Shown piece after piece: positions 1 to 64,000 of a stretch of 64,000 bases of DNA; the stretch's first letter is position 1; each line of letters begins with the position of its first letter. Source of the DNA: a virus; IMG/VR virus record IMGVR_UViG_3300042887_001883, positions 1 to 64,000 of that record. One strand, 5' to 3'. The notes beneath the pieces were generated by a model. The model made no database searches. It saw only the letters and a program-made list of their open reading frames with translations, and was not told the origin of the DNA. Both the position numbers and the translations under genes were made by a program.

Positions 1-120
1 TTTAGGTGATAATATAATCTTCTTACCTAAAAATACTCCCATATTAAACCCATCCTCTCCAGAGGATGCAGTTTGATTCAATTTATCAGGATTGGCATGA
101 TACTTATATAGATTTAACAT
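1..120 (-). CDS. Partial hypothetical gene, N-terminus only (runs off left edge)
   Basis: An ATG at 118-120 on the minus strand opens a frame that stays open to base 1 (40 residues, starting MLNLYKYHANPDKL and containing GVFLGKKIILSPK). It starts 6 bp after the stop of the 127-906 gene, so the two are probably co-transcribed leftward. The visible part is soluble and has no recognisable motif. Only the 5' end is present and no function can be assigned. Confidence 0.6.
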   Translation of the reverse strand, partial: MLNLYKYHANPDKLNQTASSGEDGFNMGVFLGKKIILSPK

Positions 121-126
121 TATTAA

Positions 127-906
127 TTACCCATGATGATAATATTTCTTAATTAACATATTCAAAAATGTTGTGTACTGTGGGAATTTTGACAAATATT
201 CAATATCACCAGGTTTATTAACAATATTAACATTTTTTTCATCTTGAAATTCGTTACGTTCCAAATGTATACAGAACTTTTGATTACCAGCATTAATAAT
301 ATATAAATGTCCAGAATGATTATAATCATCAAATTTATTTTCTGATTCTTTAGCACTAACACACCATGTAGTACCACTACCATATTCTATAGAGGTAGCT
401 TCGTTCTTAGGAATAATAACCTTAAAATTGGGTGTGTCAAATAGAATATGAATATTACCTTCTTCCTGTTCAGCCTTTAATTTAGCATTTGACCATAATT
501 CATTAGTCACATATTTGGTCTTCATAGGGTCATGCGTTACAGCATGCTTTAAATCTAATACACTATAATGTGATAAATCTGTCTTCTCAATAACACCACG
601 TTGTTTCAATTTTTCAAATTCTGCAATATCAGTAGTCAATTCATGAATATCACCCATATGGAAATGTTGACCAATATACTGATTAATTAACCATTCAATA
701 TACTTTTTACCAATATTAGCAGATAAATATTTTACCAAATCTACAGCATTACTAAATTGTGGTTTATTAGATTTATCATTATTATATGCAGTCATAATAT
801 CTTTTTCAAATTTCTGACCTAAAACATCCTCTTTAGCCTCTACTATAATATTCCAATCTATCGGCATACCTGCCAATTCTAATAATCTATTTAAATCTTT
901 CTGCAT
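127..906 (-). CDS. Phage protein of unknown function with a GTTWC motif
   Basis: A 259-residue soluble protein. Residues about 175-225 hold a block (YGSGTTWCVSAKE, then N.F..Y...G.LYIIN) that I recognise from uncharacterised proteins of large T4-like phages. The N-terminus (DLNRLLELAGM) also resembles starts seen in such proteins. The conserved Trp-Cys and following acidic and aromatic positions could form an active or ligand site, but no activity is known to me. A minus-strand GATAAATA box at 943-950, 37 bp upstream, suggests late expression. It lies next to prohead genes, so a virion or head role is possible but unproven. Confidence 0.75.
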   Translation of the reverse strand: MQKDLNRLLELAGMPIDWNIIVEAKEDVLGQKFEKDIMTAYNNDKSNKPQFSNAVDLVKYLSANIGKKYIEWLINQYIGQHFHMGDIHELTTDIAEFEKLKQRGVIEKTDLSHYSVLDLKHAVTHDPMKTKYVTNELWSNAKLKAEQEEGNIHILFDTPNFKVIIPKNEATSIEYGSGTTWCVSAKESENKFDDYNHSGHLYIINAGNQKFCIHLERNEFQDEKNVNIVNKPGDIEYLSKFPQYTTFLNMLIKKYYHHG

Positions 907-942
907 TATGATAATTCCCGTGAAGAATAATATGAATTCAAT

Positions 943-950
943 TATTTATC
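943..950 (-). promoter_or_regulatory. Late promoter box GATAAATA for the 127-906 gene
   Basis: The plus strand reads TATTTATC, so the minus strand reads GATAAATA, 37 bp upstream of the ATG at 906. This is a one-base variant of the T4 late box TATAAATA at a spacing matching the other late boxes in this window. Confidence 0.5.
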
Positions 951-1020
951 ATTGTTTAAGGGTAAAGATGGTTAGGATTATTAATATTAATATGATATTG
1001 GTTATTATCATTATGATGAA

Positions 1021-1250
1021 ACCATTAAGATGATTTAAAACCATTGATGTTGTTATGGTTATTATCATTAGGATGAAACCATTAAGATGATTAAAAGACC
1101 ATTGATGTTGTTATGGTTATTATCATTAGGATGAAACCATTAAGATGATTAAAAGACCATTGATGTTGTTATGGTTATTATCATTAGGATGATACCATTA
1201 AGATGATTAAAAACCATTGATGTTGTTATGGTTATTATCATTAGGATGGT
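1021..1250. repeat. Four-copy tandem repeat array, 57-58 bp unit
   Basis: Copies start at 1021, 1078, 1136 and 1194. Each begins accattaagatgatt and ends near ttatcattaggatg. A decayed partial copy precedes the first (about 990-1020). Copies differ by only a few bases. Each unit carries a short inverted repeat, ACCAT facing ATGGT around tgatgttgtt. The stretch 907-1297 has no credible gene; apart from the array it holds only the flanking promoter boxes. There are no unique spacers, so it is not CRISPR. Possible roles are iteron-like protein binding, a replication or recombination site, or a structured leader. Confidence 0.85.
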
Positions 1251-1258
1251 AAAGAGAG

Positions 1259-1266
1259 AATAAATA
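1259..1266 (+). promoter_or_regulatory. Late promoter-like box AATAAATA for the prohead protease
   Basis: AATAAATA lies 31 bp before the ATG at 1298. It differs by one base from the T4 late consensus, and the same variant occurs before the large terminase gene and the 31415 gene. Confidence 0.5.
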
Positions 1267-1297
1267 CCGTATTGATATTTTAAAATAGGTTAAAACA

Positions 1298-1930
1298 ATG
1301 AAAACACAATTATTAGTAGAAGATATGTTACCTGACCAATCAGGATTTATTACCGAATCTGCCACTGATGGTAAAGATATGTATATCAGTGGAATTTTTA
1401 TGGAGAGTGGGGTAAAAAATAGGAATGGGAGGATTTACCAGCTTGAAGAAATGACTAATGCAGTCAAACAAGTTCAGGAAAATATTAAGAATAATCAAAT
1501 TTTTTGGGGCGAATTGGACCATAGTAATTCATTACAAATCTCAAGTGACCGTGTTTCGCATATGGTTACCGAATTGAGAATGGAAGGTAATCAAGTATTT
1601 GGTAAGGCCAAAATTTTAGATACCCCATGTGGTAAAATCGCCAAAGTTTTAATTAAAGAATCTGGTTCGCGTATGGGCGTATCCAGTAGAGGGTCAGGTT
1701 CGGTAGATGAATCTGGAGTCGTGTCAAATTTTTCACTAATTTCTGTGGATATTGTCCTAAATCCAAGTTGTGCATCTGCTGTCCCAACTGCAATTTATGA
1801 AAGTTTAGAAGCATCTATTAAAGGCCGCCATATTCTTACATTAGCTGAACAAATACAAGAAGATTCATCTGCACAAAAATATTTAGTTACTGAATTAAAA
1901 CAATGGATGAATAGTTTTTTGAAAAAATAA
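1298..1930 (+). CDS. 21: Prohead core protease (T4 gp21-like serine protease)
   Basis: A 210-residue protein, close in length to T4 gp21. It shows the hallmarks of the phage prohead protease family: NRNGRIY near residue 41, a catalytic His in WGELDHSN (H75), the nucleophile Ser in SRMGVSSRG (S129 or S130), and a likely third residue Asp in ISVDIVLNPS (D151). In T4 this enzyme is part of the prohead core and cleaves scaffold, major capsid and internal proteins at (L/I)xE sites before DNA packaging. The start is set by the ATG after a weak AGG Shine-Dalgarno and the late-type box at 1259. The gene is flanked by the repeat array and a strong terminator, and is probably monocistronic. Confidence 0.92.
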   Translation: MKTQLLVEDMLPDQSGFITESATDGKDMYISGIFMESGVKNRNGRIYQLEEMTNAVKQVQENIKNNQIFWGELDHSNSLQISSDRVSHMVTELRMEGNQVFGKAKILDTPCGKIAKVLIKESGSRMGVSSRGSGSVDESGVVSNFSLISVDIVLNPSCASAVPTAIYESLEASIKGRHILTLAEQIQEDSSAQKYLVTELKQWMNSFLKK

Positions 1931-1947
1931 TATTCATCAATAATAAT

Positions 1948-1987
1948 AAACCATCTTAACCATAAAAATAAATGGTTAAGATGGTTT
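1948..1987 (+). terminator. Rho-independent terminator after the prohead protease
   Basis: A perfect 16-bp inverted repeat (1948-1963 with 1972-1987) with a short A-rich loop and trailing T residues, 18 bp after the protease stop codon. Confidence 0.85.
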
Positions 1988-2009
1988 TTATTATGTACAT
2001 TATAAAACA

Positions 2010-2017
2010 TATAAATA
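2010..2017 (+). promoter_or_regulatory. Late promoter consensus TATAAATA upstream of the GIY-YIG gene
   Basis: An exact T4 late box just after the terminator, but 164 bp before the ATG at 2181, much further than the other late boxes. The 1988-2180 interval holds no gene I can support. The box may drive a long leader, or may once have driven a gene that stood here before the endonuclease arrived. Confidence 0.5.
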
Positions 2018-2180
2018 GATATGGATTCGCGTAATTACCAGTTACCAATCCTCTAACCTTTTTTCAACCTTTAAACACTCGGAAGATTAGCATGAATCTA
2101 TTTATGTATATTTTTACATATAATTTACAATTCGTCAATATATTCTTAATGTTTAGGTTACAACATATAGGATATATATT

Positions 2181-4193
2181 ATGTATACTCAACTTAATAC
2201 AAAAACACCATATTTTTATATAATTCGTCATATTATCACATCAAAAATGTATGCTGGGTGTAGATATGCTAAAAAATGTCACCCATCAGAATTATTACAA
2301 CCAGACGGATATCATACATCGTCAAAAATAATTAATAATATTATTAAATCCGAAGGATTGGTAGCATTTGAGATTTTAAGAATTGATACCAATTTAGATG
2401 GTTTTGCTGCCTATGAATATGAATCTGCGTTTTTAGATATTATGAAATGTGCAACCTCTGATACTTGGTATAATAAAACTAATAATAGTTCGACATTCGT
2501 ACAAGATAAAAATACGATATTAACATGTCAATATTGTAATATCTCTATGAACACACCATCTAATTTCATAAAATATCATGGTGACAACTGTAAACACAAC
2601 CCCAATCATAAATCAACTATATATACATGTGATTATTGTGATTATACTTCTACCGATAAATCTGTTATTACGAAATACCATAATGTTAAATGTAAAAAAC
2701 ATCCTAATTATGTACAACCACAAATAGAATGTGAACATTGTGGTGTTATTTGTGGCAATACTGCATCATATAAAACTCATCATGGTGATAATTGTCCAAA
2801 AAAACCAAATTATGTACCAGCATTTATTAAATCATGCGAACATTGTGGTAAGGTATGTACTTTACCATCTCAATATACTAGAAATCATGGTCACAAATGT
2901 CCTAAAAATCCCAATTATGACCCAGTGTTATATCATTGTGATTTTTGTAATAATGATGTTACTGATTTAACTGAATATAAAAGATACCATGGTGATAACT
3001 GCAATAGTAATCCCAATAAAGTAAAACAAGTATTTTATAAAACATGTGAATTTTGCGGACACAATTGTTCATCTAAACTATTATATACTAGAGACCATGG
3101 TGCTAAATGTTTAAAGAATCCTGATTATACTCCACCAATATATCATTGTGATTGTTGTGGTCAAGATGTGTTAACTTTAACTGCATTAAAACGATTCCAT
3201 GGAGTGAAATGTAAAAAACATCCAAATTATGTTGCGGTTAAAGATGTAACATGTGAACATTGTGGGGTAGAATCCAATAAATTACTTTATAGTTTATATC
3301 ATGGTGAAAAATGCAAAAGTAACCCAAATTATGTTACCACTACAATTAAATGTGAATGGTGTGGTTATGACTGTCCTACACAATCTGAATACACTAAACG
3401 GCATGGAAATAATTGTAAAAAACATCCTGAATATAAACCAACCATTTATAAAATATGTGAGGAATGTGGTACATCATGTGAAAATAAATCACAATATAAA
3501 AATCATGGAAAGAATTGTACACAAAATATAACCTCAACATATTGTGAATATTGCAACAGAACAATTACACACAAAATGAATTTTAAAGAATATCATGGTG
3601 AAAACTGTAACCAACATCCAAAAAATTTGGTAATATATGAGTGTGGTGTGTGTGGAACCATATTATCTACACAAGGTAGTTATAATAGACATAAAAAAAC
3701 GTGTAAATTTAAATATGTTATTTTAAAAATAATATCTATATGTGATAAAGATACCATGAATCCATTATTAGATTATCCAATTACTAATAATAAGGTTACA
3801 GTCAATAAATCAAAGAAACCAATAAAATATGATACTACAGAAAAAAGAGGGTCTATGTATGGTAGACTTGGGGTTGATAATCCAAATTATGGTAAAACAT
3901 TATCAGTTGAACATAAAAAGAAAATTAGTGATGGATGTAAAAATAAAAATATTGGTGCCGCTAATAAGTCTGCTATTGAATATCACTTAACAGACCCCAC
4001 TGGCAATTTACATATTATAAAAGGAGGATTTGAAAAATTTTGTAAGGAACATAATATTTCCGAAAAAGTTTTAAGACGACATATGAATAAAGGTATTATA
4101 CCAACTATTGAAAGTAGCAGTTCTACCGAAAAAAGTAGAAACACATATGGATGGTCTGGCACCAACATTGGTAAGGTTAACGTAAAATCTTAA
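2181..4193 (+). CDS. Homing-endonuclease-like protein: GIY-YIG domain, twelve zinc fingers, NUMOD3-like tail
   Basis: A 670-residue protein. The N-terminus (about 8-100) looks like a divergent GIY-YIG nuclease domain: FYIIRHI, KMYAGCRYAKK, a Ser/Lys-rich helix and an acidic E.E..FL region. Residues about 115-510 hold twelve C2HC fingers spaced about 33 residues apart, each of the form C-x2-C, then a basic H-G-x-x-C end (for example HHGDNC). The C-terminus (about 555-670) carries GKTLSVEHKKKIS, typical of NUMOD3 DNA-binding repeats of homing endonucleases, then a NUMOD1-like block ending RRHMNKG. Start chosen by AGGAT before the ATG. It sits alone between two terminators, the usual setting of a free-standing homing gene. 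DNA cleavage is inferred; the finger array is unusually long for the class. Confidence 0.85.
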   Translation: MYTQLNTKTPYFYIIRHIITSKMYAGCRYAKKCHPSELLQPDGYHTSSKIINNIIKSEGLVAFEILRIDTNLDGFAAYEYESAFLDIMKCATSDTWYNKTNNSSTFVQDKNTILTCQYCNISMNTPSNFIKYHGDNCKHNPNHKSTIYTCDYCDYTSTDKSVITKYHNVKCKKHPNYVQPQIECEHCGVICGNTASYKTHHGDNCPKKPNYVPAFIKSCEHCGKVCTLPSQYTRNHGHKCPKNPNYDPVLYHCDFCNNDVTDLTEYKRYHGDNCNSNPNKVKQVFYKTCEFCGHNCSSKLLYTRDHGAKCLKNPDYTPPIYHCDCCGQDVLTLTALKRFHGVKCKKHPNYVAVKDVTCEHCGVESNKLLYSLYHGEKCKSNPNYVTTTIKCEWCGYDCPTQSEYTKRHGNNCKKHPEYKPTIYKICEECGTSCENKSQYKNHGKNCTQNITSTYCEYCNRTITHKMNFKEYHGENCNQHPKNLVIYECGVCGTILSTQGSYNRHKKTCKFKYVILKIISICDKDTMNPLLDYPITNNKVTVNKSKKPIKYDTTEKRGSMYGRLGVDNPNYGKTLSVEHKKKISDGCKNKNIGAANKSAIEYHLTDPTGNLHIIKGGFEKFCKEHNISEKVLRRHMNKGIIPTIESSSSTEKSRNTYGWSGTNIGKVNVKS

Positions 4194-4205
4194 CAAACTA
4201 TTTTT

Positions 4206-4245
4206 AACCCTTCTAACCATCAATATAATGGTTAGAAGGGTTTTT
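4206..4245 (+). terminator. Terminator after the GIY-YIG gene
   Basis: A 15-bp inverted repeat (4206-4220 with 4228-4242; AACCCTTCTAACCAT arm) followed by a T run, 12 bp after the stop codon. Confidence 0.85.
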
Positions 4246-4280
4246 ATATTCTTCATTATTTACAATTATCAAATAGTATA

Positions 4281-4310
4281 AAAAAAGCCCCTCCTACGGA
4301 GGGGCTTTTT
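4281..4310. terminator. Second, bidirectional terminator between convergent genes
   Basis: GCCCCTCC (4287-4294), loop TAC, GGAGGGGC (4298-4305), with an A run on the left and a T run on the right. It can therefore stop both the rightward endonuclease transcript and the leftward gp67-like transcript. Confidence 0.9.
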
Positions 4311-4337
4311 CAAAGTATCTTAATTATTAAGTATCAA

Positions 4338-4655
4338 TTAATAATCTTCATCATCTTCATCTTTTGATGATTTTTCACTAGAATCATTTTCATCATCTAG
4401 TTCATCTTCATCATCTTGATTTTCATCATCATTTTCACTAGACTCATTTTCATCATCTAGTTCATCTTCATCATCTTGATTTTCTTCACTATTTTCTTCA
4501 TCATCTAAAGAATCTTCTTCATCATCTTCATCAGATTCAATTAGTTTAGATAGTTTATTAGTGACATACTCGTGAAATACTGATTCTGCTAGAACAAGGT
4601 CTTCATTGACAATAGCCGAAACCATTTCATCAATTTTATCTAAATGTGTAGTCAT
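4338..4655 (-). CDS. 67: Prohead core protein, T4 gp67 (PIP)-like
   Basis: A 105-residue protein with a short amphipathic head (IDEMVSAIVNEDLVLAESVF, about 8-27) followed by a very acidic Asp/Glu/Ser tail from about residue 40. T4 gp67 has the same layout: an xxAIxxxDLVxAxxxF helix, then an acidic tail, in about 80 residues. In T4 it is a prohead core component cut to peptides by gp21 and needed for head shape. The prohead protease gene lies nearby. The tail contains two near-identical blocks, so its length probably changes by repeat slippage. GGAG lies about 10 bp before the ATG and a TATAAATA box lies on the same strand at 4699-4706. Low-complexity acidity makes the homology call less than certain. 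Confidence 0.75.
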   Translation of the reverse strand: MTTHLDKIDEMVSAIVNEDLVLAESVFHEYVTNKLSKLIESDEDDEEDSLDDEENSEENQDDEDELDDENESSENDDENQDDEDELDDENDSSEKSSKDEDDEDY

Positions 4656-4698
4656 ATTTTTAAGGCTCCGTTAACGGTTGTATATAATCATGATAATA

Positions 4699-4706
4699 TA
4701 TTTATA
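4699..4706 (-). promoter_or_regulatory. Late promoter TATAAATA for the gp67-like gene
   Basis: The plus strand reads TATTTATA, giving an exact T4 late box on the minus strand 43 bp upstream of the ATG at 4655. It diverges from the late box at 4746. Confidence 0.7.
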
Positions 4707-4745
4707 TCAAAATGATTACGGTATGATTTTTTGATGTATTTATAT

Positions 4746-4753
4746 TATAAATA
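4746..4753 (+). promoter_or_regulatory. Late promoter TATAAATA for the tape-measure candidate
   Basis: An exact T4 late box followed by TAGG, 32 bp before the ATG at 4785. It excludes an upstream in-frame start at 4731, which would lie ahead of the transcription start. Confidence 0.8.
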
Positions 4754-4784
4754 TAGGATACAAATTATCATTAGGGTAAAAAAG

Positions 4785-7700
4785 ATGGCTGAATTGAATG
4801 ACCAATATCTAAATAGTTTAAGAGTTGCATTATTCCAATTTACGAGGGAATCTAGTAATTTTACATCAGTATTGTCAGAAGTATTTGATAATTTAAATAC
4901 ATCATCATCACAATCATCCAGACAAATTGATAATAGTACCAAATCTGTTAAAGGATTTGGAGATGCTATTTCATCATCATCTACCTATTTAAAAGATTTT
5001 AAAAGTTATGTATCTAATAATAGTAAGAATATAGCAGAATCCTCTAAGGCTGTTAAAGAGTATACATCACAATTATCAGAATTAAAACAAAAAAGTGTTG
5101 ATATTAATAGAAATTGGGGAGCATTGAATAGTGCACTAAGAAATAATATTGCTGCTTCGGAATCATCAACAAGGCAACACGAGCTTAATAAGGCTATATT
5201 ATCTAAAGAGTATGCCGAGGCTGACCAACGGTTTAAGGATGCCCGAAATATTAGTGGTGCTTTGGCTAGTGATACTCTTGCATTAGGAGAAGCTGCTGGA
5301 AAATTAAAAAAACAATTAGATGATTTAACTAATTTACAAATTGGAAAGATTGACCTTAATGCTCAAATCAAAACCCAGAATCAAGAATTATATAAGAACA
5401 TATATGATACCTTTGGTAATTCATTATTAACCATTGATAGTTTAATAAATGAAAAGACCTCATCATGGAAAGGATTAAAAGGTAGCATTGATGAATTAGC
5501 TAGGGATGCATTTAAAGATACATCATTAAACATATCAAAAGAATTCCAGAAGAATGGTATTCCAGGATTGCATGATTATAATAAGGCATTAGCGGAGGCT
5601 TTATTATCATTAGAACGTACTGGTGGAGTCATTGATGAGAGTAATTTTTTAATTATTGATAAATTTCAACAATTTGCGGAAAAGGTTGGAGATAGTTCAG
5701 AATATGTAAAAAATATCAATACTGCTTTAAATGCTCATGTTAAGAGTATTGTAGATGGTAAAACACCTGAAGAGGCTAAAACCTCTATAAGTGGTGATAT
5801 TGTTGATAAATTGACAGAATCATATCAAGGTAATATAGAAGCATTAGATAAGTTTAGTAAGAGCATTAATAAGACTTTTACGAAACATCAGATAGCATTT
5901 TCTACTATTATAGATAAACAATTATCTGAACAAAGTAATATCTTTGGTAAATTTATCTATAATTTTGGTAAGGGTGCGGTGCAGGGTGGTGCTGGTGGTA
6001 CTGAGGGTATGACTAATGCTTTGAATCAATTTACTGGTTCATTGAGAGAAGGTATATTACCAGCATTAAAGAGTATTGCATTAGGTTCTAAGGATTATAT
6101 AACATCTGAGGCTCAGGCATTATTTAATGGTATTAAATTAGATAGGGTATCATCACAAAAATTACAAGAGGGTGATTCAGCAGCATTAAAAAAATTAGGA
6201 GATTCTAAGGCTATTTGGCAGAATATGTCAGGTGGTATTGATGACTTTACTAAACAACAATTAGATACATCAAAAACATTTAGGGATGTTATTGGTGTTG
6301 ATGCTGAGATGCGTACTAAAGAGTTTGTAGAATTGATGAAGACTCAACAATCCCTTGGTGTATTAGATACTTCTGGTAAGGGTGGTGCTGAAAATGAAAA
6401 AAAATTAAAAGATATATTAAATGAGGCTAAAAAGATATCTGATGCTGGTATTTACAGTCAGACACAAACATTAGAAATATTTAATAATACGGTACGGTCT
6501 GCCGAATTTTTGAAAGTTTCTGCAGGTATGGATAAAAAACGACGCACTGCCCAAGAAATGGAGGTTATGACTACCATTAAATTTGCCAGTGCCTTGAATA
6601 TGTCTACTGAGGCTGCAAAAGCCTTTGCTATAGCATCTGCTTCTGCTGGTGCTAATTTGTCACCACAACAAATGATATCGAATGTAGCAACGACATTAAA
6701 AACTCAAAATATATTAGATTATTATGCTAAAGAATTGGGGGTTAAATCTGAGATTTCTGATATAGACCGTTCTAAAATGACGGAAATTGAAAATAAACCT
6801 GCCCAAATGCGTACTGACCAAGAAAAAGAGTTTTTTAATGAATTCTTGTTGAAGATGGTTAAACAAAATCAGGATGAACAAGCTAGATTAACTGAATTAT
6901 CAAAAGAAGCTGAGGCTCGTGGTGATAAAGCTGCTGTACAACAATATTCTGCTATGTCGGTACAATTAGCTAATCAATTTGATACCTCTATTGCAGAATA
7001 TAGTGGTGGTGAAAAAGATATTATTGCGGCATATGTTAAACAGTATCCAACAATGGATATGGCAAAAATCGAAAAAGACCGTAAAGAGGGTGAAACATTA
7101 ACACAGGCTATTGTTCGCCAAATGGACAAAAAAAGTGAAGAAAAGACGACAGAAAAAGATACCTTATATAATGATACTATTATAAACTTATCATCATTAG
7201 CGGCACAATGGAAGGCATTTACCGAAAATATTGTTGGTTCTAATATTTTAGCATTAGGAACTGCAGCATTAGGTATTTTATCAGTTGTTGCAGATTTGGG
7301 GGTATTAGCCAAAATGTTCGGTGGTGCGGCTGCCGTTGCCGAAGGTGGAGCTGCCGTTGCTGCTGCGGGAACTGCGGCGGGAGTCGCTGGTACTGCCGGT
7401 ATGGGTGCGGCAGCAGTAGCATTATTACCAGAATTGTTAGCAGCATTAGGGATTGCCGGGGGTGTTGCATTGTTTGCCTATGGTGCTAAAGGATTATATG
7501 ACAGTTTCTTTGGTGAGGGGGATAAAAAAGAAGACCGTGGTGATGCTATTCATGGTATTGTGGATGTTAATAATTTAGATATCTATACAAATCAGACTAC
7601 TGATGCTATTGATACACAGACACAAGAATTATTAAAAGGATTTACCAGTATTATGGGAAATCCAGATGATGTTAAAAATGCTATTAATAATAATTCTGTA

Positions 7701-9296
7701 ATAACTGTTAATAATTTAGATGTTTATACAAATCAAACTACTGATGCTATTAATAATCAAACATTAGATTTATTAAAAGGATTTACCAGTATTATGGGTA
7801 ATCCAGATGATGTTAAAAATGCTATTAATAATAATAATTCTGTAATAACTGTTAATAATTTAGATGTTTATACAAATCAAACTACTGATGCTATTAATAA
7901 TCAAACATTAGATTTATTAAAAGGATTTACCAGTATTATGGGTAATCCAGATGATGTTAAGAAAGCTATTGATGATAATACGGCAGCAGTAAAAGAAAAT
8001 ACTACAATATCTACAGATACCGCATCGGGTACTGATAAAAAAATAGAAACATTAACCTCATCTTTTGCGGCAACATTGGTAGCTGGTATACCAGTACATG
8101 CTGATAAACCATTAACTGATTATCAAGTTAAAATGACCGAATTATATATGCAAATGGGTAACAAATTGTCACCCGTTGTTCAATCTGCATATGATTTGGC
8201 TAAAAACATGAAAAATAATGCCACCGTTTCGGATGATACTAAACAATCTGCTACTATCCCTGACGTTATGAAAACAGTAGAAGATAGTAAAAAGATTCAA
8301 GAACAATCTACTATTATTAAAGAGGGTAATATTAGTATTGTTGATGTTAATAATTTAGATATGTATACTAATCAAGTAACCAATTCTATTGATAATCAAA
8401 CATTAGCATTATTAGCTGGATTTACTACTATTATGGGTAATCCTATAGATATACAATCAAATACTGACACAACTAAAGAACAATCTACTAGTTTCTCATT
8501 AAATGAAACCGCACAAAGCATTTTATCATTCCTATCAGAATTAAAAGACTTTGCTGGAATGGTTGGTATTGGTGGGGCAGCGGCAGCAGAAGGTGGTGTA
8601 GCCGCAGTAGGAGCTGCTGGTGTAGGAGCTGCTGGTGTAGGGGCAGCGGCAACGGCAGTATTACCTGAAATCCTTGCAGCATTAGGAATTGCTGGTGGTG
8701 TAGCATTATTTGCTTATGGTGCTAAAGGAATATATGATTATTTCACTGGTGATGGTCAAACGGAAGCTGATAAAGGTGATGCTATTCACGGTATGGTAGA
8801 TGTTAATAATTTAGATATGTATACCAATCAAGTAACTGATTCTATTGATATACAAACTCAAGAATTATTAAAAGGATTTACTACACTTATGGGTAATCCT
8901 ACTAAAATTAATGATATTGATGCTACTACATCATTAATTGATAAACTGGGAACCCCTATATCTACTGACACTTCTATACCGTTGGAAGGGTCAAAGCTAA
9001 CTAACCCTAATAACGGTAATACCAATATTGAACAGCCTACTGGTCCATTACCATCGGAAAAAATTAATAATACTGATATTAGTGTAGCATTAGAGGATTT
9101 AAAGACATTTTTAACGAATGAATTGATTGTTGGAATGTTATCAAAATTTGATGCATTGATTACTAATACTGGGAATACTGCTAAGAATACTGGTGATGAT
9201 GGGACACTTGGAGATTTGGTAGCAACATTAACAAAACCAGCATCTCAACCGTATGTTAGAGGAACGGTTGAGAATGCTGCTACCCTTACAGGGTAG
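4785..9296 (+). CDS. Tail tape-measure protein candidate
   Basis: A 1503-residue, mostly helical protein. Residues about 1-800 are rich in coiled-coil-like Lys/Glu/Ser/Ala sequence. Two Gly/Ala-rich hydrophobic segments (about 813-900 and 1258-1320), both ending LPE(L/I)LAALGIAGGVALFAYG, are duplicates that could cross a membrane. Between and after them a motif VDVNNLD.YTNQ recurs five times, three of them in tandem. Great length, helical character, hydrophobic segments and a position before baseplate spike genes fit a tape-measure protein, which spans the tube lumen and sets tail length; T4 gp29 does this job but is much shorter. No sequence signature proves it. Start at 4785 because of the late promoter at 4746. 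Confidence 0.7.
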   Translation: MAELNDQYLNSLRVALFQFTRESSNFTSVLSEVFDNLNTSSSQSSRQIDNSTKSVKGFGDAISSSSTYLKDFKSYVSNNSKNIAESSKAVKEYTSQLSELKQKSVDINRNWGALNSALRNNIAASESSTRQHELNKAILSKEYAEADQRFKDARNISGALASDTLALGEAAGKLKKQLDDLTNLQIGKIDLNAQIKTQNQELYKNIYDTFGNSLLTIDSLINEKTSSWKGLKGSIDELARDAFKDTSLNISKEFQKNGIPGLHDYNKALAEALLSLERTGGVIDESNFLIIDKFQQFAEKVGDSSEYVKNINTALNAHVKSIVDGKTPEEAKTSISGDIVDKLTESYQGNIEALDKFSKSINKTFTKHQIAFSTIIDKQLSEQSNIFGKFIYNFGKGAVQGGAGGTEGMTNALNQFTGSLREGILPALKSIALGSKDYITSEAQALFNGIKLDRVSSQKLQEGDSAALKKLGDSKAIWQNMSGGIDDFTKQQLDTSKTFRDVIGVDAEMRTKEFVELMKTQQSLGVLDTSGKGGAENEKKLKDILNEAKKISDAGIYSQTQTLEIFNNTVRSAEFLKVSAGMDKKRRTAQEMEVMTTIKFASALNMSTEAAKAFAIASASAGANLSPQQMISNVATTLKTQNILDYYAKELGVKSEISDIDRSKMTEIENKPAQMRTDQEKEFFNEFLLKMVKQNQDEQARLTELSKEAEARGDKAAVQQYSAMSVQLANQFDTSIAEYSGGEKDIIAAYVKQYPTMDMAKIEKDRKEGETLTQAIVRQMDKKSEEKTTEKDTLYNDTIINLSSLAAQWKAFTENIVGSNILALGTAALGILSVVADLGVLAKMFGGAAAVAEGGAAVAAAGTAAGVAGTAGMGAAAVALLPELLAALGIAGGVALFAYGAKGLYDSFFGEGDKKEDRGDAIHGIVDVNNLDIYTNQTTDAIDTQTQELLKGFTSIMGNPDDVKNAINNNSVITVNNLDVYTNQTTDAINNQTLDLLKGFTSIMGNPDDVKNAINNNNSVITVNNLDVYTNQTTDAINNQTLDLLKGFTSIMGNPDDVKKAIDDNTAAVKENTTISTDTASGTDKKIETLTSSFAATLVAGIPVHADKPLTDYQVKMTELYMQMGNKLSPVVQSAYDLAKNMKNNATVSDDTKQSATIPDVMKTVEDSKKIQEQSTIIKEGNISIVDVNNLDMYTNQVTNSIDNQTLALLAGFTTIMGNPIDIQSNTDTTKEQSTSFSLNETAQSILSFLSELKDFAGMVGIGGAAAAEGGVAAVGAAGVGAAGVGAAATAVLPEILAALGIAGGVALFAYGAKGIYDYFTGDGQTEADKGDAIHGMVDVNNLDMYTNQVTDSIDIQTQELLKGFTTLMGNPTKINDIDATTSLIDKLGTPISTDTSIPLEGSKLTNPNNGNTNIEQPTGPLPSEKINNTDISVALEDLKTFLTNELIVGMLSKFDALITNTGNTAKNTGDDGTLGDLVATLTKPASQPYVRGTVENAATLTG
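7566..7965 (+). repeat. Tandem 141/144-bp repeats inside the tape-measure candidate
   Basis: Copies begin at 7566, 7707 and 7851, each opening with gttaataatttagat and encoding NNLD.YTNQTTDAI followed by LLKGFTSIMGNPDDV. Copies two and three are nearly identical in DNA, so the duplication is recent. Two more diverged copies start at 8346 and 8802. They are in frame and change the protein length by 47-48 residues per unit. Confidence 0.85.
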
Positions 9297-9299
9297 GTA

Positions 9300-10397
9300 T
9301 TATCTTTGAGGCTGCAATTGTGGGGCAGTTTGTTGATTTTGTTGTTGCGTATTTTGTAATTGTGGAGCTGTACGTTGTGCTTCTTTGGTTTTATTAGCCA
9401 ATTGTTGTTGCAGACGTTTAATTTGGTCATCAAATACTTTTGCAGCTCTATTTTTACGAACATTTAAATCTGCAATTTGGGTATTGATATTATTAATATC
9501 TGTAGTTGTATCTTCTGTCATTAAATCTAATAGATTCATCTTGTTCTCATAGGTTGCGTTAGTATTGATTTCATTGCGATATTTGGCTAATTTAGCCAAT
9601 CTATCTTCTTCTTTTTTAGATTCAGATTGTTTTTTGAAATGTTCCTCAGCTCTAAGCATATCTTCTTCATTTTTGACTTTCATGTTTGTCATTTGAATAG
9701 CTAATTTAGCCTGTTCGGCTTCAGCTTCTTTAGCTTTTGCATTAGATTCTGCTGCTTTTGCATCGGCATCGGCTCGTAACATGTCAATAACTTTCAATAA
9801 TATACTTTGGTTATCATTACTACCGATATCTTCTACAGGAGGTTCTAAATTATCACCACCTTCCCCTCCGGGTAAGGTATCTTCGCCTGCTGCACCGGTA
9901 GTAGTATCTTCAGGATTTTCGCCTTCGGCACCATCTGGATTCTCTAATTTATTATCAACTTCTTCATCTTCTGGTAATTTAGGCCAGACTACATGAATGA
10001 TGTTGAAAGAATTTCTAAGGTTAAAAAGGATTTCGGCAACATCGGTTTGTTCATCATCTTGTAATAATTCACCGAGAGCATGTTTAAATTCTTCATCTTG
10101 TTCTTTATCAACATATACTTTAGTGATGTTACCATCAGAATCTTCGATACCATAGGCTACGGTATTTTTTTTCATTTCATTACTTTTTTCAGCATCATCT
10201 AATTTTGAGATGACATCTGTACTGGCGAATGTATTAGATTTTACATCTTCGGACAGTTTTGTAATTTTTGGAATTTTTTTAAATTTGGTACCTTTTGTAG
10301 TTCTTTTAATGATACCGCCAAATAGTGAGCCACGAGCACCGGCTACATTAGCTGTGCTAATTTCACCATCTTCTTGTAAAAAATCAATAAATTTCAT
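9300..10397 (-). CDS. Acidic coiled-coil virion or scaffold protein, unassigned
   Basis: A 365-residue protein transcribed toward the tape-measure gene, ending 4 bp from its stop. Layout: N-terminus MKFIDFLQEDGEISTANV, a basic patch (about 30-50), an acidic Gly/Pro-rich linker (about 160-200), a long Ala/Lys/Glu coiled coil (about 205-335), and a Gln/Pro-rich tail. The short hydrophobic-acidic start resembles leader peptides of T4 internal head proteins, so an assembly-core role is possible; a tail chaperone or virion protein is equally open. AAGG precedes the ATG and a minus-strand late box lies at 10437-10444. No homologue recognised. Confidence 0.7.
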   Translation of the reverse strand: MKFIDFLQEDGEISTANVAGARGSLFGGIIKRTTKGTKFKKIPKITKLSEDVKSNTFASTDVISKLDDAEKSNEMKKNTVAYGIEDSDGNITKVYVDKEQDEEFKHALGELLQDDEQTDVAEILFNLRNSFNIIHVVWPKLPEDEEVDNKLENPDGAEGENPEDTTTGAAGEDTLPGGEGGDNLEPPVEDIGSNDNQSILLKVIDMLRADADAKAAESNAKAKEAEAEQAKLAIQMTNMKVKNEEDMLRAEEHFKKQSESKKEEDRLAKLAKYRNEINTNATYENKMNLLDLMTEDTTTDINNINTQIADLNVRKNRAAKVFDDQIKRLQQQLANKTKEAQRTAPQLQNTQQQNQQTAPQLQPQR

Positions 10398-10436
10398 GTG
10401 TATACCTTATATTATGTATTACCAACAGGGTCAATA

Positions 10437-10444
10437 TATTTATA
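10437..10444 (-). promoter_or_regulatory. Late promoter TATAAATA (leftward) for the coiled-coil gene
   Basis: The plus strand reads TATTTATA, giving TATAAATA on the minus strand 39 bp before the ATG at 10397. It overlaps the rightward late box at 10443-10450 by two bases. Confidence 0.7.
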
Positions 10445-10450
10445 TAAATA
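10443..10450 (+). promoter_or_regulatory. Late promoter TATAAATA (rightward) for the gp5-like gene
   Basis: Exact late box 32 bp upstream of the ATG at 10482, back to back with the leftward box at 10437-10444. Confidence 0.8.
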
Positions 10451-10481
10451 TTCATGCTTAATTTTAATAGGATTATAAAGA

Positions 10482-13400
10482 ATGTATCACCCATCAAACA
10501 CCCCATATAATACTATAGCTGAAGGAATCGTACATGATACCAATGACCCACAACGTAGAGGCAGAATTAAAGTTTTTTGTCCAGTATTTGGGGATATTCC
10601 GGGTACCTTAGTAGAAGATTTACCATGGTGTAGATATATTACCCCATATGGAGGCATGGTAAATTCTGATGTAATGGGTAGAGGGCCTTCTGATACCCCA
10701 ACTGATGGTAGTGTAGCTTATGGAATGTGGGCTATCCCTAAAATTGGGACGATGGTGGCGGTAATGTGTTTAAATGGAGATGCCTCCCGTAGGGTATATA
10801 TTGGATGTATGCCACCAGCATATTCTGAACATACTTTACCACATGGTAGATTTATTGAAAATGATGGCCCATTATCATCATCAGAAAAACCCATTCAGCC
10901 ATTATATGATAATATGAAGAAGGCTTTTGGTAAGGATAGGGCAAAATTTGAATATCAAACCAGAGGTATGGATTATAGTGTTACTGGATTATCCCAAAAG
11001 AATATTGATGCAGGATTAACTAATTCTAAGAAAAAGGATGAAAAAATAGGATATAAGAAATCTAGGATTCAACCTGATTTAAAATATAATGATAGGGAGG
11101 ATGATACTAATTATGATAGTCAAACATGGTCCTTTACTACCCCAGGATTCCATTCTATATCAATGGATGATAGTCAGGACAATAGTAGAATAAGAATAAG
11201 AACATCTAGTGGGCACAATATTATATTTGATGATACTAATGAGAGGATTTATATTAACACTGCCGAAGGCAATAATTGGATAGAATTGGACCAAAATGGT
11301 TCTATTGACATTTATTCTAGTAAATCAATATCTATCAATTCTGATGAGGATATTAATTTAAATGCTAAGAAAGCTATTAGGATGCATGCTAATGATATTC
11401 ATATTAATGCGGATAATGATGTAAATGTAACAGCAGTTAAGGATATTAATATAAATGCTGAAAATATTGCATCGACAGCTAAAGAAGAATATTCTATAAA
11501 AACCAAAAATTTGGATATGTTTATCAAGAATGCTTTGAAGGTTACTGCAAAAACCATTGGTATACGTGGTAAAGATGCAATGAGTTTATCTAGTAAGAAA
11601 AGTATATTAAAAGGTACTGATACCTTATTCATGAAAGGTGATAAAACTAGTGTTACTGGTTCGAGTATCATGGATGTGTTTGGTAAAAAAATAAATATTA
11701 AGGGTGAAACTATTGTTAATATGAATGGTAAGGTGGTGGATGTTTCTGCATCACAATCATTGATAACAACAGGTCCTAAAATTGTATCTACTGTTAAAAC
11801 GGTAGAAATACCGGCTGCTGACCCGAATGCCTCTGCGGATGCTGCACCTATTGAGCAACCAGTTACCGAAACACCAGATGTTTTGGGTTCTATGACTGAT
11901 GATGCTAAACAAACAATTACTGATGAAACCGGATTGACTGAGGATGACTTTGGTGGAATGTCTGGTTCTGATTTTAGTGATGCTATTCAAGGTATGATGG
12001 CTATTCCAGAATCTGGTACTGCTATGAATAATGTTTTATCATCATTATCCCCAGAAGAATTAAACAATGTATTACAAAATACTACAGATTTATCACAATT
12101 AATTAATAATGTTCCTGATATTGCGAATATATTAAATTCTATGAATCCAGCAGATTTAGAAAATTTAATAAAAGATAATCCTGATGTTGCAGATACCTTA
12201 GCAAACTTAGATTCTGGTGGAGATGTATTGAAAAATATCCCGGATATTGGTGATACCTTAGAAAATATGGATGACCTTAATAATATGGTTGATAATATGA
12301 ATAGTGATTCCGTTGGTGATTTGTTATCAAATGTATCTAGTGCTAATATGGATAATGTATTTGATAAATCATCTGACACTAATACCTTATTATCAAAAAT
12401 ACCTAGTAAGGATATGGGGAAAATATTAAGTAATGCCACCCCATCAAAGGCAGCATCATTATTGATGAATAGTTCTGATACCAATAATATTATTTCTAAT
12501 ATTCCATCATCCGATAGAGCTTCATTATTTGAACGGATGGATTCTGATACTATTGGTCAAATAATGGGTAATGTATCTGATGATAATATAGGGGAAACAC
12601 TATCAACATTATCATCTAGTAAAGTTAATGAAGTTGTTCAACAGTTACCAGTATCAGTATTTGGTAATGCACTATCAAAAATATCCACTAATAAATTAGA
12701 TAATTTGGATGATATTGATAATGTGAATATGGATGATATTAAATCTAGTATTGCTACTGAATCATTTAATGATGAAAATATGACGAAGGCAGATATTGGT
12801 GAAACATTAGCTAATATGGATGTTGATGAGTTAGAAAATACATTAGATAATTTAGATGATGTTGGTGAAACATTATCCACTATTCCAGGATGTCATGCTG
12901 GTAGTGTTTTACGAAAAATAAATGACCCTAATTCATTATTAAAAACATTATCTAGTAAACATGTTGGTAATATTCTCACAAATGCCCCTGGTGGGGATGT
13001 AACAGAAATTAGTGATAATGGTACGGGTGAGGTGTTATCTAATCTTGATGGTGATGATTTGGGTAATATTATGAATAATATGACTGGTGCTGATGTTAGT
13101 AGCATGTTGAACAGTATGCCAGATTATAGTAGTAAAGTATTTTCAAATATTCCGGGTTCTGCATTAGCTGAGATTGTTGGTAAAATACCAGAACAAGATA
13201 TTAATGATATCATATCTAATATGTCAGATAATGAAATAATAGATAAAGTATCATCTTTGAGTCCTACAGAAATGGGAGATTTTTTGGCAGCATTACCAAG
13301 TAATTTAGCATCAGATATTTTAGATAAGATGAACAATAGCAATATAGATAATTTATCATCATCTATTTCCCCTGATGCATTAGGTAATATGGTTAGTGGT

Positions 13401-13580
13401 ATGGAATATGATAGTGATGCTATTTCTATTACTGCAAAAATTGCAGCATATCCTTCAAGAATCCCACTTCATGAACCATGGGGACGAACAGATACTAAGA
13501 GTGATGATGATATGTCACCTAAATATGATTATGATTCTATAGAAAAAGATTCAACCCGTAACAAATATTGGAAAAGATAA
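10482..13580 (+). CDS. 5: Baseplate central spike protein (T4 gp5/VgrG-like) with a long helical-repeat insertion
   Basis: A 1032-residue protein. Residues about 10-130 form the gp5-type OB-fold (DPQRRGRIKVFCPVFG, then GMWAIPKIGTMVAV). Residues about 215-430 are the repetitive beta-helix of the spike, with regular alternation such as SISINSDEDINLNAKKAI. Residues about 470-970 are an array of short Asp/Asn/Leu-rich helical repeats, roughly 20 residues each, absent from T4 gp5. The C-terminus (SRIPLHEPWGRT) resembles ends of other phage spike proteins. T4 gp5 (575 residues) has a lysozyme domain between OB-fold and helix; here there is none. It would form the membrane-puncturing trimer under the tail tube. 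It overlaps gp25 by one base (TAATG). Confidence 0.88.
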   Translation: MYHPSNTPYNTIAEGIVHDTNDPQRRGRIKVFCPVFGDIPGTLVEDLPWCRYITPYGGMVNSDVMGRGPSDTPTDGSVAYGMWAIPKIGTMVAVMCLNGDASRRVYIGCMPPAYSEHTLPHGRFIENDGPLSSSEKPIQPLYDNMKKAFGKDRAKFEYQTRGMDYSVTGLSQKNIDAGLTNSKKKDEKIGYKKSRIQPDLKYNDREDDTNYDSQTWSFTTPGFHSISMDDSQDNSRIRIRTSSGHNIIFDDTNERIYINTAEGNNWIELDQNGSIDIYSSKSISINSDEDINLNAKKAIRMHANDIHINADNDVNVTAVKDININAENIASTAKEEYSIKTKNLDMFIKNALKVTAKTIGIRGKDAMSLSSKKSILKGTDTLFMKGDKTSVTGSSIMDVFGKKINIKGETIVNMNGKVVDVSASQSLITTGPKIVSTVKTVEIPAADPNASADAAPIEQPVTETPDVLGSMTDDAKQTITDETGLTEDDFGGMSGSDFSDAIQGMMAIPESGTAMNNVLSSLSPEELNNVLQNTTDLSQLINNVPDIANILNSMNPADLENLIKDNPDVADTLANLDSGGDVLKNIPDIGDTLENMDDLNNMVDNMNSDSVGDLLSNVSSANMDNVFDKSSDTNTLLSKIPSKDMGKILSNATPSKAASLLMNSSDTNNIISNIPSSDRASLFERMDSDTIGQIMGNVSDDNIGETLSTLSSSKVNEVVQQLPVSVFGNALSKISTNKLDNLDDIDNVNMDDIKSSIATESFNDENMTKADIGETLANMDVDELENTLDNLDDVGETLSTIPGCHAGSVLRKINDPNSLLKTLSSKHVGNILTNAPGGDVTEISDNGTGEVLSNLDGDDLGNIMNNMTGADVSSMLNSMPDYSSKVFSNIPGSALAEIVGKIPEQDINDIISNMSDNEIIDKVSSLSPTEMGDFLAALPSNLASDILDKMNNSNIDNLSSSISPDALGNMVSGMEYDSDAISITAKIAAYPSRIPLHEPWGRTDTKSDDDMSPKYDYDSIEKDSTRNKYWKR

Positions 13581-14038
13581 TGGCATTATATAAAGGTTTT
13601 TCAAGTATCGATTATAAATCTGGTACAATTGCAAAAGGGGTATTCCCATCTAGTAATGAATTGAAGACGATGGCACCTATAGAAACATCATTAGGATTAG
13701 AATATTCTGGTAATAATACATTTATATTAACAGATATTCAATTAGTAGAACGAAATATCATGAATCATATATTTACAAAGAAGGGTTCAAGATTAATGAT
13801 GCCCAAATTTGGTTCAATAATTCCAGATTTATTATTTGAACCTATGGACGAAGATACTATTTTTAGATGTAAATCAGAATTGGAAAAAGTGGTTAATTAT
13901 GACCCTAGGGTAAAATTAAATGGTATTATTGTGACACCGGTATATGATTCTAATGTATTAAATGTCACACTTAATCTATATTATATAGAATTAAATGTGA
14001 CACAAAATATGAATTTTAATTTAGAATTTTTAGGATAG
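13580..14038 (+). CDS. 25: Baseplate wedge protein gp25-like
   Basis: A 152-residue GPW/gp25 family protein: IETSLGLEYS, then ERNIMNHIFTKKGSRLMMP.FG (about 57-80), the family signature, and a C-terminal beta-strand region. In contractile machines this protein joins the wedge to the hub and helps trigger sheath contraction. The start is the ATG overlapping the gp5 stop (TAATG) rather than an upstream in-frame GTG/ATG at 13568. Its last 9 bp overlap the 3' end of the leftward adhesin gene, with no terminator visible between them. T4 gp25 is 132 residues. Confidence 0.92.
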   Translation: MALYKGFSSIDYKSGTIAKGVFPSSNELKTMAPIETSLGLEYSGNNTFILTDIQLVERNIMNHIFTKKGSRLMMPKFGSIIPDLLFEPMDEDTIFRCKSELEKVVNYDPRVKLNGIIVTPVYDSNVLNVTLNLYYIELNVTQNMNFNLEFLG

Positions 14039-15073
14039 ACCTAACGATGCTAGAGTATCATTTAATGCAAATGCTGCTCTAACACCAGGTTTAGAATTTA
14101 ATAATGTTTGTTGTGATTTATATGTCCAACCGGATGGAGTACGGGTGAATTGTCCAATTATATAAGTAGTATTTGGAGTGTTTGACACATTTTTAGTTAT
14201 TGTATTAAGGTTAAAATTTGCAATATCTACATTAGGATTTACCGTAGTATCAACAATTCTTGAAGTTAATGATGTCATCAGACCAAAAGAATCACTGGTA
14301 TATTCAAGCATTCCCAATAATATAGTATCATATGGTATTATAGTTAAATCAATATCATATGATTCTTCTGTTCCCCCTTGTTGTATATCACCATTATAAG
14401 TTAATCCGGTATAAGAACCAAATGCACCCCCTACTGCTGTTTTATACATCTCACATAACCCAGTTGAGCCATAACCAACAACTACAGAATCTAAATCTAC
14501 GGCCCCACCCCAAGTCATACCAAATTTAATAGTGTTGTAGTTGATGGCAACTACTCCTGGTGGTAATGCAGCAGTGGTGGTAGTAGTAGGAGCTTCTGTT
14601 GATGTAGTTGTGGTTGGTGCAGCAGTAGTTGTGGTAGTAGGAGCTGCTGTCGATGTAGTTGTGGTTGGTGCAGCAGTAGTTGTGGTAGTAGGAGCTGCTG
14701 TCGATGTAGTTGTGGTTGGTGCAGCAGTAGTTGTGGTAGTAGGAGCTGCTGTCGATGTAGTTGTGGTAGTAGGCATCTCTTCATATGATACTTGCATCCA
14801 CGGACCATCTGGATATTCCTTACCAGTATACAGTTTTAACATATCCTTACTATTATCATACCAAAGCATCCCAATTATCGGGTGTGGTGGAGCTTCCCCA
14901 CTACAAAAGTTCTCTAATAGGTAATATAAGTTGTTTTGAAATTGTTGACCATATTCTCTAAAATTTTTACCATAAAGTGTTATTGGTAAATTACTATCAG
15001 TATCATATGGTTCTATAATATCATTTTGTGCTACTTGTAGTGTAGCACTACCAGAGGTTTTTAACTTATACAT
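14030..15073 (-). CDS. Tail adhesin: attachment module, Thr-rich linker, TerD-like tip
   Basis: A 347-residue protein in three parts. Residues about 25-95 are the attachment module shared by many proteins here (LYGKNFREYGQQ, LLENF, GMLWYDN, ending W.QV). Residues about 105-170 are a Thr/Ala/Pro linker of 17-residue repeats. Residues about 180-347 resemble the TerD/stress-protein fold: GMTWGGAVDLDSVV, a GD...GG.EE..DIDL block, then LG.LEYT and IIGQFTR with an aromatic ending. TerD domains bind calcium through Asp clusters, and the DLD is kept. It starts 5 bp after the neighbouring adhesin and shares its transcript. Adhesin role is inferred from architecture. Confidence 0.75.
   Translation of the reverse strand: MYKLKTSGSATLQVAQNDIIEPYDTDSNLPITLYGKNFREYGQQFQNNLYYLLENFCSGEAPPHPIIGMLWYDNSKDMLKLYTGKEYPDGPWMQVSYEEMPTTTTTSTAAPTTTTTAAPTTTTSTAAPTTTTTAAPTTTTSTAAPTTTTTAAPTTTTSTEAPTTTTTAALPPGVVAINYNTIKFGMTWGGAVDLDSVVVGYGSTGLCEMYKTAVGGAFGSYTGLTYNGDIQQGGTEESYDIDLTIIPYDTILLGMLEYTSDSFGLMTSLTSRIVDTTVNPNVDIANFNLNTITKNVSNTPNTTYIIGQFTRTPSGWTYKSQQTLLNSKPGVRAAFALNDTLASLGLS
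14601..14770. repeat. 51-bp tandem repeats encoding the Thr-rich linker
   Basis: Units begin at 14601, 14652, 14703 and 14754 with gatgtagttgtgg and are almost identical. On the coding (minus) strand each gives 17 residues of Thr, Ala, Pro and Ser. In-frame slippage would alter linker length without breaking the gene. Confidence 0.85.
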
Positions 15074-15078
15074 TATTA

Positions 15079-16923
15079 TTACTCATTAAAAAATCTACCA
15101 GATTGGCCAGTGACATAATTATAATATAATTTATACAAGGTAGCCGTCGAACTAGCTGCTGGATATGTTATTGATTGTATTCCGGAAATAGGACTACCTG
15201 CAATTATTGCAGAAATATCAGAAACACCAGTTATTGTATTTTTAACATTTATTAAACTATATGTATACGTTTGTGCGAGTTTTTTATTATTATTCATAGT
15301 TAATAACAAATACATATCATCAGTAGTATTAGTAATTTTCCCACAATAAATAACATCTAATATTACGGTAGCACTTAATGTAGGAGTAGGTACTCTTTCA
15401 TCGGTAACAGATGTAGGTTTATCAATACTTGTTCCTATATTCGAAGTAAGACCAGTTACTGAAGTTCCCGTGGAACTTATTGCATGGCAACGTAATTCTA
15501 CATCCATAATAGTAAAACATACCTGATTTTGTGATATTCTACTATTTGATTTAAAATGTATAGGAAATGTATTATTTAATATCAAATAACCTTTATTTGA
15601 TAGGTTATAAGTAATTTGGTCACCTGCGAGATTAACACCATAAAAATTAATATCATAATTGGTGTTTTTAGATATAAAAATTTGTTTTTGTAGGTTATAA
15701 CCATCATTTGGTGTGTCTAAAATGGTGATATTAGATGAAGATAATGCATTGGTAGGATAGGTAGTTGTTGTTTTAGCCACACTATCGTATATTTTAACTT
15801 GTTGAGCATTATTACCGTTGGCGATAGTATCAACAATATAACCAGTATCATCAATTTTTTTAGTATTTGCAGTTATGGTAATATCAGATAATGATGTGTC
15901 TATTGATGATGATAAATTGCCATCAACATTAACAATATATTTCACTAATTTGTATTCTGTTATCCCTATATTCTTAGGTGGTAATGTCATTATTTGCGAG
16001 AATGACATATAATCTGATGATACTATCAAACTATTAGGTATATTGGTACATGCATAGTTACCTAATGCATTATTTAACGTTATTAAACTTCCGGTGGATT
16101 TAACGGTTTTTGTAGAATCATATACAATATAAGAACCATAATTATAAGTATCGATGAAAATATCATATACATTATTAACAAAATCTTTTAATGCTATGTG
16201 TGTTAAACGGTCAAACGAATTTATAATTTTTGGTACAATCGCGGGAGGCGGTATAAAGGTGATAGTTGCATCATATGATGGACTACTAACCATATCAGCA
16301 ATATTTCCAGTTAGACCAGTAAATGCACTAATATTAAATGATACTTTGAAAATGGTCGTATTCATATTAAATAATGGTGACGAACCAGTAAATGATATTT
16401 CTACAGTAGATGATGTAACATCAACTTTTGGTATTAACCCAGTAGGGACATTAGTAATATTATAATCGGTACCATTAACTAATGTTGTTTTAAAGGTAGT
16501 ACCAGATAAAGTGGCTGTTAGCTTTCCAACTACTATTCCAGTATTTGCCGAAGTTTCTGCAAAATCTACTACGGTCCATGTTATTTTATTAGCTGAAGAT
16601 AATGGTGGGGCAGATGATGCTAATGATGGTATATAATCCACTTTTAACCATGGTCCCCTAGGGTAGGATTCACCGGTGAACAATTTTAAATATTTTAGTG
16701 CTGAATCGTACCATAACATTCCTACGGCAGGATTTAACGGTGCATCTTCTCCACAAAAATTTTCTAATAGATAGAAAAAATTGTTTTGTAATTCTTGACC
16801 ATAATTTGGTCTACCTTGCCCATATAAAGTTAATGGTAATTTTGCATTTTTTGCTACTGATGTTAATTGTTTAACAACAATTTCAGCATCAGCATCTCTA
16901 TCTAGTTGTAAATTATATTGCAT
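15079..16923 (-). CDS. Tail adhesin: attachment module, recurring beta-domain, large beta-rich tip
   Basis: A 614-residue protein. Residues about 27-100 are the shared module (LYGQGRPNYGQELQNN, LLENFC, GMLWYDS, GPWLKV). Residues about 115-215 are the recurring beta-domain (ITWTVVDFAETSANTGIVVG to VSFNISAF). The rest is beta-rich and resembles the C-terminal half of the 22757 protein, starting with the HIALKDF / HIDLSGY element, so the two look like paralogues; a propeller-like fold is possible. The ATG at 16923 is preceded by GAGGAT and is preferred over the in-frame ATG at 16980. First gene of a two-gene leftward unit. Confidence 0.75.
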   Translation of the reverse strand: MQYNLQLDRDADAEIVVKQLTSVAKNAKLPLTLYGQGRPNYGQELQNNFFYLLENFCGEDAPLNPAVGMLWYDSALKYLKLFTGESYPRGPWLKVDYIPSLASSAPPLSSANKITWTVVDFAETSANTGIVVGKLTATLSGTTFKTTLVNGTDYNITNVPTGLIPKVDVTSSTVEISFTGSSPLFNMNTTIFKVSFNISAFTGLTGNIADMVSSPSYDATITFIPPPAIVPKIINSFDRLTHIALKDFVNNVYDIFIDTYNYGSYIVYDSTKTVKSTGSLITLNNALGNYACTNIPNSLIVSSDYMSFSQIMTLPPKNIGITEYKLVKYIVNVDGNLSSSIDTSLSDITITANTKKIDDTGYIVDTIANGNNAQQVKIYDSVAKTTTTYPTNALSSSNITILDTPNDGYNLQKQIFISKNTNYDINFYGVNLAGDQITYNLSNKGYLILNNTFPIHFKSNSRISQNQVCFTIMDVELRCHAISSTGTSVTGLTSNIGTSIDKPTSVTDERVPTPTLSATVILDVIYCGKITNTTDDMYLLLTMNNNKKLAQTYTYSLINVKNTITGVSDISAIIAGSPISGIQSITYPAASSTATLYKLYYNYVTGQSGRFFNE

Positions 16924-16952
16924 TATAGAAATCCTCAGAATTATCTCTGCAT

Positions 16953-16960
16953 TATTTATT
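16953..16960 (-). promoter_or_regulatory. Late promoter-like box AATAAATA for the leftward adhesin pair
   Basis: The plus strand reads TATTTATT; the minus-strand AATAAATA is 30 bp before the ATG at 16923. It overlaps by one base the rightward late box at 16960. Confidence 0.5.
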
Positions 16961-16967
16961 ATAAATA
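16960..16967 (+). promoter_or_regulatory. Late promoter TATAAATA for gp6 and the downstream adhesins
   Basis: An exact T4 late box followed by TAG, 38 bp before the ATG at 17005. Genes from 17005 to 24556 overlap or nearly touch and probably form one late transcript ending at 24565-24581. Confidence 0.8.
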
Positions 16968-17004
16968 TAGCATAATCCATTTTTTAGGAAATTGTTTAAA
17001 TATT

Positions 17005-20000
17005 ATGGCTATCAATTTATCAAAAGCAGAGTCTTGGGACCAACGGTTTAAAACAAATAATTTTATCAATTTTGCCGCATATGACTATTCAACAGTTAAA
17101 CAAGCATTAATTGACTATGTTAAATTATATCATCCAGAACAATTCCAAAATTTCATTGAAAGTGATGAATTAATTGCTATTTTAGAATCATTTGCATATA
17201 TTTCGGAATTATATAGTTATCGATTAGATTCAGTGGCTAATGAAAATTTATTATCTACCGCCCAACGTAAAGATTCTATTTTAAATTTAGCAAAATTTAT
17301 TTCCTATAACCCATCACGGAATATGCCTGGTGTGGGTTTGGTAAAAATAACATCAATTAGTACCACAGAAAACATTTATGATATTAATGGAACTAATTTA
17401 GCTAATACTACGGTACTGTGGAACGATTCAAATAATTCAAATTGGAAATCCCAATTTTTTGCCATTATTGATTCAGTTATCAAATCTACCTTTGGTGATG
17501 TAACACCTAACAATAGAGTTCAAGTATATGACCAGATTTTTGAATCATATACTCTTAATAATGTACCATTAACCAATGGTGTTATCCCATATCAAATACA
17601 GTACCAAAATAAAAATATTGCTTTTGAATTAGTATCATCATTATTAGATGAAAATGGGCCTTACGAACAAACTCCTACATCATATACTACTGGAAACAAT
17701 TTTAACATTATATATGGTACAGATGGTTTAGGTGATTCTTCAGATTATACTGGTTTCTTTATATTAACCAAACAAGGTACATTATCAAAAACCACTACTA
17801 TAAAATTTGATGGTGTTACCCCTCATCAAAAATATTCGCCAAATTTCACCAATGTTAATAATATTGATGTATGGTTAAACCAATTAAAAACTAATTCCGC
17901 ACCAGTAACATGGTCAGCAGTAGAAACAGTAAATTCACAAAACATCATTTTTAATGATAATACGAAGAAAAATGTTTACCAAATTGAAACATTAGACAAT
18001 GATGCGATTAATCTAGTTTTTGGTGATGGTGAATTTTCTAATATTCCTAACGGTACTTTCGAATGTTGGGCTAGACTTTCTGACCCAGACCCAATACCTA
18101 TTCCAAAATCTGCTATCAGTGAAATTAAGACAAATATTACATATCTTGATGGTTTAGATAATATACAAAATGTTATCTTAACTTTTTCGGCGGTACATGC
18201 CATTCAAAACTCTTCCGCCAGTGAAGATGCCAGTCATATCAAAATCAATGCACCAGCCGTCTATTCTACACAAAATAGAATGGTTAATGGTTCTGACTAT
18301 AATTCATTTTTATTGCAAGATAATACCATATTAAAATTGAATTCGGTTAATAGAACATATTCAGGACAATCAAAATATACTGATTTTAATGACCCTAGTG
18401 ATACTTATCATAATATAAACCACTTTGGTACCGATTTATCAATCTATGTTGAGGATGAAGTTAAAAACATTTCTAACATTAAAATATCATCAGCTTTAAC
18501 TATTCTTAATAATATTGAAGCAGAATTATTACCGTTAAAAGAATGTGAATTATATAGAACATCACATGGTTTAACAGTAAGAAGAACATTAACAGATGTT
18601 GAAAAACATAATATTTTATTTAATTATATGGGACAAAAATATTGGGCTACCGATAATAATCCCAGCAATCCAGTATATCCAATCATCATTAAATTGGAAA
18701 ATGATACCTACCTTGCAAAAAATTATAGTTCGGTAGATGACAATTGGCTATTTTATATTGATTATAAAAATGAAAAATATGAAATAAAATATAAAGTTAC
18801 TAATATTAATGTTAATAGTAAATCTACTAAATTTTGGAATAATAATATAGATTCTGATAATATTACTATATTACATACCAATACGTCTAATGTACGTACA
18901 AAAAATAATACTACCCTATTAAAATCTAATATTGTTTTACCAGTAATTAAAGAAGTTTTATATAAAACTCCTATAAAATTAAAAGGGTCATTGGATGTAC
19001 ATAGTTTAAATGTAGAATTACCTAATAATGATTATAACCAAATATTACCATTATTAAATAATGCTATTTCCTTAACTATTCCAGAGGTAGAAAATTATTT
19101 TGATGGTGCCGAATATTATAGATTGTTTGGTAGAGTGTTTGATGTTCCATTTGATTCATATGATGTAAAATTTCCCACTATTGAACTAGATTATTCATTC
19201 TTAACAATGGATGTAGATGTGGTTAGCACATCAGCATCATCTAGTAATACATTACAGTGGCATACTGAAAAACCATTAGCAGTTATTGATGTTTTTGATA
19301 ATGCATTTGTTGGGCAAATATCAATAACATCAGAAAAATCAATATTTAATACTGATTACCCATTTACTACAACAACTGGAAAATCTAATCTATTATCAAT
19401 TATGGCAACTGACCATACTGATGCAGAAGCTATTATTAAGAATATTACCACTACTAAAATATCTGCCACACAAAATAAATTAGTATTAGAAGTATCTATT
19501 ACAGTAATGAATAATGATTTTAAAACTGGAATATTAACACTATCACAAGATGCATTATTAGAAACCATAGCAGATTTGGACCGTAGTTATGCAATGCCGA
19601 TATGGTCAAATTTATCTGGATTATCTAATAGTATTACAGTCACCAATCTTGGTGATTCTGCGACTATTAATATTTTGATTAAGGATTATGTCTATTTTCA
19701 TAGACCATCTATAGATGATGCTTTTGAAATTGTTACTGAAGATACTCATAAAATTGGTTGGTATAATGAATATATGAATAAGGTTTCATCAGTAACTGCA
19801 TTATATAAAAGATGTCCAGGACGAAGTAATATAAATTATGTTTGGCAACATTCACCAACAATAGATAATAGAATTAATCCATCATCATCAAATATTATTG
19901 ATTGTTTTGTTATTACTAATGGTTATTATAAAAGCATGATTAATTGGATTAAAGGTTCATTAGCTACTAAACCTTCTCAACCATTACCACATGAATTAAG

Positions 20001-20433
20001 AGCTGCTTATAGTTCATTAATGAATAAAAAAATGATATCTGATGAATTAGTTATTAAATCTGGAAAATTGAAAATATTGTTTGGTTCACAAGCATCAGCA
20101 GATTTACAAGCAAAATTCATTATTATTAAGTCTAATAATGCTTATTATAATGATAATCAAATAAAGTCTATTATTGTTAGTTCAGTATATGAATTCTTTG
20201 ATATTAATTTATGGAATTTTGGGGATACTTTTAATTTTACGGAATTATCTACTTATATTCATAATAAATTAAATTCGAACGTTAGTTCAGTTCTTATTAG
20301 ACCAAAAAATGATTTACAACATTTTGGTGAATTATTCCAAGTATTTTCCATGGAAGATGAAATATTAATTCCATCAATTACTGTTGATGATATCGAAATT
20401 GTCCCATACTTAGCCGCATCATATCTATCATGA
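17005..20433 (+). CDS. 6: Baseplate wedge protein gp6-like, enlarged
   Basis: A 1142-residue protein; T4 gp6 has 660. The N-terminus is clearly gp6: FINFAAYDYSTVKQALIDYV, then FIESDELIAILESFAYISEL, then ISYNPSRNMPG..LVKI. gp6 dimers form the continuous ring of the baseplate wedge. Extra sequence includes residues about 749-856, a copy of the beta-domain that recurs in the adhesins (LQWHTEKPLA through ILTLSQDAL). The C-terminal part (RPKNDLQHFGELFQVFSM, EDEILIPSI) again looks like conserved wedge sequence. Start at 17005 because the late box at 16960 lies downstream of the in-frame ATG at 16918. The stop overlaps the next ATG (ATGA). Confidence 0.9.
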   Translation: MAINLSKAESWDQRFKTNNFINFAAYDYSTVKQALIDYVKLYHPEQFQNFIESDELIAILESFAYISELYSYRLDSVANENLLSTAQRKDSILNLAKFISYNPSRNMPGVGLVKITSISTTENIYDINGTNLANTTVLWNDSNNSNWKSQFFAIIDSVIKSTFGDVTPNNRVQVYDQIFESYTLNNVPLTNGVIPYQIQYQNKNIAFELVSSLLDENGPYEQTPTSYTTGNNFNIIYGTDGLGDSSDYTGFFILTKQGTLSKTTTIKFDGVTPHQKYSPNFTNVNNIDVWLNQLKTNSAPVTWSAVETVNSQNIIFNDNTKKNVYQIETLDNDAINLVFGDGEFSNIPNGTFECWARLSDPDPIPIPKSAISEIKTNITYLDGLDNIQNVILTFSAVHAIQNSSASEDASHIKINAPAVYSTQNRMVNGSDYNSFLLQDNTILKLNSVNRTYSGQSKYTDFNDPSDTYHNINHFGTDLSIYVEDEVKNISNIKISSALTILNNIEAELLPLKECELYRTSHGLTVRRTLTDVEKHNILFNYMGQKYWATDNNPSNPVYPIIIKLENDTYLAKNYSSVDDNWLFYIDYKNEKYEIKYKVTNINVNSKSTKFWNNNIDSDNITILHTNTSNVRTKNNTTLLKSNIVLPVIKEVLYKTPIKLKGSLDVHSLNVELPNNDYNQILPLLNNAISLTIPEVENYFDGAEYYRLFGRVFDVPFDSYDVKFPTIELDYSFLTMDVDVVSTSASSSNTLQWHTEKPLAVIDVFDNAFVGQISITSEKSIFNTDYPFTTTTGKSNLLSIMATDHTDAEAIIKNITTTKISATQNKLVLEVSITVMNNDFKTGILTLSQDALLETIADLDRSYAMPIWSNLSGLSNSITVTNLGDSATINILIKDYVYFHRPSIDDAFEIVTEDTHKIGWYNEYMNKVSSVTALYKRCPGRSNINYVWQHSPTIDNRINPSSSNIIDCFVITNGYYKSMINWIKGSLATKPSQPLPHELRAAYSSLMNKKMISDELVIKSGKLKILFGSQASADLQAKFIIIKSNNAYYNDNQIKSIIVSSVYEFFDINLWNFGDTFNFTELSTYIHNKLNSNVSSVLIRPKNDLQHFGELFQVFSMEDEILIPSITVDDIEIVPYLAASYLS

Positions 20434-21308
20434 CATATAATTTGAAAAAAACGGCATCCACATCAACTGATTATGTTGTTGCTAATCATAAATTAAATAC
20501 AGATACTATGTTATCGTTTGTTGGTAAATCCTATGTTGGATATGGTGATGAATTACAACAAAATACGTTAGATTTGTTGTGTAATTTCCATACCCAATTC
20601 GATGATTATTCCAAAGCTATTCCTGGCCAATTAATCTACGATGGTACTAATTTAAAATTATGTACTGGGGATAAGTCTTTTGTTAATTTATTATTACTAC
20701 CGTGTGATAAAGCCGTAAATAGTGCTCCTACTGGTACCGTTACAATATCCGGTAGTTTAAGAGTTGGTGAAGTATTGACTGCTTCTAACACCATTAATGA
20801 TGCTGATGGAATAGAAGGAAGTATAATATATGATTGGTTCTTAAATGGTTCAACTGTTGGAACTGGGAACACGTATACTCCATTGGCTACTGGTGCGGTA
20901 ATAGTAAAAGCATCGTATAAAGATGGTTTAAGTAATTCTCAATCTGTTAATAGTGCCCCTAGAACTGTTGCCGCAGCAAATAATAAACTCACTTGGACCA
21001 TTACCTCTCCATTTGAAGAAACTGCTGCTAATGATGGGACTATTATGGGTGAATTAACCATTAATGCACATAATTGTACCTTTAGTAGTACGTATCCATA
21101 TAATGCATCTATCGGTAAAAGTGCATTATTGCGTCTTACTGGGGTGGTAGATGTTATGGAAAATCCTATTACTATATCCACCGTAGATTCAACTATTGTT
21201 TCCAAAACATCAACACAATTAGTGGTAAAAGTCATTTTTAAAACAAATAGTAACTATGATTTTACTAACGGTACATTTATATTAACCACCGATGCAGTAG
21301 GATATTAA
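20430..21308 (+). CDS. Short tail adhesin: attachment module, Ig-like domain, beta-domain
   Basis: A 292-residue protein translationally coupled to gp6 by an ATGA overlap. Residues about 25-80 are a slightly diverged attachment module (FVGKSYVGYGDELQQN, PGQLIYDG). Residues about 95-180 are an Ig-like repeat (VGEVLTASNTINDADG to YDWFLNGS). Residues about 185-292 are the recurring beta-domain (LTWTITSPFEE... through FILTTDA). There is no separate tip domain, so it may carry the neighbouring proteins or act as a short fibre. Role inferred from architecture. Confidence 0.7.
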   Translation: MTYNLKKTASTSTDYVVANHKLNTDTMLSFVGKSYVGYGDELQQNTLDLLCNFHTQFDDYSKAIPGQLIYDGTNLKLCTGDKSFVNLLLLPCDKAVNSAPTGTVTISGSLRVGEVLTASNTINDADGIEGSIIYDWFLNGSTVGTGNTYTPLATGAVIVKASYKDGLSNSQSVNSAPRTVAAANNKLTWTITSPFEETAANDGTIMGELTINAHNCTFSSTYPYNASIGKSALLRLTGVVDVMENPITISTVDSTIVSKTSTQLVVKVIFKTNSNYDFTNGTFILTTDAVGY

Positions 21309-21311
21309 ATA

Positions 21312-22757
21312 ATGGCGACTCTAACATTGGCTGAACGTACTTTTACTATTGGTGATAATTTCGTATCTATGGTAGATGATTCAATTACCGATACCACTGG
21401 GACAGATACCACTGGGACAGATACCACTGGTACGGGAACTACTGGTACGGGAACTACTGCTGATGCAGTAAAAGTGACAGAATTAATAATATCTGGTACT
21501 GGGGAAGTTGGAAAAAAATTAACATCTAATGCTACCAATCTTTATGATAAAGATGGTATTGGGTCTCTGACTTATCAGTGGAAGATTCAAGGGACTGATA
21601 TTCCAAAGGCTACGAAAGAAACATATACCATAACAAAAACAGATTATGGAAAATCTATTACTTTAAAAGTTTCATATACTAATCTATATGGTAAAGTAGT
21701 TAAAGAAAGTAATACCATTATAGCATTGATTTTCACCTCAACCCCAACATCTACTACACTAACTAACCAATTAAAAATTTCTGGTGTTCCAGAAATAGGG
21801 AAAGTTTTAACTGCCGATGTCACCCAATTATATGACCAGTTTGACATGGGTCCACTTACCTATCAATGGCAAGCTCAAGGCGTTAATATTCTAAATGCTA
21901 CAAAAAAAACATATACCATAGTAAAAGCAGATTATGGGAAAACTATTAAATTAAAAGTTTCATATATGAATAAAAAAGCAATTACGGTGGTTAAAGAAAG
22001 TAATGAACTGGTAGTAATGCATGGTACGTTTATTAATGATATTGTTGAATTTAAATTATCATGGGAAACATTATTTGTTCCTAAAACTATTTTACCAAAA
22101 AATACAACAACTTATGAAAAATTAGATGCCATATTGTTGGTTTATGATATTACTGGTAACCTTATTAAACAAATCAAATCATCAGATTCTACTTTATTAA
22201 CAACAAAAACATCTACATTGGATTCAGTTGGTTCATTACCAACGTATGCTACTACTGATAAGGATAATAACGTAAAATCAAGTGTTATTACATACCAGGT
22301 TGATTTTTCAAAATTAGATAAAAAATATAATAAATTAGTATATTGTGTATGCGAAGTTACCACTCCACCTAACGTATCTATTGCCCCAACCGATTTATAT
22401 CCAAGAGTGAATTGGGCAGATTCTGCAGATTTAACCAAAAAAATATCAATTCTAGGTACAGTATCACCATTTAAAACAGTATTCAATAATAAAGGATTGT
22501 TTGTATTAGATATCAATACCTTAGGTACTACTAAATACCCAAAATCAATAATATCATTTGGTGAAGAAGCTAGAATACATTCCGCCAGTACAGATACTAA
22601 AGAACGATTATGCGTTTTTTGTGTTTTCACTCGGTCACCAGATAATAATGGTTGGTATGTGGAAAAACAATATAAATTAAAAACACAATTGAAAGGTGTT
22701 AAACCTTTAGATTATTTGGTACCACCACTTTCAAAATATACAGATTTGGGGATATAA
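21312..22757 (+). CDS. Tail adhesin-like protein: two Ig-like repeats and a divergent TerD-like end
   Basis: A 481-residue protein starting 3 bp after the previous gene. It lacks the attachment module; after a short head and a Thr/Gly/Asp linker (TDTTGTDTTGTG) come two Ig-like repeats (about 55-140 and 150-235) with SLTYQWKIQGTDI and PLTYQWQAQGVNI. Residues about 240-481 follow the TerD-like pattern loosely: FKLSWETLF, LDAILLVYDITGNLI, a Y.VDFSKL block, LVYCVCEV, and CVFCVFTRSPDNNGW. It may pair with the module-bearing proteins on either side. The stop overlaps the next start (TAATG). Confidence 0.65.
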   Translation: MATLTLAERTFTIGDNFVSMVDDSITDTTGTDTTGTDTTGTGTTGTGTTADAVKVTELIISGTGEVGKKLTSNATNLYDKDGIGSLTYQWKIQGTDIPKATKETYTITKTDYGKSITLKVSYTNLYGKVVKESNTIIALIFTSTPTSTTLTNQLKISGVPEIGKVLTADVTQLYDQFDMGPLTYQWQAQGVNILNATKKTYTIVKADYGKTIKLKVSYMNKKAITVVKESNELVVMHGTFINDIVEFKLSWETLFVPKTILPKNTTTYEKLDAILLVYDITGNLIKQIKSSDSTLLTTKTSTLDSVGSLPTYATTDKDNNVKSSVITYQVDFSKLDKKYNKLVYCVCEVTTPPNVSIAPTDLYPRVNWADSADLTKKISILGTVSPFKTVFNNKGLFVLDINTLGTTKYPKSIISFGEEARIHSASTDTKERLCVFCVFTRSPDNNGWYVEKQYKLKTQLKGVKPLDYLVPPLSKYTDLGI

Positions 22758-24556
22758 TGAGCAATTATGACATTTATAAAACAGATGGTGTAACAAAATA
22801 TACTATTCCAGAAAAAAGTTTCAATAATGAAACTGACGTTACTTTTATTGGTAATAATGCGCAAAAATATGGTGAAGCATTACAGCAAAATTTTATTAAT
22901 TTATTAACTAATTTTTATGCATTACAAATAGATTTACAACCTGCATCATCACCATCATTGTATAAAGCTAAAGCCATACCAGGACAAATGATATATGATA
23001 GTAGTTTAACTTTATTATTATGTACCGAACCGTCCCCAAATGGTACCGATAGTGCAGTATTTTCAAAATTAGCATTATTACCATGTTCGGCATATATACA
23101 ATTTGAAAATAAAAATTTATCAGAAAACAAATACATTGAGGGGCAACTATCAGGATATATTCTAGTTACTTCGGGAAATTGTCATTTTAAAAAAAATATA
23201 GCTTCCTTGCCAATTTCAGATATTCTAAGAATAGCTAACTTAAAAAATTCTAATAATATTGAAATTACTGGGATAACACCCGTTATAAATTATATTGATG
23301 CTACTCATATTGCTATTACGTTTTCTGGTACCGCAAATGCAACAGATGCGGATATAAATTCGGGTTCTATTTCTATATTACCATCAGCATTAAAAGAATT
23401 TTATTCACCATCATTACAATCTAATTCATATAGTTTCCGTGTCCTACCAATACCATTTTTCTCTAGTACTCTATCATCATATGTATATCCTAATGTTAAT
23501 GAATTCGAACAATACAATACATTACAACATATTGATTTGAGTGGATATGAAATTTTTGTAAACTTAGTAGATGGTGCTGGTTTTTATATTAGTAAATATA
23601 TTATAGTTAATACTACAGATGATAAAATTTGTGATATTAATACTTTATATTCCTTACCATCTGGGTCGTATACATTCTTTAAAGGACTACAATCACATGT
23701 TGGTACTACCGAATTTAAATATAGACTTATTACCTATTCTACTACCATGGCCGGAGTTTTTACAGATACTTCCACTGGTAAAAATACTATAATCGAATAT
23801 AATATTGTATCAAATAAGTTAACTGCAACATTAAAAGCATTACCGACAGCTTGTCAAGATACTGCAAATTCAAAAATTGTGTTCTTATTAACGCAAAATC
23901 TAGTAGTTAGAGTTGATTTTGAAAATAAAATATATGTCCATAATTTAGGAAATGGTAATGTAACTACGGTGGGGTATTATTATAGTCCAGATATGTCTGA
24001 TGCCTCACAACAATACAACCTAGTTGATATTTTCTATATTAATAATGCGGTATACTATGTTTGGGGATATGATGGTAAAATTAATATTACTAATTCTACT
24101 ACAAGTACTAAACTATTACCTAATGATATTGAAATTCTTAAAACCTCAAAATATGATACCTATTTCTATAATAATCCTTTTGGTACAGCATTAGCAGCAT
24201 CTTCAACATATATTTCATTCTGTGGAATATCTGATTCTAATATTGTAGCTTATAAATTTGATGGTACTACATTATCAAATCGCACTATTGGTACAAAGGC
24301 ATCATTTGGGACTACGGTATATTGTGAAGATGTTATAATTGATACTGATATACATTATATTATTAAAGGTACCATAGTATCGGATGTAACAGTTAATACT
24401 GCATTATCATCTCATACGGTAACTGAATTATCACCAAATATTCCTAAAGTTACATATACTGTATTAAATGGTACTACTGCTCTTGGAGCAACGTCTAACA
24501 TTTGTAAATATTTCTATTATAATAAAAAATATTTGTTAAATCTTAATAATACTTAA
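22757..24556 (+). CDS. Tail adhesin: attachment module and propeller-like C-terminus
   Basis: A 599-residue protein. Residues about 25-95 are the module, stretched by an insert (FIGNNAQKYGEALQQN, PGQMIYDS). Residues about 115-220 are a beta-domain (YIQFENKNLSENKYIEGQL to SGSISILPSA). The C-terminal about 350 residues are beta-rich with repeated Y/D/N-rich blades and resemble the 15079-16923 protein. Last gene of the gp6 transcript, followed by a strong terminator. The binding target is unknown. Confidence 0.7.
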   Translation: MSNYDIYKTDGVTKYTIPEKSFNNETDVTFIGNNAQKYGEALQQNFINLLTNFYALQIDLQPASSPSLYKAKAIPGQMIYDSSLTLLLCTEPSPNGTDSAVFSKLALLPCSAYIQFENKNLSENKYIEGQLSGYILVTSGNCHFKKNIASLPISDILRIANLKNSNNIEITGITPVINYIDATHIAITFSGTANATDADINSGSISILPSALKEFYSPSLQSNSYSFRVLPIPFFSSTLSSYVYPNVNEFEQYNTLQHIDLSGYEIFVNLVDGAGFYISKYIIVNTTDDKICDINTLYSLPSGSYTFFKGLQSHVGTTEFKYRLITYSTTMAGVFTDTSTGKNTIIEYNIVSNKLTATLKALPTACQDTANSKIVFLLTQNLVVRVDFENKIYVHNLGNGNVTTVGYYYSPDMSDASQQYNLVDIFYINNAVYYVWGYDGKINITNSTTSTKLLPNDIEILKTSKYDTYFYNNPFGTALAASSTYISFCGISDSNIVAYKFDGTTLSNRTIGTKASFGTTVYCEDVIIDTDIHYIIKGTIVSDVTVNTALSSHTVTELSPNIPKVTYTVLNGTTALGATSNICKYFYYNKKYLLNLNNT

Positions 24557-24588
24557 TAAAAAAAGCCACCCGAAGGGTGGCTTTTTTT
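24557..24588. terminator. Bidirectional terminator between convergent genes
   Basis: GCCACCC (24565-24571), loop GAA, GGGTGGC (24575-24581), A run left and T run right. It ends the gp6-adhesin transcript rightward and the 24587-24865 gene leftward. Confidence 0.9.
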
Positions 24589-24865
24589 ATCGTACTGTAA
24601 ATTTCTTATTACAGAATTTACATTCTACATAATCATCATATTCTACTAAATGGTCGAGAGGATGGATACATTCATCGACCATAGTTTTACGTAACACCGA
24701 AATTTCATCAAATATTGGTATTCTTTTCTTATCAATTTCAGTAATTTCTTCAGCATATGCATTAACGGTTTCAATCAATTTTTGCATATTTTCATATTTT
24801 CGTAACCATGAATTTTTATCAGAAATATTTGTAAATCCTGAAATAATTTTTTTATCAGATTTCAT
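24587..24865 (-). CDS. Small hypothetical protein with a C-terminal zinc-ribbon-like motif
   Basis: A 92-residue protein: a helical, Lys/Glu-rich N-terminal two thirds, then CIHPLDHLVEYDDYVECKFC near the C-terminus, where Cys and His pairs could bind a metal. GGAG sits before the ATG. A sigma70-like promoter (TTGCAA, 17 bp, TATAGT) lies immediately upstream at 24893-24921, so it may be expressed early, unlike its late neighbours. Function unknown; small phage regulators often look like this. Confidence 0.75.
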   Translation of the reverse strand: MKSDKKIISGFTNISDKNSWLRKYENMQKLIETVNAYAEEITEIDKKRIPIFDEISVLRKTMVDECIHPLDHLVEYDDYVECKFCNKKFTVR

Positions 24866-24892
24866 TTTAAAATCTCCATATTATAAAAATTA

Positions 24893-24921
24893 ACTATACC
24901 ACGATTAATAATATGTTGCAA
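24893..24921 (-). promoter_or_regulatory. Sigma70-like promoter for the 24587-24865 gene
   Basis: On the minus strand: -35 TTGCAA (24916-24921), a 17-bp spacer, and -10 TATAGT (24893-24898). Expected start about 20 bp before the ATG. Confidence 0.5.
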
Positions 24922-24929
24922 TCATTTTG

Positions 24930-24937
24930 TATAAATA
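24930..24937 (+). promoter_or_regulatory. Late promoter TATAAATA for the lysozyme gene
   Basis: Exact T4 late box followed by TAG, 28 bp before the ATG at 24965. Confidence 0.8.
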
Positions 24938-24964
24938 TAGATTTTAATACGTTGGAAACATTTT

Positions 24965-25402
24965 ATGATTAATGAAGATTCTGAAAATTTAATAAAATTC
25001 TTTGAAAGCTGTTCTTTAACTGCATATCAATGTCCGGCAAACATATGGACAATCGGTTGGGGTTCAACTAAGTATTCTAATGGTACCAAAGTTAAAAAGG
25101 GTGATAAAATTACCCAACAACAAGCAGATGAATTGTTTGATGTTATGATTAAAGAATTCGAAGCAGGTGTTAAAAAATTAGTAAAAGTTAAAATAAATGA
25201 AAATCAATTAGGAGCATTAGTATCCTTTGCATATAATTGCGGTTTAGGTAATTTAGCATCTAGTACATTATTGAAAAAAATAAATGCCTCTGATTTTGAT
25301 GGTGCAGATAATGAATTTAAAAAATGGAACAAAGGCGGTGGTAAAGTATTACCGGGATTAGTTAAAAGACGTTTGCAAGAAGCTGCTTTGTTTAACAAAT
25401 AA
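24965..25402 (+). CDS. GH24 lysozyme (muramidase)
   Basis: A 145-residue glycoside hydrolase family 24 enzyme cutting the MurNAc-GlcNAc bond of peptidoglycan. The triad is visible with T4-like spacing: E14 (FFESC), C23 in place of the T4 Asp (YQCPANIW) and T29 (WTIGWG). A Cys at this position is common in GH24 phage lysozymes. ALVSFAYNCGLGNL and PGLVKRRLQEAALF match the C-terminal lobe. It has no signal peptide or membrane anchor. Start set by the late box at 24930. It lies inside the tail cluster, 6 bp before an adhesin gene, and the gp5-like spike lacks its own lysozyme, so it could be the tail lysozyme; an endolysin role is the alternative. Confidence 0.9.
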   Translation: MINEDSENLIKFFESCSLTAYQCPANIWTIGWGSTKYSNGTKVKKGDKITQQQADELFDVMIKEFEAGVKKLVKVKINENQLGALVSFAYNCGLGNLASSTLLKKINASDFDGADNEFKKWNKGGGKVLPGLVKRRLQEAALFNK

Positions 25403-25408
25403 TATAAT

Positions 25409-27238
25409 ATGTCATATACCATTCGTCATTTCGATAAATCGAATACCACCCCAGCATTAGTGGTCAATGATAAAAAAACTGATAATGTTACTACCACTTT
25501 ATCATTTTATGGGGTAAATAGTGTTGATTTTGGTCAAGGATTAAATGAAAACTATTTACATTTGATGGAACATTTTTGTAATAAAGATATTGCTATTGCA
25601 AAATTAGTTCCTGGACAATTATGGTTTGATAAACCATTGAAAAAGATGAAAATATGGAATGGTAGTAGATGGCATATATTAAAAGAATATACTACAAATA
25701 AATTACCAAAAGGATTTGTTACTATTGTAGGTAATATTGTTAATGGTTCTACTGTATCAACAGCAAATACGTTAGTTGATGAGGATGGTCTAGGAGATTT
25801 TTCATATCAATGGTATTTGGATGCAGTTGCCATTAGAAATGCTACTGATGATACTTATAATATCGCATTATCAGATGTTGGGCATACTTTAGCCGTATCA
25901 TTGACCTATGTTGATGGTAATAATAATAAAGAAACCGTATATAGTAGACAATATCCAGTTAATGCGGCTGTTAATCATTTACCAACAGGTTCATTAACCA
26001 TTGATGGTGTTGTGGCAATTGGTGAATTATTGACAGCTACTATTAATAATATCGAAGATTCTGATGGTTTTATTGGTGGTAATTTTGGATGGTTGTTAAA
26101 TGGTGTAGATATTTCTGGTGAAAATAACCCCACCTATACCATTCAACCCGGTGATGGTGGTGCAACACTAAAAGCAAAATACTATTTTGTGGATTTGAAT
26201 AATAATAGTGAAACGGTATTTAGTAATGCAGTTGTGGTTCCATATGCAGTAACTACAACAACACAAGAGCCTACTACTACCACGACACAAGAGCCTACTA
26301 CCACAACTACATTACCTGGTGCCGCTGCATCTACTACCACAACCTCTACTACCACTACTGAAGTACCTACCACTACGACTACAACAGCTCGTCCAGATAC
26401 CTCGGAATTAGATGGTAAAATATCGTTATGTAATGCTATGGTCCCTGCATTAAAAGACCTGTGGTTTGAAGCAGTAACAGCTAGAATCACAACTGCACAG
26501 AATCTAGCGGATATCGAAAAATCCAGTGGTGACGACATTAATACATTGTCTCGAAGAATTGCATTACGTAACGCAGATTCCACAGCTATTGCTAAAGTTA
26601 ATTCAACATATGCTGCTTGGTTAAATGGTATAAATGCATGTATTCAAAATAAACAGGAGTTATTTAATCTTTTACAAAATAAATCATCGGCATTATCATT
26701 AACTCAAGCATATCAAACTAAATTAGAAATATTAAAATCTTCTATTGATGCAGCAATTGCCGCATATGATATTTCGGTAAATGATTATAGTTCGCAAATA
26801 GGAAAGAACACTAGTGATTACAATAGTACATTGGCCTCTCGACTGCAGTTGGAGTATTTAATAAATGATGCAGAGTCATTCGTTAATAAATATCAAACAG
26901 CTTGGTCTACTACATTTACGAATGCAGCATCAGTACATTTAAACATAGTAGCTATAATAAATGATAACTCATCAGTATCTGCGGTTACTGCATTATCCCA
27001 ATATAAAACCACTACTTTAAAAGATACTTACGATAAATTTAAAGCAATAAGTGATACGGCGGTGGCAAAATATGCATCGGTAGATGGTAATCGTAGTATT
27101 GACTTAGCTGCTAGATTTCAGTGGGATAAGTTGGCTGAGGACACGTTGGTATTTACAAACGCCTCAAAAACTAAATGGTTTAATTCTATTACTGAGGGTG
27201 CCACCCTTAACTCAGATGCACAAGACCTATTAACCTAA
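25409..27238 (+). CDS. Tail adhesin: module, two Ig-like domains, Thr linker, helical C-terminus
   Basis: A 609-residue protein. Residues about 27-88: module (FYGVNSVDFGQGLNEN, LMEHFC, GQLWFD, WNGSRW). Residues about 100-190 and 195-285: Ig-like repeats (FSYQWYLDAV; NFGWLLNGVDI). Residues about 285-330: Thr-rich linker (TTTTTQEPTTTT). Residues about 335-609: an all-helical Ala/Asn/Ser-rich region, probably a coiled-coil bundle, unlike the beta tips of its relatives. It could be a stalk that carries another protein. Co-transcribed with the lysozyme. Confidence 0.7.
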   Translation: MSYTIRHFDKSNTTPALVVNDKKTDNVTTTLSFYGVNSVDFGQGLNENYLHLMEHFCNKDIAIAKLVPGQLWFDKPLKKMKIWNGSRWHILKEYTTNKLPKGFVTIVGNIVNGSTVSTANTLVDEDGLGDFSYQWYLDAVAIRNATDDTYNIALSDVGHTLAVSLTYVDGNNNKETVYSRQYPVNAAVNHLPTGSLTIDGVVAIGELLTATINNIEDSDGFIGGNFGWLLNGVDISGENNPTYTIQPGDGGATLKAKYYFVDLNNNSETVFSNAVVVPYAVTTTTQEPTTTTTQEPTTTTTLPGAAASTTTTSTTTTEVPTTTTTTARPDTSELDGKISLCNAMVPALKDLWFEAVTARITTAQNLADIEKSSGDDINTLSRRIALRNADSTAIAKVNSTYAAWLNGINACIQNKQELFNLLQNKSSALSLTQAYQTKLEILKSSIDAAIAAYDISVNDYSSQIGKNTSDYNSTLASRLQLEYLINDAESFVNKYQTAWSTTFTNAASVHLNIVAIINDNSSVSAVTALSQYKTTTLKDTYDKFKAISDTAVAKYASVDGNRSIDLAARFQWDKLAEDTLVFTNASKTKWFNSITEGATLNSDAQDLLT

Positions 27239-27250
27239 TGTTAAGTAAAT

Positions 27251-28522
27251 ATGACCAATTATAAAATAAAAAAATATAATGGTGTAGATGCTCCAATTCC
27301 AGAATTGGTGGAGCATTCTAATACTGCTGATACGTCAACCAGCCTTACTTTTTATAGTAAAGGATATGATAATGGTTCTGCATTAAATACTAACATTTTG
27401 CGATTAATGGAACATTTCCATTCTTTAACAAAACCAACAAATCCAGTAATGGGACAATTATGGTTTGATGGTCTTAATAGAAAAATGGCAGTCTATAATG
27501 GTAAGGTTTGGGATTATTTGAAATTTGGTGTTATTATACCAAAAGAATTACAGTGGACTGGTACATTATCACAAAATACCGTTGGTCAAGATTCTACTAT
27601 TTCTGGTACTATTACGGTAACAGCAACAGCATGTACATTTAACAACATATTATCTACTAATATTAATCAATCATTATCCGATTATATTATTACTGGTTCT
27701 ATACCATCAGGACTATCATTAAACGTAACGTCGCATAATGTAATAGATAGTACTGTTGATATTACTGTATCTGGTACCGTTCCATCATCAACAACATCAT
27801 TTAATTTTAAAATAGCCTTTACCGCTAACGCATTTTCAGATGTTTTAGATATTTCAGAAGTATCTAATCCAGATAATACCATTGTTATTCCTATGGTATA
27901 TAATCCACCAACAACTACTTCTACTACGGCAGCACCGACGACTACTACAACCGTAGCTCCAACTACCACTACTACGGCTGCCCCTATTACTACCACTACC
28001 ACCGTAGCGGGAACTGTTCCATTAACTACGTTTAGTAGTATTAAACTTGGTGTAACTTGGGGTGGGGCAGTCGATTTAGATACCGTAGTAGCAGCATATG
28101 ATGCTAATGGAGTCTGTACAGCCATGAAAACGGCAGTATCCCCAGCTACTATTGCTGGTGTTACATATGGTGGGGATATTACCACTGGTGGGATTGAAGA
28201 ATACTACAATATTGATTTAACACAATTAACGTGTAGTAGATTGGTTCTAGGTATTTTGGAATATACTGATAATTCATTTACCAGTATGTCTAGTTTATCT
28301 ACTAGAATCGTAGATAATACCTCATCTACTAATATTGCCAACTTTAATTTAACTACTATTGCAAAAACTCCATCAAATACTCCTAATACCACATGTATAG
28401 TTGGGGTATTTACAAAAACTGGTTCATCATGGAGCTTTGTATCTTATCAAAAATTGATAAATTCTCATAGTGGTAAACATGCCATTGTTGCTGGCGATTT
28501 ATATACTTCTTTAGGATTGTAA
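27251..28522 (+). CDS. Tail adhesin: module, beta-domain, Thr linker, TerD-like tip
   Basis: A 423-residue protein. Module at about 27-92 (FYSKGYDNGSALNTN, LMEHF, GQLWFDG, YNGKVW). Beta-domain at about 97-205 (LQWTGTLSQNTVGQDS to AFTANAF). Thr/Ala/Pro linker at about 220-255. TerD-like tip at about 260-423: LGVTWGGAVDLDTVVAAYD, then GGDITTGGIEEYYNIDL, then LVLGILEYT, and VGVFTKTGSSWSF. The tip is closely similar to that of the next gene and of the 14030-15073 gene. It starts 12 bp after its upstream neighbour. Confidence 0.75.
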   Translation: MTNYKIKKYNGVDAPIPELVEHSNTADTSTSLTFYSKGYDNGSALNTNILRLMEHFHSLTKPTNPVMGQLWFDGLNRKMAVYNGKVWDYLKFGVIIPKELQWTGTLSQNTVGQDSTISGTITVTATACTFNNILSTNINQSLSDYIITGSIPSGLSLNVTSHNVIDSTVDITVSGTVPSSTTSFNFKIAFTANAFSDVLDISEVSNPDNTIVIPMVYNPPTTTSTTAAPTTTTTVAPTTTTTAAPITTTTTVAGTVPLTTFSSIKLGVTWGGAVDLDTVVAAYDANGVCTAMKTAVSPATIAGVTYGGDITTGGIEEYYNIDLTQLTCSRLVLGILEYTDNSFTSMSSLSTRIVDNTSSTNIANFNLTTIAKTPSNTPNTTCIVGVFTKTGSSWSFVSYQKLINSHSGKHAIVAGDLYTSLGL

Positions 28523-28524
28523 TT

Positions 28525-31107
28525 ATGCATAAATCATATAACCTTAAAAAATATAATGGTGATAATGCTCCTATTACACATATAGAAGATGTCACTGGTG
28601 TAGATACTTCTACCAGTCTAACCTTTTATGGTAAAAATTTTCAACATTACGGAAAAGGATTTAATGAAAATTTCTTACACCTAATGGAAAAATTTCGGTC
28701 TAATTCTGCATCAGCACCTACCAATCCCATGATGGGGCAAATGTGGTTTGATGATACATTAAAACAGATGATGGTATATAATGGTACTGTCTGGGATATC
28801 TTAATTACTGTATTACCACAACAATTAAATTGGTCTGGTAGTTTTACACAAGTAATATCTGGTAACAATTCATCATTCTCTGGTACCGTAATTGCGCAAG
28901 GTAGTAATTGTAAATTTAATACCATTATTACTCCTTTTGATTATACTATTACTAATTTATTACCAAATTTTACTCCAACAATTGCTGTAGATACAACAAC
29001 AAACCAAATCAGCATTACCTTATCGGGAAGTATTGTAAAAACTACACCATCATTTACTTTTAATATAGCTTTTAAGCAATCAGCCTTCACTAATGTTTAT
29101 GATATTGTTGATTTATTATATAACCCAAAAGCTATAGCATTAAATTTTGCATCAGTTACTAATAATTTACCTGGTGGTGACGTTATTATTACTGGTATAC
29201 CAACTGTTGATGAAACACTAACAGCTTCTAATAATCTTACTGATGCTGATGGTATCGGGACGATATATTACCAATGGATGAAAAATGGAATTAATATCAA
29301 TAGTGCTACATATCCTAATTATACAGTAGCATCATCAGATGTTAGTTCTGTCATTACTGTAAAAGCCTTCTATACTGACGATTTAGGATTTTATAATAGT
29401 AAAACTAGTGCTGGTGTTACTATTGCAGTACCATTAGTACCATCAGTAGCATTATCTATTGTCACCCCATTTATCGAAAAATCTACAAATGTTGGTGAAT
29501 TTGAAGGTAAAATTAAAATTACCACTACTGATTGTACAATCAAGTCAATATATGATTATGCTACACAAATTGCAGCAGCATTTAATAATATTAAAGATTC
29601 TAGTAATGGCCCAGCATCAATCGACCCAGTAGTTATAGTTAAAGATATTGCATCAACCAGTACCGAATTATTATTAACTATTACGGCAACATCTGATATT
29701 CATCAAACTAATCTTTCTGGTAATATAATCATAGATTCTTTGTTACTATCAGCTACCGTAGATTCTTCTCAATTGTTATTACCTATTACGATAACCATGC
29801 GACCAGCATCGGTAGATATTGTGTGGGATAATACAAATATGCTTCAAGAGGAATTGAATTTAAATGATGGTACAATGACTGGACAATTATTGGTAAATCT
29901 GCCTACCGATTTCACATTTGTTGCATCCCCATCAATAACTATGACACCGATAGCAGGATTAACACCAGTTATAACATTAAATACCGCAAAAACAGTAGGA
30001 ACCATCACCTTAACTGGACAAGCTACTACTCACGATGTTGATTATACTAATATCACGTTTACCGTATTAGCTTCTGATATAACCACAACAACATTAGGCT
30101 CGATAACACCAGCATCATTAGCACACACTATTGATATCGGTATGACCGCACCAGTGTATAATGTTACCTGGGATAATTCAAATCCATTAATTGAAGATAT
30201 TTCTTTAAATGATGGAACCATTTCTGGACAATTGAAAGCAATATTACCAACAGGATTTACTTTTAATAGTGCTTTGGTGACTATGACACCCACTATAGCC
30301 GGTACCACAGTAGTACCAACATTAAATGTAGCAACCAATGAATTAACTATTACCTTAACCGGACAAGCAACTACTCATGATACCACATATTCTAATATTA
30401 CCTTCGATTTAGGGGTAACAAATACGTCTAATACCATACCAGGAACATTAGATGTTACTACTTTATCACATACTGTTGATATTACTATGTATCCTGTTCC
30501 TACTACAACTACTACCACTGTCGTACCAACTACAACTACCACTGTCGTACCAACTACAACTACTACTGTCGTACCAACTACTACCACAACAACAGTAGCA
30601 CCAGTAATATTGAATTATAGTAGTATTAAATTAGGGGTTACTTGGGGTGGAGCAGTCGATTTAGATACTGTCGTCGCCGCATATGATTCATCTGGCATTT
30701 GTACAAAAATGAAAACGGCAGTACACCCAGATGCTATTACCGGTGTGGTTTATGGTGGTGATGTTACAACAGGTGGTATAGAAGAATACTATAATATTGA
30801 TTTAACTGCCGTTACCGATGATAAATTAGTATTAGGTATTTTAGAATATACTGCTAACTCGTTTACATCTATGACTAGCTTAACAAGCCGAATAGTAGAT
30901 AACAGTACCAGTACTAACATTGTTCAAACTATCATCCCAACCGTTACTAAGAGTGTATCAAATACTGCAAATACCACATATATTGTCGGAGTATTTACAA
31001 AATCTGGTGGGAATTGGAGCTTCACCCCTTATCAAAAATTATTAAATTCACACAATGGTATCCATGCCATCTGGCCAGGAGACACGTTTGCATCATTAGG
31101 ATTATAA
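28525..31107 (+). CDS. Large tail adhesin: module, four beta-domains, Ig-like domain, Thr linker, TerD-like tip
   Basis: An 860-residue protein and the longest TerD-tipped member. Module at about 30-95 (FYGKNFQHYGKGFNEN, LMEKF, GQMWFDD, YNGTVW). Then a beta-domain (LNWSGSFTQ), an Ig-like domain (VDETLTASNNLTDADG), another beta-domain (LSIVTPFIEKSTN), and two closely related copies (VWDNTNMLQEELNLNDGT and VTWDNSNPLIEDISLNDGT, both with TLTGQATTHD). A Thr/Val/Pro linker of 8-residue repeats precedes the tip (about 695-860; TWGGAVDLDTVVAAYD). It starts 2 bp after the previous gene and ends at the leftward 31108 gene with no visible terminator. Confidence 0.75.
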   Translation: MHKSYNLKKYNGDNAPITHIEDVTGVDTSTSLTFYGKNFQHYGKGFNENFLHLMEKFRSNSASAPTNPMMGQMWFDDTLKQMMVYNGTVWDILITVLPQQLNWSGSFTQVISGNNSSFSGTVIAQGSNCKFNTIITPFDYTITNLLPNFTPTIAVDTTTNQISITLSGSIVKTTPSFTFNIAFKQSAFTNVYDIVDLLYNPKAIALNFASVTNNLPGGDVIITGIPTVDETLTASNNLTDADGIGTIYYQWMKNGININSATYPNYTVASSDVSSVITVKAFYTDDLGFYNSKTSAGVTIAVPLVPSVALSIVTPFIEKSTNVGEFEGKIKITTTDCTIKSIYDYATQIAAAFNNIKDSSNGPASIDPVVIVKDIASTSTELLLTITATSDIHQTNLSGNIIIDSLLLSATVDSSQLLLPITITMRPASVDIVWDNTNMLQEELNLNDGTMTGQLLVNLPTDFTFVASPSITMTPIAGLTPVITLNTAKTVGTITLTGQATTHDVDYTNITFTVLASDITTTTLGSITPASLAHTIDIGMTAPVYNVTWDNSNPLIEDISLNDGTISGQLKAILPTGFTFNSALVTMTPTIAGTTVVPTLNVATNELTITLTGQATTHDTTYSNITFDLGVTNTSNTIPGTLDVTTLSHTVDITMYPVPTTTTTTVVPTTTTTVVPTTTTTVVPTTTTTTVAPVILNYSSIKLGVTWGGAVDLDTVVAAYDSSGICTKMKTAVHPDAITGVVYGGDVTTGGIEEYYNIDLTAVTDDKLVLGILEYTANSFTSMTSLTSRIVDNSTSTNIVQTIIPTVTKSVSNTANTTYIVGVFTKSGGNWSFTPYQKLLNSHNGIHAIWPGDTFASLGL

Positions 31108-31344
31108 TTATTCCCAATGGTCATCAATAACTTCTTCGTCTCTTGCTATAATATAAGTACGGTTATCGTGTTTCACACGATAACCTACATCATTTAAATG
31201 GTCTTTAAAGAATTCATAAAATTTATTCTGAAAATGATAATCAATTTTATCATTTAATTCTTGTTCTGTTATTACTATCCCTTCGGGAGATATTATCAAT
31301 AATTTTAAATATTTAGATAATATTTTGTAAAAATTTTGTTTCAT
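31108..31344 (-). CDS. Small hypothetical protein (early-type)
   Basis: A 78-residue charged, helical protein (MKQNFYKILSKYLKLL...) ending directly against the stop of the adhesin gene. AGGAGA precedes the ATG, and a near-consensus sigma70 promoter lies at 31371-31399, so it is likely expressed early by host polymerase. No motif recognised. Confidence 0.75.
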   Translation of the reverse strand: MKQNFYKILSKYLKLLIISPEGIVITEQELNDKIDYHFQNKFYEFFKDHLNDVGYRVKHDNRTYIIARDEEVIDDHWE

Positions 31345-31370
31345 TTTTTCTCCTATATGTTATTATCAAA

Positions 31371-31399
31371 ATTATAATAAATATTGTATCTTCCGTCAA
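31371..31399 (-). promoter_or_regulatory. Near-consensus sigma70 promoter for the 31108-31344 gene
   Basis: On the minus strand: TTGACG (31394-31399), a 17-bp spacer, TATAAT (31371-31376). Its -10 box overlaps the rightward late-type box AATAAATA at 31376-31383, so early leftward and late rightward transcription may exclude each other. Confidence 0.7.
31376..31383 (+). promoter_or_regulatory. Late promoter-like box AATAAATA for the 31415-32988 pair
   Basis: AATAAATA 32 bp before the ATG at 31415, at the usual late spacing; the same variant precedes the prohead protease and the large terminase. Confidence 0.5.
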
Positions 31400-31414
31400 G
31401 AAATTTCTTAATAT

Positions 31415-31939
31415 ATGTTACTAATAGAATTACATAATCCTAATGTACAGTCACTGATATATAAGGATATTCCACCAGAATTATACCATCTTTCTAAGGA
31501 TGCTAATCTTAAAAAATTATCACCTAGAATACCTAAAGATGTTACAAATACTGAAAATCCATTTGAAGAAAATACCATTCCTAGAATATCATTTTCAGAA
31601 TCTATCAATGGTTGCATTCTTGGCTTACAATTAAAAAAATCACAATTTGAAAAAGGTATTTGTCGATTCTATGTATATCAACCTATAATAATGGAACATA
31701 CTCATTTAGTATCTAATGATAACATAAACAATAATAGATTAGTATTTGATTCTATGATAACCAAAGAATGGTGGGGATTGAATACAGTACATGTTAAAAA
31801 AATAGGAATTATTGAAGTACAAGAAAAACCTTTTAAAACAATAGAATTTACACCATTAAGAATTGGTGATAAGAAATTTTTAAAACCTAATGGTAAATTA
31901 GATACCTTTCAATATGATTTCAAGTGGGTTAAACAATGA
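31415..31939 (+). CDS. Hypothetical protein with a YHLSKD..L..L.PRIP motif
   Basis: A 174-residue protein. The start of the domain (LYHLSKDANLKKLSPRIP, about 24-42), a Pro-Arg-Ile-Ser-Phe-Ser element (about 57-62) and a FYVYQP strand recall a family of short uncharacterised phage and bacterial proteins that I associate with a small ADP-ribosyltransferase-like fold. That link is tentative. It overlaps the next gene by 4 bp (ATGA), and the two probably work together or reach the virion together. Confidence 0.7.
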   Translation: MLLIELHNPNVQSLIYKDIPPELYHLSKDANLKKLSPRIPKDVTNTENPFEENTIPRISFSESINGCILGLQLKKSQFEKGICRFYVYQPIIMEHTHLVSNDNINNNRLVFDSMITKEWWGLNTVHVKKIGIIEVQEKPFKTIEFTPLRIGDKKFLKPNGKLDTFQYDFKWVKQ

Positions 31940-32988
31940 AATTAGTAGAATTATTTGAAGCTAGAAAAAATCCAGAATTGAACCTAAGATTGTCAGCATA
32001 TGAACAATTATCCGATTATAAAAGTGACCCGCATGCCTATATTCATTTTTCAAATCAAAATAAATTGGGTATCAATCCTAATGAAAAAGTATATAATGGT
32101 GAAAAGGTATCAGAAACACCATTAGGGATATATGCATACCCATTGAAAGAATCTTGGAAACATTATAAAGTAGACCATTCCCAATCCTTTATGGAATTTC
32201 CACATTCTAAAAAGAAACCATTCATATTATTGTTTAAATATGATAAACCATTAGTAGATGTATCAAAATATAAAAATTTAGAAGAAGATACTGCAAATTT
32301 ACATGCAAAATATTCTCATCTTATTGATGTTGATGCAGCCTTAGAAAAAGCTAAACATGAAGTGTATAATCCAACACAGTTTCAAGTATTTTGGAGATTA
32401 ACCCATAATGTTGCTCAACAGTTACATCCAGAACATGTTTCACATCAATGGAATACCGTTCTAAGAGCATTAGGGTATGATGGTTTCCATGATAAGTACG
32501 GTAAAGGATGGTTGCACCATAGTGAACCAATACAATCAGTATTATTAAAATACCAAAATATTGAAGTATTAGATATGGTTCTTAATAAAGATTATAGAAA
32601 TCTAAAAACAGAATTGATGGATATTGATTCTCCTACAGAATTGGTAGAAGTTATTAAAGATAAAACAGTAAAAATTAGAAATGTATTAATATCTATAGAC
32701 CATACATTAGTAACATACCTTCATAAATATCTACAACAAGTTAGTGATAGTGGTAGATTGATGCAATTTATTAATAATAGACCACCTACTGATATGAAAT
32801 TATTATTATTAATATGGTTAAATGGTCATGCCAATATTAGCCATCAAGACCATCATATGATTGAACATATTAAAAAAACCTTCGATGCATCATCTGATAA
32901 AATTTTAGCCTATGCTAAACATATTGCAAAAATTAAATGGAATGAGGATATTCTTGTCCATAATTTAGATTTATTAAAAACATTATGA
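31936..32988 (+). CDS. Candidate internal head protein, possibly ADP-ribosyltransferase-like
   Basis: A 350-residue protein. Its first residues, MKLVELFEA, resemble the capsid-targeting sequence of T4 internal proteins (Alt begins MELITELFDE), and LFE fits the (L/I)xE cleavage rule of gp21. Residues about 35-70 hold YIHFSNQNKLGINP and TPLGIYAYPL, and residues about 170-195 hold LRALGYDGFHDKYGKGWLH. Such blocks occur in large-phage proteins thought to be toxin-like transferases; the catalytic residues are not clear to me. The C-terminal 150 residues are helical. A rightward terminator follows directly. Confidence 0.6.
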   Translation: MKLVELFEARKNPELNLRLSAYEQLSDYKSDPHAYIHFSNQNKLGINPNEKVYNGEKVSETPLGIYAYPLKESWKHYKVDHSQSFMEFPHSKKKPFILLFKYDKPLVDVSKYKNLEEDTANLHAKYSHLIDVDAALEKAKHEVYNPTQFQVFWRLTHNVAQQLHPEHVSHQWNTVLRALGYDGFHDKYGKGWLHHSEPIQSVLLKYQNIEVLDMVLNKDYRNLKTELMDIDSPTELVEVIKDKTVKIRNVLISIDHTLVTYLHKYLQQVSDSGRLMQFINNRPPTDMKLLLLIWLNGHANISHQDHHMIEHIKKTFDASSDKILAYAKHIAKIKWNEDILVHNLDLLKTL

Positions 32989-33016
32989 TAAAACCCCTCC
33001 TTCGGAGGGGTTTTTT
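32989..33016. terminator. Bidirectional terminator
   Basis: CCCCTCC (32994-33000), loop TTC, GGAGGGG (33004-33010), flanked by A and T runs. It serves the rightward 31936 gene and the leftward 33015 gene. Confidence 0.9.
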
Positions 33017-33410
33017 ATACCCTTTCAAATATTTTTACAAAGTATAAGGTATAAGGTAATTTTAAAAAGTATCCAATATTGAAATTATCATAATCATAGA
33101 ATCGTTCAACCACTTGTGTTATTAATGTATCCTCTACTATTCCTTCATATTCATAATGTTTTTCATATCCTTGAATAATAGTAATGTTTTTAGGTTCATA
33201 ATAAGACCATTCATCAAAGGTGTCACCATCAGGGTAATATTTTAACAAATCCGTTCTTGTTAATTTTTTAAAATCATCCTCATCATTGATGATAATTTTA
33301 TCATAGGATAATATTTTTAATTCTGAAATATCACCATCCGATGCTGGGTAAGTAGAATAATATTTACCGTTGGATTGTGTATATATTTCATATAAATTTA
33401 TGTTTTTCAT
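33015..33410 (-). CDS. Hypothetical protein (early-type)
   Basis: A 131-residue Tyr/Asp-rich soluble protein (MKNINLYEIYTQSNGKYY...). The ATG at 33410 is preceded by AGGAGA and is preferred over the longer frame from 33614, which would overlap the start of the rightward 33490 gene. A moderate sigma70-like promoter lies upstream. No family recognised. Confidence 0.75.
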   Translation of the reverse strand: MKNINLYEIYTQSNGKYYSTYPASDGDISELKILSYDKIIINDEDDFKKLTRTDLLKYYPDGDTFDEWSYYEPKNITIIQGYEKHYEYEGIVEDTLITQVVERFYDYDNFNIGYFLKLPYTLYFVKIFERV

Positions 33411-33435
33411 ATATTTTCTCCTATTTGGAGACAAT

Positions 33436-33463
33436 ATCATATCATATTTTTCAAAAAAGTAAA
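33436..33463 (-). promoter_or_regulatory. Possible sigma70-like promoter for the 33015-33410 gene
   Basis: On the minus strand: TTTACT (33458-33463), 16-bp spacer, TATGAT (33436-33441). A weaker match than its counterparts at 31371 and 46098; in AT-rich DNA this could be chance. Confidence 0.35.
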
Positions 33464-33489
33464 TAATATATTTAAAAGGAGAAACATTA

Positions 33490-33849
33490 ATGGCAATTCG
33501 TAATCCTACCTCATTAGTAGTAAAATTCAATGCCGATTTACAATACGATATTGGTGGTGGTGGTAAAGTGAATTCAGTAGCATTATTATCAGATGAAACT
33601 ACGTTACCATTCAATTCTTATATACATGGTAGTTTAGATATTTCAAATGCTACTGCTGAAATCACATTAGGTAAGGCTACTACCGTAGTATTAATTGCTG
33701 ATGATATTGTATCTGTGAACAATGATAATATGACAAATGCTATTGAGACCAAGTTATTTTCATATAGTGGAGCATTAGATACTTTCTACGTTTCCACCAC
33801 ATCTACAACACCTGTCACTATTGAATATGTTTTAGGTACCAGCGATTAA
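33490..33849 (+). CDS. Small beta-rich protein, possible virion decoration or fibre protein
   Basis: A 119-residue protein with a strong AAAGGAG ribosome site. It is Ala/Thr/Val-rich with alternating beta-strand pattern, includes a GGGG stretch near residue 22, and lacks charged clusters or Cys. It begins the rightward neck and tail-completion block, so a structural role is plausible. I see no late box in the expected place. No family recognised. Confidence 0.65.
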   Translation: MAIRNPTSLVVKFNADLQYDIGGGGKVNSVALLSDETTLPFNSYIHGSLDISNATAEITLGKATTVVLIADDIVSVNNDNMTNAIETKLFSYSGALDTFYVSTTSTTPVTIEYVLGTSD

Positions 33850-33867
33850 TCAACGGTTCCATTTTTT

Positions 33868-33875
33868 CATAAATA
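33868..33875 (+). promoter_or_regulatory. Late promoter box CATAAATA for the neck operon
   Basis: CATAAATA 38 bp before the ATG at 33906. The same C-variant precedes the sheath, tube and 49521 genes. Confidence 0.65.
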
Positions 33876-33905
33876 TTTATTTTTAATATCTATGAAAAAA
33901 TACCT

Positions 33906-36689
33906 ATGATTAATTCACCATATAAAGATTCGCCTAACAGTTTAACGGATGATAGCAACCGTATAGACTTATCATTCAACAGAAATGGTACCACCGGTAC
34001 CATTTCTTGGACTATTCCCCAGAATTTAGACAATCCTACGGCTCCGCCATTATATTATAATGGTATTTTATTACTATTAGATAATAAACCAATAACTATT
34101 AAACCTATTAATCATCAAAAATATCAAGATGATAATACCGTAGATATTAGTAAACATGTTGGTGACCGTATTGGTGATTCATTAGTCATAGGTAGTTTCT
34201 ATAATGATAAAACTACTAATTCTATTACCATTACCGATTTATCTGATAATGTAGATTATTATATTGCTGGTTTTGGTATTGATAATGTTACCAATTATAG
34301 TGCCCCAATATTCTCATATCAGTTACCATTAAAATTAAACATTGATGCCAATAATACAGCAGGATATCATATTGTTAAATTAGGTGTTTTACCTGCAGAT
34401 GTTATTGATATTGATACCAATTTATATGTTTATATCGATACTAAAGATTATACTTTACCCATTAACGCCACCACATATGCAGAATTAGTTGATAGCATCA
34501 ATACTAAAATAGCACAAGTGGATAATCCATATATTGGTAATGAACCTAAGAATAAAAATGGTTTATCTATATTAAACAATACCTTATATAAATTTGATGG
34601 TATTAATGATATATCCCAAGAATGCTCTTTTGGGAATATTCCACCTAATCAAATATCTGATGGTACTTATTGGATTACGGATGATACCTTATCACAGTGG
34701 AATAATGGTTCTTGGAACGAATTAGATGTTATTAAATATAACAAACCTACATTAGATTTAGTAGATGGTGATTATTGGTATGATGGTACTAATGCTTACC
34801 GATATGATGGATATATTTGGAAATCGGTTACCACCTATGAGGGAAAAGACCCTAGTTTAACCAAAACATTGAAAAATAATGCTATTTGGTATAACGGTAC
34901 TAAATTTTCCAAATATTCTAAAGATAAATGTAATGTCATCTGGAAAGATATTGATTTCTTCTATAATGAAAATAATCCATTAACATTCCTAAATGGTTAT
35001 TATTGGTTAAAAGATAATAAAATTTATCAATTAACTAATAAAAAATGGGTTTTGACAGATATTATTACTGGTACTAAGCCTGTTACTAGTGTCACCAAAA
35101 ATTGGTATGATGGTAAAAATGTTTACCAATATAACACGTTAACAGCAGTATGGGACTTATTACCAATTTCTGTTATTACCTTTAAATATGATGTTACTAT
35201 CGGTGATGAATGGTATTGGTATGATGGTAAAAAATTATATACGTATGATAAGTTAAACACCCAATGGGTCAGTATTTCATTCACGACTAATAGTGAAGAC
35301 CCTACCCTATCAAAAGTCAAAAAAGGTGATGCTTGGTTTGACACCTCTTTGAAAATTTGGGATGGTACCCAATGGCAAGCCATTGATTATATTGATAATT
35401 CTGCAGAACCAAAATTAGAAAGTGGTGTGTATTATCAAAATACCATAAATAAGCTGTATAAGCTGTATAATGGATTGTCATGGATTGACTTACAGGGATG
35501 TAACCTATCCTATGACCCAACTACTCTATTGCCTGGTCAATACTGGTTTACTACCTCAACAAATACATTATCTGTCTGGAATGGTATTAGCTGGCAATCC
35601 TTAATGTATTCTACATCATCACTAAAACCTAATCTAAATGATTTATGGTTTAACACCACTACAAAAAAATTATTAAAATTCAATAAATCTTGGGAAGAAA
35701 TTCTACCTAAGGCTATCTGTACTTTAGAAAATGGTGATATTAAAATTTCTAGTACCTCGGTAGGTAGTACCTCTATCCTATATATGCTAGATACTTTTGA
35801 AAATAATTCTAATCTTTTCCACTATACCTCACCCAGAGGACAATATCAAGAACCTGTTAAAGGTACTGATAGTATTAAATCAGAACCATTATATAAACAA
35901 GTCGGTGTAGGTACAGATGGTTCATATGATGAAAGACGTAATACTATTGATAATATTATGAGATTATTAGGATACCCCTCAGTATCAGTAGAATTAGATA
36001 AATCTCAATTAGAATTAGCCGTGGACTTAGGTCTATCATCATTTAGAAAATTATCTGGTAGTGCTTATGAACGTGCCCTATTTTTCTTAGATTTAAAAAA
36101 CAATGTTCAACAATATTATTTAACGGATGCTACTATTGGTTATAATAAGATTGTGGATGTACAAGCTGTTTATCGTAGAAATAGTTCATATATGAGTTCA
36201 GCCAGTGGTAATGGTATCTATGCTCAACAATTATTACAATGGATGTATAATCCTACAATGGGTTTTGATTTAACATCATATCATATTGTCAGTGAATATA
36301 CTGAATTGATGGATACTTTATTTGCTACTAGAATTGTTAGTAGATTTAATGAACGTTCAAGAAGATTGGATGTCTATCAAAATGTTGGTGGTGTTGAAAG
36401 AGTTATATTAGATACAACCATCGAACGTACAGAAAATGAATTATTGGTAGATAGAATAGCAGGAACATGGATATTACATTGGAGTCTTGGGGAAGCATGT
36501 TTAATGCTTGCCAATATTCGTGGAAAATATTCAAATGTTCCAGGTGCAGGAGGTTCAGTTAGTCTCAATAGTGGGGATTTAGTGGCAAGAGCCAATGACT
36601 TGTTTGAAAAATGCCGTTACGATATTGATAATTTCATTGCTAATGAGCCTGAAAATATCGGGTTAGAATCAACCATCGTTTGGGGTTAA
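33906..36689 (+). CDS. 13: Neck protein gp13-like fused to a Trp-rich repeat region
   Basis: A 927-residue protein. The C-terminal about 270 residues (from RRNTIDNIMRLLGYPSV) match the gp13-type neck protein of T4-like phages: a helical N-lobe, KIVDVQAVYRRNS, then IAGTWILHWSLGEACLMLAN and GAGGSVSLNSGDL. In T4 gp13 is about 309 residues and closes the portal. Residues about 1-160 contain fibronectin-like beta segments (TTGTISWTIP, NVDYYIAGFGIDN), and about 220-640 hold roughly a dozen short repeats of the form DG.YW......YDG..W. These resemble the end of the adhesin module, so the neck may carry fibre-like decorations. Followed 2 bp later by gp15. Confidence 0.75.
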   Translation: MINSPYKDSPNSLTDDSNRIDLSFNRNGTTGTISWTIPQNLDNPTAPPLYYNGILLLLDNKPITIKPINHQKYQDDNTVDISKHVGDRIGDSLVIGSFYNDKTTNSITITDLSDNVDYYIAGFGIDNVTNYSAPIFSYQLPLKLNIDANNTAGYHIVKLGVLPADVIDIDTNLYVYIDTKDYTLPINATTYAELVDSINTKIAQVDNPYIGNEPKNKNGLSILNNTLYKFDGINDISQECSFGNIPPNQISDGTYWITDDTLSQWNNGSWNELDVIKYNKPTLDLVDGDYWYDGTNAYRYDGYIWKSVTTYEGKDPSLTKTLKNNAIWYNGTKFSKYSKDKCNVIWKDIDFFYNENNPLTFLNGYYWLKDNKIYQLTNKKWVLTDIITGTKPVTSVTKNWYDGKNVYQYNTLTAVWDLLPISVITFKYDVTIGDEWYWYDGKKLYTYDKLNTQWVSISFTTNSEDPTLSKVKKGDAWFDTSLKIWDGTQWQAIDYIDNSAEPKLESGVYYQNTINKLYKLYNGLSWIDLQGCNLSYDPTTLLPGQYWFTTSTNTLSVWNGISWQSLMYSTSSLKPNLNDLWFNTTTKKLLKFNKSWEEILPKAICTLENGDIKISSTSVGSTSILYMLDTFENNSNLFHYTSPRGQYQEPVKGTDSIKSEPLYKQVGVGTDGSYDERRNTIDNIMRLLGYPSVSVELDKSQLELAVDLGLSSFRKLSGSAYERALFFLDLKNNVQQYYLTDATIGYNKIVDVQAVYRRNSSYMSSASGNGIYAQQLLQWMYNPTMGFDLTSYHIVSEYTELMDTLFATRIVSRFNERSRRLDVYQNVGGVERVILDTTIERTENELLVDRIAGTWILHWSLGEACLMLANIRGKYSNVPGAGGSVSLNSGDLVARANDLFEKCRYDIDNFIANEPENIGLESTIVWG

Positions 36690-36691
36690 TA

Positions 36692-37417
36692 ATGGAATAT
36701 TTCTATAGTCAACAGTTTAAAAGAAATATTATCCAATTCATGGAAATCTTCCGTGGGATAATTGTAAAGACTGGAAAATCGTCCGATGGAACAATAAAAG
36801 ATATTATTGTTCCCATAAGATATGGTAGTATGGATAGGGTAGCTGAATCCATAGCTGCAAATAACACCCAGAACCTCCCTACCAGGCTTCCTATCATGGC
36901 GGCATACCTTAGTACCATATCGATGGCTTCAGACCGTTACAAGGGCATAGACACCATTAAAACGATGGCTTATACTCCTCGTGGTGGAGTATTCCCAGAT
37001 GATACCAAAACTGTCAACCAAGTTATGCCAATGCCGTTCAAATTATCACTAGATTTACACATATATTCTAGTAATATGGAACAACAATTACAAATATTAG
37101 AACAAATTCTATTATTGTTTAATCCTTCTATTCAAATCCAAACTTCTAATGCCCTTTATGATGGTGGTAGAATTACTAATGTTGAATTAGTAGGTATCAA
37201 TAATGATGAAAACTATCCTATGGGTACTGACCGTAGAATGGTTATGCATACTTTGAATTTTGATATGATTTTATATTTAACAGCCCCTGCAAAGCTAAGA
37301 GATAATCTTATTAAACAAATTAATATCAGAATTTCAGAATTAGATGTTACCAATACTGATATAATCTCTACCGATTTAGACGATATTATGTTATCTATTA
37401 ATGATGTAATAGGATAA
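36692..37417 (+). CDS. 15: Tail completion and sheath stabiliser protein gp15-like
   Basis: A 241-residue protein matching T4 gp15: MEYFYSQQFKRN at the start, IIVPIRYGSMDRV (about 40-52), a Leu-Pro rich patch (LPTRLPIMAAYL), and MPFKLSLDLHIYSSNMEQQL followed by ILEQILLLFNP. gp15 forms the hexamer that caps the tail and joins it to the neck. Start chosen at 36692, just after the gp13-like stop; the in-frame start at 36680 would overlap that gene. Confidence 0.88.
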   Translation: MEYFYSQQFKRNIIQFMEIFRGIIVKTGKSSDGTIKDIIVPIRYGSMDRVAESIAANNTQNLPTRLPIMAAYLSTISMASDRYKGIDTIKTMAYTPRGGVFPDDTKTVNQVMPMPFKLSLDLHIYSSNMEQQLQILEQILLLFNPSIQIQTSNALYDGGRITNVELVGINNDENYPMGTDRRMVMHTLNFDMILYLTAPAKLRDNLIKQINIRISELDVTNTDIISTDLDDIMLSINDVIG

Positions 37418-37419
37418 TT

Positions 37420-38928
37420 ATGACAAATTATAATAGATATATCCCCGAACCAATACTCCAAAATAGTGCTTTTCAATTATCAAATGATGATAAAGCTAAT
37501 AGATTAATGAATGATTATGTCACTGAAGGTCTTATCATCGGTGGCACCCCTATTAAAGTATTTAAATTATTAGGAATTCATGAACAAAAATCATTAACCG
37601 CATTAGATGGTAAATTAATAACTAATGGTGAATATCCTGATTATCCTATCCTAAATCTAAAATCTGATGATTGTACCGAATGGCGTTCTATTAAATATTG
37701 TGGGACCCGTTCACCAGATACCTTTATAGGGTATGATTTTGGTCCTATCCTTTATGAAGATGGTGGTACAAAATATGCCATTGATACACAGAAAAAATAT
37801 CATGTCACCTCTATATTCATTCAACAAGGTGAACTATCTAAAAATAGAATAACTAAAGCTAGAATAGAAAATTCGGAAGATGGTAAATCATGGAAAGGTG
37901 TTTCATTAGTTAACCTTCATGATGATGAAAATGAACATTGGCTAGATATTAAACAATCATTTCCTGCTAGATACTGGAGAATAGTTCCTATTGTTTATAT
38001 TGGTACCGAAAATGATTTGTGGATTGTTAAAAAATTTGCATTATCCGAATATCTAAAAACAAGTATTACCAATATCCAAGATAGTATCTTTATGGAAAAT
38101 AGAGACCGTGCCTATTCTATGGACCCCATTGATATTAAAGCATATTATAGTTTAATAGATATTACCACAGATTTAACACAATATGGTATTCAATTATCTG
38201 ACCAATATACTTTTAAATTTGGGTTTAATTTAACCATCAATAAATTAAAAAGACCTATCGTCATTGGTGATATTTTAGAAATACCATGTGAAGTACAATT
38301 TGATATCAATATGAATCCTGTTAGAAAATATCTTGAAATTACAGATGTTGGTTGGGATAGTGCAGGATTTACTCCAGGTTGGCAATCTACAATATACTCA
38401 GTTATTGCAAAACCTATGTTAGCATCTCAAGAAACTATGGATATTGTTGGTGACTTAAATAATGATTTCTTTGAAAATGTACTAGATACCTATAATTCAA
38501 CAGCTTTGAAAGTATCTAATAATGTTAAAGCTGAAGCTAATACCAATGTCCCCGAATTTGGGGCAAATATTAATGATACCATAACAATTCCTACTAATAT
38601 TATTGATAATGCTGCTAAATTTGGTGTTAATCTTAATAAATTAAATCCTGACCCATTAGGGTATGGTTTAGAAGATGCTATGCCTCCCAATAATGCCCCA
38701 TATACGGAAGGTGATGAATATCCTAAAAAACCTAATAGTGGTGATTATCATAGATTAACCTATAGTAAATTATCTGACCCTATCCCACCTAGATTATATC
38801 AATATAGTTCTATTAAAAATAGATGGATATTCCTAGAATCGGATAAACGGTTTTCCTCTAATAGTAAAAAACCACAATTAAATGAATATTTGAATAGTGG
38901 CGTAGATATTACAAAAATTGTAAAGTAA
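37420..38928 (+). CDS. 14: Neck protein gp14-like with a discoidin-like insertion
   Basis: A 502-residue protein; T4 gp14 has 256. The gp14-like part is at about 240-345 (KRPIVIGDILEIPCEV, NPVRKYLEITDVGWDS), echoing the gp14 pattern EGDLIYFP...LFEI. Residues about 85-190 look like an F5/8 type C (discoidin) domain: IGYDFG, YHVTSIFIQQGEL, RIENSEDGKSWKGV, FPARYWRIVPI. Such domains bind carbohydrate. The C-terminal tail is Pro/Asn-rich. It follows gp15 by 2 bp, where T4 has the order 13-14-15. A terminator follows. Confidence 0.6.
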   Translation: MTNYNRYIPEPILQNSAFQLSNDDKANRLMNDYVTEGLIIGGTPIKVFKLLGIHEQKSLTALDGKLITNGEYPDYPILNLKSDDCTEWRSIKYCGTRSPDTFIGYDFGPILYEDGGTKYAIDTQKKYHVTSIFIQQGELSKNRITKARIENSEDGKSWKGVSLVNLHDDENEHWLDIKQSFPARYWRIVPIVYIGTENDLWIVKKFALSEYLKTSITNIQDSIFMENRDRAYSMDPIDIKAYYSLIDITTDLTQYGIQLSDQYTFKFGFNLTINKLKRPIVIGDILEIPCEVQFDINMNPVRKYLEITDVGWDSAGFTPGWQSTIYSVIAKPMLASQETMDIVGDLNNDFFENVLDTYNSTALKVSNNVKAEANTNVPEFGANINDTITIPTNIIDNAAKFGVNLNKLNPDPLGYGLEDAMPPNNAPYTEGDEYPKKPNSGDYHRLTYSKLSDPIPPRLYQYSSIKNRWIFLESDKRFSSNSKKPQLNEYLNSGVDITKIVK

Positions 38929-38956
38929 AAAAAACCCCGCCTTGGCGGGGTTTTTT
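38926..38956. terminator. Bidirectional terminator between the neck operon and sheath gene
   Basis: CCCCGCC (38935-38941), loop TT, GGCGGGG (38944-38950), flanked by A and T runs, between convergent genes. Confidence 0.9.
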
Positions 38957-38968
38957 ATGACTATCTAC

Positions 38969-41620
38969 TTAGTTTGAAATAGAATCGCCAGTTCTTACTA
39001 ATGTGATTGGAATGTAAATGAATTCCACTGTTTTAGTAGGTTTCAATGCAATTTGAACTTCTAATTCATTTCTGTCAATCATATCGGCAGTATTGTTAGA
39101 AGAATCACATAGTACCGCAAATTCATATAATCCACGACCTACTTGAATACTATGTAAGAATGATGTTACAACTGATGTCAATCCTTTTCTAGTAATATCA
39201 TCATTAGGTTGCATTAAATAATTATATGCTATTTTTCTAACACCACGTCTAATATAGGCAACCATTCGGGAAACATTCAAACGGTCTAAAGATGAATTGA
39301 ATGCTAAATTAACTCTGGTTTTTTGACCCCAAACAGCAATACCATATTGTACCGAATCATGAATAGGATTGATATTACATGCATTATACAAACTATCTCT
39401 CATACCTTGATTCAATCGTACACGTTCGAAGGTTGCCGCAGATGTACCGATTGCACCATTTGCAGTATTAACATAACCTACCGCAGATACACTGGAAATA
39501 CCAGATAATGAACCACGGTTAGGACCAGCAGGTGCGGCCCATACATTACCAATACTATCACTATACGCCATGACAGTTAACGCCATTGCTGATGATGGAC
39601 ATAACACATCATAACCATCTAAATTAGATGTATAACCATGTGGATAGTAATATGCAATCAAACCACGGTTATCAGAACGAATATTATTACCAGTAGAAAC
39701 AACAGAACTTTCATTAACTTGTTGTCCCCATCTAATAGCATCTCTTGGTGATAAGTCCATAGGAACATCACCAATAACAATAGTTTCTTGATTAACTCTA
39801 TCAGCTAATGTCAATAATTCATCCGCTACTTCAGGAAAACCGGGGCATAACATGATATTGAATTCATAACCTTCAGAGGCAATATCACTACCAAATTCAG
39901 GTTTAATATCCATATTCAAACTAGCATTATCTTGAATTACTTGTGCTAAACGTCTAACTACTTCTAATCTACGGGTAGCATCGGTATTATTAGATGTTAA
40001 ATTAAAACTACCAGATTGCAATGCATTAGATGGATGTGTAACAAAAAACCAACTATCAGTTTTAATATAATCACGGAATGCAGTATCTACCAAACTACCA
40101 AATTGTGCAACACTCAAACCTTGTTTAGTATTAACAAAATTAGTAATATTTAATGAGCCGCCAAAGTTTGAAGTACCATTACCAACTAATGGCGATGATG
40201 TGTTTGCTGCAACAGTTAATTCACCAATATTGGTCGTTACTGAAGTTAGTGTATCTGTATAGAAAATAGTGAATACTTTTCCATCAGTATTGGTAAAATT
40301 GAATACATTGCCAGTTACTTCTTTGGCATATAACAAACTTTTCGTTACATCTTTGATAATACCAGTAAATTTACCAACAATGGTAGTACCGTGATATCTG
40401 TTACCAGATACAACATAATCTACTGTTGCTACAGATTGTGTTGTAGCATTAGGTAATGATGCATCAGCAGGTGGTAAAAATACATTTTTTACATAACCAG
40501 TGATTTGTAAAACATCATTATAACCAGAAGGTAATGATAATGTTAATGATGATGGTAATGTATTATAACTAACTGTTACTGAACCCAATGAATATGGATG
40601 TAATTTAGATTCTAATAAACCTTTAGTACCAAAGAATGGAGTAGTTTTTGAAGAGTCATTAGTTAAAATGTCAGAAATAGCTGTTCTTACTTGGGTGTGA
40701 ATAGTTCTAGCACCTTCTAATAAGATATCATGAACTTTTACATCTGATGTATATGATGATGCAGAACTACCGGTCAATGTTGTAGAATAGATAGGGTCTT
40801 GATATTTGAAATAAGTATATTTCATTCCATCAGGATTAGAACCATCTTTTGATATAGTATTGTAGAAATTACCACCTAGTACTGCTGATAAATTGAATTT
40901 TAAATTAGCTGAATTGGTATATCTATCTTTGAATGAACTTGTTGATTGTGAATATTGTTCAATAGCTACATCAATAATTTCATCTAAAATATCATTATAA
41001 TATTCTTTACTAGCTACACCGGCATGATATGCTACGATGCTTGCTTTTTGTGCTGCCGATAATGTTGAGTCCGCAGTAGTACGAATTTCGCCAGTAGTGG
41101 TATCAATCAAATCTGATGTCAAGGTGAATAATTCATGCCCACCTAAGAATTGTTTTTCTGGGGATGTATCACCATTGTTACGTTGACTTAACTCTTGACC
41201 AGCCAATTGTTTAGCAACATTTACTGCATCAACCGTAGATTTTTCCCATAATAATTGCAAACTTTCAACGTCATCATCCAAATCAATATTTGCACGAATA
41301 ACGTATGCACGACTACCAACTTTTAAAAATTGATTTAATGCTAATAAACCATATTCGTTTCTGCAATCACCATGATAAGGTTGGTCATAAACATCACGAT
41401 AAAAAACTGGTACACCATATAATTCAATACTTTCTCTTAATGATGTTACTAATCTCGGAACCCCAGCTTCAATCGTACCTTGCGCTAGGACGTTTGAATT
41501 TGGTTGGGTCTTTCCATATTTGGTTGCGATAAAAAATAGAGGCACAGTATTGGAGGTGGTAGCAGTATAAATAGATTTATCTGTTACCGTCACCTGTACG
41601 CCTGGGCTTAATAATGCCAT
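38969..41620 (-). CDS. 18: Tail sheath protein gp18-like
   Basis: An 883-residue contractile sheath subunit; T4 gp18 has 659. The N-terminus is typical (MALLSPGVQVTVTDKSIYT, then VPLFFIATKYGKT, ESIELYGVP). The C-terminal domain, the most conserved part of sheaths, is present: WGQKTRVNLAFNSSLDRLNV, RMVAYIRRGV, and a final beta-strand VEFIYIPITLVRTG. Extra length lies in the middle outer domains (about 300-500). CAGGAG precedes the ATG and CATAAATA lies upstream on the same strand. It is inverted relative to the tube gene, whereas T4 has 18 and 19 in tandem. Confidence 0.93.
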   Translation of the reverse strand: MALLSPGVQVTVTDKSIYTATTSNTVPLFFIATKYGKTQPNSNVLAQGTIEAGVPRLVTSLRESIELYGVPVFYRDVYDQPYHGDCRNEYGLLALNQFLKVGSRAYVIRANIDLDDDVESLQLLWEKSTVDAVNVAKQLAGQELSQRNNGDTSPEKQFLGGHELFTLTSDLIDTTTGEIRTTADSTLSAAQKASIVAYHAGVASKEYYNDILDEIIDVAIEQYSQSTSSFKDRYTNSANLKFNLSAVLGGNFYNTISKDGSNPDGMKYTYFKYQDPIYSTTLTGSSASSYTSDVKVHDILLEGARTIHTQVRTAISDILTNDSSKTTPFFGTKGLLESKLHPYSLGSVTVSYNTLPSSLTLSLPSGYNDVLQITGYVKNVFLPPADASLPNATTQSVATVDYVVSGNRYHGTTIVGKFTGIIKDVTKSLLYAKEVTGNVFNFTNTDGKVFTIFYTDTLTSVTTNIGELTVAANTSSPLVGNGTSNFGGSLNITNFVNTKQGLSVAQFGSLVDTAFRDYIKTDSWFFVTHPSNALQSGSFNLTSNNTDATRRLEVVRRLAQVIQDNASLNMDIKPEFGSDIASEGYEFNIMLCPGFPEVADELLTLADRVNQETIVIGDVPMDLSPRDAIRWGQQVNESSVVSTGNNIRSDNRGLIAYYYPHGYTSNLDGYDVLCPSSAMALTVMAYSDSIGNVWAAPAGPNRGSLSGISSVSAVGYVNTANGAIGTSAATFERVRLNQGMRDSLYNACNINPIHDSVQYGIAVWGQKTRVNLAFNSSLDRLNVSRMVAYIRRGVRKIAYNYLMQPNDDITRKGLTSVVTSFLHSIQVGRGLYEFAVLCDSSNNTADMIDRNELEVQIALKPTKTVEFIYIPITLVRTGDSISN

Positions 41621-41660
41621 AATAAAACTCCTGAAAAATTGTACAATTTTTAATATTACT

Positions 41661-41668
41661 TATTTATG
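41661..41668 (-). promoter_or_regulatory. Late promoter box CATAAATA (leftward) for the sheath gene
   Basis: The plus strand reads TATTTATG; the minus-strand CATAAATA is 40 bp before the sheath ATG. It diverges from the tube box at 41677. Confidence 0.7.
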
Positions 41669-41676
41669 CAATTTTT

Positions 41677-41684
41677 CATAAATA
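41677..41684 (+). promoter_or_regulatory. Late promoter box CATAAATA (rightward) for the tube gene
   Basis: CATAAATA 37 bp before the tube ATG at 41722. Sheath and tube share similar leaders with the same TTTCAGGAGTTTT ribosome site, so their output may be matched. Confidence 0.7.
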
Positions 41685-41721
41685 TGATTTATATAATTAT
41701 ATTTTCAGGAGTTTTTTTAAT

Positions 41722-42339
41722 ATGGCAACTATACTCGATATCGGTATTGATAGTGCAAATATGGGTGTGTATCACCCAAAAATGAAAAATAGATGGAAAG
41801 TGGTTTTTTATCAACCTGGTATATCATCTGCAACCAATTCAGATGCATCTGTTCGTGATGCATTCACTATGCAATGTACAAAATTTGATAGACCAAAAGT
41901 ATCTATGGAAGAAGTACAATTACATAGATATAACTCAGTTGTTAAAGTAGCACAATCAAAATATTCATTCGGTGATATTAATATGACCATTGAAGATGAT
42001 GTTACCAACAATGCAGCTAAAAAATTGCAAGGTTTATTTGAAAATCAACAAATGTTGATTGGCCAACGTTCTAATCCTTTAATGCGTACTGCTAGAACCG
42101 CTAGTGAATATAAATTTGGTTGTTCTTTTCAAATGTTGGATGGTGGTGATGATTATGTAGAACAATGGAACCTTTCAGGTTGCTGGTTCAAAAATATTGA
42201 TTGGGGCGATATGGATTATTCTGATGGTGGTATTGTTACTATTAGTATCACATTGTCTATTGACCATGCGCAACAAATATTTGGTAACCTACTCACCTCT
42301 AATGGCCAATCTAGTAATTCGGCAATCGGCGGATTATAA
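41722..42339 (+). CDS. 19: Tail tube protein gp19-like
   Basis: A 205-residue tube subunit; T4 gp19 has 163. Typical features are HPKMKNRWKVVFYQPG near residue 18, a conserved F(D/E)RPK element (TKFDRPKVSMEEVQLHRYNS, about 53-72), and DINMTIEDDV (about 86-95), then the C-terminal strand GGIVTISITLSIDHA. Hexameric rings of this protein form the inner tube. CAGGAG precedes the start. The next gene, 6 bp downstream, has a related fold. Confidence 0.92.
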   Translation: MATILDIGIDSANMGVYHPKMKNRWKVVFYQPGISSATNSDASVRDAFTMQCTKFDRPKVSMEEVQLHRYNSVVKVAQSKYSFGDINMTIEDDVTNNAAKKLQGLFENQQMLIGQRSNPLMRTARTASEYKFGCSFQMLDGGDDYVEQWNLSGCWFKNIDWGDMDYSDGGIVTISITLSIDHAQQIFGNLLTSNGQSSNSAIGGL

Positions 42340-42345
42340 AATTTT

Positions 42346-43587
42346 ATGAGCATGTTTAGTTTACTTAACAATTTTGAAAAAGATATTGTTCAACAAACTA
42401 CCAATGCTGCTGTACTTGGCGTTGTTAATAATACTATACCAAATAATAGTCAACAATTATTAGAGACTGATAAAACTACTTACACCAATACAGCCTCGAA
42501 AGAAATGTTGGAATATCTTGGTATCAATACTAATAACGCCAAATATTTAACCGTTACACAACAAACTATTATTGATGATGCAAAGAATGCAGCCTCAAGA
42601 ATCGTTGATGCAAAAGTAAATGGGTCATTGACAGAAAATAATGTTCAACAAATATCTAGTTATATTAGCAATGAAGCATTAAAATATAATACCTCACCAT
42701 TAGGTCAAGTTGCCAATGATGTGAATATCATTTCAGATGCCCAAGCAACTCTAATAAAGTCAGTGACACCCACTACTTTAGCATATGCCAATCCTACACA
42801 ACCACCTGCCGATTCTACCAATACTAATAAACCAGATGCTGCGAATGATTATACCAGTGCAAATGGAACTATTGGATTATTATCTAGTAGTTTTAATTAT
42901 GCCCAAGTATTAAATAGTTTCCCACCTAAGGCAAAATTTACATATATTGTAGAATTTATATTCTATTCAGAATATGACCAAGATGTACCTAGTAATTTTG
43001 TATCATTAACAAAAAAATTCGATAGACCAGAAATCTCTATAGAATATGAAGAAGTTAATTATTATAACTTCAGAACAAATGTTCCAAAGAAAACAAATTA
43101 TGGTCCAGTATCCGTAGAATTACATGATGATGTACAAAATGAATCAATGAATTTTGTCGTTTCCTATTTAAGACGAATTAGTCCATTATTCAATCAACAA
43201 TATACTACAACACTAGAACAAAATGGTATGAATCCTGAAAATTCGTCAGCTTCATATGGACTTTACACCCAATACGATAATACTAATATTATTCAATCTA
43301 TTAACGTTTATCATCTATACAACATGTCTAATACCATGGATAAACATACATTCAATAATCCAAAAATCGAAAAGGTGTCTATGTCAGAATTAAATATGGC
43401 AGAAACTGATGGTAGCACAATTTCTTTATCTTTCATATATGATAACTATTTCTTAAATACTGGTATTAAAACAGATATTCCAAATAATCCATTAGACTTC
43501 CCAGAATTAAAAGCATTGTATCCAGATTCTAAAACATTCCACGGGGCACAATATGATAAAAAGTTTACAAATTATACAAATAGATAA
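42346..43587 (+). CDS. Second tail-tube-fold protein, possible tube initiator (gp54-like)
   Basis: A 413-residue protein. Residues about 1-180 are an Asn/Thr/Ala-rich, partly helical extension. Residues about 190-400 repeat the tube motifs: KFTYIVEFIFYSEYDQD, TKKFDRPEISIEYEEVNYYN, VSVELHDDV, and MSELNMAETDGSTISLSFIYD. In T4 the initiators gp48 and gp54 share the gp19 fold, which fits. A second tube layer or neck-proximal tube protein is an alternative. It overlaps the gp4 gene by one base (TAATG). Confidence 0.65.
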   Translation: MSMFSLLNNFEKDIVQQTTNAAVLGVVNNTIPNNSQQLLETDKTTYTNTASKEMLEYLGINTNNAKYLTVTQQTIIDDAKNAASRIVDAKVNGSLTENNVQQISSYISNEALKYNTSPLGQVANDVNIISDAQATLIKSVTPTTLAYANPTQPPADSTNTNKPDAANDYTSANGTIGLLSSSFNYAQVLNSFPPKAKFTYIVEFIFYSEYDQDVPSNFVSLTKKFDRPEISIEYEEVNYYNFRTNVPKKTNYGPVSVELHDDVQNESMNFVVSYLRRISPLFNQQYTTTLEQNGMNPENSSASYGLYTQYDNTNIIQSINVYHLYNMSNTMDKHTFNNPKIEKVSMSELNMAETDGSTISLSFIYDNYFLNTGIKTDIPNNPLDFPELKALYPDSKTFHGAQYDKKFTNYTNR

Positions 43588-44021
43588 TGGCCAGATTCCA
43601 ACAAGGTCTATACGTACCTAAAAATCCCGAAAAATATATCGGCGATGTTACCAAAATTAGATATATGTCTTCCTGGGAATTATCTATGCATAAATTCCTT
43701 GATAATAATATTAGAATTCTAAAATGGTCTTCTGAAACTATCGCAATACCCTATATAAAACCCACCGATAATAAAATTCACAAATATTATCCAGATTACT
43801 TCGTAGAATATGTTGATAAATCTAATAAAATTAGAAGAATCATCATAGAAGTTAAACCACATGCCCAAACCAGAAAGACTAGAGCACGTTCAGAAAAAAA
43901 TAGACTATATGAAAATGTTCAATATAGTGTCAATATTGCCAAATGGGCGGCAGCCAAAGACTTCTGTAAACAACATGGTTTAGAATTCCAAATTGTTACA
44001 GAAAAAAATATGTTTTCATAA
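43587..44021 (+). CDS. 4: Head completion nuclease gp4-like
   Basis: A 144-residue protein with a TnsA-like PD-(D/E)xK nuclease fold: YVPKNPEKYIG (about 9-19), SSWELSMHKFLD with E31, IAIPY, HKYYPDYFVEY with D70, and IIIEVKPH with E88 and K90. All four catalytic positions are present. In T4, gp4 (also called gp50) joins the head after packaging and is thought to trim the DNA end before tail attachment. Coupled to the preceding tube-fold gene. Confidence 0.92.
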   Translation: MARFQQGLYVPKNPEKYIGDVTKIRYMSSWELSMHKFLDNNIRILKWSSETIAIPYIKPTDNKIHKYYPDYFVEYVDKSNKIRRIIIEVKPHAQTRKTRARSEKNRLYENVQYSVNIAKWAAAKDFCKQHGLEFQIVTEKNMFS

Positions 44022-44035
44022 TCACTATTTTTACA

Positions 44036-44043
44036 GATAAATA
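44036..44043 (+). promoter_or_regulatory. Late promoter box GATAAATA for the small terminase gene
   Basis: GATAAATA 34 bp before the ATG at 44070; the G variant also precedes the 54809 gene. Confidence 0.55.
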
Positions 44044-44069
44044 TTCATTTTACTTACTAATGTATTATT

Positions 44070-44480
44070 ATGTCTGAAAAATTTGTAAATCATTCATTTG
44101 AATCTCTATTTGATATTGAAGATGGTACTACCGTCATCGAACAAGAATCGTTACCCGTTGTACATAATTCAGAATGTGAATTATACGATAACAAAGATTC
44201 TGAAATAGAAGAACAATATCAAATCATCTTTAATGCTGCCTTACAGGCATACTCTAATCAAATTGTAGCTATTGAACGTGGCGGTGACCCGGCTACTAAT
44301 CATAAGGTATTAGATGTTGCTAATAACTTTTTAAAAACTGCACTAGAATCTACCAAAGCTAAAGCAGAATTGAAAAAATCTAAAGATAAAAATATTATTG
44401 CATCATCTACCAAAAATATTACCAATAATAATCTTATCATTGACCGTAACGAATTGTTAAAACAATTACTTAATAATTGA
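44070..44480 (+). CDS. 16: Small terminase subunit gp16-like
   Basis: A 136-residue protein: acidic N-terminal tail (FESLFDIEDG), a central helical pair (about 47-105, including NAALQAYSNQIVAIERGGDP and VANNFLKTALES), and a C-terminal Asn/Lys tail. The layout matches T4 gp16 (164 residues), whose central coiled coil forms the DNA-recognition ring stimulating gp17. The call rests on architecture and on its position directly before the large subunit gene, separated only by the inserted leftward HNH gene. Followed by a terminator. Confidence 0.75.
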   Translation: MSEKFVNHSFESLFDIEDGTTVIEQESLPVVHNSECELYDNKDSEIEEQYQIIFNAALQAYSNQIVAIERGGDPATNHKVLDVANNFLKTALESTKAKAELKKSKDKNIIASSTKNITNNNLIIDRNELLKQLLNN

Positions 44481-44496
44481 TAATGGTAGAAATATT

Positions 44497-44528
44497 GTTG
44501 AAAAGCCTCCCCGAAGGGAGGCTTTTCT
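44497..44528. terminator. Terminator after the small terminase gene
   Basis: GCCTCCC (44505-44511), loop CGAA, GGGAGGC (44516-44522), A run before and T-rich tract after. Confidence 0.85.
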
Positions 44529-44537
44529 TATAGTTGT

Positions 44538-44572
44538 TAGCCTTTAATAATAGTAAATCTTATTAAAGGCTA
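44538..44572. other. 13-bp perfect hairpin overlapping the HNH gene stop codon
   Basis: TAGCCTTTAATAA (44538-44550) pairs with its complement at 44560-44572, which contains the HNH gene stop (44570-44572). It is AU-rich with no flanking T run, so it may protect or regulate the endonuclease mRNA 3' end rather than terminate. Confidence 0.6.
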
Positions 44573-46060
44573 TCCATAATTTGCAAACTCACCATGATAT
44601 GCTGAAGCAGCCTCACAGTAGGCTTGGTGAGCATCTTCAGGAGTTGGGAAGAATCCTAGACTAACTGTTTTTCCATTATTATCTCTAATGACAGATTTCC
44701 AAGTATTATTATCAACTTTCTGGACACCTTTATATCCTGTGGTATTATGTGATTTCTTACCAATATTTTGCACATTTTGACGAGGGGTGGCTTCTCTCAA
44801 ATTATCCCAATTATTATTAAGTTTATCACCATCAATATGGTCAATAAATTTATCCGTGTCCTTACCTGTCATTAATTTCCAAATAACTCTATGTAAGAGA
44901 TATGTGCTATAATTAATAGTAAATCTATAATATCCATGCGAATTAATGGTATTAATTTCTTTACCAGCCGTTTGTGAATTGGTAGTAATCATATTACTAC
45001 TATTTTTAAAATGGTGTAATGGGCGTTCTTTCCATACTGCTATACCAGTTTCTGGATTGTAATCAATACATTCTTTTAAATATTCTAATGATAAATCAGC
45101 TAATTCTGTTTTTTTAGCATCATTTGTTCTACCTACTGATGCTTCACGCAAATTTTCGAATCTATTGTTTAGTTTATTACCATCAATATGTTCAATTGTA
45201 TTAGTAGGATATTCACCATTCATCAATTTCCAAATAACGCGATGTGCATAATTTTTTATACCATTAACTTTAAATGAAATATACCCATTACCAGAAATTC
45301 CAACAATAATGGTTCCGGGATACTTATTATTAAACTCATTACATTTACCAACAGTATTAAAATGGTGTACTGGTCTTGTTTTCCATATCAATTCACCAGT
45401 TTCTTTGTTATATTCCACACATTCATTTATATAATCTAATGATAATTCATTAGATGTTTTTTTCTTTTTATCGAAAATACTACCTGCATTTTCATTAAAT
45501 ATTGGCATATGATTTCCATAATTCGCAAATTTCCCATGCAATTCTCTTGCAGCAGTACAATATGCTGCATATGCTTCATCTTCTGTACGATATGTACCTA
45601 ATTCATAAGTAACACCGTTATTTTTAATTTGTGCTCGATAACGATTAGTGGATTTTTTATATGACACACCTTTCTTTTTATCACTATTCAATTGTGTATT
45701 TCTATTACTGTTGTTATTAGATGATGATGCTTCTCTCAAATTATCCCATTTATTATTTAATGGGTCATTATCAATATGGTCGATACTATCGGTAGGGTCA
45801 CTATGTGTCACATATTTCCAAATCAATCTATGTAATGAATACCGTTGACCGTTTAATACAATGTGTACATAACCATTGGCATGTGGTTGAACATCAATAA
45901 CAGTATTAGCACGTTTTTTATTTTCTCGTTCCATGACATGTTCATTCGCATAATGATGTAATGGACGCGATTTCCATGTGCAAAGACCTGTATTTTTATC
46001 ATAATCGAAACATTCGTGAATAAATTCTACTGATGGTATTTTTTTTACTATTGTTGCCAT
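44570..46060 (-). CDS. Homing endonuclease with three HNH units and two AP2 domains
   Basis: A 496-residue protein built from repeats. HNH units lie at about 10-120, 210-315 and 315-430, each with W(K)(S/T/E)RP(L/V)HH near the front and an HNH core: DHIDNDPLNNKWDNLREAS, EHIDGNKLNNRFENLREAS and DHIDGDKLNNNWDNLREAT. AP2 DNA-binding domains follow the first and third units (about 125-190 and 435-496). All three units keep the His, Asn and His-like positions. The ATG at 46060 has AAAGGAT upstream; the longer frame from 46099 begins before the probable transcript start. It sits between terminase genes 16 and 17, antisense to them, as a free-standing mobile gene, with its own sigma70 promoter. Confidence 0.9.
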   Translation of the reverse strand: MATIVKKIPSVEFIHECFDYDKNTGLCTWKSRPLHHYANEHVMERENKKRANTVIDVQPHANGYVHIVLNGQRYSLHRLIWKYVTHSDPTDSIDHIDNDPLNNKWDNLREASSSNNNSNRNTQLNSDKKKGVSYKKSTNRYRAQIKNNGVTYELGTYRTEDEAYAAYCTAARELHGKFANYGNHMPIFNENAGSIFDKKKKTSNELSLDYINECVEYNKETGELIWKTRPVHHFNTVGKCNEFNNKYPGTIIVGISGNGYISFKVNGIKNYAHRVIWKLMNGEYPTNTIEHIDGNKLNNRFENLREASVGRTNDAKKTELADLSLEYLKECIDYNPETGIAVWKERPLHHFKNSSNMITTNSQTAGKEINTINSHGYYRFTINYSTYLLHRVIWKLMTGKDTDKFIDHIDGDKLNNNWDNLREATPRQNVQNIGKKSHNTTGYKGVQKVDNNTWKSVIRDNNGKTVSLGFFPTPEDAHQAYCEAASAYHGEFANYG

Positions 46061-46097
46061 AATTTTAAATCCTTTGTATCTAGTTAAATGAGATTTC

Positions 46098-46125
46098 ATT
46101 ATACCATATTTATTTTGTTTGTCAA
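46098..46125 (-). promoter_or_regulatory. Consensus sigma70 promoter for the HNH endonuclease
   Basis: On the minus strand: TTGACA (46120-46125), 16-bp spacer, TATAAT (46098-46103). Both hexamers are perfect. Host RNA polymerase should use it from the start of infection. Confidence 0.85.
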
Positions 46126-46174
46126 TCGGGGAAGAGTACGGTTAATAAAAAATATTATGTTGGTAATTTATGAA

Positions 46175-46182
46175 AATAAATA
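46175..46182 (+). promoter_or_regulatory. Late promoter-like box AATAAATA for the large terminase
   Basis: AATAAATA 41 bp before the ATG at 46223, matching the variant ahead of the prohead protease. Confidence 0.5.
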
Positions 46183-46222
46183 TTGTTTTATAAATCAATA
46201 AATTACGAAAAGGAATTAATTT

Positions 46223-47869
46223 ATGTCATCCAATATTTTGTTAAAAAAATCAGGCATCGTTGACGAATATTCACGAGACCAAGTAAAAGAAATGCTGTTA
46301 TGTGCTACCGACCCTAAATATTTCATAGAAACATATTGCAAAATCGTACATCCAATTAAAGGTTTAGTACCATTTGCATTATATGATTACCAAAAAGAAA
46401 TGGTGGATATGTTTCATCACAATCGTTATTTCATTGGAGTCCTCAGCAGACAAATGGGGAAAAGTCAGCTCTCATGTGCATATATGTTGTGGTATGCTAT
46501 CTTCAGCCCACTCAAAACTATTTTAATCGTTTCTAATAAATCAGCAGGTAGTAAAGAAATGATTAATCGTATAATTTTCATGTATGAACATTTACCACAT
46601 TGGTTAAAACCCGGCATTAATGAAAATAATTGGAATAAAACATCGATAGCATTCGATAATGGTAGTAAAATTATCGCTGAAGCTACTACAGAAAACTCTG
46701 GTCGTGGTTTCGCTATTAGTATGGTATACATGGACGAATTTGCATTCGTTAATCCAAATATTGCAGAATTGTTCTGGACATCTATTTCCCCAGTAATTAA
46801 TTCTGGTGGTAAATGTATTATCACATCTACTCCTAATGGTTCAGATAATTTATTTGCGGAATTGTATAGAGGGTCAGAAAACGGTTCTAATGGATTCGTG
46901 AATCTATTTGTCACTTGGGATAAAATGCCTGGAAGGGATGCTAAATTTAGAGAAGATGAGATTGCCAAAATCGGTGATTTAAAATTCCGCCAAGAATATG
47001 AATGTGAATTCATCTCCTCAGACCCTCTCTTATTCTCCTCTATATTTGTAGCATCTTATAAGGTACCACAGCAACCTTCTCCTGATGCTAGAGGAATATT
47101 GTGGTACGAAGAATTAGAAAGGAATAATACCTATTTGATAGCTATGGACCCGGCTACCGGGTCAGGGTCAGATTTTACAGTAATGGTCATGTATAGTTTT
47201 CCAGAATTGAAACAGGTTGCAGAATTTCGTTCTAATACAACATCAACCTCTGCAGTATATAACATATTGAAATATATGTTAAAATGTTTAATGGCTAAGA
47301 GGGTCGAGAATGTTTATTGGAGTTTTGAAAATAATGGATTGGGTGAATCTATTATTGCATTATATGAGGCTGATGAAAATCCAGTAGACTGTGGTGAATT
47401 ATTGTCCGAATCTGGTAAGAAACGGATAGGGTTTGCTACTACTGGAAAATCTAAACCTAAACACTGTATGAACTTGAAAAATCTTTTTGAAGGTGGTAAA
47501 CTTAAAGTACGGTCTGCACAGACTGTTACAGAGATGAAACATTTCATACGTCGAAATGGTTCTTATGCTGCCAGAAATGGTAGTACTGATGATACTATTT
47601 CAGCACATATCATATTATTGAGAATTTTAGAAGAATTGGTACAATATGAAGATAAGGCATATGCTTTAATGTATGAAGATGATTTTATAAATGAATTTGA
47701 AAATGAAGACTCTTATGATGCTCCCCCAGCTATTGTAGGTAGTGGTGATGGTGAAGATTTTATGGATTATAGAAATCCTTGGGGGAATATGGAAGATAAA
47801 TGGAAAGATGACGCATCCGAGTATCATGAAAATTATAATAATGCTTTGGTTAATAATCCTTACCTGTAA
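46223..47869 (+). CDS. 17: Large terminase subunit gp17-like (packaging ATPase/nuclease)
   Basis: A 548-residue protein; T4 gp17 has 610. ATPase motifs: Walker A SRQMGKSQ (about 75-82), Walker B MVYMDEF with D170/E171, and coupling motif ITSTPNG (about 199-205). Nuclease domain: AMDPATGSGSDFTVMV (about 307-322), a second acidic motif ENNGLGES (about 365-372) and STDD (about 453-456), the RuvC/RNase H-like set. It pumps DNA into the prohead at the portal and cuts the concatemer. An acidic, Asn/Tyr-rich tail follows. AAAGGAATT precedes the ATG. It is split from gp16 by the leftward HNH gene. Confidence 0.96.
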   Translation: MSSNILLKKSGIVDEYSRDQVKEMLLCATDPKYFIETYCKIVHPIKGLVPFALYDYQKEMVDMFHHNRYFIGVLSRQMGKSQLSCAYMLWYAIFSPLKTILIVSNKSAGSKEMINRIIFMYEHLPHWLKPGINENNWNKTSIAFDNGSKIIAEATTENSGRGFAISMVYMDEFAFVNPNIAELFWTSISPVINSGGKCIITSTPNGSDNLFAELYRGSENGSNGFVNLFVTWDKMPGRDAKFREDEIAKIGDLKFRQEYECEFISSDPLLFSSIFVASYKVPQQPSPDARGILWYEELERNNTYLIAMDPATGSGSDFTVMVMYSFPELKQVAEFRSNTTSTSAVYNILKYMLKCLMAKRVENVYWSFENNGLGESIIALYEADENPVDCGELLSESGKKRIGFATTGKSKPKHCMNLKNLFEGGKLKVRSAQTVTEMKHFIRRNGSYAARNGSTDDTISAHIILLRILEELVQYEDKAYALMYEDDFINEFENEDSYDAPPAIVGSGDGEDFMDYRNPWGNMEDKWKDDASEYHENYNNALVNNPYL

Positions 47870-47880
47870 ATAGGATAATA

Positions 47881-47905
47881 GCAATCCTCCCGAAGGGAGG
47901 ATTGC
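47881..47905. terminator. Terminator-like hairpin after the large terminase
   Basis: GCAATCCTCCC (47881-47891), loop GAA, GGGAGGATTGC (47895-47905). A strong 11-bp stem but no T tract after it, so termination may be inefficient or the hairpin may mark the mRNA end. Confidence 0.6.
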
Positions 47906-47930
47906 TAAATGGTAGTAATAGTTTTATAAT
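47902..47930 (+). promoter_or_regulatory. Possible sigma70-like promoter for the 47976 gene
   Basis: TTGCTA (47902-47907), 17-bp spacer, TATAAT (47925-47930). The -35 overlaps the end of the preceding hairpin. No late box is visible before this gene. Chance match possible in AT-rich DNA. Confidence 0.35.
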
Positions 47931-47975
47931 GTAACAGATTTTAATAATTTATGAATTTAATAATGGTAATTAATT

Positions 47976-49484
47976 ATGATAACAACCAAGAATTATGGGA
48001 TGGTAGTTAATACATCCAAAGAAATTAAAATAACTGATATTTTTGATTTTAGTAAGAGTACGGAAAAATATTTAATAATCAATGCATGTAATCAAGAAAG
48101 TCCATCATATGGTTATTTTACTTATGGTGGGAATAAGGTCACACCTACTAATTTTCCTAATACCATTACCGGTAGCAGTATCATGTATACCTATAATAAT
48201 GGTACTTATTATAATGCAAAATATGGATATTTGAACAATTTAAAATTTCAAACTAGCAGTATGAAAAATAATTTAAGTGTATTAACTGTTGGTGTATCCA
48301 ATACATTTAATGTTTCATATGCTAACTCATTAGATTGGATGAATGTATATTTACATAGTTTAGATTTGACTGAATATAGTGCTTCTATAGCTACACAACC
48401 AGATTATATCAACAATACTAAAAATATTGTGGATATTGCCAAATCATTTGTTGGTAAGACATGGAGTATGGATAATTATTGGTCATTGATGGATACGATT
48501 GCTACCATTAATAAAACATCATTACCATTATGTAGCATAAATCCTAATGCTAATATGGTAGGGAATGGTGATTGGATGTTAAAATATAATGGAAATAAAC
48601 CTGTAGGGGATTGGCATAATTTAATAAATGTTGGAGATATTGTATTTTTGAATAGTTCTAATTATTCTAGTGGTGCGGCGATATGTGTATCGGGTTCTGG
48701 TAAGAATGCAATGGTTATTAGTAATGTAGTAGGTAAGTATAATGTTATTGATAATAATACCATAACCATTATGGATTCTCATTTATTATCTACTGAAGAT
48801 GTTTATAAGTATGCATCATCTGATATGGTTTATATATTTTCTTTAAAGACATATAAGTCTAACGTGAATACTGTTACTCCACCAGTTACTACGGTTTCAT
48901 CATATCCTACGGATACTGTCAATACTGTTTATAAAGTTAATGGTGTTACTGTTAATCCACCAGAAGATTTAAAATTTGGTATTAATCAATTAGTATCGTA
49001 TAAACTAACCAATATTTTTAGTCTTCCTAATACTGCTATTAAAATGACTATGGTTAATTTACCATCATGGTTGAAATATGATGGGTATTCATTAACTGGA
49101 AAATCACCATTAGTACCATCAGATAATAAAGTAACTATAAAAGGTGAATATAATGGGAACATTGTTTACGATTATATGAATATTGTCGTGGATAAATCGG
49201 TATCATTAGATATTGTGGAAGTTCCCTGGGTAGCTGGCAAGAATAATACATTATCATTATTGAAGTATAATTATGATAAATTTTATATTACGGATAATGA
49301 TAAATTAGGATTGGTATGGTTAAGAATTGACCAGAATACCGGAACATTATCGGGTATCCCACCAGTTAAATTATTGGGTCAATCCATTAATGTTACTGCA
49401 TATCAACAAAAGGTATCTTATGAACCAAAACATGATATTGATTCATTTATTATAGATATTGTGGGGGTTAATAATTTTTCATAA
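47976..49484 (+). CDS. Virion or adhesin protein with an NlpC/P60-like domain and Ig-like repeats
   Basis: A 502-residue protein. Residues about 150-290 resemble the NlpC/P60-like domain found in some large RTX-type adhesins: AKSFVGKTW..DNYW.L, then LINVGDIVFLNSS, ICVSGSGKNAMVISNVVG. Where a catalytic Cys would be expected the sequence has Tyr (DNYWSLM), so it is probably inactive as a peptidase. Residues about 310-500 are two Ig-like domains of putative-Ig type (LPSWLKYDGYSLTGK; RIDQNTGTLSGIPP). It lacks the attachment module of its downstream neighbours. Role in attachment is inferred from position. Confidence 0.65.
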   Translation: MITTKNYGMVVNTSKEIKITDIFDFSKSTEKYLIINACNQESPSYGYFTYGGNKVTPTNFPNTITGSSIMYTYNNGTYYNAKYGYLNNLKFQTSSMKNNLSVLTVGVSNTFNVSYANSLDWMNVYLHSLDLTEYSASIATQPDYINNTKNIVDIAKSFVGKTWSMDNYWSLMDTIATINKTSLPLCSINPNANMVGNGDWMLKYNGNKPVGDWHNLINVGDIVFLNSSNYSSGAAICVSGSGKNAMVISNVVGKYNVIDNNTITIMDSHLLSTEDVYKYASSDMVYIFSLKTYKSNVNTVTPPVTTVSSYPTDTVNTVYKVNGVTVNPPEDLKFGINQLVSYKLTNIFSLPNTAIKMTMVNLPSWLKYDGYSLTGKSPLVPSDNKVTIKGEYNGNIVYDYMNIVVDKSVSLDIVEVPWVAGKNNTLSLLKYNYDKFYITDNDKLGLVWLRIDQNTGTLSGIPPVKLLGQSINVTAYQQKVSYEPKHDIDSFIIDIVGVNNFS

Positions 49485-49487
49485 ATA
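49480..49487 (+). promoter_or_regulatory. Late promoter box CATAAATA for the second adhesin cluster
   Basis: CATAAATA 34 bp before the ATG at 49521, overlapping the stop codon of the preceding gene. Genes 49521-54773 follow without gaps and likely share this start. Confidence 0.65.
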
Positions 49488-49520
49488 TACAAAGTTAACT
49501 AACCTATACTTTGTAGAAAT

Positions 49521-50867
49521 ATGACAGACCCTATACTTAATATTCAATTTACTGATAGTTCAGTAGCCAATAAGAATCCTATTGTAATATCGGCTACTGA
49601 AACTAATACTTCAACATCATTAAGATTGCACGGAATTGGCTCATTAACATATGGAACCGATTTATGGGGCAATATGGTAAAACTATTAGAGAATTTTTGT
49701 TCTGATACAAGACCTAATAATGCCACAGAAGGGCAATTATGGTATAAACCATCAACTAAATCATTACAATTATATATTAGAGATAATAATTCTTATTTTT
49801 GGAAAAGTGTTCTTACCGAAGGTTCATCAGTTGGCTTAGTATCACAATCTGATTTAGATACTGAATTAACAAATTATCTCAATAAGACTTCGCCATCATT
49901 GACACAGCCATTAACAATACCATCTGAATTTACTAACAATACATTAAATAGTCCTACCAGTAGTACTAATTCTAACTATGCTGTTACACGTAAATATGTA
50001 GATGCTGCAGTTGCCAATAATACAGCCACCAGTTTACCATATATTGACAGAAGTTCAGATGCAAATGCTACTAATAGAACTATGTTGAAAGATTTAATAA
50101 TCCCATCAGAATTCAAAAACACATCATCGACAGAACTGGTTGCTGCTGACGCAGTAGGCAATTTTAATAATGCGGCAACACGTAGATATGTTATTGAAAA
50201 ATCATCTGCTGCATTATCAGATGCTAAAAGTTATGTAGATGGTAAATTACCTACTGGTGATAACGTATATGATAAAACCAAAGTAGTAAAGGTAGATGGT
50301 TCTAATGCTATGACCAGTCAATTGGTATTGCCTAGATACAATGGTTATACTACTGCTACAGTTATTAATGCAGGTGATGCTAGATTACATGCAGCATCTC
50401 GTGAGTATGTTGAAGATAAAATTGCAAATAATAATTCAAATTTATCAACGGTTTTTACTAATAAAGGACAAGTATTTAATAATACCTATAGAATAGGATA
50501 TTTTAAAAATCCTACCTTTATGAATTCATTATTAACTCAATGGTTGACTTTGTACACTTCTACTGATAGTGGCATATTACAAAATTATGTTGCAAATGCT
50601 GGTTGGGCAGTAGGGAAGCAATGGATGGTTAGTAATGATAACAATAATAAAATAATTAGAATAAAATTACCACAACCATATACTTCACTATTGCATTGTT
50701 CACTAACACTAGTTAATCCAACTGGTATTATTTTTGAATATTCTTTACAGTTTGTAGAATTAGAGATTGATATGCAAACCATAAAATGTGTAGTAAATCA
50801 TATTACTGGTGGTTCTACATCATTCCCAACAGATTGGGGTATTATGGTTTATACGGTAGGAGTTTAA
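49521..50867 (+). CDS. Tail adhesin: module and KYVD-type fibre repeats
   Basis: A 448-residue protein. Module at about 32-95 (LHGIGSLTYGTDLWGN, LLENFC, GQLWYKP, FWKSV). Residues about 110-310 hold at least three repeats ending A(V/A)TR.YV.. (YAVTRKYVDAAV, AATRRYVIEK, AASREYVEDK), a pattern of trimeric fibre shafts. The C-terminal about 130 residues form a beta-sandwich-like tip (GWAVGKQW.., SLLHCSLTLVNPTG, FPTDWGIMVYTVG). First of the rightward adhesin series. The next gene begins 3 bp downstream. Confidence 0.72.
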   Translation: MTDPILNIQFTDSSVANKNPIVISATETNTSTSLRLHGIGSLTYGTDLWGNMVKLLENFCSDTRPNNATEGQLWYKPSTKSLQLYIRDNNSYFWKSVLTEGSSVGLVSQSDLDTELTNYLNKTSPSLTQPLTIPSEFTNNTLNSPTSSTNSNYAVTRKYVDAAVANNTATSLPYIDRSSDANATNRTMLKDLIIPSEFKNTSSTELVAADAVGNFNNAATRRYVIEKSSAALSDAKSYVDGKLPTGDNVYDKTKVVKVDGSNAMTSQLVLPRYNGYTTATVINAGDARLHAASREYVEDKIANNNSNLSTVFTNKGQVFNNTYRIGYFKNPTFMNSLLTQWLTLYTSTDSGILQNYVANAGWAVGKQWMVSNDNNNKIIRIKLPQPYTSLLHCSLTLVNPTGIIFEYSLQFVELEIDMQTIKCVVNHITGGSTSFPTDWGIMVYTVGV

Positions 50868-50870
50868 TAA

Positions 50871-52715
50871 ATGGCTTTAAGAGATTATACGATAAAATTT
50901 ACAGATAGTGCAATATCTGGAAAAAATGATATATTAGTTGGTGAAAATACTGTTAATAATAGTAATACCTCATTAACATTATATGGATATGGTCACAAAA
51001 ATTATGGTACTGGGTTATGGGAAAATATGCTCCATATTATGGAGAATTTTGCATCATCAACTGAGGCTCCAGCTCATCCTACTATTGGTCAATTATGGTA
51101 CCATTCTGGTAAAAAATCATTATTAATATTTGTTGGTACTGATGATACGGCGGCCAGTAATGGTTGGAAGAATATTGTTTCCAATTATGATTTTAGTAAT
51201 AATATTGGTGGTGAGGTTGTACAATATTTGACTAAAAGTGATTTGGTAGGATATTTAACATCAGATGTAACGCCTCAATTAACTGGTGATTTAGTATTAA
51301 AGAATAATGATTCATGGTACACCACCGTTGCTGGGGTAGTAAGATTAAGCACTAGTGTTACTATTCCTGGTAATTATGCGGCATCAGTAAGATATGTAAA
51401 TACTAAAGTAGATACTGTCGTTACTGATAAAATTACTACAGCTTTAGCAGCTAATCCGGCAACTACTGGTACTAATACCGTCACTGGTGCGGTGTCTGCT
51501 GATTCAATTTCTGTAGCATTAGCTAATTATGATACTACTGGTTCTCCAGTAGGTGCAAATCACCCATATATTAGAAGAGCTTCCACTAGTCCAGAAGAAT
51601 CTCGGACAATGTACAATAGTTTAATATTGCCTGCTCAAACTACTGCGGTAGTAGCTGGTGATGATAATTTTGCGGCTACCAAAGGATATGTTCGTGCAGT
51701 TTTGACGGCTGGTTTAATTACTAATACTGCTACGTCTACTATTACTGGGAGTTCCGGTACTGACACTATAACCGGCGCATCAACTAAAGATGTAATAGGT
51801 ACACCAAGTTATTTACCATTAGCTGGTGGGACATTAAATGGTAAACTATATTTGGCATCTGATGAAACTGGATATTCTGATACTAATAAAAACAGAGCCG
51901 CAACCAGGGCATATGTAGATTATAAATTTGGTTTAGTTGAAACTACTACTGCTAGTGACACCATAACATCTGTTACCTCTAGTGACACCATAACATCTGT
52001 TACCGCTACCGATATTATTTCATCACCTGATAAAACGTTCACCGATGGTGAAAAATTAAATAATAAAGATAGAGAATTGATATCATATACTAAATTCCCA
52101 GATGGTACATTAATGGTATACGGATTTTATAGAAATTTTGGTGTTTCATATAAAGACGATGGACGATGGGCATCATCATTATCAAAAATAACATTTCCAG
52201 ATGGTATTAAATTTACAAATAATTATTATTCTGTTTCTATTACTGAAGAAGTACCCACCGTTACATTGAGTCCAACTGTTCCTAGTGGTAAACCTGCAGT
52301 AGCACCATTCACATATAAATCATGTGATAATGTACGTAGAAGTGGGTTATGGAAAGATTTTAGTATAAAGTATCCAGGATTCTATAAATTTAGAGGTAGT
52401 GAGATTTTAAATAAAGAATCAGATTTAAAACTTACATATATTCCGTCAAAATATAACCAACCAGTATCTGAAAATTATAATGTTGCGAATACCTCTTTAT
52501 GGAATGCGCATTGGACTGAAATGAGCAAAGTAACAACTGGTAATGATTTTACTGGTATAGCACCAACGACATTTAGTGTATTCGAAAAAGAAACTGATGG
52601 TTTTAGATTATCTGCATATAATGATAATGGTGGTGGCTCTGGTGCCGGTTTGACATATCTATTTTGGCGTAATTTTATTGCCTGTAACTTCACAGCTATT
52701 GGACGGTGGAAATAA
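50871..52715 (+). CDS. Tail adhesin: module, fibre repeats, large tip
   Basis: A 614-residue protein. Module at about 35-105 (LYGYGHKNYGTGLWEN, IMENFA, GQLWYHS, GWKNIV). Residues about 115-370 are fibre-shaft repeats (AASVRYVNTKV, AATKGYVRAVL, AATRAYVDYKF) mixed with Thr/Ser/Asp-rich stretches, including a duplicated SDTITSVT. The tip (about 390-614) opens LISYTKFPDGTLMVYGFYRN, an element seen in phage tail-fibre tips, and ends FIACNFTAIGRWK. It overlaps the next gene by one base (TAATG). Confidence 0.72.
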   Translation: MALRDYTIKFTDSAISGKNDILVGENTVNNSNTSLTLYGYGHKNYGTGLWENMLHIMENFASSTEAPAHPTIGQLWYHSGKKSLLIFVGTDDTAASNGWKNIVSNYDFSNNIGGEVVQYLTKSDLVGYLTSDVTPQLTGDLVLKNNDSWYTTVAGVVRLSTSVTIPGNYAASVRYVNTKVDTVVTDKITTALAANPATTGTNTVTGAVSADSISVALANYDTTGSPVGANHPYIRRASTSPEESRTMYNSLILPAQTTAVVAGDDNFAATKGYVRAVLTAGLITNTATSTITGSSGTDTITGASTKDVIGTPSYLPLAGGTLNGKLYLASDETGYSDTNKNRAATRAYVDYKFGLVETTTASDTITSVTSSDTITSVTATDIISSPDKTFTDGEKLNNKDRELISYTKFPDGTLMVYGFYRNFGVSYKDDGRWASSLSKITFPDGIKFTNNYYSVSITEEVPTVTLSPTVPSGKPAVAPFTYKSCDNVRRSGLWKDFSIKYPGFYKFRGSEILNKESDLKLTYIPSKYNQPVSENYNVANTSLWNAHWTEMSKVTTGNDFTGIAPTTFSVFEKETDGFRLSAYNDNGGGSGAGLTYLFWRNFIACNFTAIGRWK

Positions 52716-53371
52716 TGGAAATTACACTGTCGGATACATCAAAAAGTACATATGATATTACTTCATTATTTGATATGAATAATATCTACCAAGATGATTA
52801 TAGTTTCAATTATCCATTTTGGCAAAACATTGTACAGTTAACAGAAAATTATTGTAATTATAATTTCCCATATCCCTCATTAGAAGGACAATTATGGTAT
52901 AATTCCGATAATAAAACCTTAAATATTGCACCAGAAAATAATGCATCATCATGGAATCAAGTTGTTGCGGCTGATGGTACGTCTACTAAAAATTATTTAA
53001 ATGTATATAGTTCAAATGTAATAGGCTCATTAACATTAGTTGATGATATTCCAGGAACTACCATTTATGATGGTTTTAGTAAGAATAGTGACCATGCGGT
53101 TACTAAAAAATATGTTGATAATTTCCATGGTGGAATTATTTCTGGAAGTAATGATTATTGCAACTGGCAAATATATCCTAACAATTATGTCATAATTCAA
53201 GGATTGAATAGTGGAAATATTAGTATACCTGTTGTTATGAAAGATACTAATTATGTCGTAGTTACTACCAACAATACAAATTCTAATAAACTCTATTCTA
53301 TCACGAATAAAACAACATCATCATTTACTGTTGATGGTAATGCTTGGATATTGTTAGGGTGGACAAAATGA
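52715..53371 (+). CDS. Short tail adhesin: module and small tip
   Basis: A 218-residue protein. The module is compact and lacks the LYG strand but keeps YPFWQNIVQLTENYCNY and LEGQLWYNS (about 30-70). One shaft repeat (HAVTKKYVDNF) leads to an about 80-residue beta tip ending SFTVDGNAWILLGWTK. The ATG at 52715 overlapping the previous stop is preferred over an in-frame GTG at 52706. Its tip resembles those of the next two genes, giving a run of three short paralogues. Confidence 0.7.
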   Translation: MEITLSDTSKSTYDITSLFDMNNIYQDDYSFNYPFWQNIVQLTENYCNYNFPYPSLEGQLWYNSDNKTLNIAPENNASSWNQVVAADGTSTKNYLNVYSSNVIGSLTLVDDIPGTTIYDGFSKNSDHAVTKKYVDNFHGGIISGSNDYCNWQIYPNNYVIIQGLNSGNISIPVVMKDTNYVVVTTNNTNSNKLYSITNKTTSSFTVDGNAWILLGWTK

Positions 53372-54051
53372 AATATATTTTAAAACATGCAGATGGTAGA
53401 CAATTAATACTTACTAGTGGAATAGTAAACGAAGATACTTCACTATCATTGTTTGTCTTTAGTAATACTGAAGTTGGTAAACTATTCTTTACCGATTTAG
53501 CACACATGGTGGAAAATTTCTCCGGTCCATATTCACCATATAAACCTACTAAGGGTCAAATATGGTACGATAACAAAGAAAAACTATTGAAGTTTTTTAA
53601 TGGTACCATATGGAAAGAATTTAATCCAGCTATTCCTAATGTATCACAATATGTAACCTCTGGTGATACCATGACTGGTATTTTAAAATTACCTGACCTT
53701 ACAACAACTACTAATTATAAATTAGCTGCTAATAGAAGTTATGTTGATTCTAAAAAATATAAATTTTCGGCAGAACTGAATAGAAGTATATCATATATTA
53801 AATATGACACCGGTTATACAATAATGCATGGTTTAATATATCCAGAAGCAGGGGCATTAACAGCATCTATATCATTTCCTCTGTCTATGGCAAATACCAA
53901 TTATGCAATTATATTATCATTAAATAGTACCGGAGGAGAATCTTCAGTATTAAATTATAATTCATATGCTAAAACAATTAATGGATTTAAAGTTATTGTA
54001 GATAATACATATGATTCATTGGCATTTGTCGTTATGGGATTTTCATCATGA
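53368..54051 (+). CDS. Short tail adhesin: module and small tip
   Basis: A 227-residue paralogue of its neighbours. Module at about 28-85 (LFVFSNTEVGKLFFTD, MVENFS, GQIWYDN, FNGTIW). One TGILKLP / RSYVDSK shaft repeat, then a beta tip with GYTIMHGLIYPE and ending SLAFVVMGFSS. The ATG at 53368 overlaps the previous stop (ATGA); the frame upstream of it opens only with a TTG inside the preceding gene. Confidence 0.7.
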   Translation: MKYILKHADGRQLILTSGIVNEDTSLSLFVFSNTEVGKLFFTDLAHMVENFSGPYSPYKPTKGQIWYDNKEKLLKFFNGTIWKEFNPAIPNVSQYVTSGDTMTGILKLPDLTTTTNYKLAANRSYVDSKKYKFSAELNRSISYIKYDTGYTIMHGLIYPEAGALTASISFPLSMANTNYAIILSLNSTGGESSVLNYNSYAKTINGFKVIVDNTYDSLAFVVMGFSS

Positions 54052-54773
54052 GTTATACTAAAGTAGATTTTTCAAATATATCAAAACCTCCATTATTTTT
54101 AATGGATGGTGAATATAATTTTAATACCTGTTTAACATTATTTGGTAAAAATGTGTCTAATTTTGGACCATCATTTTGGACAAATATTTTAAGAAAATTA
54201 GAAAACTATTCTAATGCTACTGCACCTGAAAATGCATTAGAGGGTCAATTATGGTACGATAGTCAAAATGGTGTTATGAAAATTAACACTGGTAAAAATT
54301 ATGATACTCCTAATTGGGTAGCAGTTTCTCATGAAGCAGTATCCATTGATGGTTTATTATCAAAATCTGGTGGAACGTTAAATAACTCATTAGAAATATC
54401 TAATGATGTTAAAGATGATAATCATGCGGCAACCGTAGATTATGTTAATAATAATTCATCAACGTCATTTACTGGTTCAAATGCCAAATATCAATACAAC
54501 GTAACCGCATTTAATAATTTTATTACTCTTAATGGGGTTGCTAAAAGTGAAGATATGGTGAGTGGCAAAATTGTGATAATGTTACCTAAAGTTATGAGTA
54601 ATGATAGTTATACTGTTACCTTATCATCATCAACATCTGCAAATACCGCAACCACCCACAAATACTACTATTATGTTACTGATAAAAAAGTAAATTCTTT
54701 TACTATTGTATTAGATAAAACATTAACCGATACTACCGAAATAGATTTTTGTGTAATTGGTTTCTGCCAATGA
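54048..54773 (+). CDS. Short tail adhesin: module and small tip
   Basis: A 241-residue paralogue coupled by ATGA to the previous gene. Module at about 28-90 (LFGKNVSNFGPSFWTN, KLENYS, GQLWYDS, NWVAV). One shaft repeat (HAATVDYVNNN) and a beta tip with FNNFITLNGVAKSE, ending DFCVIGFCQ. The tips of this gene and its two upstream neighbours differ more than their modules, as expected if the tip meets the host. Confidence 0.7.
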   Translation: MSYTKVDFSNISKPPLFLMDGEYNFNTCLTLFGKNVSNFGPSFWTNILRKLENYSNATAPENALEGQLWYDSQNGVMKINTGKNYDTPNWVAVSHEAVSIDGLLSKSGGTLNNSLEISNDVKDDNHAATVDYVNNNSSTSFTGSNAKYQYNVTAFNNFITLNGVAKSEDMVSGKIVIMLPKVMSNDSYTVTLSSSTSANTATTHKYYYYVTDKKVNSFTIVLDKTLTDTTEIDFCVIGFCQ

Positions 54774-54779
54774 TAAATA
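54772..54779 (+). promoter_or_regulatory. Late promoter box GATAAATA for the 54809 gene
   Basis: GATAAATA followed by TAG, 30 bp before the ATG at 54809, overlapping the stop codon of the preceding gene. Confidence 0.55.
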
Positions 54780-54808
54780 TAGATTTCAGTTAACATTATA
54801 GAAAAACT

Positions 54809-56491
54809 ATGACATATACTATTACATTTTCTGACACATCCAAAACATCATTTACTATCGAAGAATTAAAAAAAGATGGACCAGGTAGTTTAGATGGTAC
54901 CCATACCGATTTAGTATTTTATGGTAAAGGAAATTCTGATTATGGTGAGGATTTATGGAATAATCTAATACATATGTTAGAGAATTTTAGTAGTGCTGGT
55001 CCAGGCCCTAATAATCCAATTGAAGGTCAATTATGGTATAATAATGTTGATAGATTATTATCAATATATAAAGCAGTAGCTCCTGCGACAAATCCAAAAA
55101 CCTATGCATGGTCTGTTATATTAGATGCTAATTCATTATCTAATCCTACCGTTATTAATTCCATTATTTCAGGTTTGACCGCAGCATTATCTGACCCTAC
55201 TAATACAGCAACTAGTTCATTGTTGACGGCATTGGGTGATTCATATATTAAAACTACTGGTGGAACATTAACCGGACCTTTAAATATTCATCCATATAAT
55301 ACTGATGCTACTAATGACCCATTACAAAATGATAAATTAGCTGTATCTGTATCCTATTTAAAAAGTTATGTTGCTAATAAATTGAATACTTTAGATTTAT
55401 CAACATTAATCGGTTTTGATATTCCTCCATTTGATGCAACCTTAGATGCTGGTTATGGTGGTTATTATTTAAAAAAAGTATTAGATGCTACCTATGTTGA
55501 CGGGACTGCGGCCAGTGCCCAAATATCACAATCCAATATTATATTACCAACATATAACACAGATGTCCAAAATCCTAAATTTGCAGCATCAAGAGAATAT
55601 GTAGATGCTAAAATTTTAGAATTTTCTAAAACATTTGTGAAAAAAATCATATGGACAGATACTCTAAACCTCGCAAATGGTTTAATCACCGGAACATTAA
55701 CGGCATCATTACCAACTGGTTTTAACTATATTGCTATACCATCTGTGACGATGACACCATCATTATCAGATGCAACATTGCATGTTAATTCTAATGCTAC
55801 CAATAATACAATAACTATCTCATATTCTGGTACTACTAGTGCTACTAGAGTATTATCGAAAATTAGTATTGCTAGTTCACAAATAACTGGGGTAGCAGGT
55901 TATATAGATTCGGATTCCTTAGTTTATAATATTAATATTGTATCATCTACCATTCCAGCTACAACTACTACTCGTGCTCCAACTACTACCACAACAGTAG
56001 CAGGTTCTACTACCACTACCACGGCAGTAGCTACTAGTACAACAACTGCAGTACCTACTAGTACAACTACCATAGCACCAACTACATCAACAACGGCTGT
56101 CCCAACACCTACCTTATTTGAGGGTGGATATTGGTTTGGGCAAGATGCAACATATAATTATTATGTTTCCCCCAATAGTTCAGAATCAGGAAGAATCACG
56201 TATTCTGCTGCAGTTACTCATTGTGATAATTTGGCGGTCTCCGGCAATGCATTATATAAATGGGTAATTCCGTCAGTAGCTGAATTTACCATGTTATACA
56301 ATTATAAAAATAATTTAGCTAGTGTGGTTTCCTTCCCTCTAGTATATTGGACTACAGATACTGATTCAAATAATTATTGGAAAAAAATATTTAGTATGGC
56401 TGATGGCTCAACAACGTTTTTTAATCCTACCAATGGTGTTGCGGATAGTAATACAATGTGGACAAGACCTATAAGAAAGGTGCCTAAATAA
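54809..56491 (+). CDS. Tail adhesin: module, shaft, beta-domain, Thr linker, lectin-like tip
   Basis: A 560-residue protein. Module at about 33-100 (FYGKGNSDYGEDLWNN, MLENFS, GQLWYNN). Shaft repeats (AASREYVDAKI) to about 275, then the recurring beta-domain (about 280-385; IWTDTLNLANGLITGTL). A Thr-rich linker (about 390-430) leads to a tip of about 125 residues (FEGGYWFGQD, KWVIPSVAEFTMLY, YWTTDTDSNNYWKK, TRPIRKVP) that looks like a reduced DUF1566/Lcl_C domain, a C-type-lectin-like fold. Binding target unknown. Confidence 0.72.
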   Translation: MTYTITFSDTSKTSFTIEELKKDGPGSLDGTHTDLVFYGKGNSDYGEDLWNNLIHMLENFSSAGPGPNNPIEGQLWYNNVDRLLSIYKAVAPATNPKTYAWSVILDANSLSNPTVINSIISGLTAALSDPTNTATSSLLTALGDSYIKTTGGTLTGPLNIHPYNTDATNDPLQNDKLAVSVSYLKSYVANKLNTLDLSTLIGFDIPPFDATLDAGYGGYYLKKVLDATYVDGTAASAQISQSNIILPTYNTDVQNPKFAASREYVDAKILEFSKTFVKKIIWTDTLNLANGLITGTLTASLPTGFNYIAIPSVTMTPSLSDATLHVNSNATNNTITISYSGTTSATRVLSKISIASSQITGVAGYIDSDSLVYNINIVSSTIPATTTTRAPTTTTTVAGSTTTTTAVATSTTTAVPTSTTTIAPTTSTTAVPTPTLFEGGYWFGQDATYNYYVSPNSSESGRITYSAAVTHCDNLAVSGNALYKWVIPSVAEFTMLYNYKNNLASVVSFPLVYWTTDTDSNNYWKKIFSMADGSTTFFNPTNGVADSNTMWTRPIRKVPK

Positions 56492-56522
56492 TTATCATGC
56501 CTAATTATTCAACTATTCAATC

Positions 56523-58916
56523 ATGACAAAAAAAACATATTATATTAATTATACAGATGGTTTAAACAAACCATCTTTTAATATCCCTTTCGATGAGGTT
56601 GATAATAGTACATCATTGGTATTATATGGACAAGGTAGAAAAGAATATGCACAAGGCTTGTGGAATAATCTACTACATTTATTAGAGAATTTTGCTAATG
56701 GTAGTCCTAATTATACTGGACCAGATAATCCTACCGAAGGTCAATTATGGTACGATAGTTTTAATAAAATATTAAAAATATATAAAAAAGTAAACAAATC
56801 TCCATTAACTTTAGATATTGCAACACCAGAAAATACCAATGTATCTACTAAAGATGAGTATATTTGGGTGGAAATTGTTGATATTGAATACCTAGAAGCC
56901 ATGTTTGGTTTAGATGGTATGGATGGTCTAATCGGAAAATTGGTTGAATTATTAAAAGATAATAACCAATTATTAGATGCTTTAACATTATATTATGTTC
57001 CTTTTACTGGAGCACAATTATCAGGACAATTATATCTATCGAATGACCCATATGTAAAATATGATAATCCACCGGAATTATATGAAGCATTTTCAGTAGG
57101 ATATTTAAAAAGTTACTTAGATTATTTTGCAAAAACATACAAACCAGAAGAAGGATACTTTGATATTTTTGGAAATTCTTCTAGGGAAGATGATTCTGTT
57201 GGTACCTATGTTCCATTAAATTTAACCAGTGCTAAAACAGTTTCTGGTAATAAAATAACTATTGACAATACCGTATCATTTGATAATAGTTTAGTCGTTC
57301 CTTCAGCCGTTAATGATACTGATTTAGTTAAACGGTTAGATTATGATACTTCATTATCAACAGCATCGATTGTATCTAAAATCAAAGGTAATGAGGATTT
57401 CAAAAAATTAGTAACTGATGCAGTAACTACAGAATTGGTAAAACCTGAAAATACAACTGTGGTATTAACACCAACACCTGCAGTATTATCATCTTATTGT
57501 GTAGTTAATTCTAATCAACTATCTGGTAATGATACTACTCCCCATACAGTACTATCACAAACAGTTAAACCCCATTCCATCAATTCTAAATTCTTAATTA
57601 CAATATCCTTAGTATTATCTAATGGGAGTAAAGCTGGCCAAGCTGTTGCCGGTCTTTATAAAAATAATACTGCACTAGTAGATAAATTTGCAATAGTAGA
57701 GAAAACTGACAATGATGCATTTCCAACATTTTATACATTTGTTGATTCGGCTACTGGTACCGGTGATATGACATATGATATAAAAGTTAATGGTACTAAA
57801 AGTGGAACAGATATTTGGTTAGTTAATCAATCTGCAAATAAGAAGAATTTTGTAACTTCTACCATGACAATTTTAGAATTTAATCAAGTATCTCAACCAT
57901 CATTATTCTGGACGGTTGTAACTGATTTTACTGAAATATCGGCAAATAATAATGTATTCTCTGGAACTATAAAATTATCTTGCTCTAATTGTATCATTAA
58001 TAATAATTTCGTATTTGGTTCTAACGTTGGTAATATTTTTAAAATTGAATCCATTGGGACAAATACTGTAACTGATGTAGTTGCCCTAAAAACATCTAGT
58101 ACCGATACAGAGATAACATTTGATGTTAGTGGAAAATTATCACCTAGTAATGGTAATGTTGTCTGTGCATTTACCGTTAATAGTAATATTTTTACACTCC
58201 CACCAGATTATCCAACAATTTTAAATAGTTTTAAACATATTGATATTCAATGTGTGGATACTGTTACTTCTACTACAACTGCGGCGGGAACCACAACTAC
58301 GCAAGCTCCTACAACCACTACTACGGTGGCCGGTAATACCACTAGTACAACAACGGCGGCTCCTACCACAACATCAACTACTAAAGCCCCAACCACCACG
58401 ACAACAACGTTATATTCCCCCAAAATCGGGGAAGAATTCAAGGGTGGATTCTATTTAGGTGATATTACCGATAATGGGGTTAAATATAGACTTATCGTGG
58501 CTAATAAATCTGTAGGTAGTGGTCTAGCTAAATGGCGAGGTTTTACTGTAAGTAATACTAAGATGGGGGTTACATCATTAACTGATGGTCCCGGAAATAC
58601 CGCAATATTAATAGCATCGCCAGGTCATATAGCTGCTGAATTCTGTGCTAATTTATCACTTAATGGATATACCGATTGGTATTTGCCAGCACATGATGAA
58701 TTAAAAGTAATGTATACCAATCGTACTGCTACACCATTTGCAACCAATAATGGTTTTGCAAGTATTCTTAGGTCTATCCATTGGTCATCATCAGAGGATA
58801 GTAACGGAGCTGCGTGGGAAGTTCATCTTTTATCTAATGAAGCACATACCGACAATCCAGAAACCACCGAATTTAATGTTCGAGCGGTAAGAAGAGAACC
58901 ATATAATGTCTTATAA
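56523..58916 (+). CDS. Large tail adhesin: module, jelly-roll-like domain, beta-domain, Thr linker, DUF1566-type tip
   Basis: A 797-residue protein. Module at about 32-100 (LYGQGRKEYAQGLWNN, LLENFA, GQLWYDS). Residues about 150-290 are a shaft shared with the next two genes (YVPFTGAQLSGQLYLSNDP). Residues about 320-455 form a compact beta domain (INSKFLITISLVLSNGS, STMTILEF), also shared. Then the recurring beta-domain (about 460-575), a Thr-rich linker (about 580-630), and a DUF1566/Lcl_C tip (about 637-797) with FKGGFYLGDI, DWYLPAHDELKVMY, HWSSSEDSNGAAWEV and VRAVRREP. It overlaps the next gene by 11 bp. Confidence 0.77.
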   Translation: MTKKTYYINYTDGLNKPSFNIPFDEVDNSTSLVLYGQGRKEYAQGLWNNLLHLLENFANGSPNYTGPDNPTEGQLWYDSFNKILKIYKKVNKSPLTLDIATPENTNVSTKDEYIWVEIVDIEYLEAMFGLDGMDGLIGKLVELLKDNNQLLDALTLYYVPFTGAQLSGQLYLSNDPYVKYDNPPELYEAFSVGYLKSYLDYFAKTYKPEEGYFDIFGNSSREDDSVGTYVPLNLTSAKTVSGNKITIDNTVSFDNSLVVPSAVNDTDLVKRLDYDTSLSTASIVSKIKGNEDFKKLVTDAVTTELVKPENTTVVLTPTPAVLSSYCVVNSNQLSGNDTTPHTVLSQTVKPHSINSKFLITISLVLSNGSKAGQAVAGLYKNNTALVDKFAIVEKTDNDAFPTFYTFVDSATGTGDMTYDIKVNGTKSGTDIWLVNQSANKKNFVTSTMTILEFNQVSQPSLFWTVVTDFTEISANNNVFSGTIKLSCSNCIINNNFVFGSNVGNIFKIESIGTNTVTDVVALKTSSTDTEITFDVSGKLSPSNGNVVCAFTVNSNIFTLPPDYPTILNSFKHIDIQCVDTVTSTTTAAGTTTTQAPTTTTTVAGNTTSTTTAAPTTTSTTKAPTTTTTTLYSPKIGEEFKGGFYLGDITDNGVKYRLIVANKSVGSGLAKWRGFTVSNTKMGVTSLTDGPGNTAILIASPGHIAAEFCANLSLNGYTDWYLPAHDELKVMYTNRTATPFATNNGFASILRSIHWSSSEDSNGAAWEVHLLSNEAHTDNPETTEFNVRAVRREPYNVL

Positions 58917-61515
58917 AATTGATTATTCTAATGATACAAAAACATCATTAACAATCCTTCCTGATAGTGTTGATGATTCATTACCATTAATATTTTATGG
59001 TTATAATCATAGTAACTATGGGGAAGGATTATGGACTGATTTATTACATTTATTAGAAAATTATGCCAGTGATGGTTCTACATTATTAAATCCGGTAGAG
59101 GGTATGCTATGGTACAATAATGTTAACAAAATATTAGGAATATATAAAACTACTGGATGGTCAGATATTATCGATTTAGAAAAATTCCAAGCTACATACG
59201 GCTCTGATATTGATAATTTATTATCTAATATTATTGCAGAATTAAAAAAATCACCACAAAGTGATAATATAAAAAAGTTAATAGCTGCATTATCTAAATT
59301 ATTTGTTCCATTGACCGGAGGGACATTAACCGGAAATTTATATTTACCTGATGAAATTTATGCCGATTATAAAAAATTACCAAACAATACCCAAAAGGTA
59401 ATAACCAATGGTTTTTTAGAATGGTTTGTGGATGATTATATAACACATTATCAAAAACCATTATCCGCAGGATTTGATGATGGTGGTTTTGGGATAGGAT
59501 TTGATGATGGTGTGATTAATGCTTCAAATCTTGGGGATTTCTTACCGTTGAACGTTGCAGAAGATACTATTATATCTGGAGAGACTTTAAATATATCTGC
59601 AGATTTAGCTTTTGCCAAAGTATTAGTACCGACATCAGTTTCTAATAATTGTGCAATTAATAAAGAATATGCTGATAGTTTATTAACAGAAACTAGCCTA
59701 TTTTCAAAAATTAATAATACTGCTGACTTTATATCAGCTATAGATAATTTGGCAATATATCCAGATAATTCTTCAGATACTACTGCATCTACTGTAAATG
59801 TCAGTGAAGTATTATCTTATATGTCAATATATGATAAATCTGAACAATCTACTGCACCATCTACAACCTTATATACTACCCCATTAAGCATAACCATTAC
59901 CCCGGCATCTATAAATTCTAAATTTTATATTAATGTATCGTTATTATTATCTAACGGCACAACACCTGGGGCGACAATATGTGGATTATATAAAAATGGT
60001 AATGCATTAATTGAAAAATTTAGCATTATTGATAGAGGGTCTGATTCAGATTTGATTGCATCATGTACTACTTTTATTGATTCTACAACCGATATATCCC
60101 CAGTAACATATGATGTTCGAGTTTATAATGAACTGTCTACTGGTAAATGGTATACCAATAAATCTGCCGATGGTTCTAAGACTGGCATATCATATATGAC
60201 TATTTTAGAATACCAAGATACTAATTTTATTAATAATACGTCTGCATATGTTGCACCGACTGTCAATGTACCATTTACATCATCTACCATTGAATATAAA
60301 ATACCTAACCCAACAGCAGAATATTATGAATATACTGTTCCCGATGGTGTCACTAAACTTTCTGTTGATATTATTGGTGCTGGCGGAGGAGCTGGTGGTC
60401 ATGGTGGTGGTTCTAAAAAAGGTGGTAATGGTGGACATGGTGTTAAAATGTCAGCTACTATTACGGTAACACCAAAAGAAGTATTAAAAATATATGTAGG
60501 TTGTGGTGGTGTTGGTGGTGGCTCCTCTAATAAGGATTACAAGTCTACACAGAAAAGTATTTTTAGAAATCCTGATGATTCTACGTTACCAAATATTATT
60601 AATAAACCCAAATTATTAGCTACTGGTTTATTCACCGGAAGCCCTGCAACAAATACCAATTGGTCAAAGTTTATAAACACCAATAATGTTTGGGGTAGTA
60701 ACATGTCAACAAAAATAGACAATGTTAATTTTTTGGCATCATTCCCTAGAAATGCACCATATATAGTTTCATCATCTATCGATAATTATGGGACCATCAA
60801 AATTGATGATGTATTAATTGTAGATGTACCTACTTATAAATTTGTATTTTCTAAATGTACTAATATTTCTAAAGGTAATCATTATGTTAAATTATATGCC
60901 TATAATTCCGATGTTCTACAAGCATTTTCCTTAGATATTAGAGAATCCAGTAGTGGTTTTAATAATGGGGGGGATGGTGGGTCATCTGGTCCAGATGGTT
61001 TTAGTGGTGAAGGTGGCTATGGTGGTGGTTCTTCAGCAATTGTAAAATCTGATGGAACTGTATTATTAGTAGCTGCCGGTGGCGGTGGAGGCGGTGGGGC
61101 AGATTCAAATGGTATACCTACAGGATTAATTATTAATGGTATCCCAAAACCAACTACTGGTACTGTCACATATACTGATAATGGAAATGGGAAAACCCCA
61201 GGTACCGGGTTAGATGGTGGGGGCGGTGGGGGCGGTGGCGGTGGATATGCTACTGATGGGAAAGGTATGGGTATTGGTGGTAATTTTACTACCACGTCTG
61301 CTAATAAAAACACATATGGCGGTGGCGGTAGTGAAGGCGCATCATATATAAATACCGGTTTGGTTACGGTATCATTAAATATGTACCCATCTTTAAAAGG
61401 AACACCAGGATATGGTGGTATTGCTAAAACTAGTACCACCTATGTCGCATCTACAGTTGGCATCAATGAAGATGGTCAATGTGGATATATAAAAATTACC
61501 ACCGTCAATGCATAA
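58906..61515 (+). CDS. Large tail adhesin with a Gly-rich tip
   Basis: An 869-residue protein. Module at about 28-95 (FYGYNHSNYGEGLWTD, LLENYA, GMLWYNN). Shaft and jelly-roll-like domain as in the neighbouring genes (FVPLTGGTLTGNLYLPDE; INSKFYINVSLLLSNGT; SYMTILEY). From about 470 the tip opens YEYTVPDGVTKLSVDIIGAG, typical of Gly-rich domains ending phage fibres, then holds Gly tracts (AGGGAGGHGGG, VAAGGGGGGG and a ten-Gly run), an inserted beta segment (about 545-685), and closes with GQCGYIKITTVNA. Poly-Gly tracts in T-even adhesin gp38 form receptor-binding tips, a possible parallel. Confidence 0.77.
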   Translation: MSYKIDYSNDTKTSLTILPDSVDDSLPLIFYGYNHSNYGEGLWTDLLHLLENYASDGSTLLNPVEGMLWYNNVNKILGIYKTTGWSDIIDLEKFQATYGSDIDNLLSNIIAELKKSPQSDNIKKLIAALSKLFVPLTGGTLTGNLYLPDEIYADYKKLPNNTQKVITNGFLEWFVDDYITHYQKPLSAGFDDGGFGIGFDDGVINASNLGDFLPLNVAEDTIISGETLNISADLAFAKVLVPTSVSNNCAINKEYADSLLTETSLFSKINNTADFISAIDNLAIYPDNSSDTTASTVNVSEVLSYMSIYDKSEQSTAPSTTLYTTPLSITITPASINSKFYINVSLLLSNGTTPGATICGLYKNGNALIEKFSIIDRGSDSDLIASCTTFIDSTTDISPVTYDVRVYNELSTGKWYTNKSADGSKTGISYMTILEYQDTNFINNTSAYVAPTVNVPFTSSTIEYKIPNPTAEYYEYTVPDGVTKLSVDIIGAGGGAGGHGGGSKKGGNGGHGVKMSATITVTPKEVLKIYVGCGGVGGGSSNKDYKSTQKSIFRNPDDSTLPNIINKPKLLATGLFTGSPATNTNWSKFINTNNVWGSNMSTKIDNVNFLASFPRNAPYIVSSSIDNYGTIKIDDVLIVDVPTYKFVFSKCTNISKGNHYVKLYAYNSDVLQAFSLDIRESSSGFNNGGDGGSSGPDGFSGEGGYGGGSSAIVKSDGTVLLVAAGGGGGGGADSNGIPTGLIINGIPKPTTGTVTYTDNGNGKTPGTGLDGGGGGGGGGGYATDGKGMGIGGNFTTTSANKNTYGGGGSEGASYINTGLVTVSLNMYPSLKGTPGYGGIAKTSTTYVASTVGINEDGQCGYIKITTVNA

Positions 61516-61522
61516 TACCAAT

Positions 61523-63436
61523 ATGAAATATTCTATACCATACACTGATACATCAAAAAGTCCCATTGAAATAGAAACCAACACCATTAATACTGATACC
61601 ATATTAAAATTATATGGTCAGGGTTCAGTAAACTATGGGGCGGAATTATGGATTAATTTATTAAAACTTTTAGACCATACATGTAGTGGTGGTGTTAATA
61701 ATTCTGGACCATTGAAACCCATTGAGGGTCAATTATGGTATAATAATTATTCAACCACCTTAAATTTATATAAAACTAACAAATGGGTTCCTATTGTAGA
61801 TAGCCAATATTTGGAAAGTCTTTATGGTACCGGTGGACTTGATGGATTATTGAAAAAAATCGCAGATGCATTATTAGACGATACTACCCCAATGGTTAAA
61901 AGTCTCATAGCAGAATTAAATAAATATTTATTACCATTAACTGGTGGTACAGTATCTGGAAAATTATACTTACCTAAAATAAGTTCGTTAGCAACATTCT
62001 ATGATAAAGCAAAACTCACTGATAAAAATAAGGTTTGTACAATAGAATATCTAAAATGGTTTGTACTAGAATTTGCTAAAAATTATGTACCGCCAAATTC
62101 CCCAGGATTTGATGATAGTCCATTTGGTATAGGGTACGATACGGACCCGACATTATTAGCCGAAGTTTCACCATATGTACCATTAAACATTGTATTACCT
62201 ACTGTTATTACTGGAAGTAATATTACTTTTAGTAATAATGTAATAGCTAATAAGGCTACCGTAGATTTAGTAACAACTAATAATGATGCTATTAATAAAA
62301 AATATTCTGATGACCATACATCAGCATCAGCATTAATGGATATTTTTAAGAATTCAACACCATTCAAAAATGCAATTTCTGGCGAAATTGATAAATTAAT
62401 TAATGCTCCGGCAAACCAATCTACATCAACATCTCCTACTTTAAAATCATATAGCATAACCGATGATGCTATTAAAAATGGTAAAGGTATCACCCCTACT
62501 GATACTGGATTGTCCCTTGCTATAACCCCCCAATCCATAAAATCTAAATTTTTAATAAACATATCATTAACATTATCAAATGGTGATAAACCTGGTACTG
62601 CAATAGGAACATTATATAAAAACAATACCATATTATTACCAAATTTTTGTGTAGTAGATGGGACTAAATTCGATTCTATGCCATATGGTGTCACTTTTAT
62701 AGATAGTGTCACTTCCACTGATAAAGTAACATATGTTGTAAAAGTAAATGGGAACGATGCTAGTGGTGAATGGTTCGTAAATCAATCATCTGATATTACC
62801 AATAAATCAATATCATCGATGACTATTATGGAATTTATTGGAGATACTATAATAACTAAAGGTACTAGTAATTCTGTGGCTTCTATCCTACCAACTACTA
62901 TTGGTGACGTTTATAACGGTGGCGTTTATATAGGTGATATTACAGATGGTGGTGTTAAATATAGATTAATACTATCACCAAAATCAACTGAACTTAATAT
63001 GCAATATATAACTAATAAAGGTTCATCGGTAGGTAATAGAACAAATAATACGATTTCACGTACAAATGGTCCAGAAAATACGAGAATTACATCACAGAGT
63101 ATATTAGATGGATTCTTAGCAGCATGGTATTGTTCAAGATTAGACATAAATGGATATTCTGATTGGTATTTACCAGCAGCAGATGAATTAGTAGTTATGA
63201 GTGTGAATCGAAAAGCACTGTTGACTGGTCCCAATAAAATGGAATGGCTTACCACTTTTAATGGTGGTACTGGAAGTTATACTGCATATTCTGGTGGGTT
63301 TTATTGGTCTTCTACCGATGATGGTAGTGTTCTAACTGCTCTAAAGGTACATTGTCGTGATTATGCATCGAGTGCGGTAACAGAGGTCAAAGAAACTGTT
63401 TGTCATGTTAGAGCAATCAGACGTGAACCATATTAA
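61523..63436 (+). CDS. Tail adhesin: module, shaft, jelly-roll-like domain, DUF1566-type tip
   Basis: A 637-residue protein if the ATG at 61523 is used. This start aligns MKYSIPYTDTSKS with the starts of its neighbours; an ATG at 61508 overlapping the previous gene is possible and neither has a clear ribosome site. Module (LYGQGSVNYGAELWIN, LLDHTC, GQLWYNN), shaft (LLPLTGGTVSGKLYLP), jelly-roll-like domain (IKSKFLINISLTLSNGD, SSMTIMEF), then a DUF1566/Lcl_C tip directly, without a Thr linker (YNGGVYIGDI, DWYLPAADELVVMS, FYWSSTDDGS, VRAIRREPY). The tip shares its framework with the 56523 protein but differs in loops. A terminator follows. Confidence 0.77.
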   Translation: MKYSIPYTDTSKSPIEIETNTINTDTILKLYGQGSVNYGAELWINLLKLLDHTCSGGVNNSGPLKPIEGQLWYNNYSTTLNLYKTNKWVPIVDSQYLESLYGTGGLDGLLKKIADALLDDTTPMVKSLIAELNKYLLPLTGGTVSGKLYLPKISSLATFYDKAKLTDKNKVCTIEYLKWFVLEFAKNYVPPNSPGFDDSPFGIGYDTDPTLLAEVSPYVPLNIVLPTVITGSNITFSNNVIANKATVDLVTTNNDAINKKYSDDHTSASALMDIFKNSTPFKNAISGEIDKLINAPANQSTSTSPTLKSYSITDDAIKNGKGITPTDTGLSLAITPQSIKSKFLINISLTLSNGDKPGTAIGTLYKNNTILLPNFCVVDGTKFDSMPYGVTFIDSVTSTDKVTYVVKVNGNDASGEWFVNQSSDITNKSISSMTIMEFIGDTIITKGTSNSVASILPTTIGDVYNGGVYIGDITDGGVKYRLILSPKSTELNMQYITNKGSSVGNRTNNTISRTNGPENTRITSQSILDGFLAAWYCSRLDINGYSDWYLPAADELVVMSVNRKALLTGPNKMEWLTTFNGGTGSYTAYSGGFYWSSTDDGSVLTALKVHCRDYASSAVTEVKETVCHVRAIRREPY

Positions 63437-63445
63437 TAGTTATGG

Positions 63446-63478
63446 ATAAAAAAGCCCCTCTTCGAGGGGCTTTTTTTA
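63446..63478. terminator. Bidirectional terminator at the end of the second adhesin cluster
   Basis: GCCCCTC (63454-63460), loop TTC, GAGGGGC (63464-63470), A run left and T run right, between convergent genes. Confidence 0.9.
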
Positions 63479-63487
63479 TCATATTTT

Positions 63488-64000
63488 TTAGTATAATCTA
63501 GCCATACCCATCTTTGTAGTATTAAATTTTATAACAGTTGTATTATTATCAATATGTGTTACTGATAATGGAGTATAGATTACATTATTAATAAACACTT
63601 CTACTGTTGGTATAAATCCTAATTGGTGATGAATAGTCCATATGGTTGAAGATATAGTAGAATTATACTCAAATATATTAGTTGTTGATGGTGATGCAAT
63701 ATGAGTAACATCTAATTTATCGGTGCTTTCTACTTCAATTTCTAAAGTATATGTCAAATACCATGTGCTAACGGCAGGTTTATCCAATGGGTCGAATATT
63801 AAATGGGTTAATAATCGTGGTGCTTCTTTATCCGGTTTATTAGGATTATTCTTATCTTTACGCAAATTATCGGCAAGCCAGTTGTCCATATTTTTAACAT
63901 TATGTGGTTTTTCGACAACGGTAAATGCTTTTAAATTTTTGAACAACCAATTGCTTGGTGGGGTTTTAGGTATTTGAATATCTATTTTATTTTGTTCACA
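63488..64000 (-). CDS. Partial gene, C-terminus of a probable tail or fibre protein (runs off right edge)
   Basis: The minus-strand frame has no stop between 63488 and base 64000 and no convincing start, so about 170 C-terminal residues are visible. They include WLADNLRKDKN, WYLTYTLEIEV and a final domain IWTIHHQLGFIPTVEVFINN ... FNTTKMGMARLY. This last pattern (H.LG..P.V.V, then a final G.A.L strand) is common at the ends of phage tail-fibre and receptor-binding proteins. It lies beside the adhesin cluster. Function inferred only. Confidence 0.65.
   Translation of the reverse strand, partial: CEQNKIDIQIPKTPPSNWLFKNLKAFTVVEKPHNVKNMDNWLADNLRKDKNNPNKPDKEAPRLLTHLIFDPLDKPAVSTWYLTYTLEIEVESTDKLDVTHIASPSTTNIFEYNSTISSTIWTIHHQLGFIPTVEVFINNVIYTPLSVTHIDNNTTVIKFNTTKMGMARLY

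Follow-up and report, generated by a model that had tools for sequence, protein, structure and literature searches.

A clade of uncultured T4-related jumbo phages lacks GATC and three six-base palindromes, consistent with avoidance of host Type II restriction

Why should a long stretch of phage DNA hold not a single GATC? The window analyzed here, i.e. the first 64,000 bases of a 74,197-bp virus contig (IMGVR_UViG_3300042887_001883; GC 31%), was originally predicted to lack this tetranucleotide, and direct counts bore this out: neither the window nor the entire contig contains any GATC (0 in each). The number expected in the window is 186 for independently drawn bases and 213 under a maximal-order Markov model, and the proposed comparison of 4-mer counts with a Markov expectation placed GATC lowest among all 256 tetramers. 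Other four-base palindromes are present in the window, as had been stated (GGCC 22, CATG 161, GTAC 224, CTAG 119, GCGC 7, and CGCG 5).

The contig covers part of the genome region in which a T4-related jumbo phage (myovirus) encodes its structural proteins. Pfam matches identified a prohead protease, a gp25 baseplate wedge, a tail sheath, a sheath stabiliser, a terminase, a lysozyme, and many fibre-like proteins. A non-temperate life style may go with the T4-type structural genes and the lysozyme, which come from an incomplete genome. No tRNA genes were found. Four of its genes are referred to below:

1298..1930, + strand, prohead protease (Peptidase_S77; Pfam PF03420, E 4.8e-24), in which the Asp-Gln pair at 1334 is residues 13-14
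38969..41620, - strand, tail sheath (Pfam PF17482), the bait for close relatives L069-L073, all GATC-free
44570..46099, - strand, HNH/AP2 homing-type endonuclease (Pfam HNH_3 and AP2)
46223..47869, + strand, terminase large subunit (Pfam PF03237 and PF17289), used for phage placement

By terminase, the nearest named phage is Xanthomonas jumbo phage XacN1 (45.6% identity), followed by Stenotrophomonas CM1 and RAS14, Agrobacterium Atu_ph07, and Pseudomonas PA5oct. A host search with the terminase in GTDB genomes gave only two distant matches, both to metagenome-assembled genomes. The HNH/AP2 gene is the only clear nuclease of its kind adjoining the terminase gene and, judged by its family, is not a GATC restriction enzyme; PADLOC homing endonuclease models match members of the contig set. 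At 10482-13580 the window encodes a baseplate-type protein with an N-terminal Phage_base_V match and repeated MgtE_N matches near the C-terminus.

We fetched relatives using the window proteins and obtained clade contigs with about 76 to 99% nucleotide identity. GATC is absent from 14 of 14 further clade contigs, which together with the window contig amount to 298,029 bases, about 178 kb of them with little redundancy. The clade contigs extend past both ends of the window contig into genes for the portal, gyrase/topoisomerase, DnaB, RecA, and NAD metabolism, so that the absence is not confined to structural genes. In contrast, the nearest relatives outside the clade, two contigs of a sister clade (G009 and G010), the terminase of which is 60% identical to that of the window phage, have genes with 535 GATC against an expectation of 523, indicating that the loss is specific to the clade of the window phage. 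A search for early genes of the clade, with the DNA polymerase and RNR of the sisters as queries, retrieved no clade contig.

When synonymous codons are permuted without altering any protein or the total codon counts, the contig genes are expected to hold 135 GATC, divided among the three codon phases as 90, 32, and 15; all three phases are empty in the observed genes. An artefact of base composition, codon usage, or assembly has next to no chance of being the explanation. The independent-base, Markov, and codon-preserving nulls together with the sister comparison rule out a compositional origin, with none of 200 shuffles of the contig genes giving fewer than 116 sites. Moreover, the 14 other clade contigs come from eight IMG/VR datasets and agree, the sister phages are normal when treated alike, and near-miss words are common.

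The predicted switch of Asp from GAT to GAC before a codon starting with C turned out to be exact, with 92 GAC and 0 GAT in that position and 1350 GAT and 96 GAC elsewhere, whereas the sister phages use 371 GAT and 52 GAC before C. In the other two codon phases of the contig genes, Ile is never encoded by ATC after a G, and a codon of the form xGA never stands before TC. Codon-aligned positions that have GATC in a sister and encode the same amino acids in the clade number 17, and all 17 carry a synonymous change in the clade, mostly to GACC.

In order to count gains, we aligned the window contig with three clade contigs over about 68.5 kb, comprising about 11,200 substitutions. Single substitutions created 0 GATC versus 189 expected from the substitution rates, and for control palindromes the ratio of observed to expected gains was 0.4 to 1.6. 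Selection against GATC has thus gone on within the clade. The original prediction proposed long selection against one site; its duration stands, given the clade-wide absence, the missing gains, and the synonymous replacements, but the single site does not, because three further palindromes are gone.

These palindromes, AAGCTT, CAGCTG, and TCTAGA, whose loss the original prediction did not see, are each found 0 times in the 74,197-bp contig and clade-wide. Codon shuffles of the clade pool predict 345 GATC, 36.9 AAGCTT, 43.7 CAGCTG, and 29.8 TCTAGA, of which none is observed; for each of the four, the count is therefore below 0.1 of an expectation above 15, our threshold for elimination. No six-base palindromes other than these three combine a zero count in the clade with normal numbers in the sisters, which hold 31 AAGCTT, 29 CAGCTG, and 50 TCTAGA. 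Gains are also missing in the clade alignments (0 for each, versus 10.9, 5.4, and 18.5 expected, respectively). One-base neighbours are frequent (AAGCTA 73, CAGCTA 81, and ACTAGA 102), which limits the loss to the exact sites, and a single degenerate motif for AAGCTT and CAGCTG was rejected since the hybrid of the two, AAGCTG/CAGCTT, is frequent, with 38 occurrences. The absence of the four palindromes is therefore complete, exact, clade-wide, and ongoing, and comes neither from protein sequence nor from codon usage.

A scan of words 4 to 7 bases long, with or without gaps, revealed no other that is wholly absent at comparable expectation, and Type I or other gapped motifs were rejected on this ground. 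CTTAAG was discarded as a fifth site because it is scarce in the sisters too. For CACGTG (1 of 8.4 expected) and GAGCTC (0 of 5.0 expected), the clade-pool expectations are too low for judging.

AAGCTT, CAGCTG, and TCTAGA are the sites of HindIII, PvuII, and XbaI, respectively, and GATC is that of DpnII/MboI/Sau3AI. The loss of three classic Type II sites besides GATC implies several restriction specificities rather than a GATC-only cause, and we infer, with a probability of roughly 85%, that sites recognised by several Type II restriction-modification systems of its hosts, with these specificities, were purged from the lineage. When phage DNA enters a cell with such an enzyme, one unmethylated site could suffice for cleavage; each newly arisen site would then be removed by selection, often synonymously (as by GAT to GAC before C), and a lineage that meets several Type II systems of its hosts again and again would come to show the observed pattern. 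In published cases, the sites eliminated are nearly always those of orthodox Type II systems, and the clade pattern matches this (PMC6286503). The original prediction favoured a host GATC-cutting enzyme, and such an enzyme is still the best explanation for the GATC part.

The methyl-directed version of that prediction, in which a DpnI-type host enzyme would restrict phage DNA marked at GATC by a host methylase, fared less well. Phages of hosts with Type IIM enzymes for GATC do show a deficit of this word (PMC6286503), but this version leaves the three six-base sites unexplained and no phage Dam gene was found on the clade contigs, making it very improbable here. The suggested search for a phage adenine methylase came up empty: the window contig and the other clade contigs, which are genome fragments, contain no Dam-type methylase gene (MethyltransfD12, PF02086), with a positive E. 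coli control. The phage does not appear to rely on a Dam-type methylase of its own for protection.

A nuclease of the phage itself, encoded elsewhere in its genome, could likewise destroy host DNA by cutting at GATC, with GATC removed from the phage for self-protection. Such a gene could sit in the unseen part of the incomplete genome. However, there is neither a DpnII-family gene nor a PF02086 methylase on the clade contigs (genome fragments), a DpnI search of the same fragments, run without a positive control, gave no match, and four nucleases would be needed for four sites; we regard this origin as highly unlikely.

Mismatch repair offers another route to GATC loss. Host Dam/MutHLS could act either through MutH, which would cut undermethylated GATC while phage DNA replicates fast, or through evasion of repair by phages that lose GATC, the six-base sites then being a separate matter. 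Phages of Dam-positive enterobacteria resemble our clade in this respect: phiX174 is GATC-free, and its mutation rate falls when sites are put back (PMC5014478), and T7 holds 6 of 155 expected GATC. Their loss is linked to Dam/MutHLS repair, whereas the clade studied here also lacks the sites of three more enzymes, and repair does not explain why AAGCTT, CAGCTG, and TCTAGA were lost in parallel and just as completely. In addition, T7 retains a few sites but none is left in 298 kb here, suggesting that each individual GATC is costly. Mismatch repair is therefore an unlikely cause, though somewhat less so than the phage nuclease or the DpnI-type enzyme.

Some observations count against restriction by host Type II enzymes. 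The terminase-based host search led to no restriction gene. Another is the normal GATC content of the sister clade, which presumably infects similar hosts. Sister G010 (L101 to L107) encodes QueC at 20377-21009 along with members of the GTP cyclohydrolase I and PTPS families, a gene set hinting at 7-deazaguanine chemistry and possibly modified DNA. The sisters may tolerate GATC through guanine modification, although no match to PF01702 (TGT/DpdA) was found in G010 and the corresponding region of the clade lies outside its contigs.

A further one is the avoidance of non-palindromic words, which a restriction-site model does not predict. In the window contig, G026, and G030, AAGCG/CGCTT occurs 0 times for 37.5 expected and ACGCT/AGCGT 0 times for 34.0 expected, and AGCG/CGCT is reduced to 28 of 131 expected. 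The sublineage without AAGCG and ACGCT consists of the window contig, G003, G004, G008, G026, G027, G029, and G030; G028, otherwise close to it, has one ACGCT, and more distant clade members carry AAGCG/ACGCT words. These words were matched to no known system. As a tentative and rather doubtful extension, the missing sites could form a readable barcode of the host restriction repertoire (GATC, AAGCTT, CAGCTG, and TCTAGA), to which a defence system reading an asymmetric site would have added the purge of AAGCG/ACGCT on both strands in the sublineage. If true, this would be selection on an asymmetric site, which is rarely seen for avoidance.

Site elimination in phages is already well documented, and the clade is a new and unusually clean example. 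In non-temperate dsDNA phages, palindromic Type II sites are likewise at or near zero with other words normal (Rusinov et al. 2018, PMC6286503). Our case differs from those in that four sites are at exactly zero across an uncultured clade with a normal sister clade, and in that the host enzymes are ones we infer. Since at least four sites are at exactly zero in an uncultured jumbo phage lineage and not in its sister, the pressure can be placed on the tree, and the set of missing sites is specific enough for predicting host enzymes. Assigning hosts to phages that have not been cultured could become easier with lists of absent sites. The value of the case lies in this clean, multi-site, clade-level pattern and in its link to the more extreme XacN1, and the parts worth following are the multi-site barcode and the asymmetric-word signal.

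XacN1 (AP018399) resembles the clade in having 0 of 1492 expected GATC in 384,670 bp and no CAGCTG, but it keeps AAGCTT (17) and TCTAGA (15 in 50 kb, as for AAGCTT). Its genome was counted in 18 pieces, leaving out sites that span the 17 borders, and for 21 non-GATC six-base palindromes, each with an expectation of about 91 to 101, the count is 0 (L213, L236 to L252). The XacN1 genome paper makes no mention of GATC or palindromes. Staphylococcus phage K is also large, of similar GC, and free of GATC (0 of 143 expected in the 50 kb counted); it differs in belonging to an unrelated family with a Gram-positive host, in keeping AAGCTT and TCTAGA, and in lacking GGCC and CGCG over the same 50 kb. 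Among the fetched virus loci with at least 15 expected GATC, clade members and near-duplicates included, 37 of 162 have none, indicating that total GATC loss is recurrent and not unique to this lineage.

Microcystis phage LMM01, considered as a candidate from the same type of host, was set aside because it has 102 GATC together with the other three sites. Many T4-like contigs among the RNR relatives (L124 to L195) have 0 GATC but keep TCTAGA; the nearest named phage by RNR is Methylophilales phage Melnitz (65.7%), which has 4 of 162 expected GATC in 50 kb. GATC is near normal in the stretches read of RAS14 (92 of 95 expected), PA5oct (70 of 78), and Atu_ph07 (73 of 90). In the 26 kb of Atu_ph07 (L255), with its near-normal GATC, it is CTAG that is scarce, at 6 of 90 expected.
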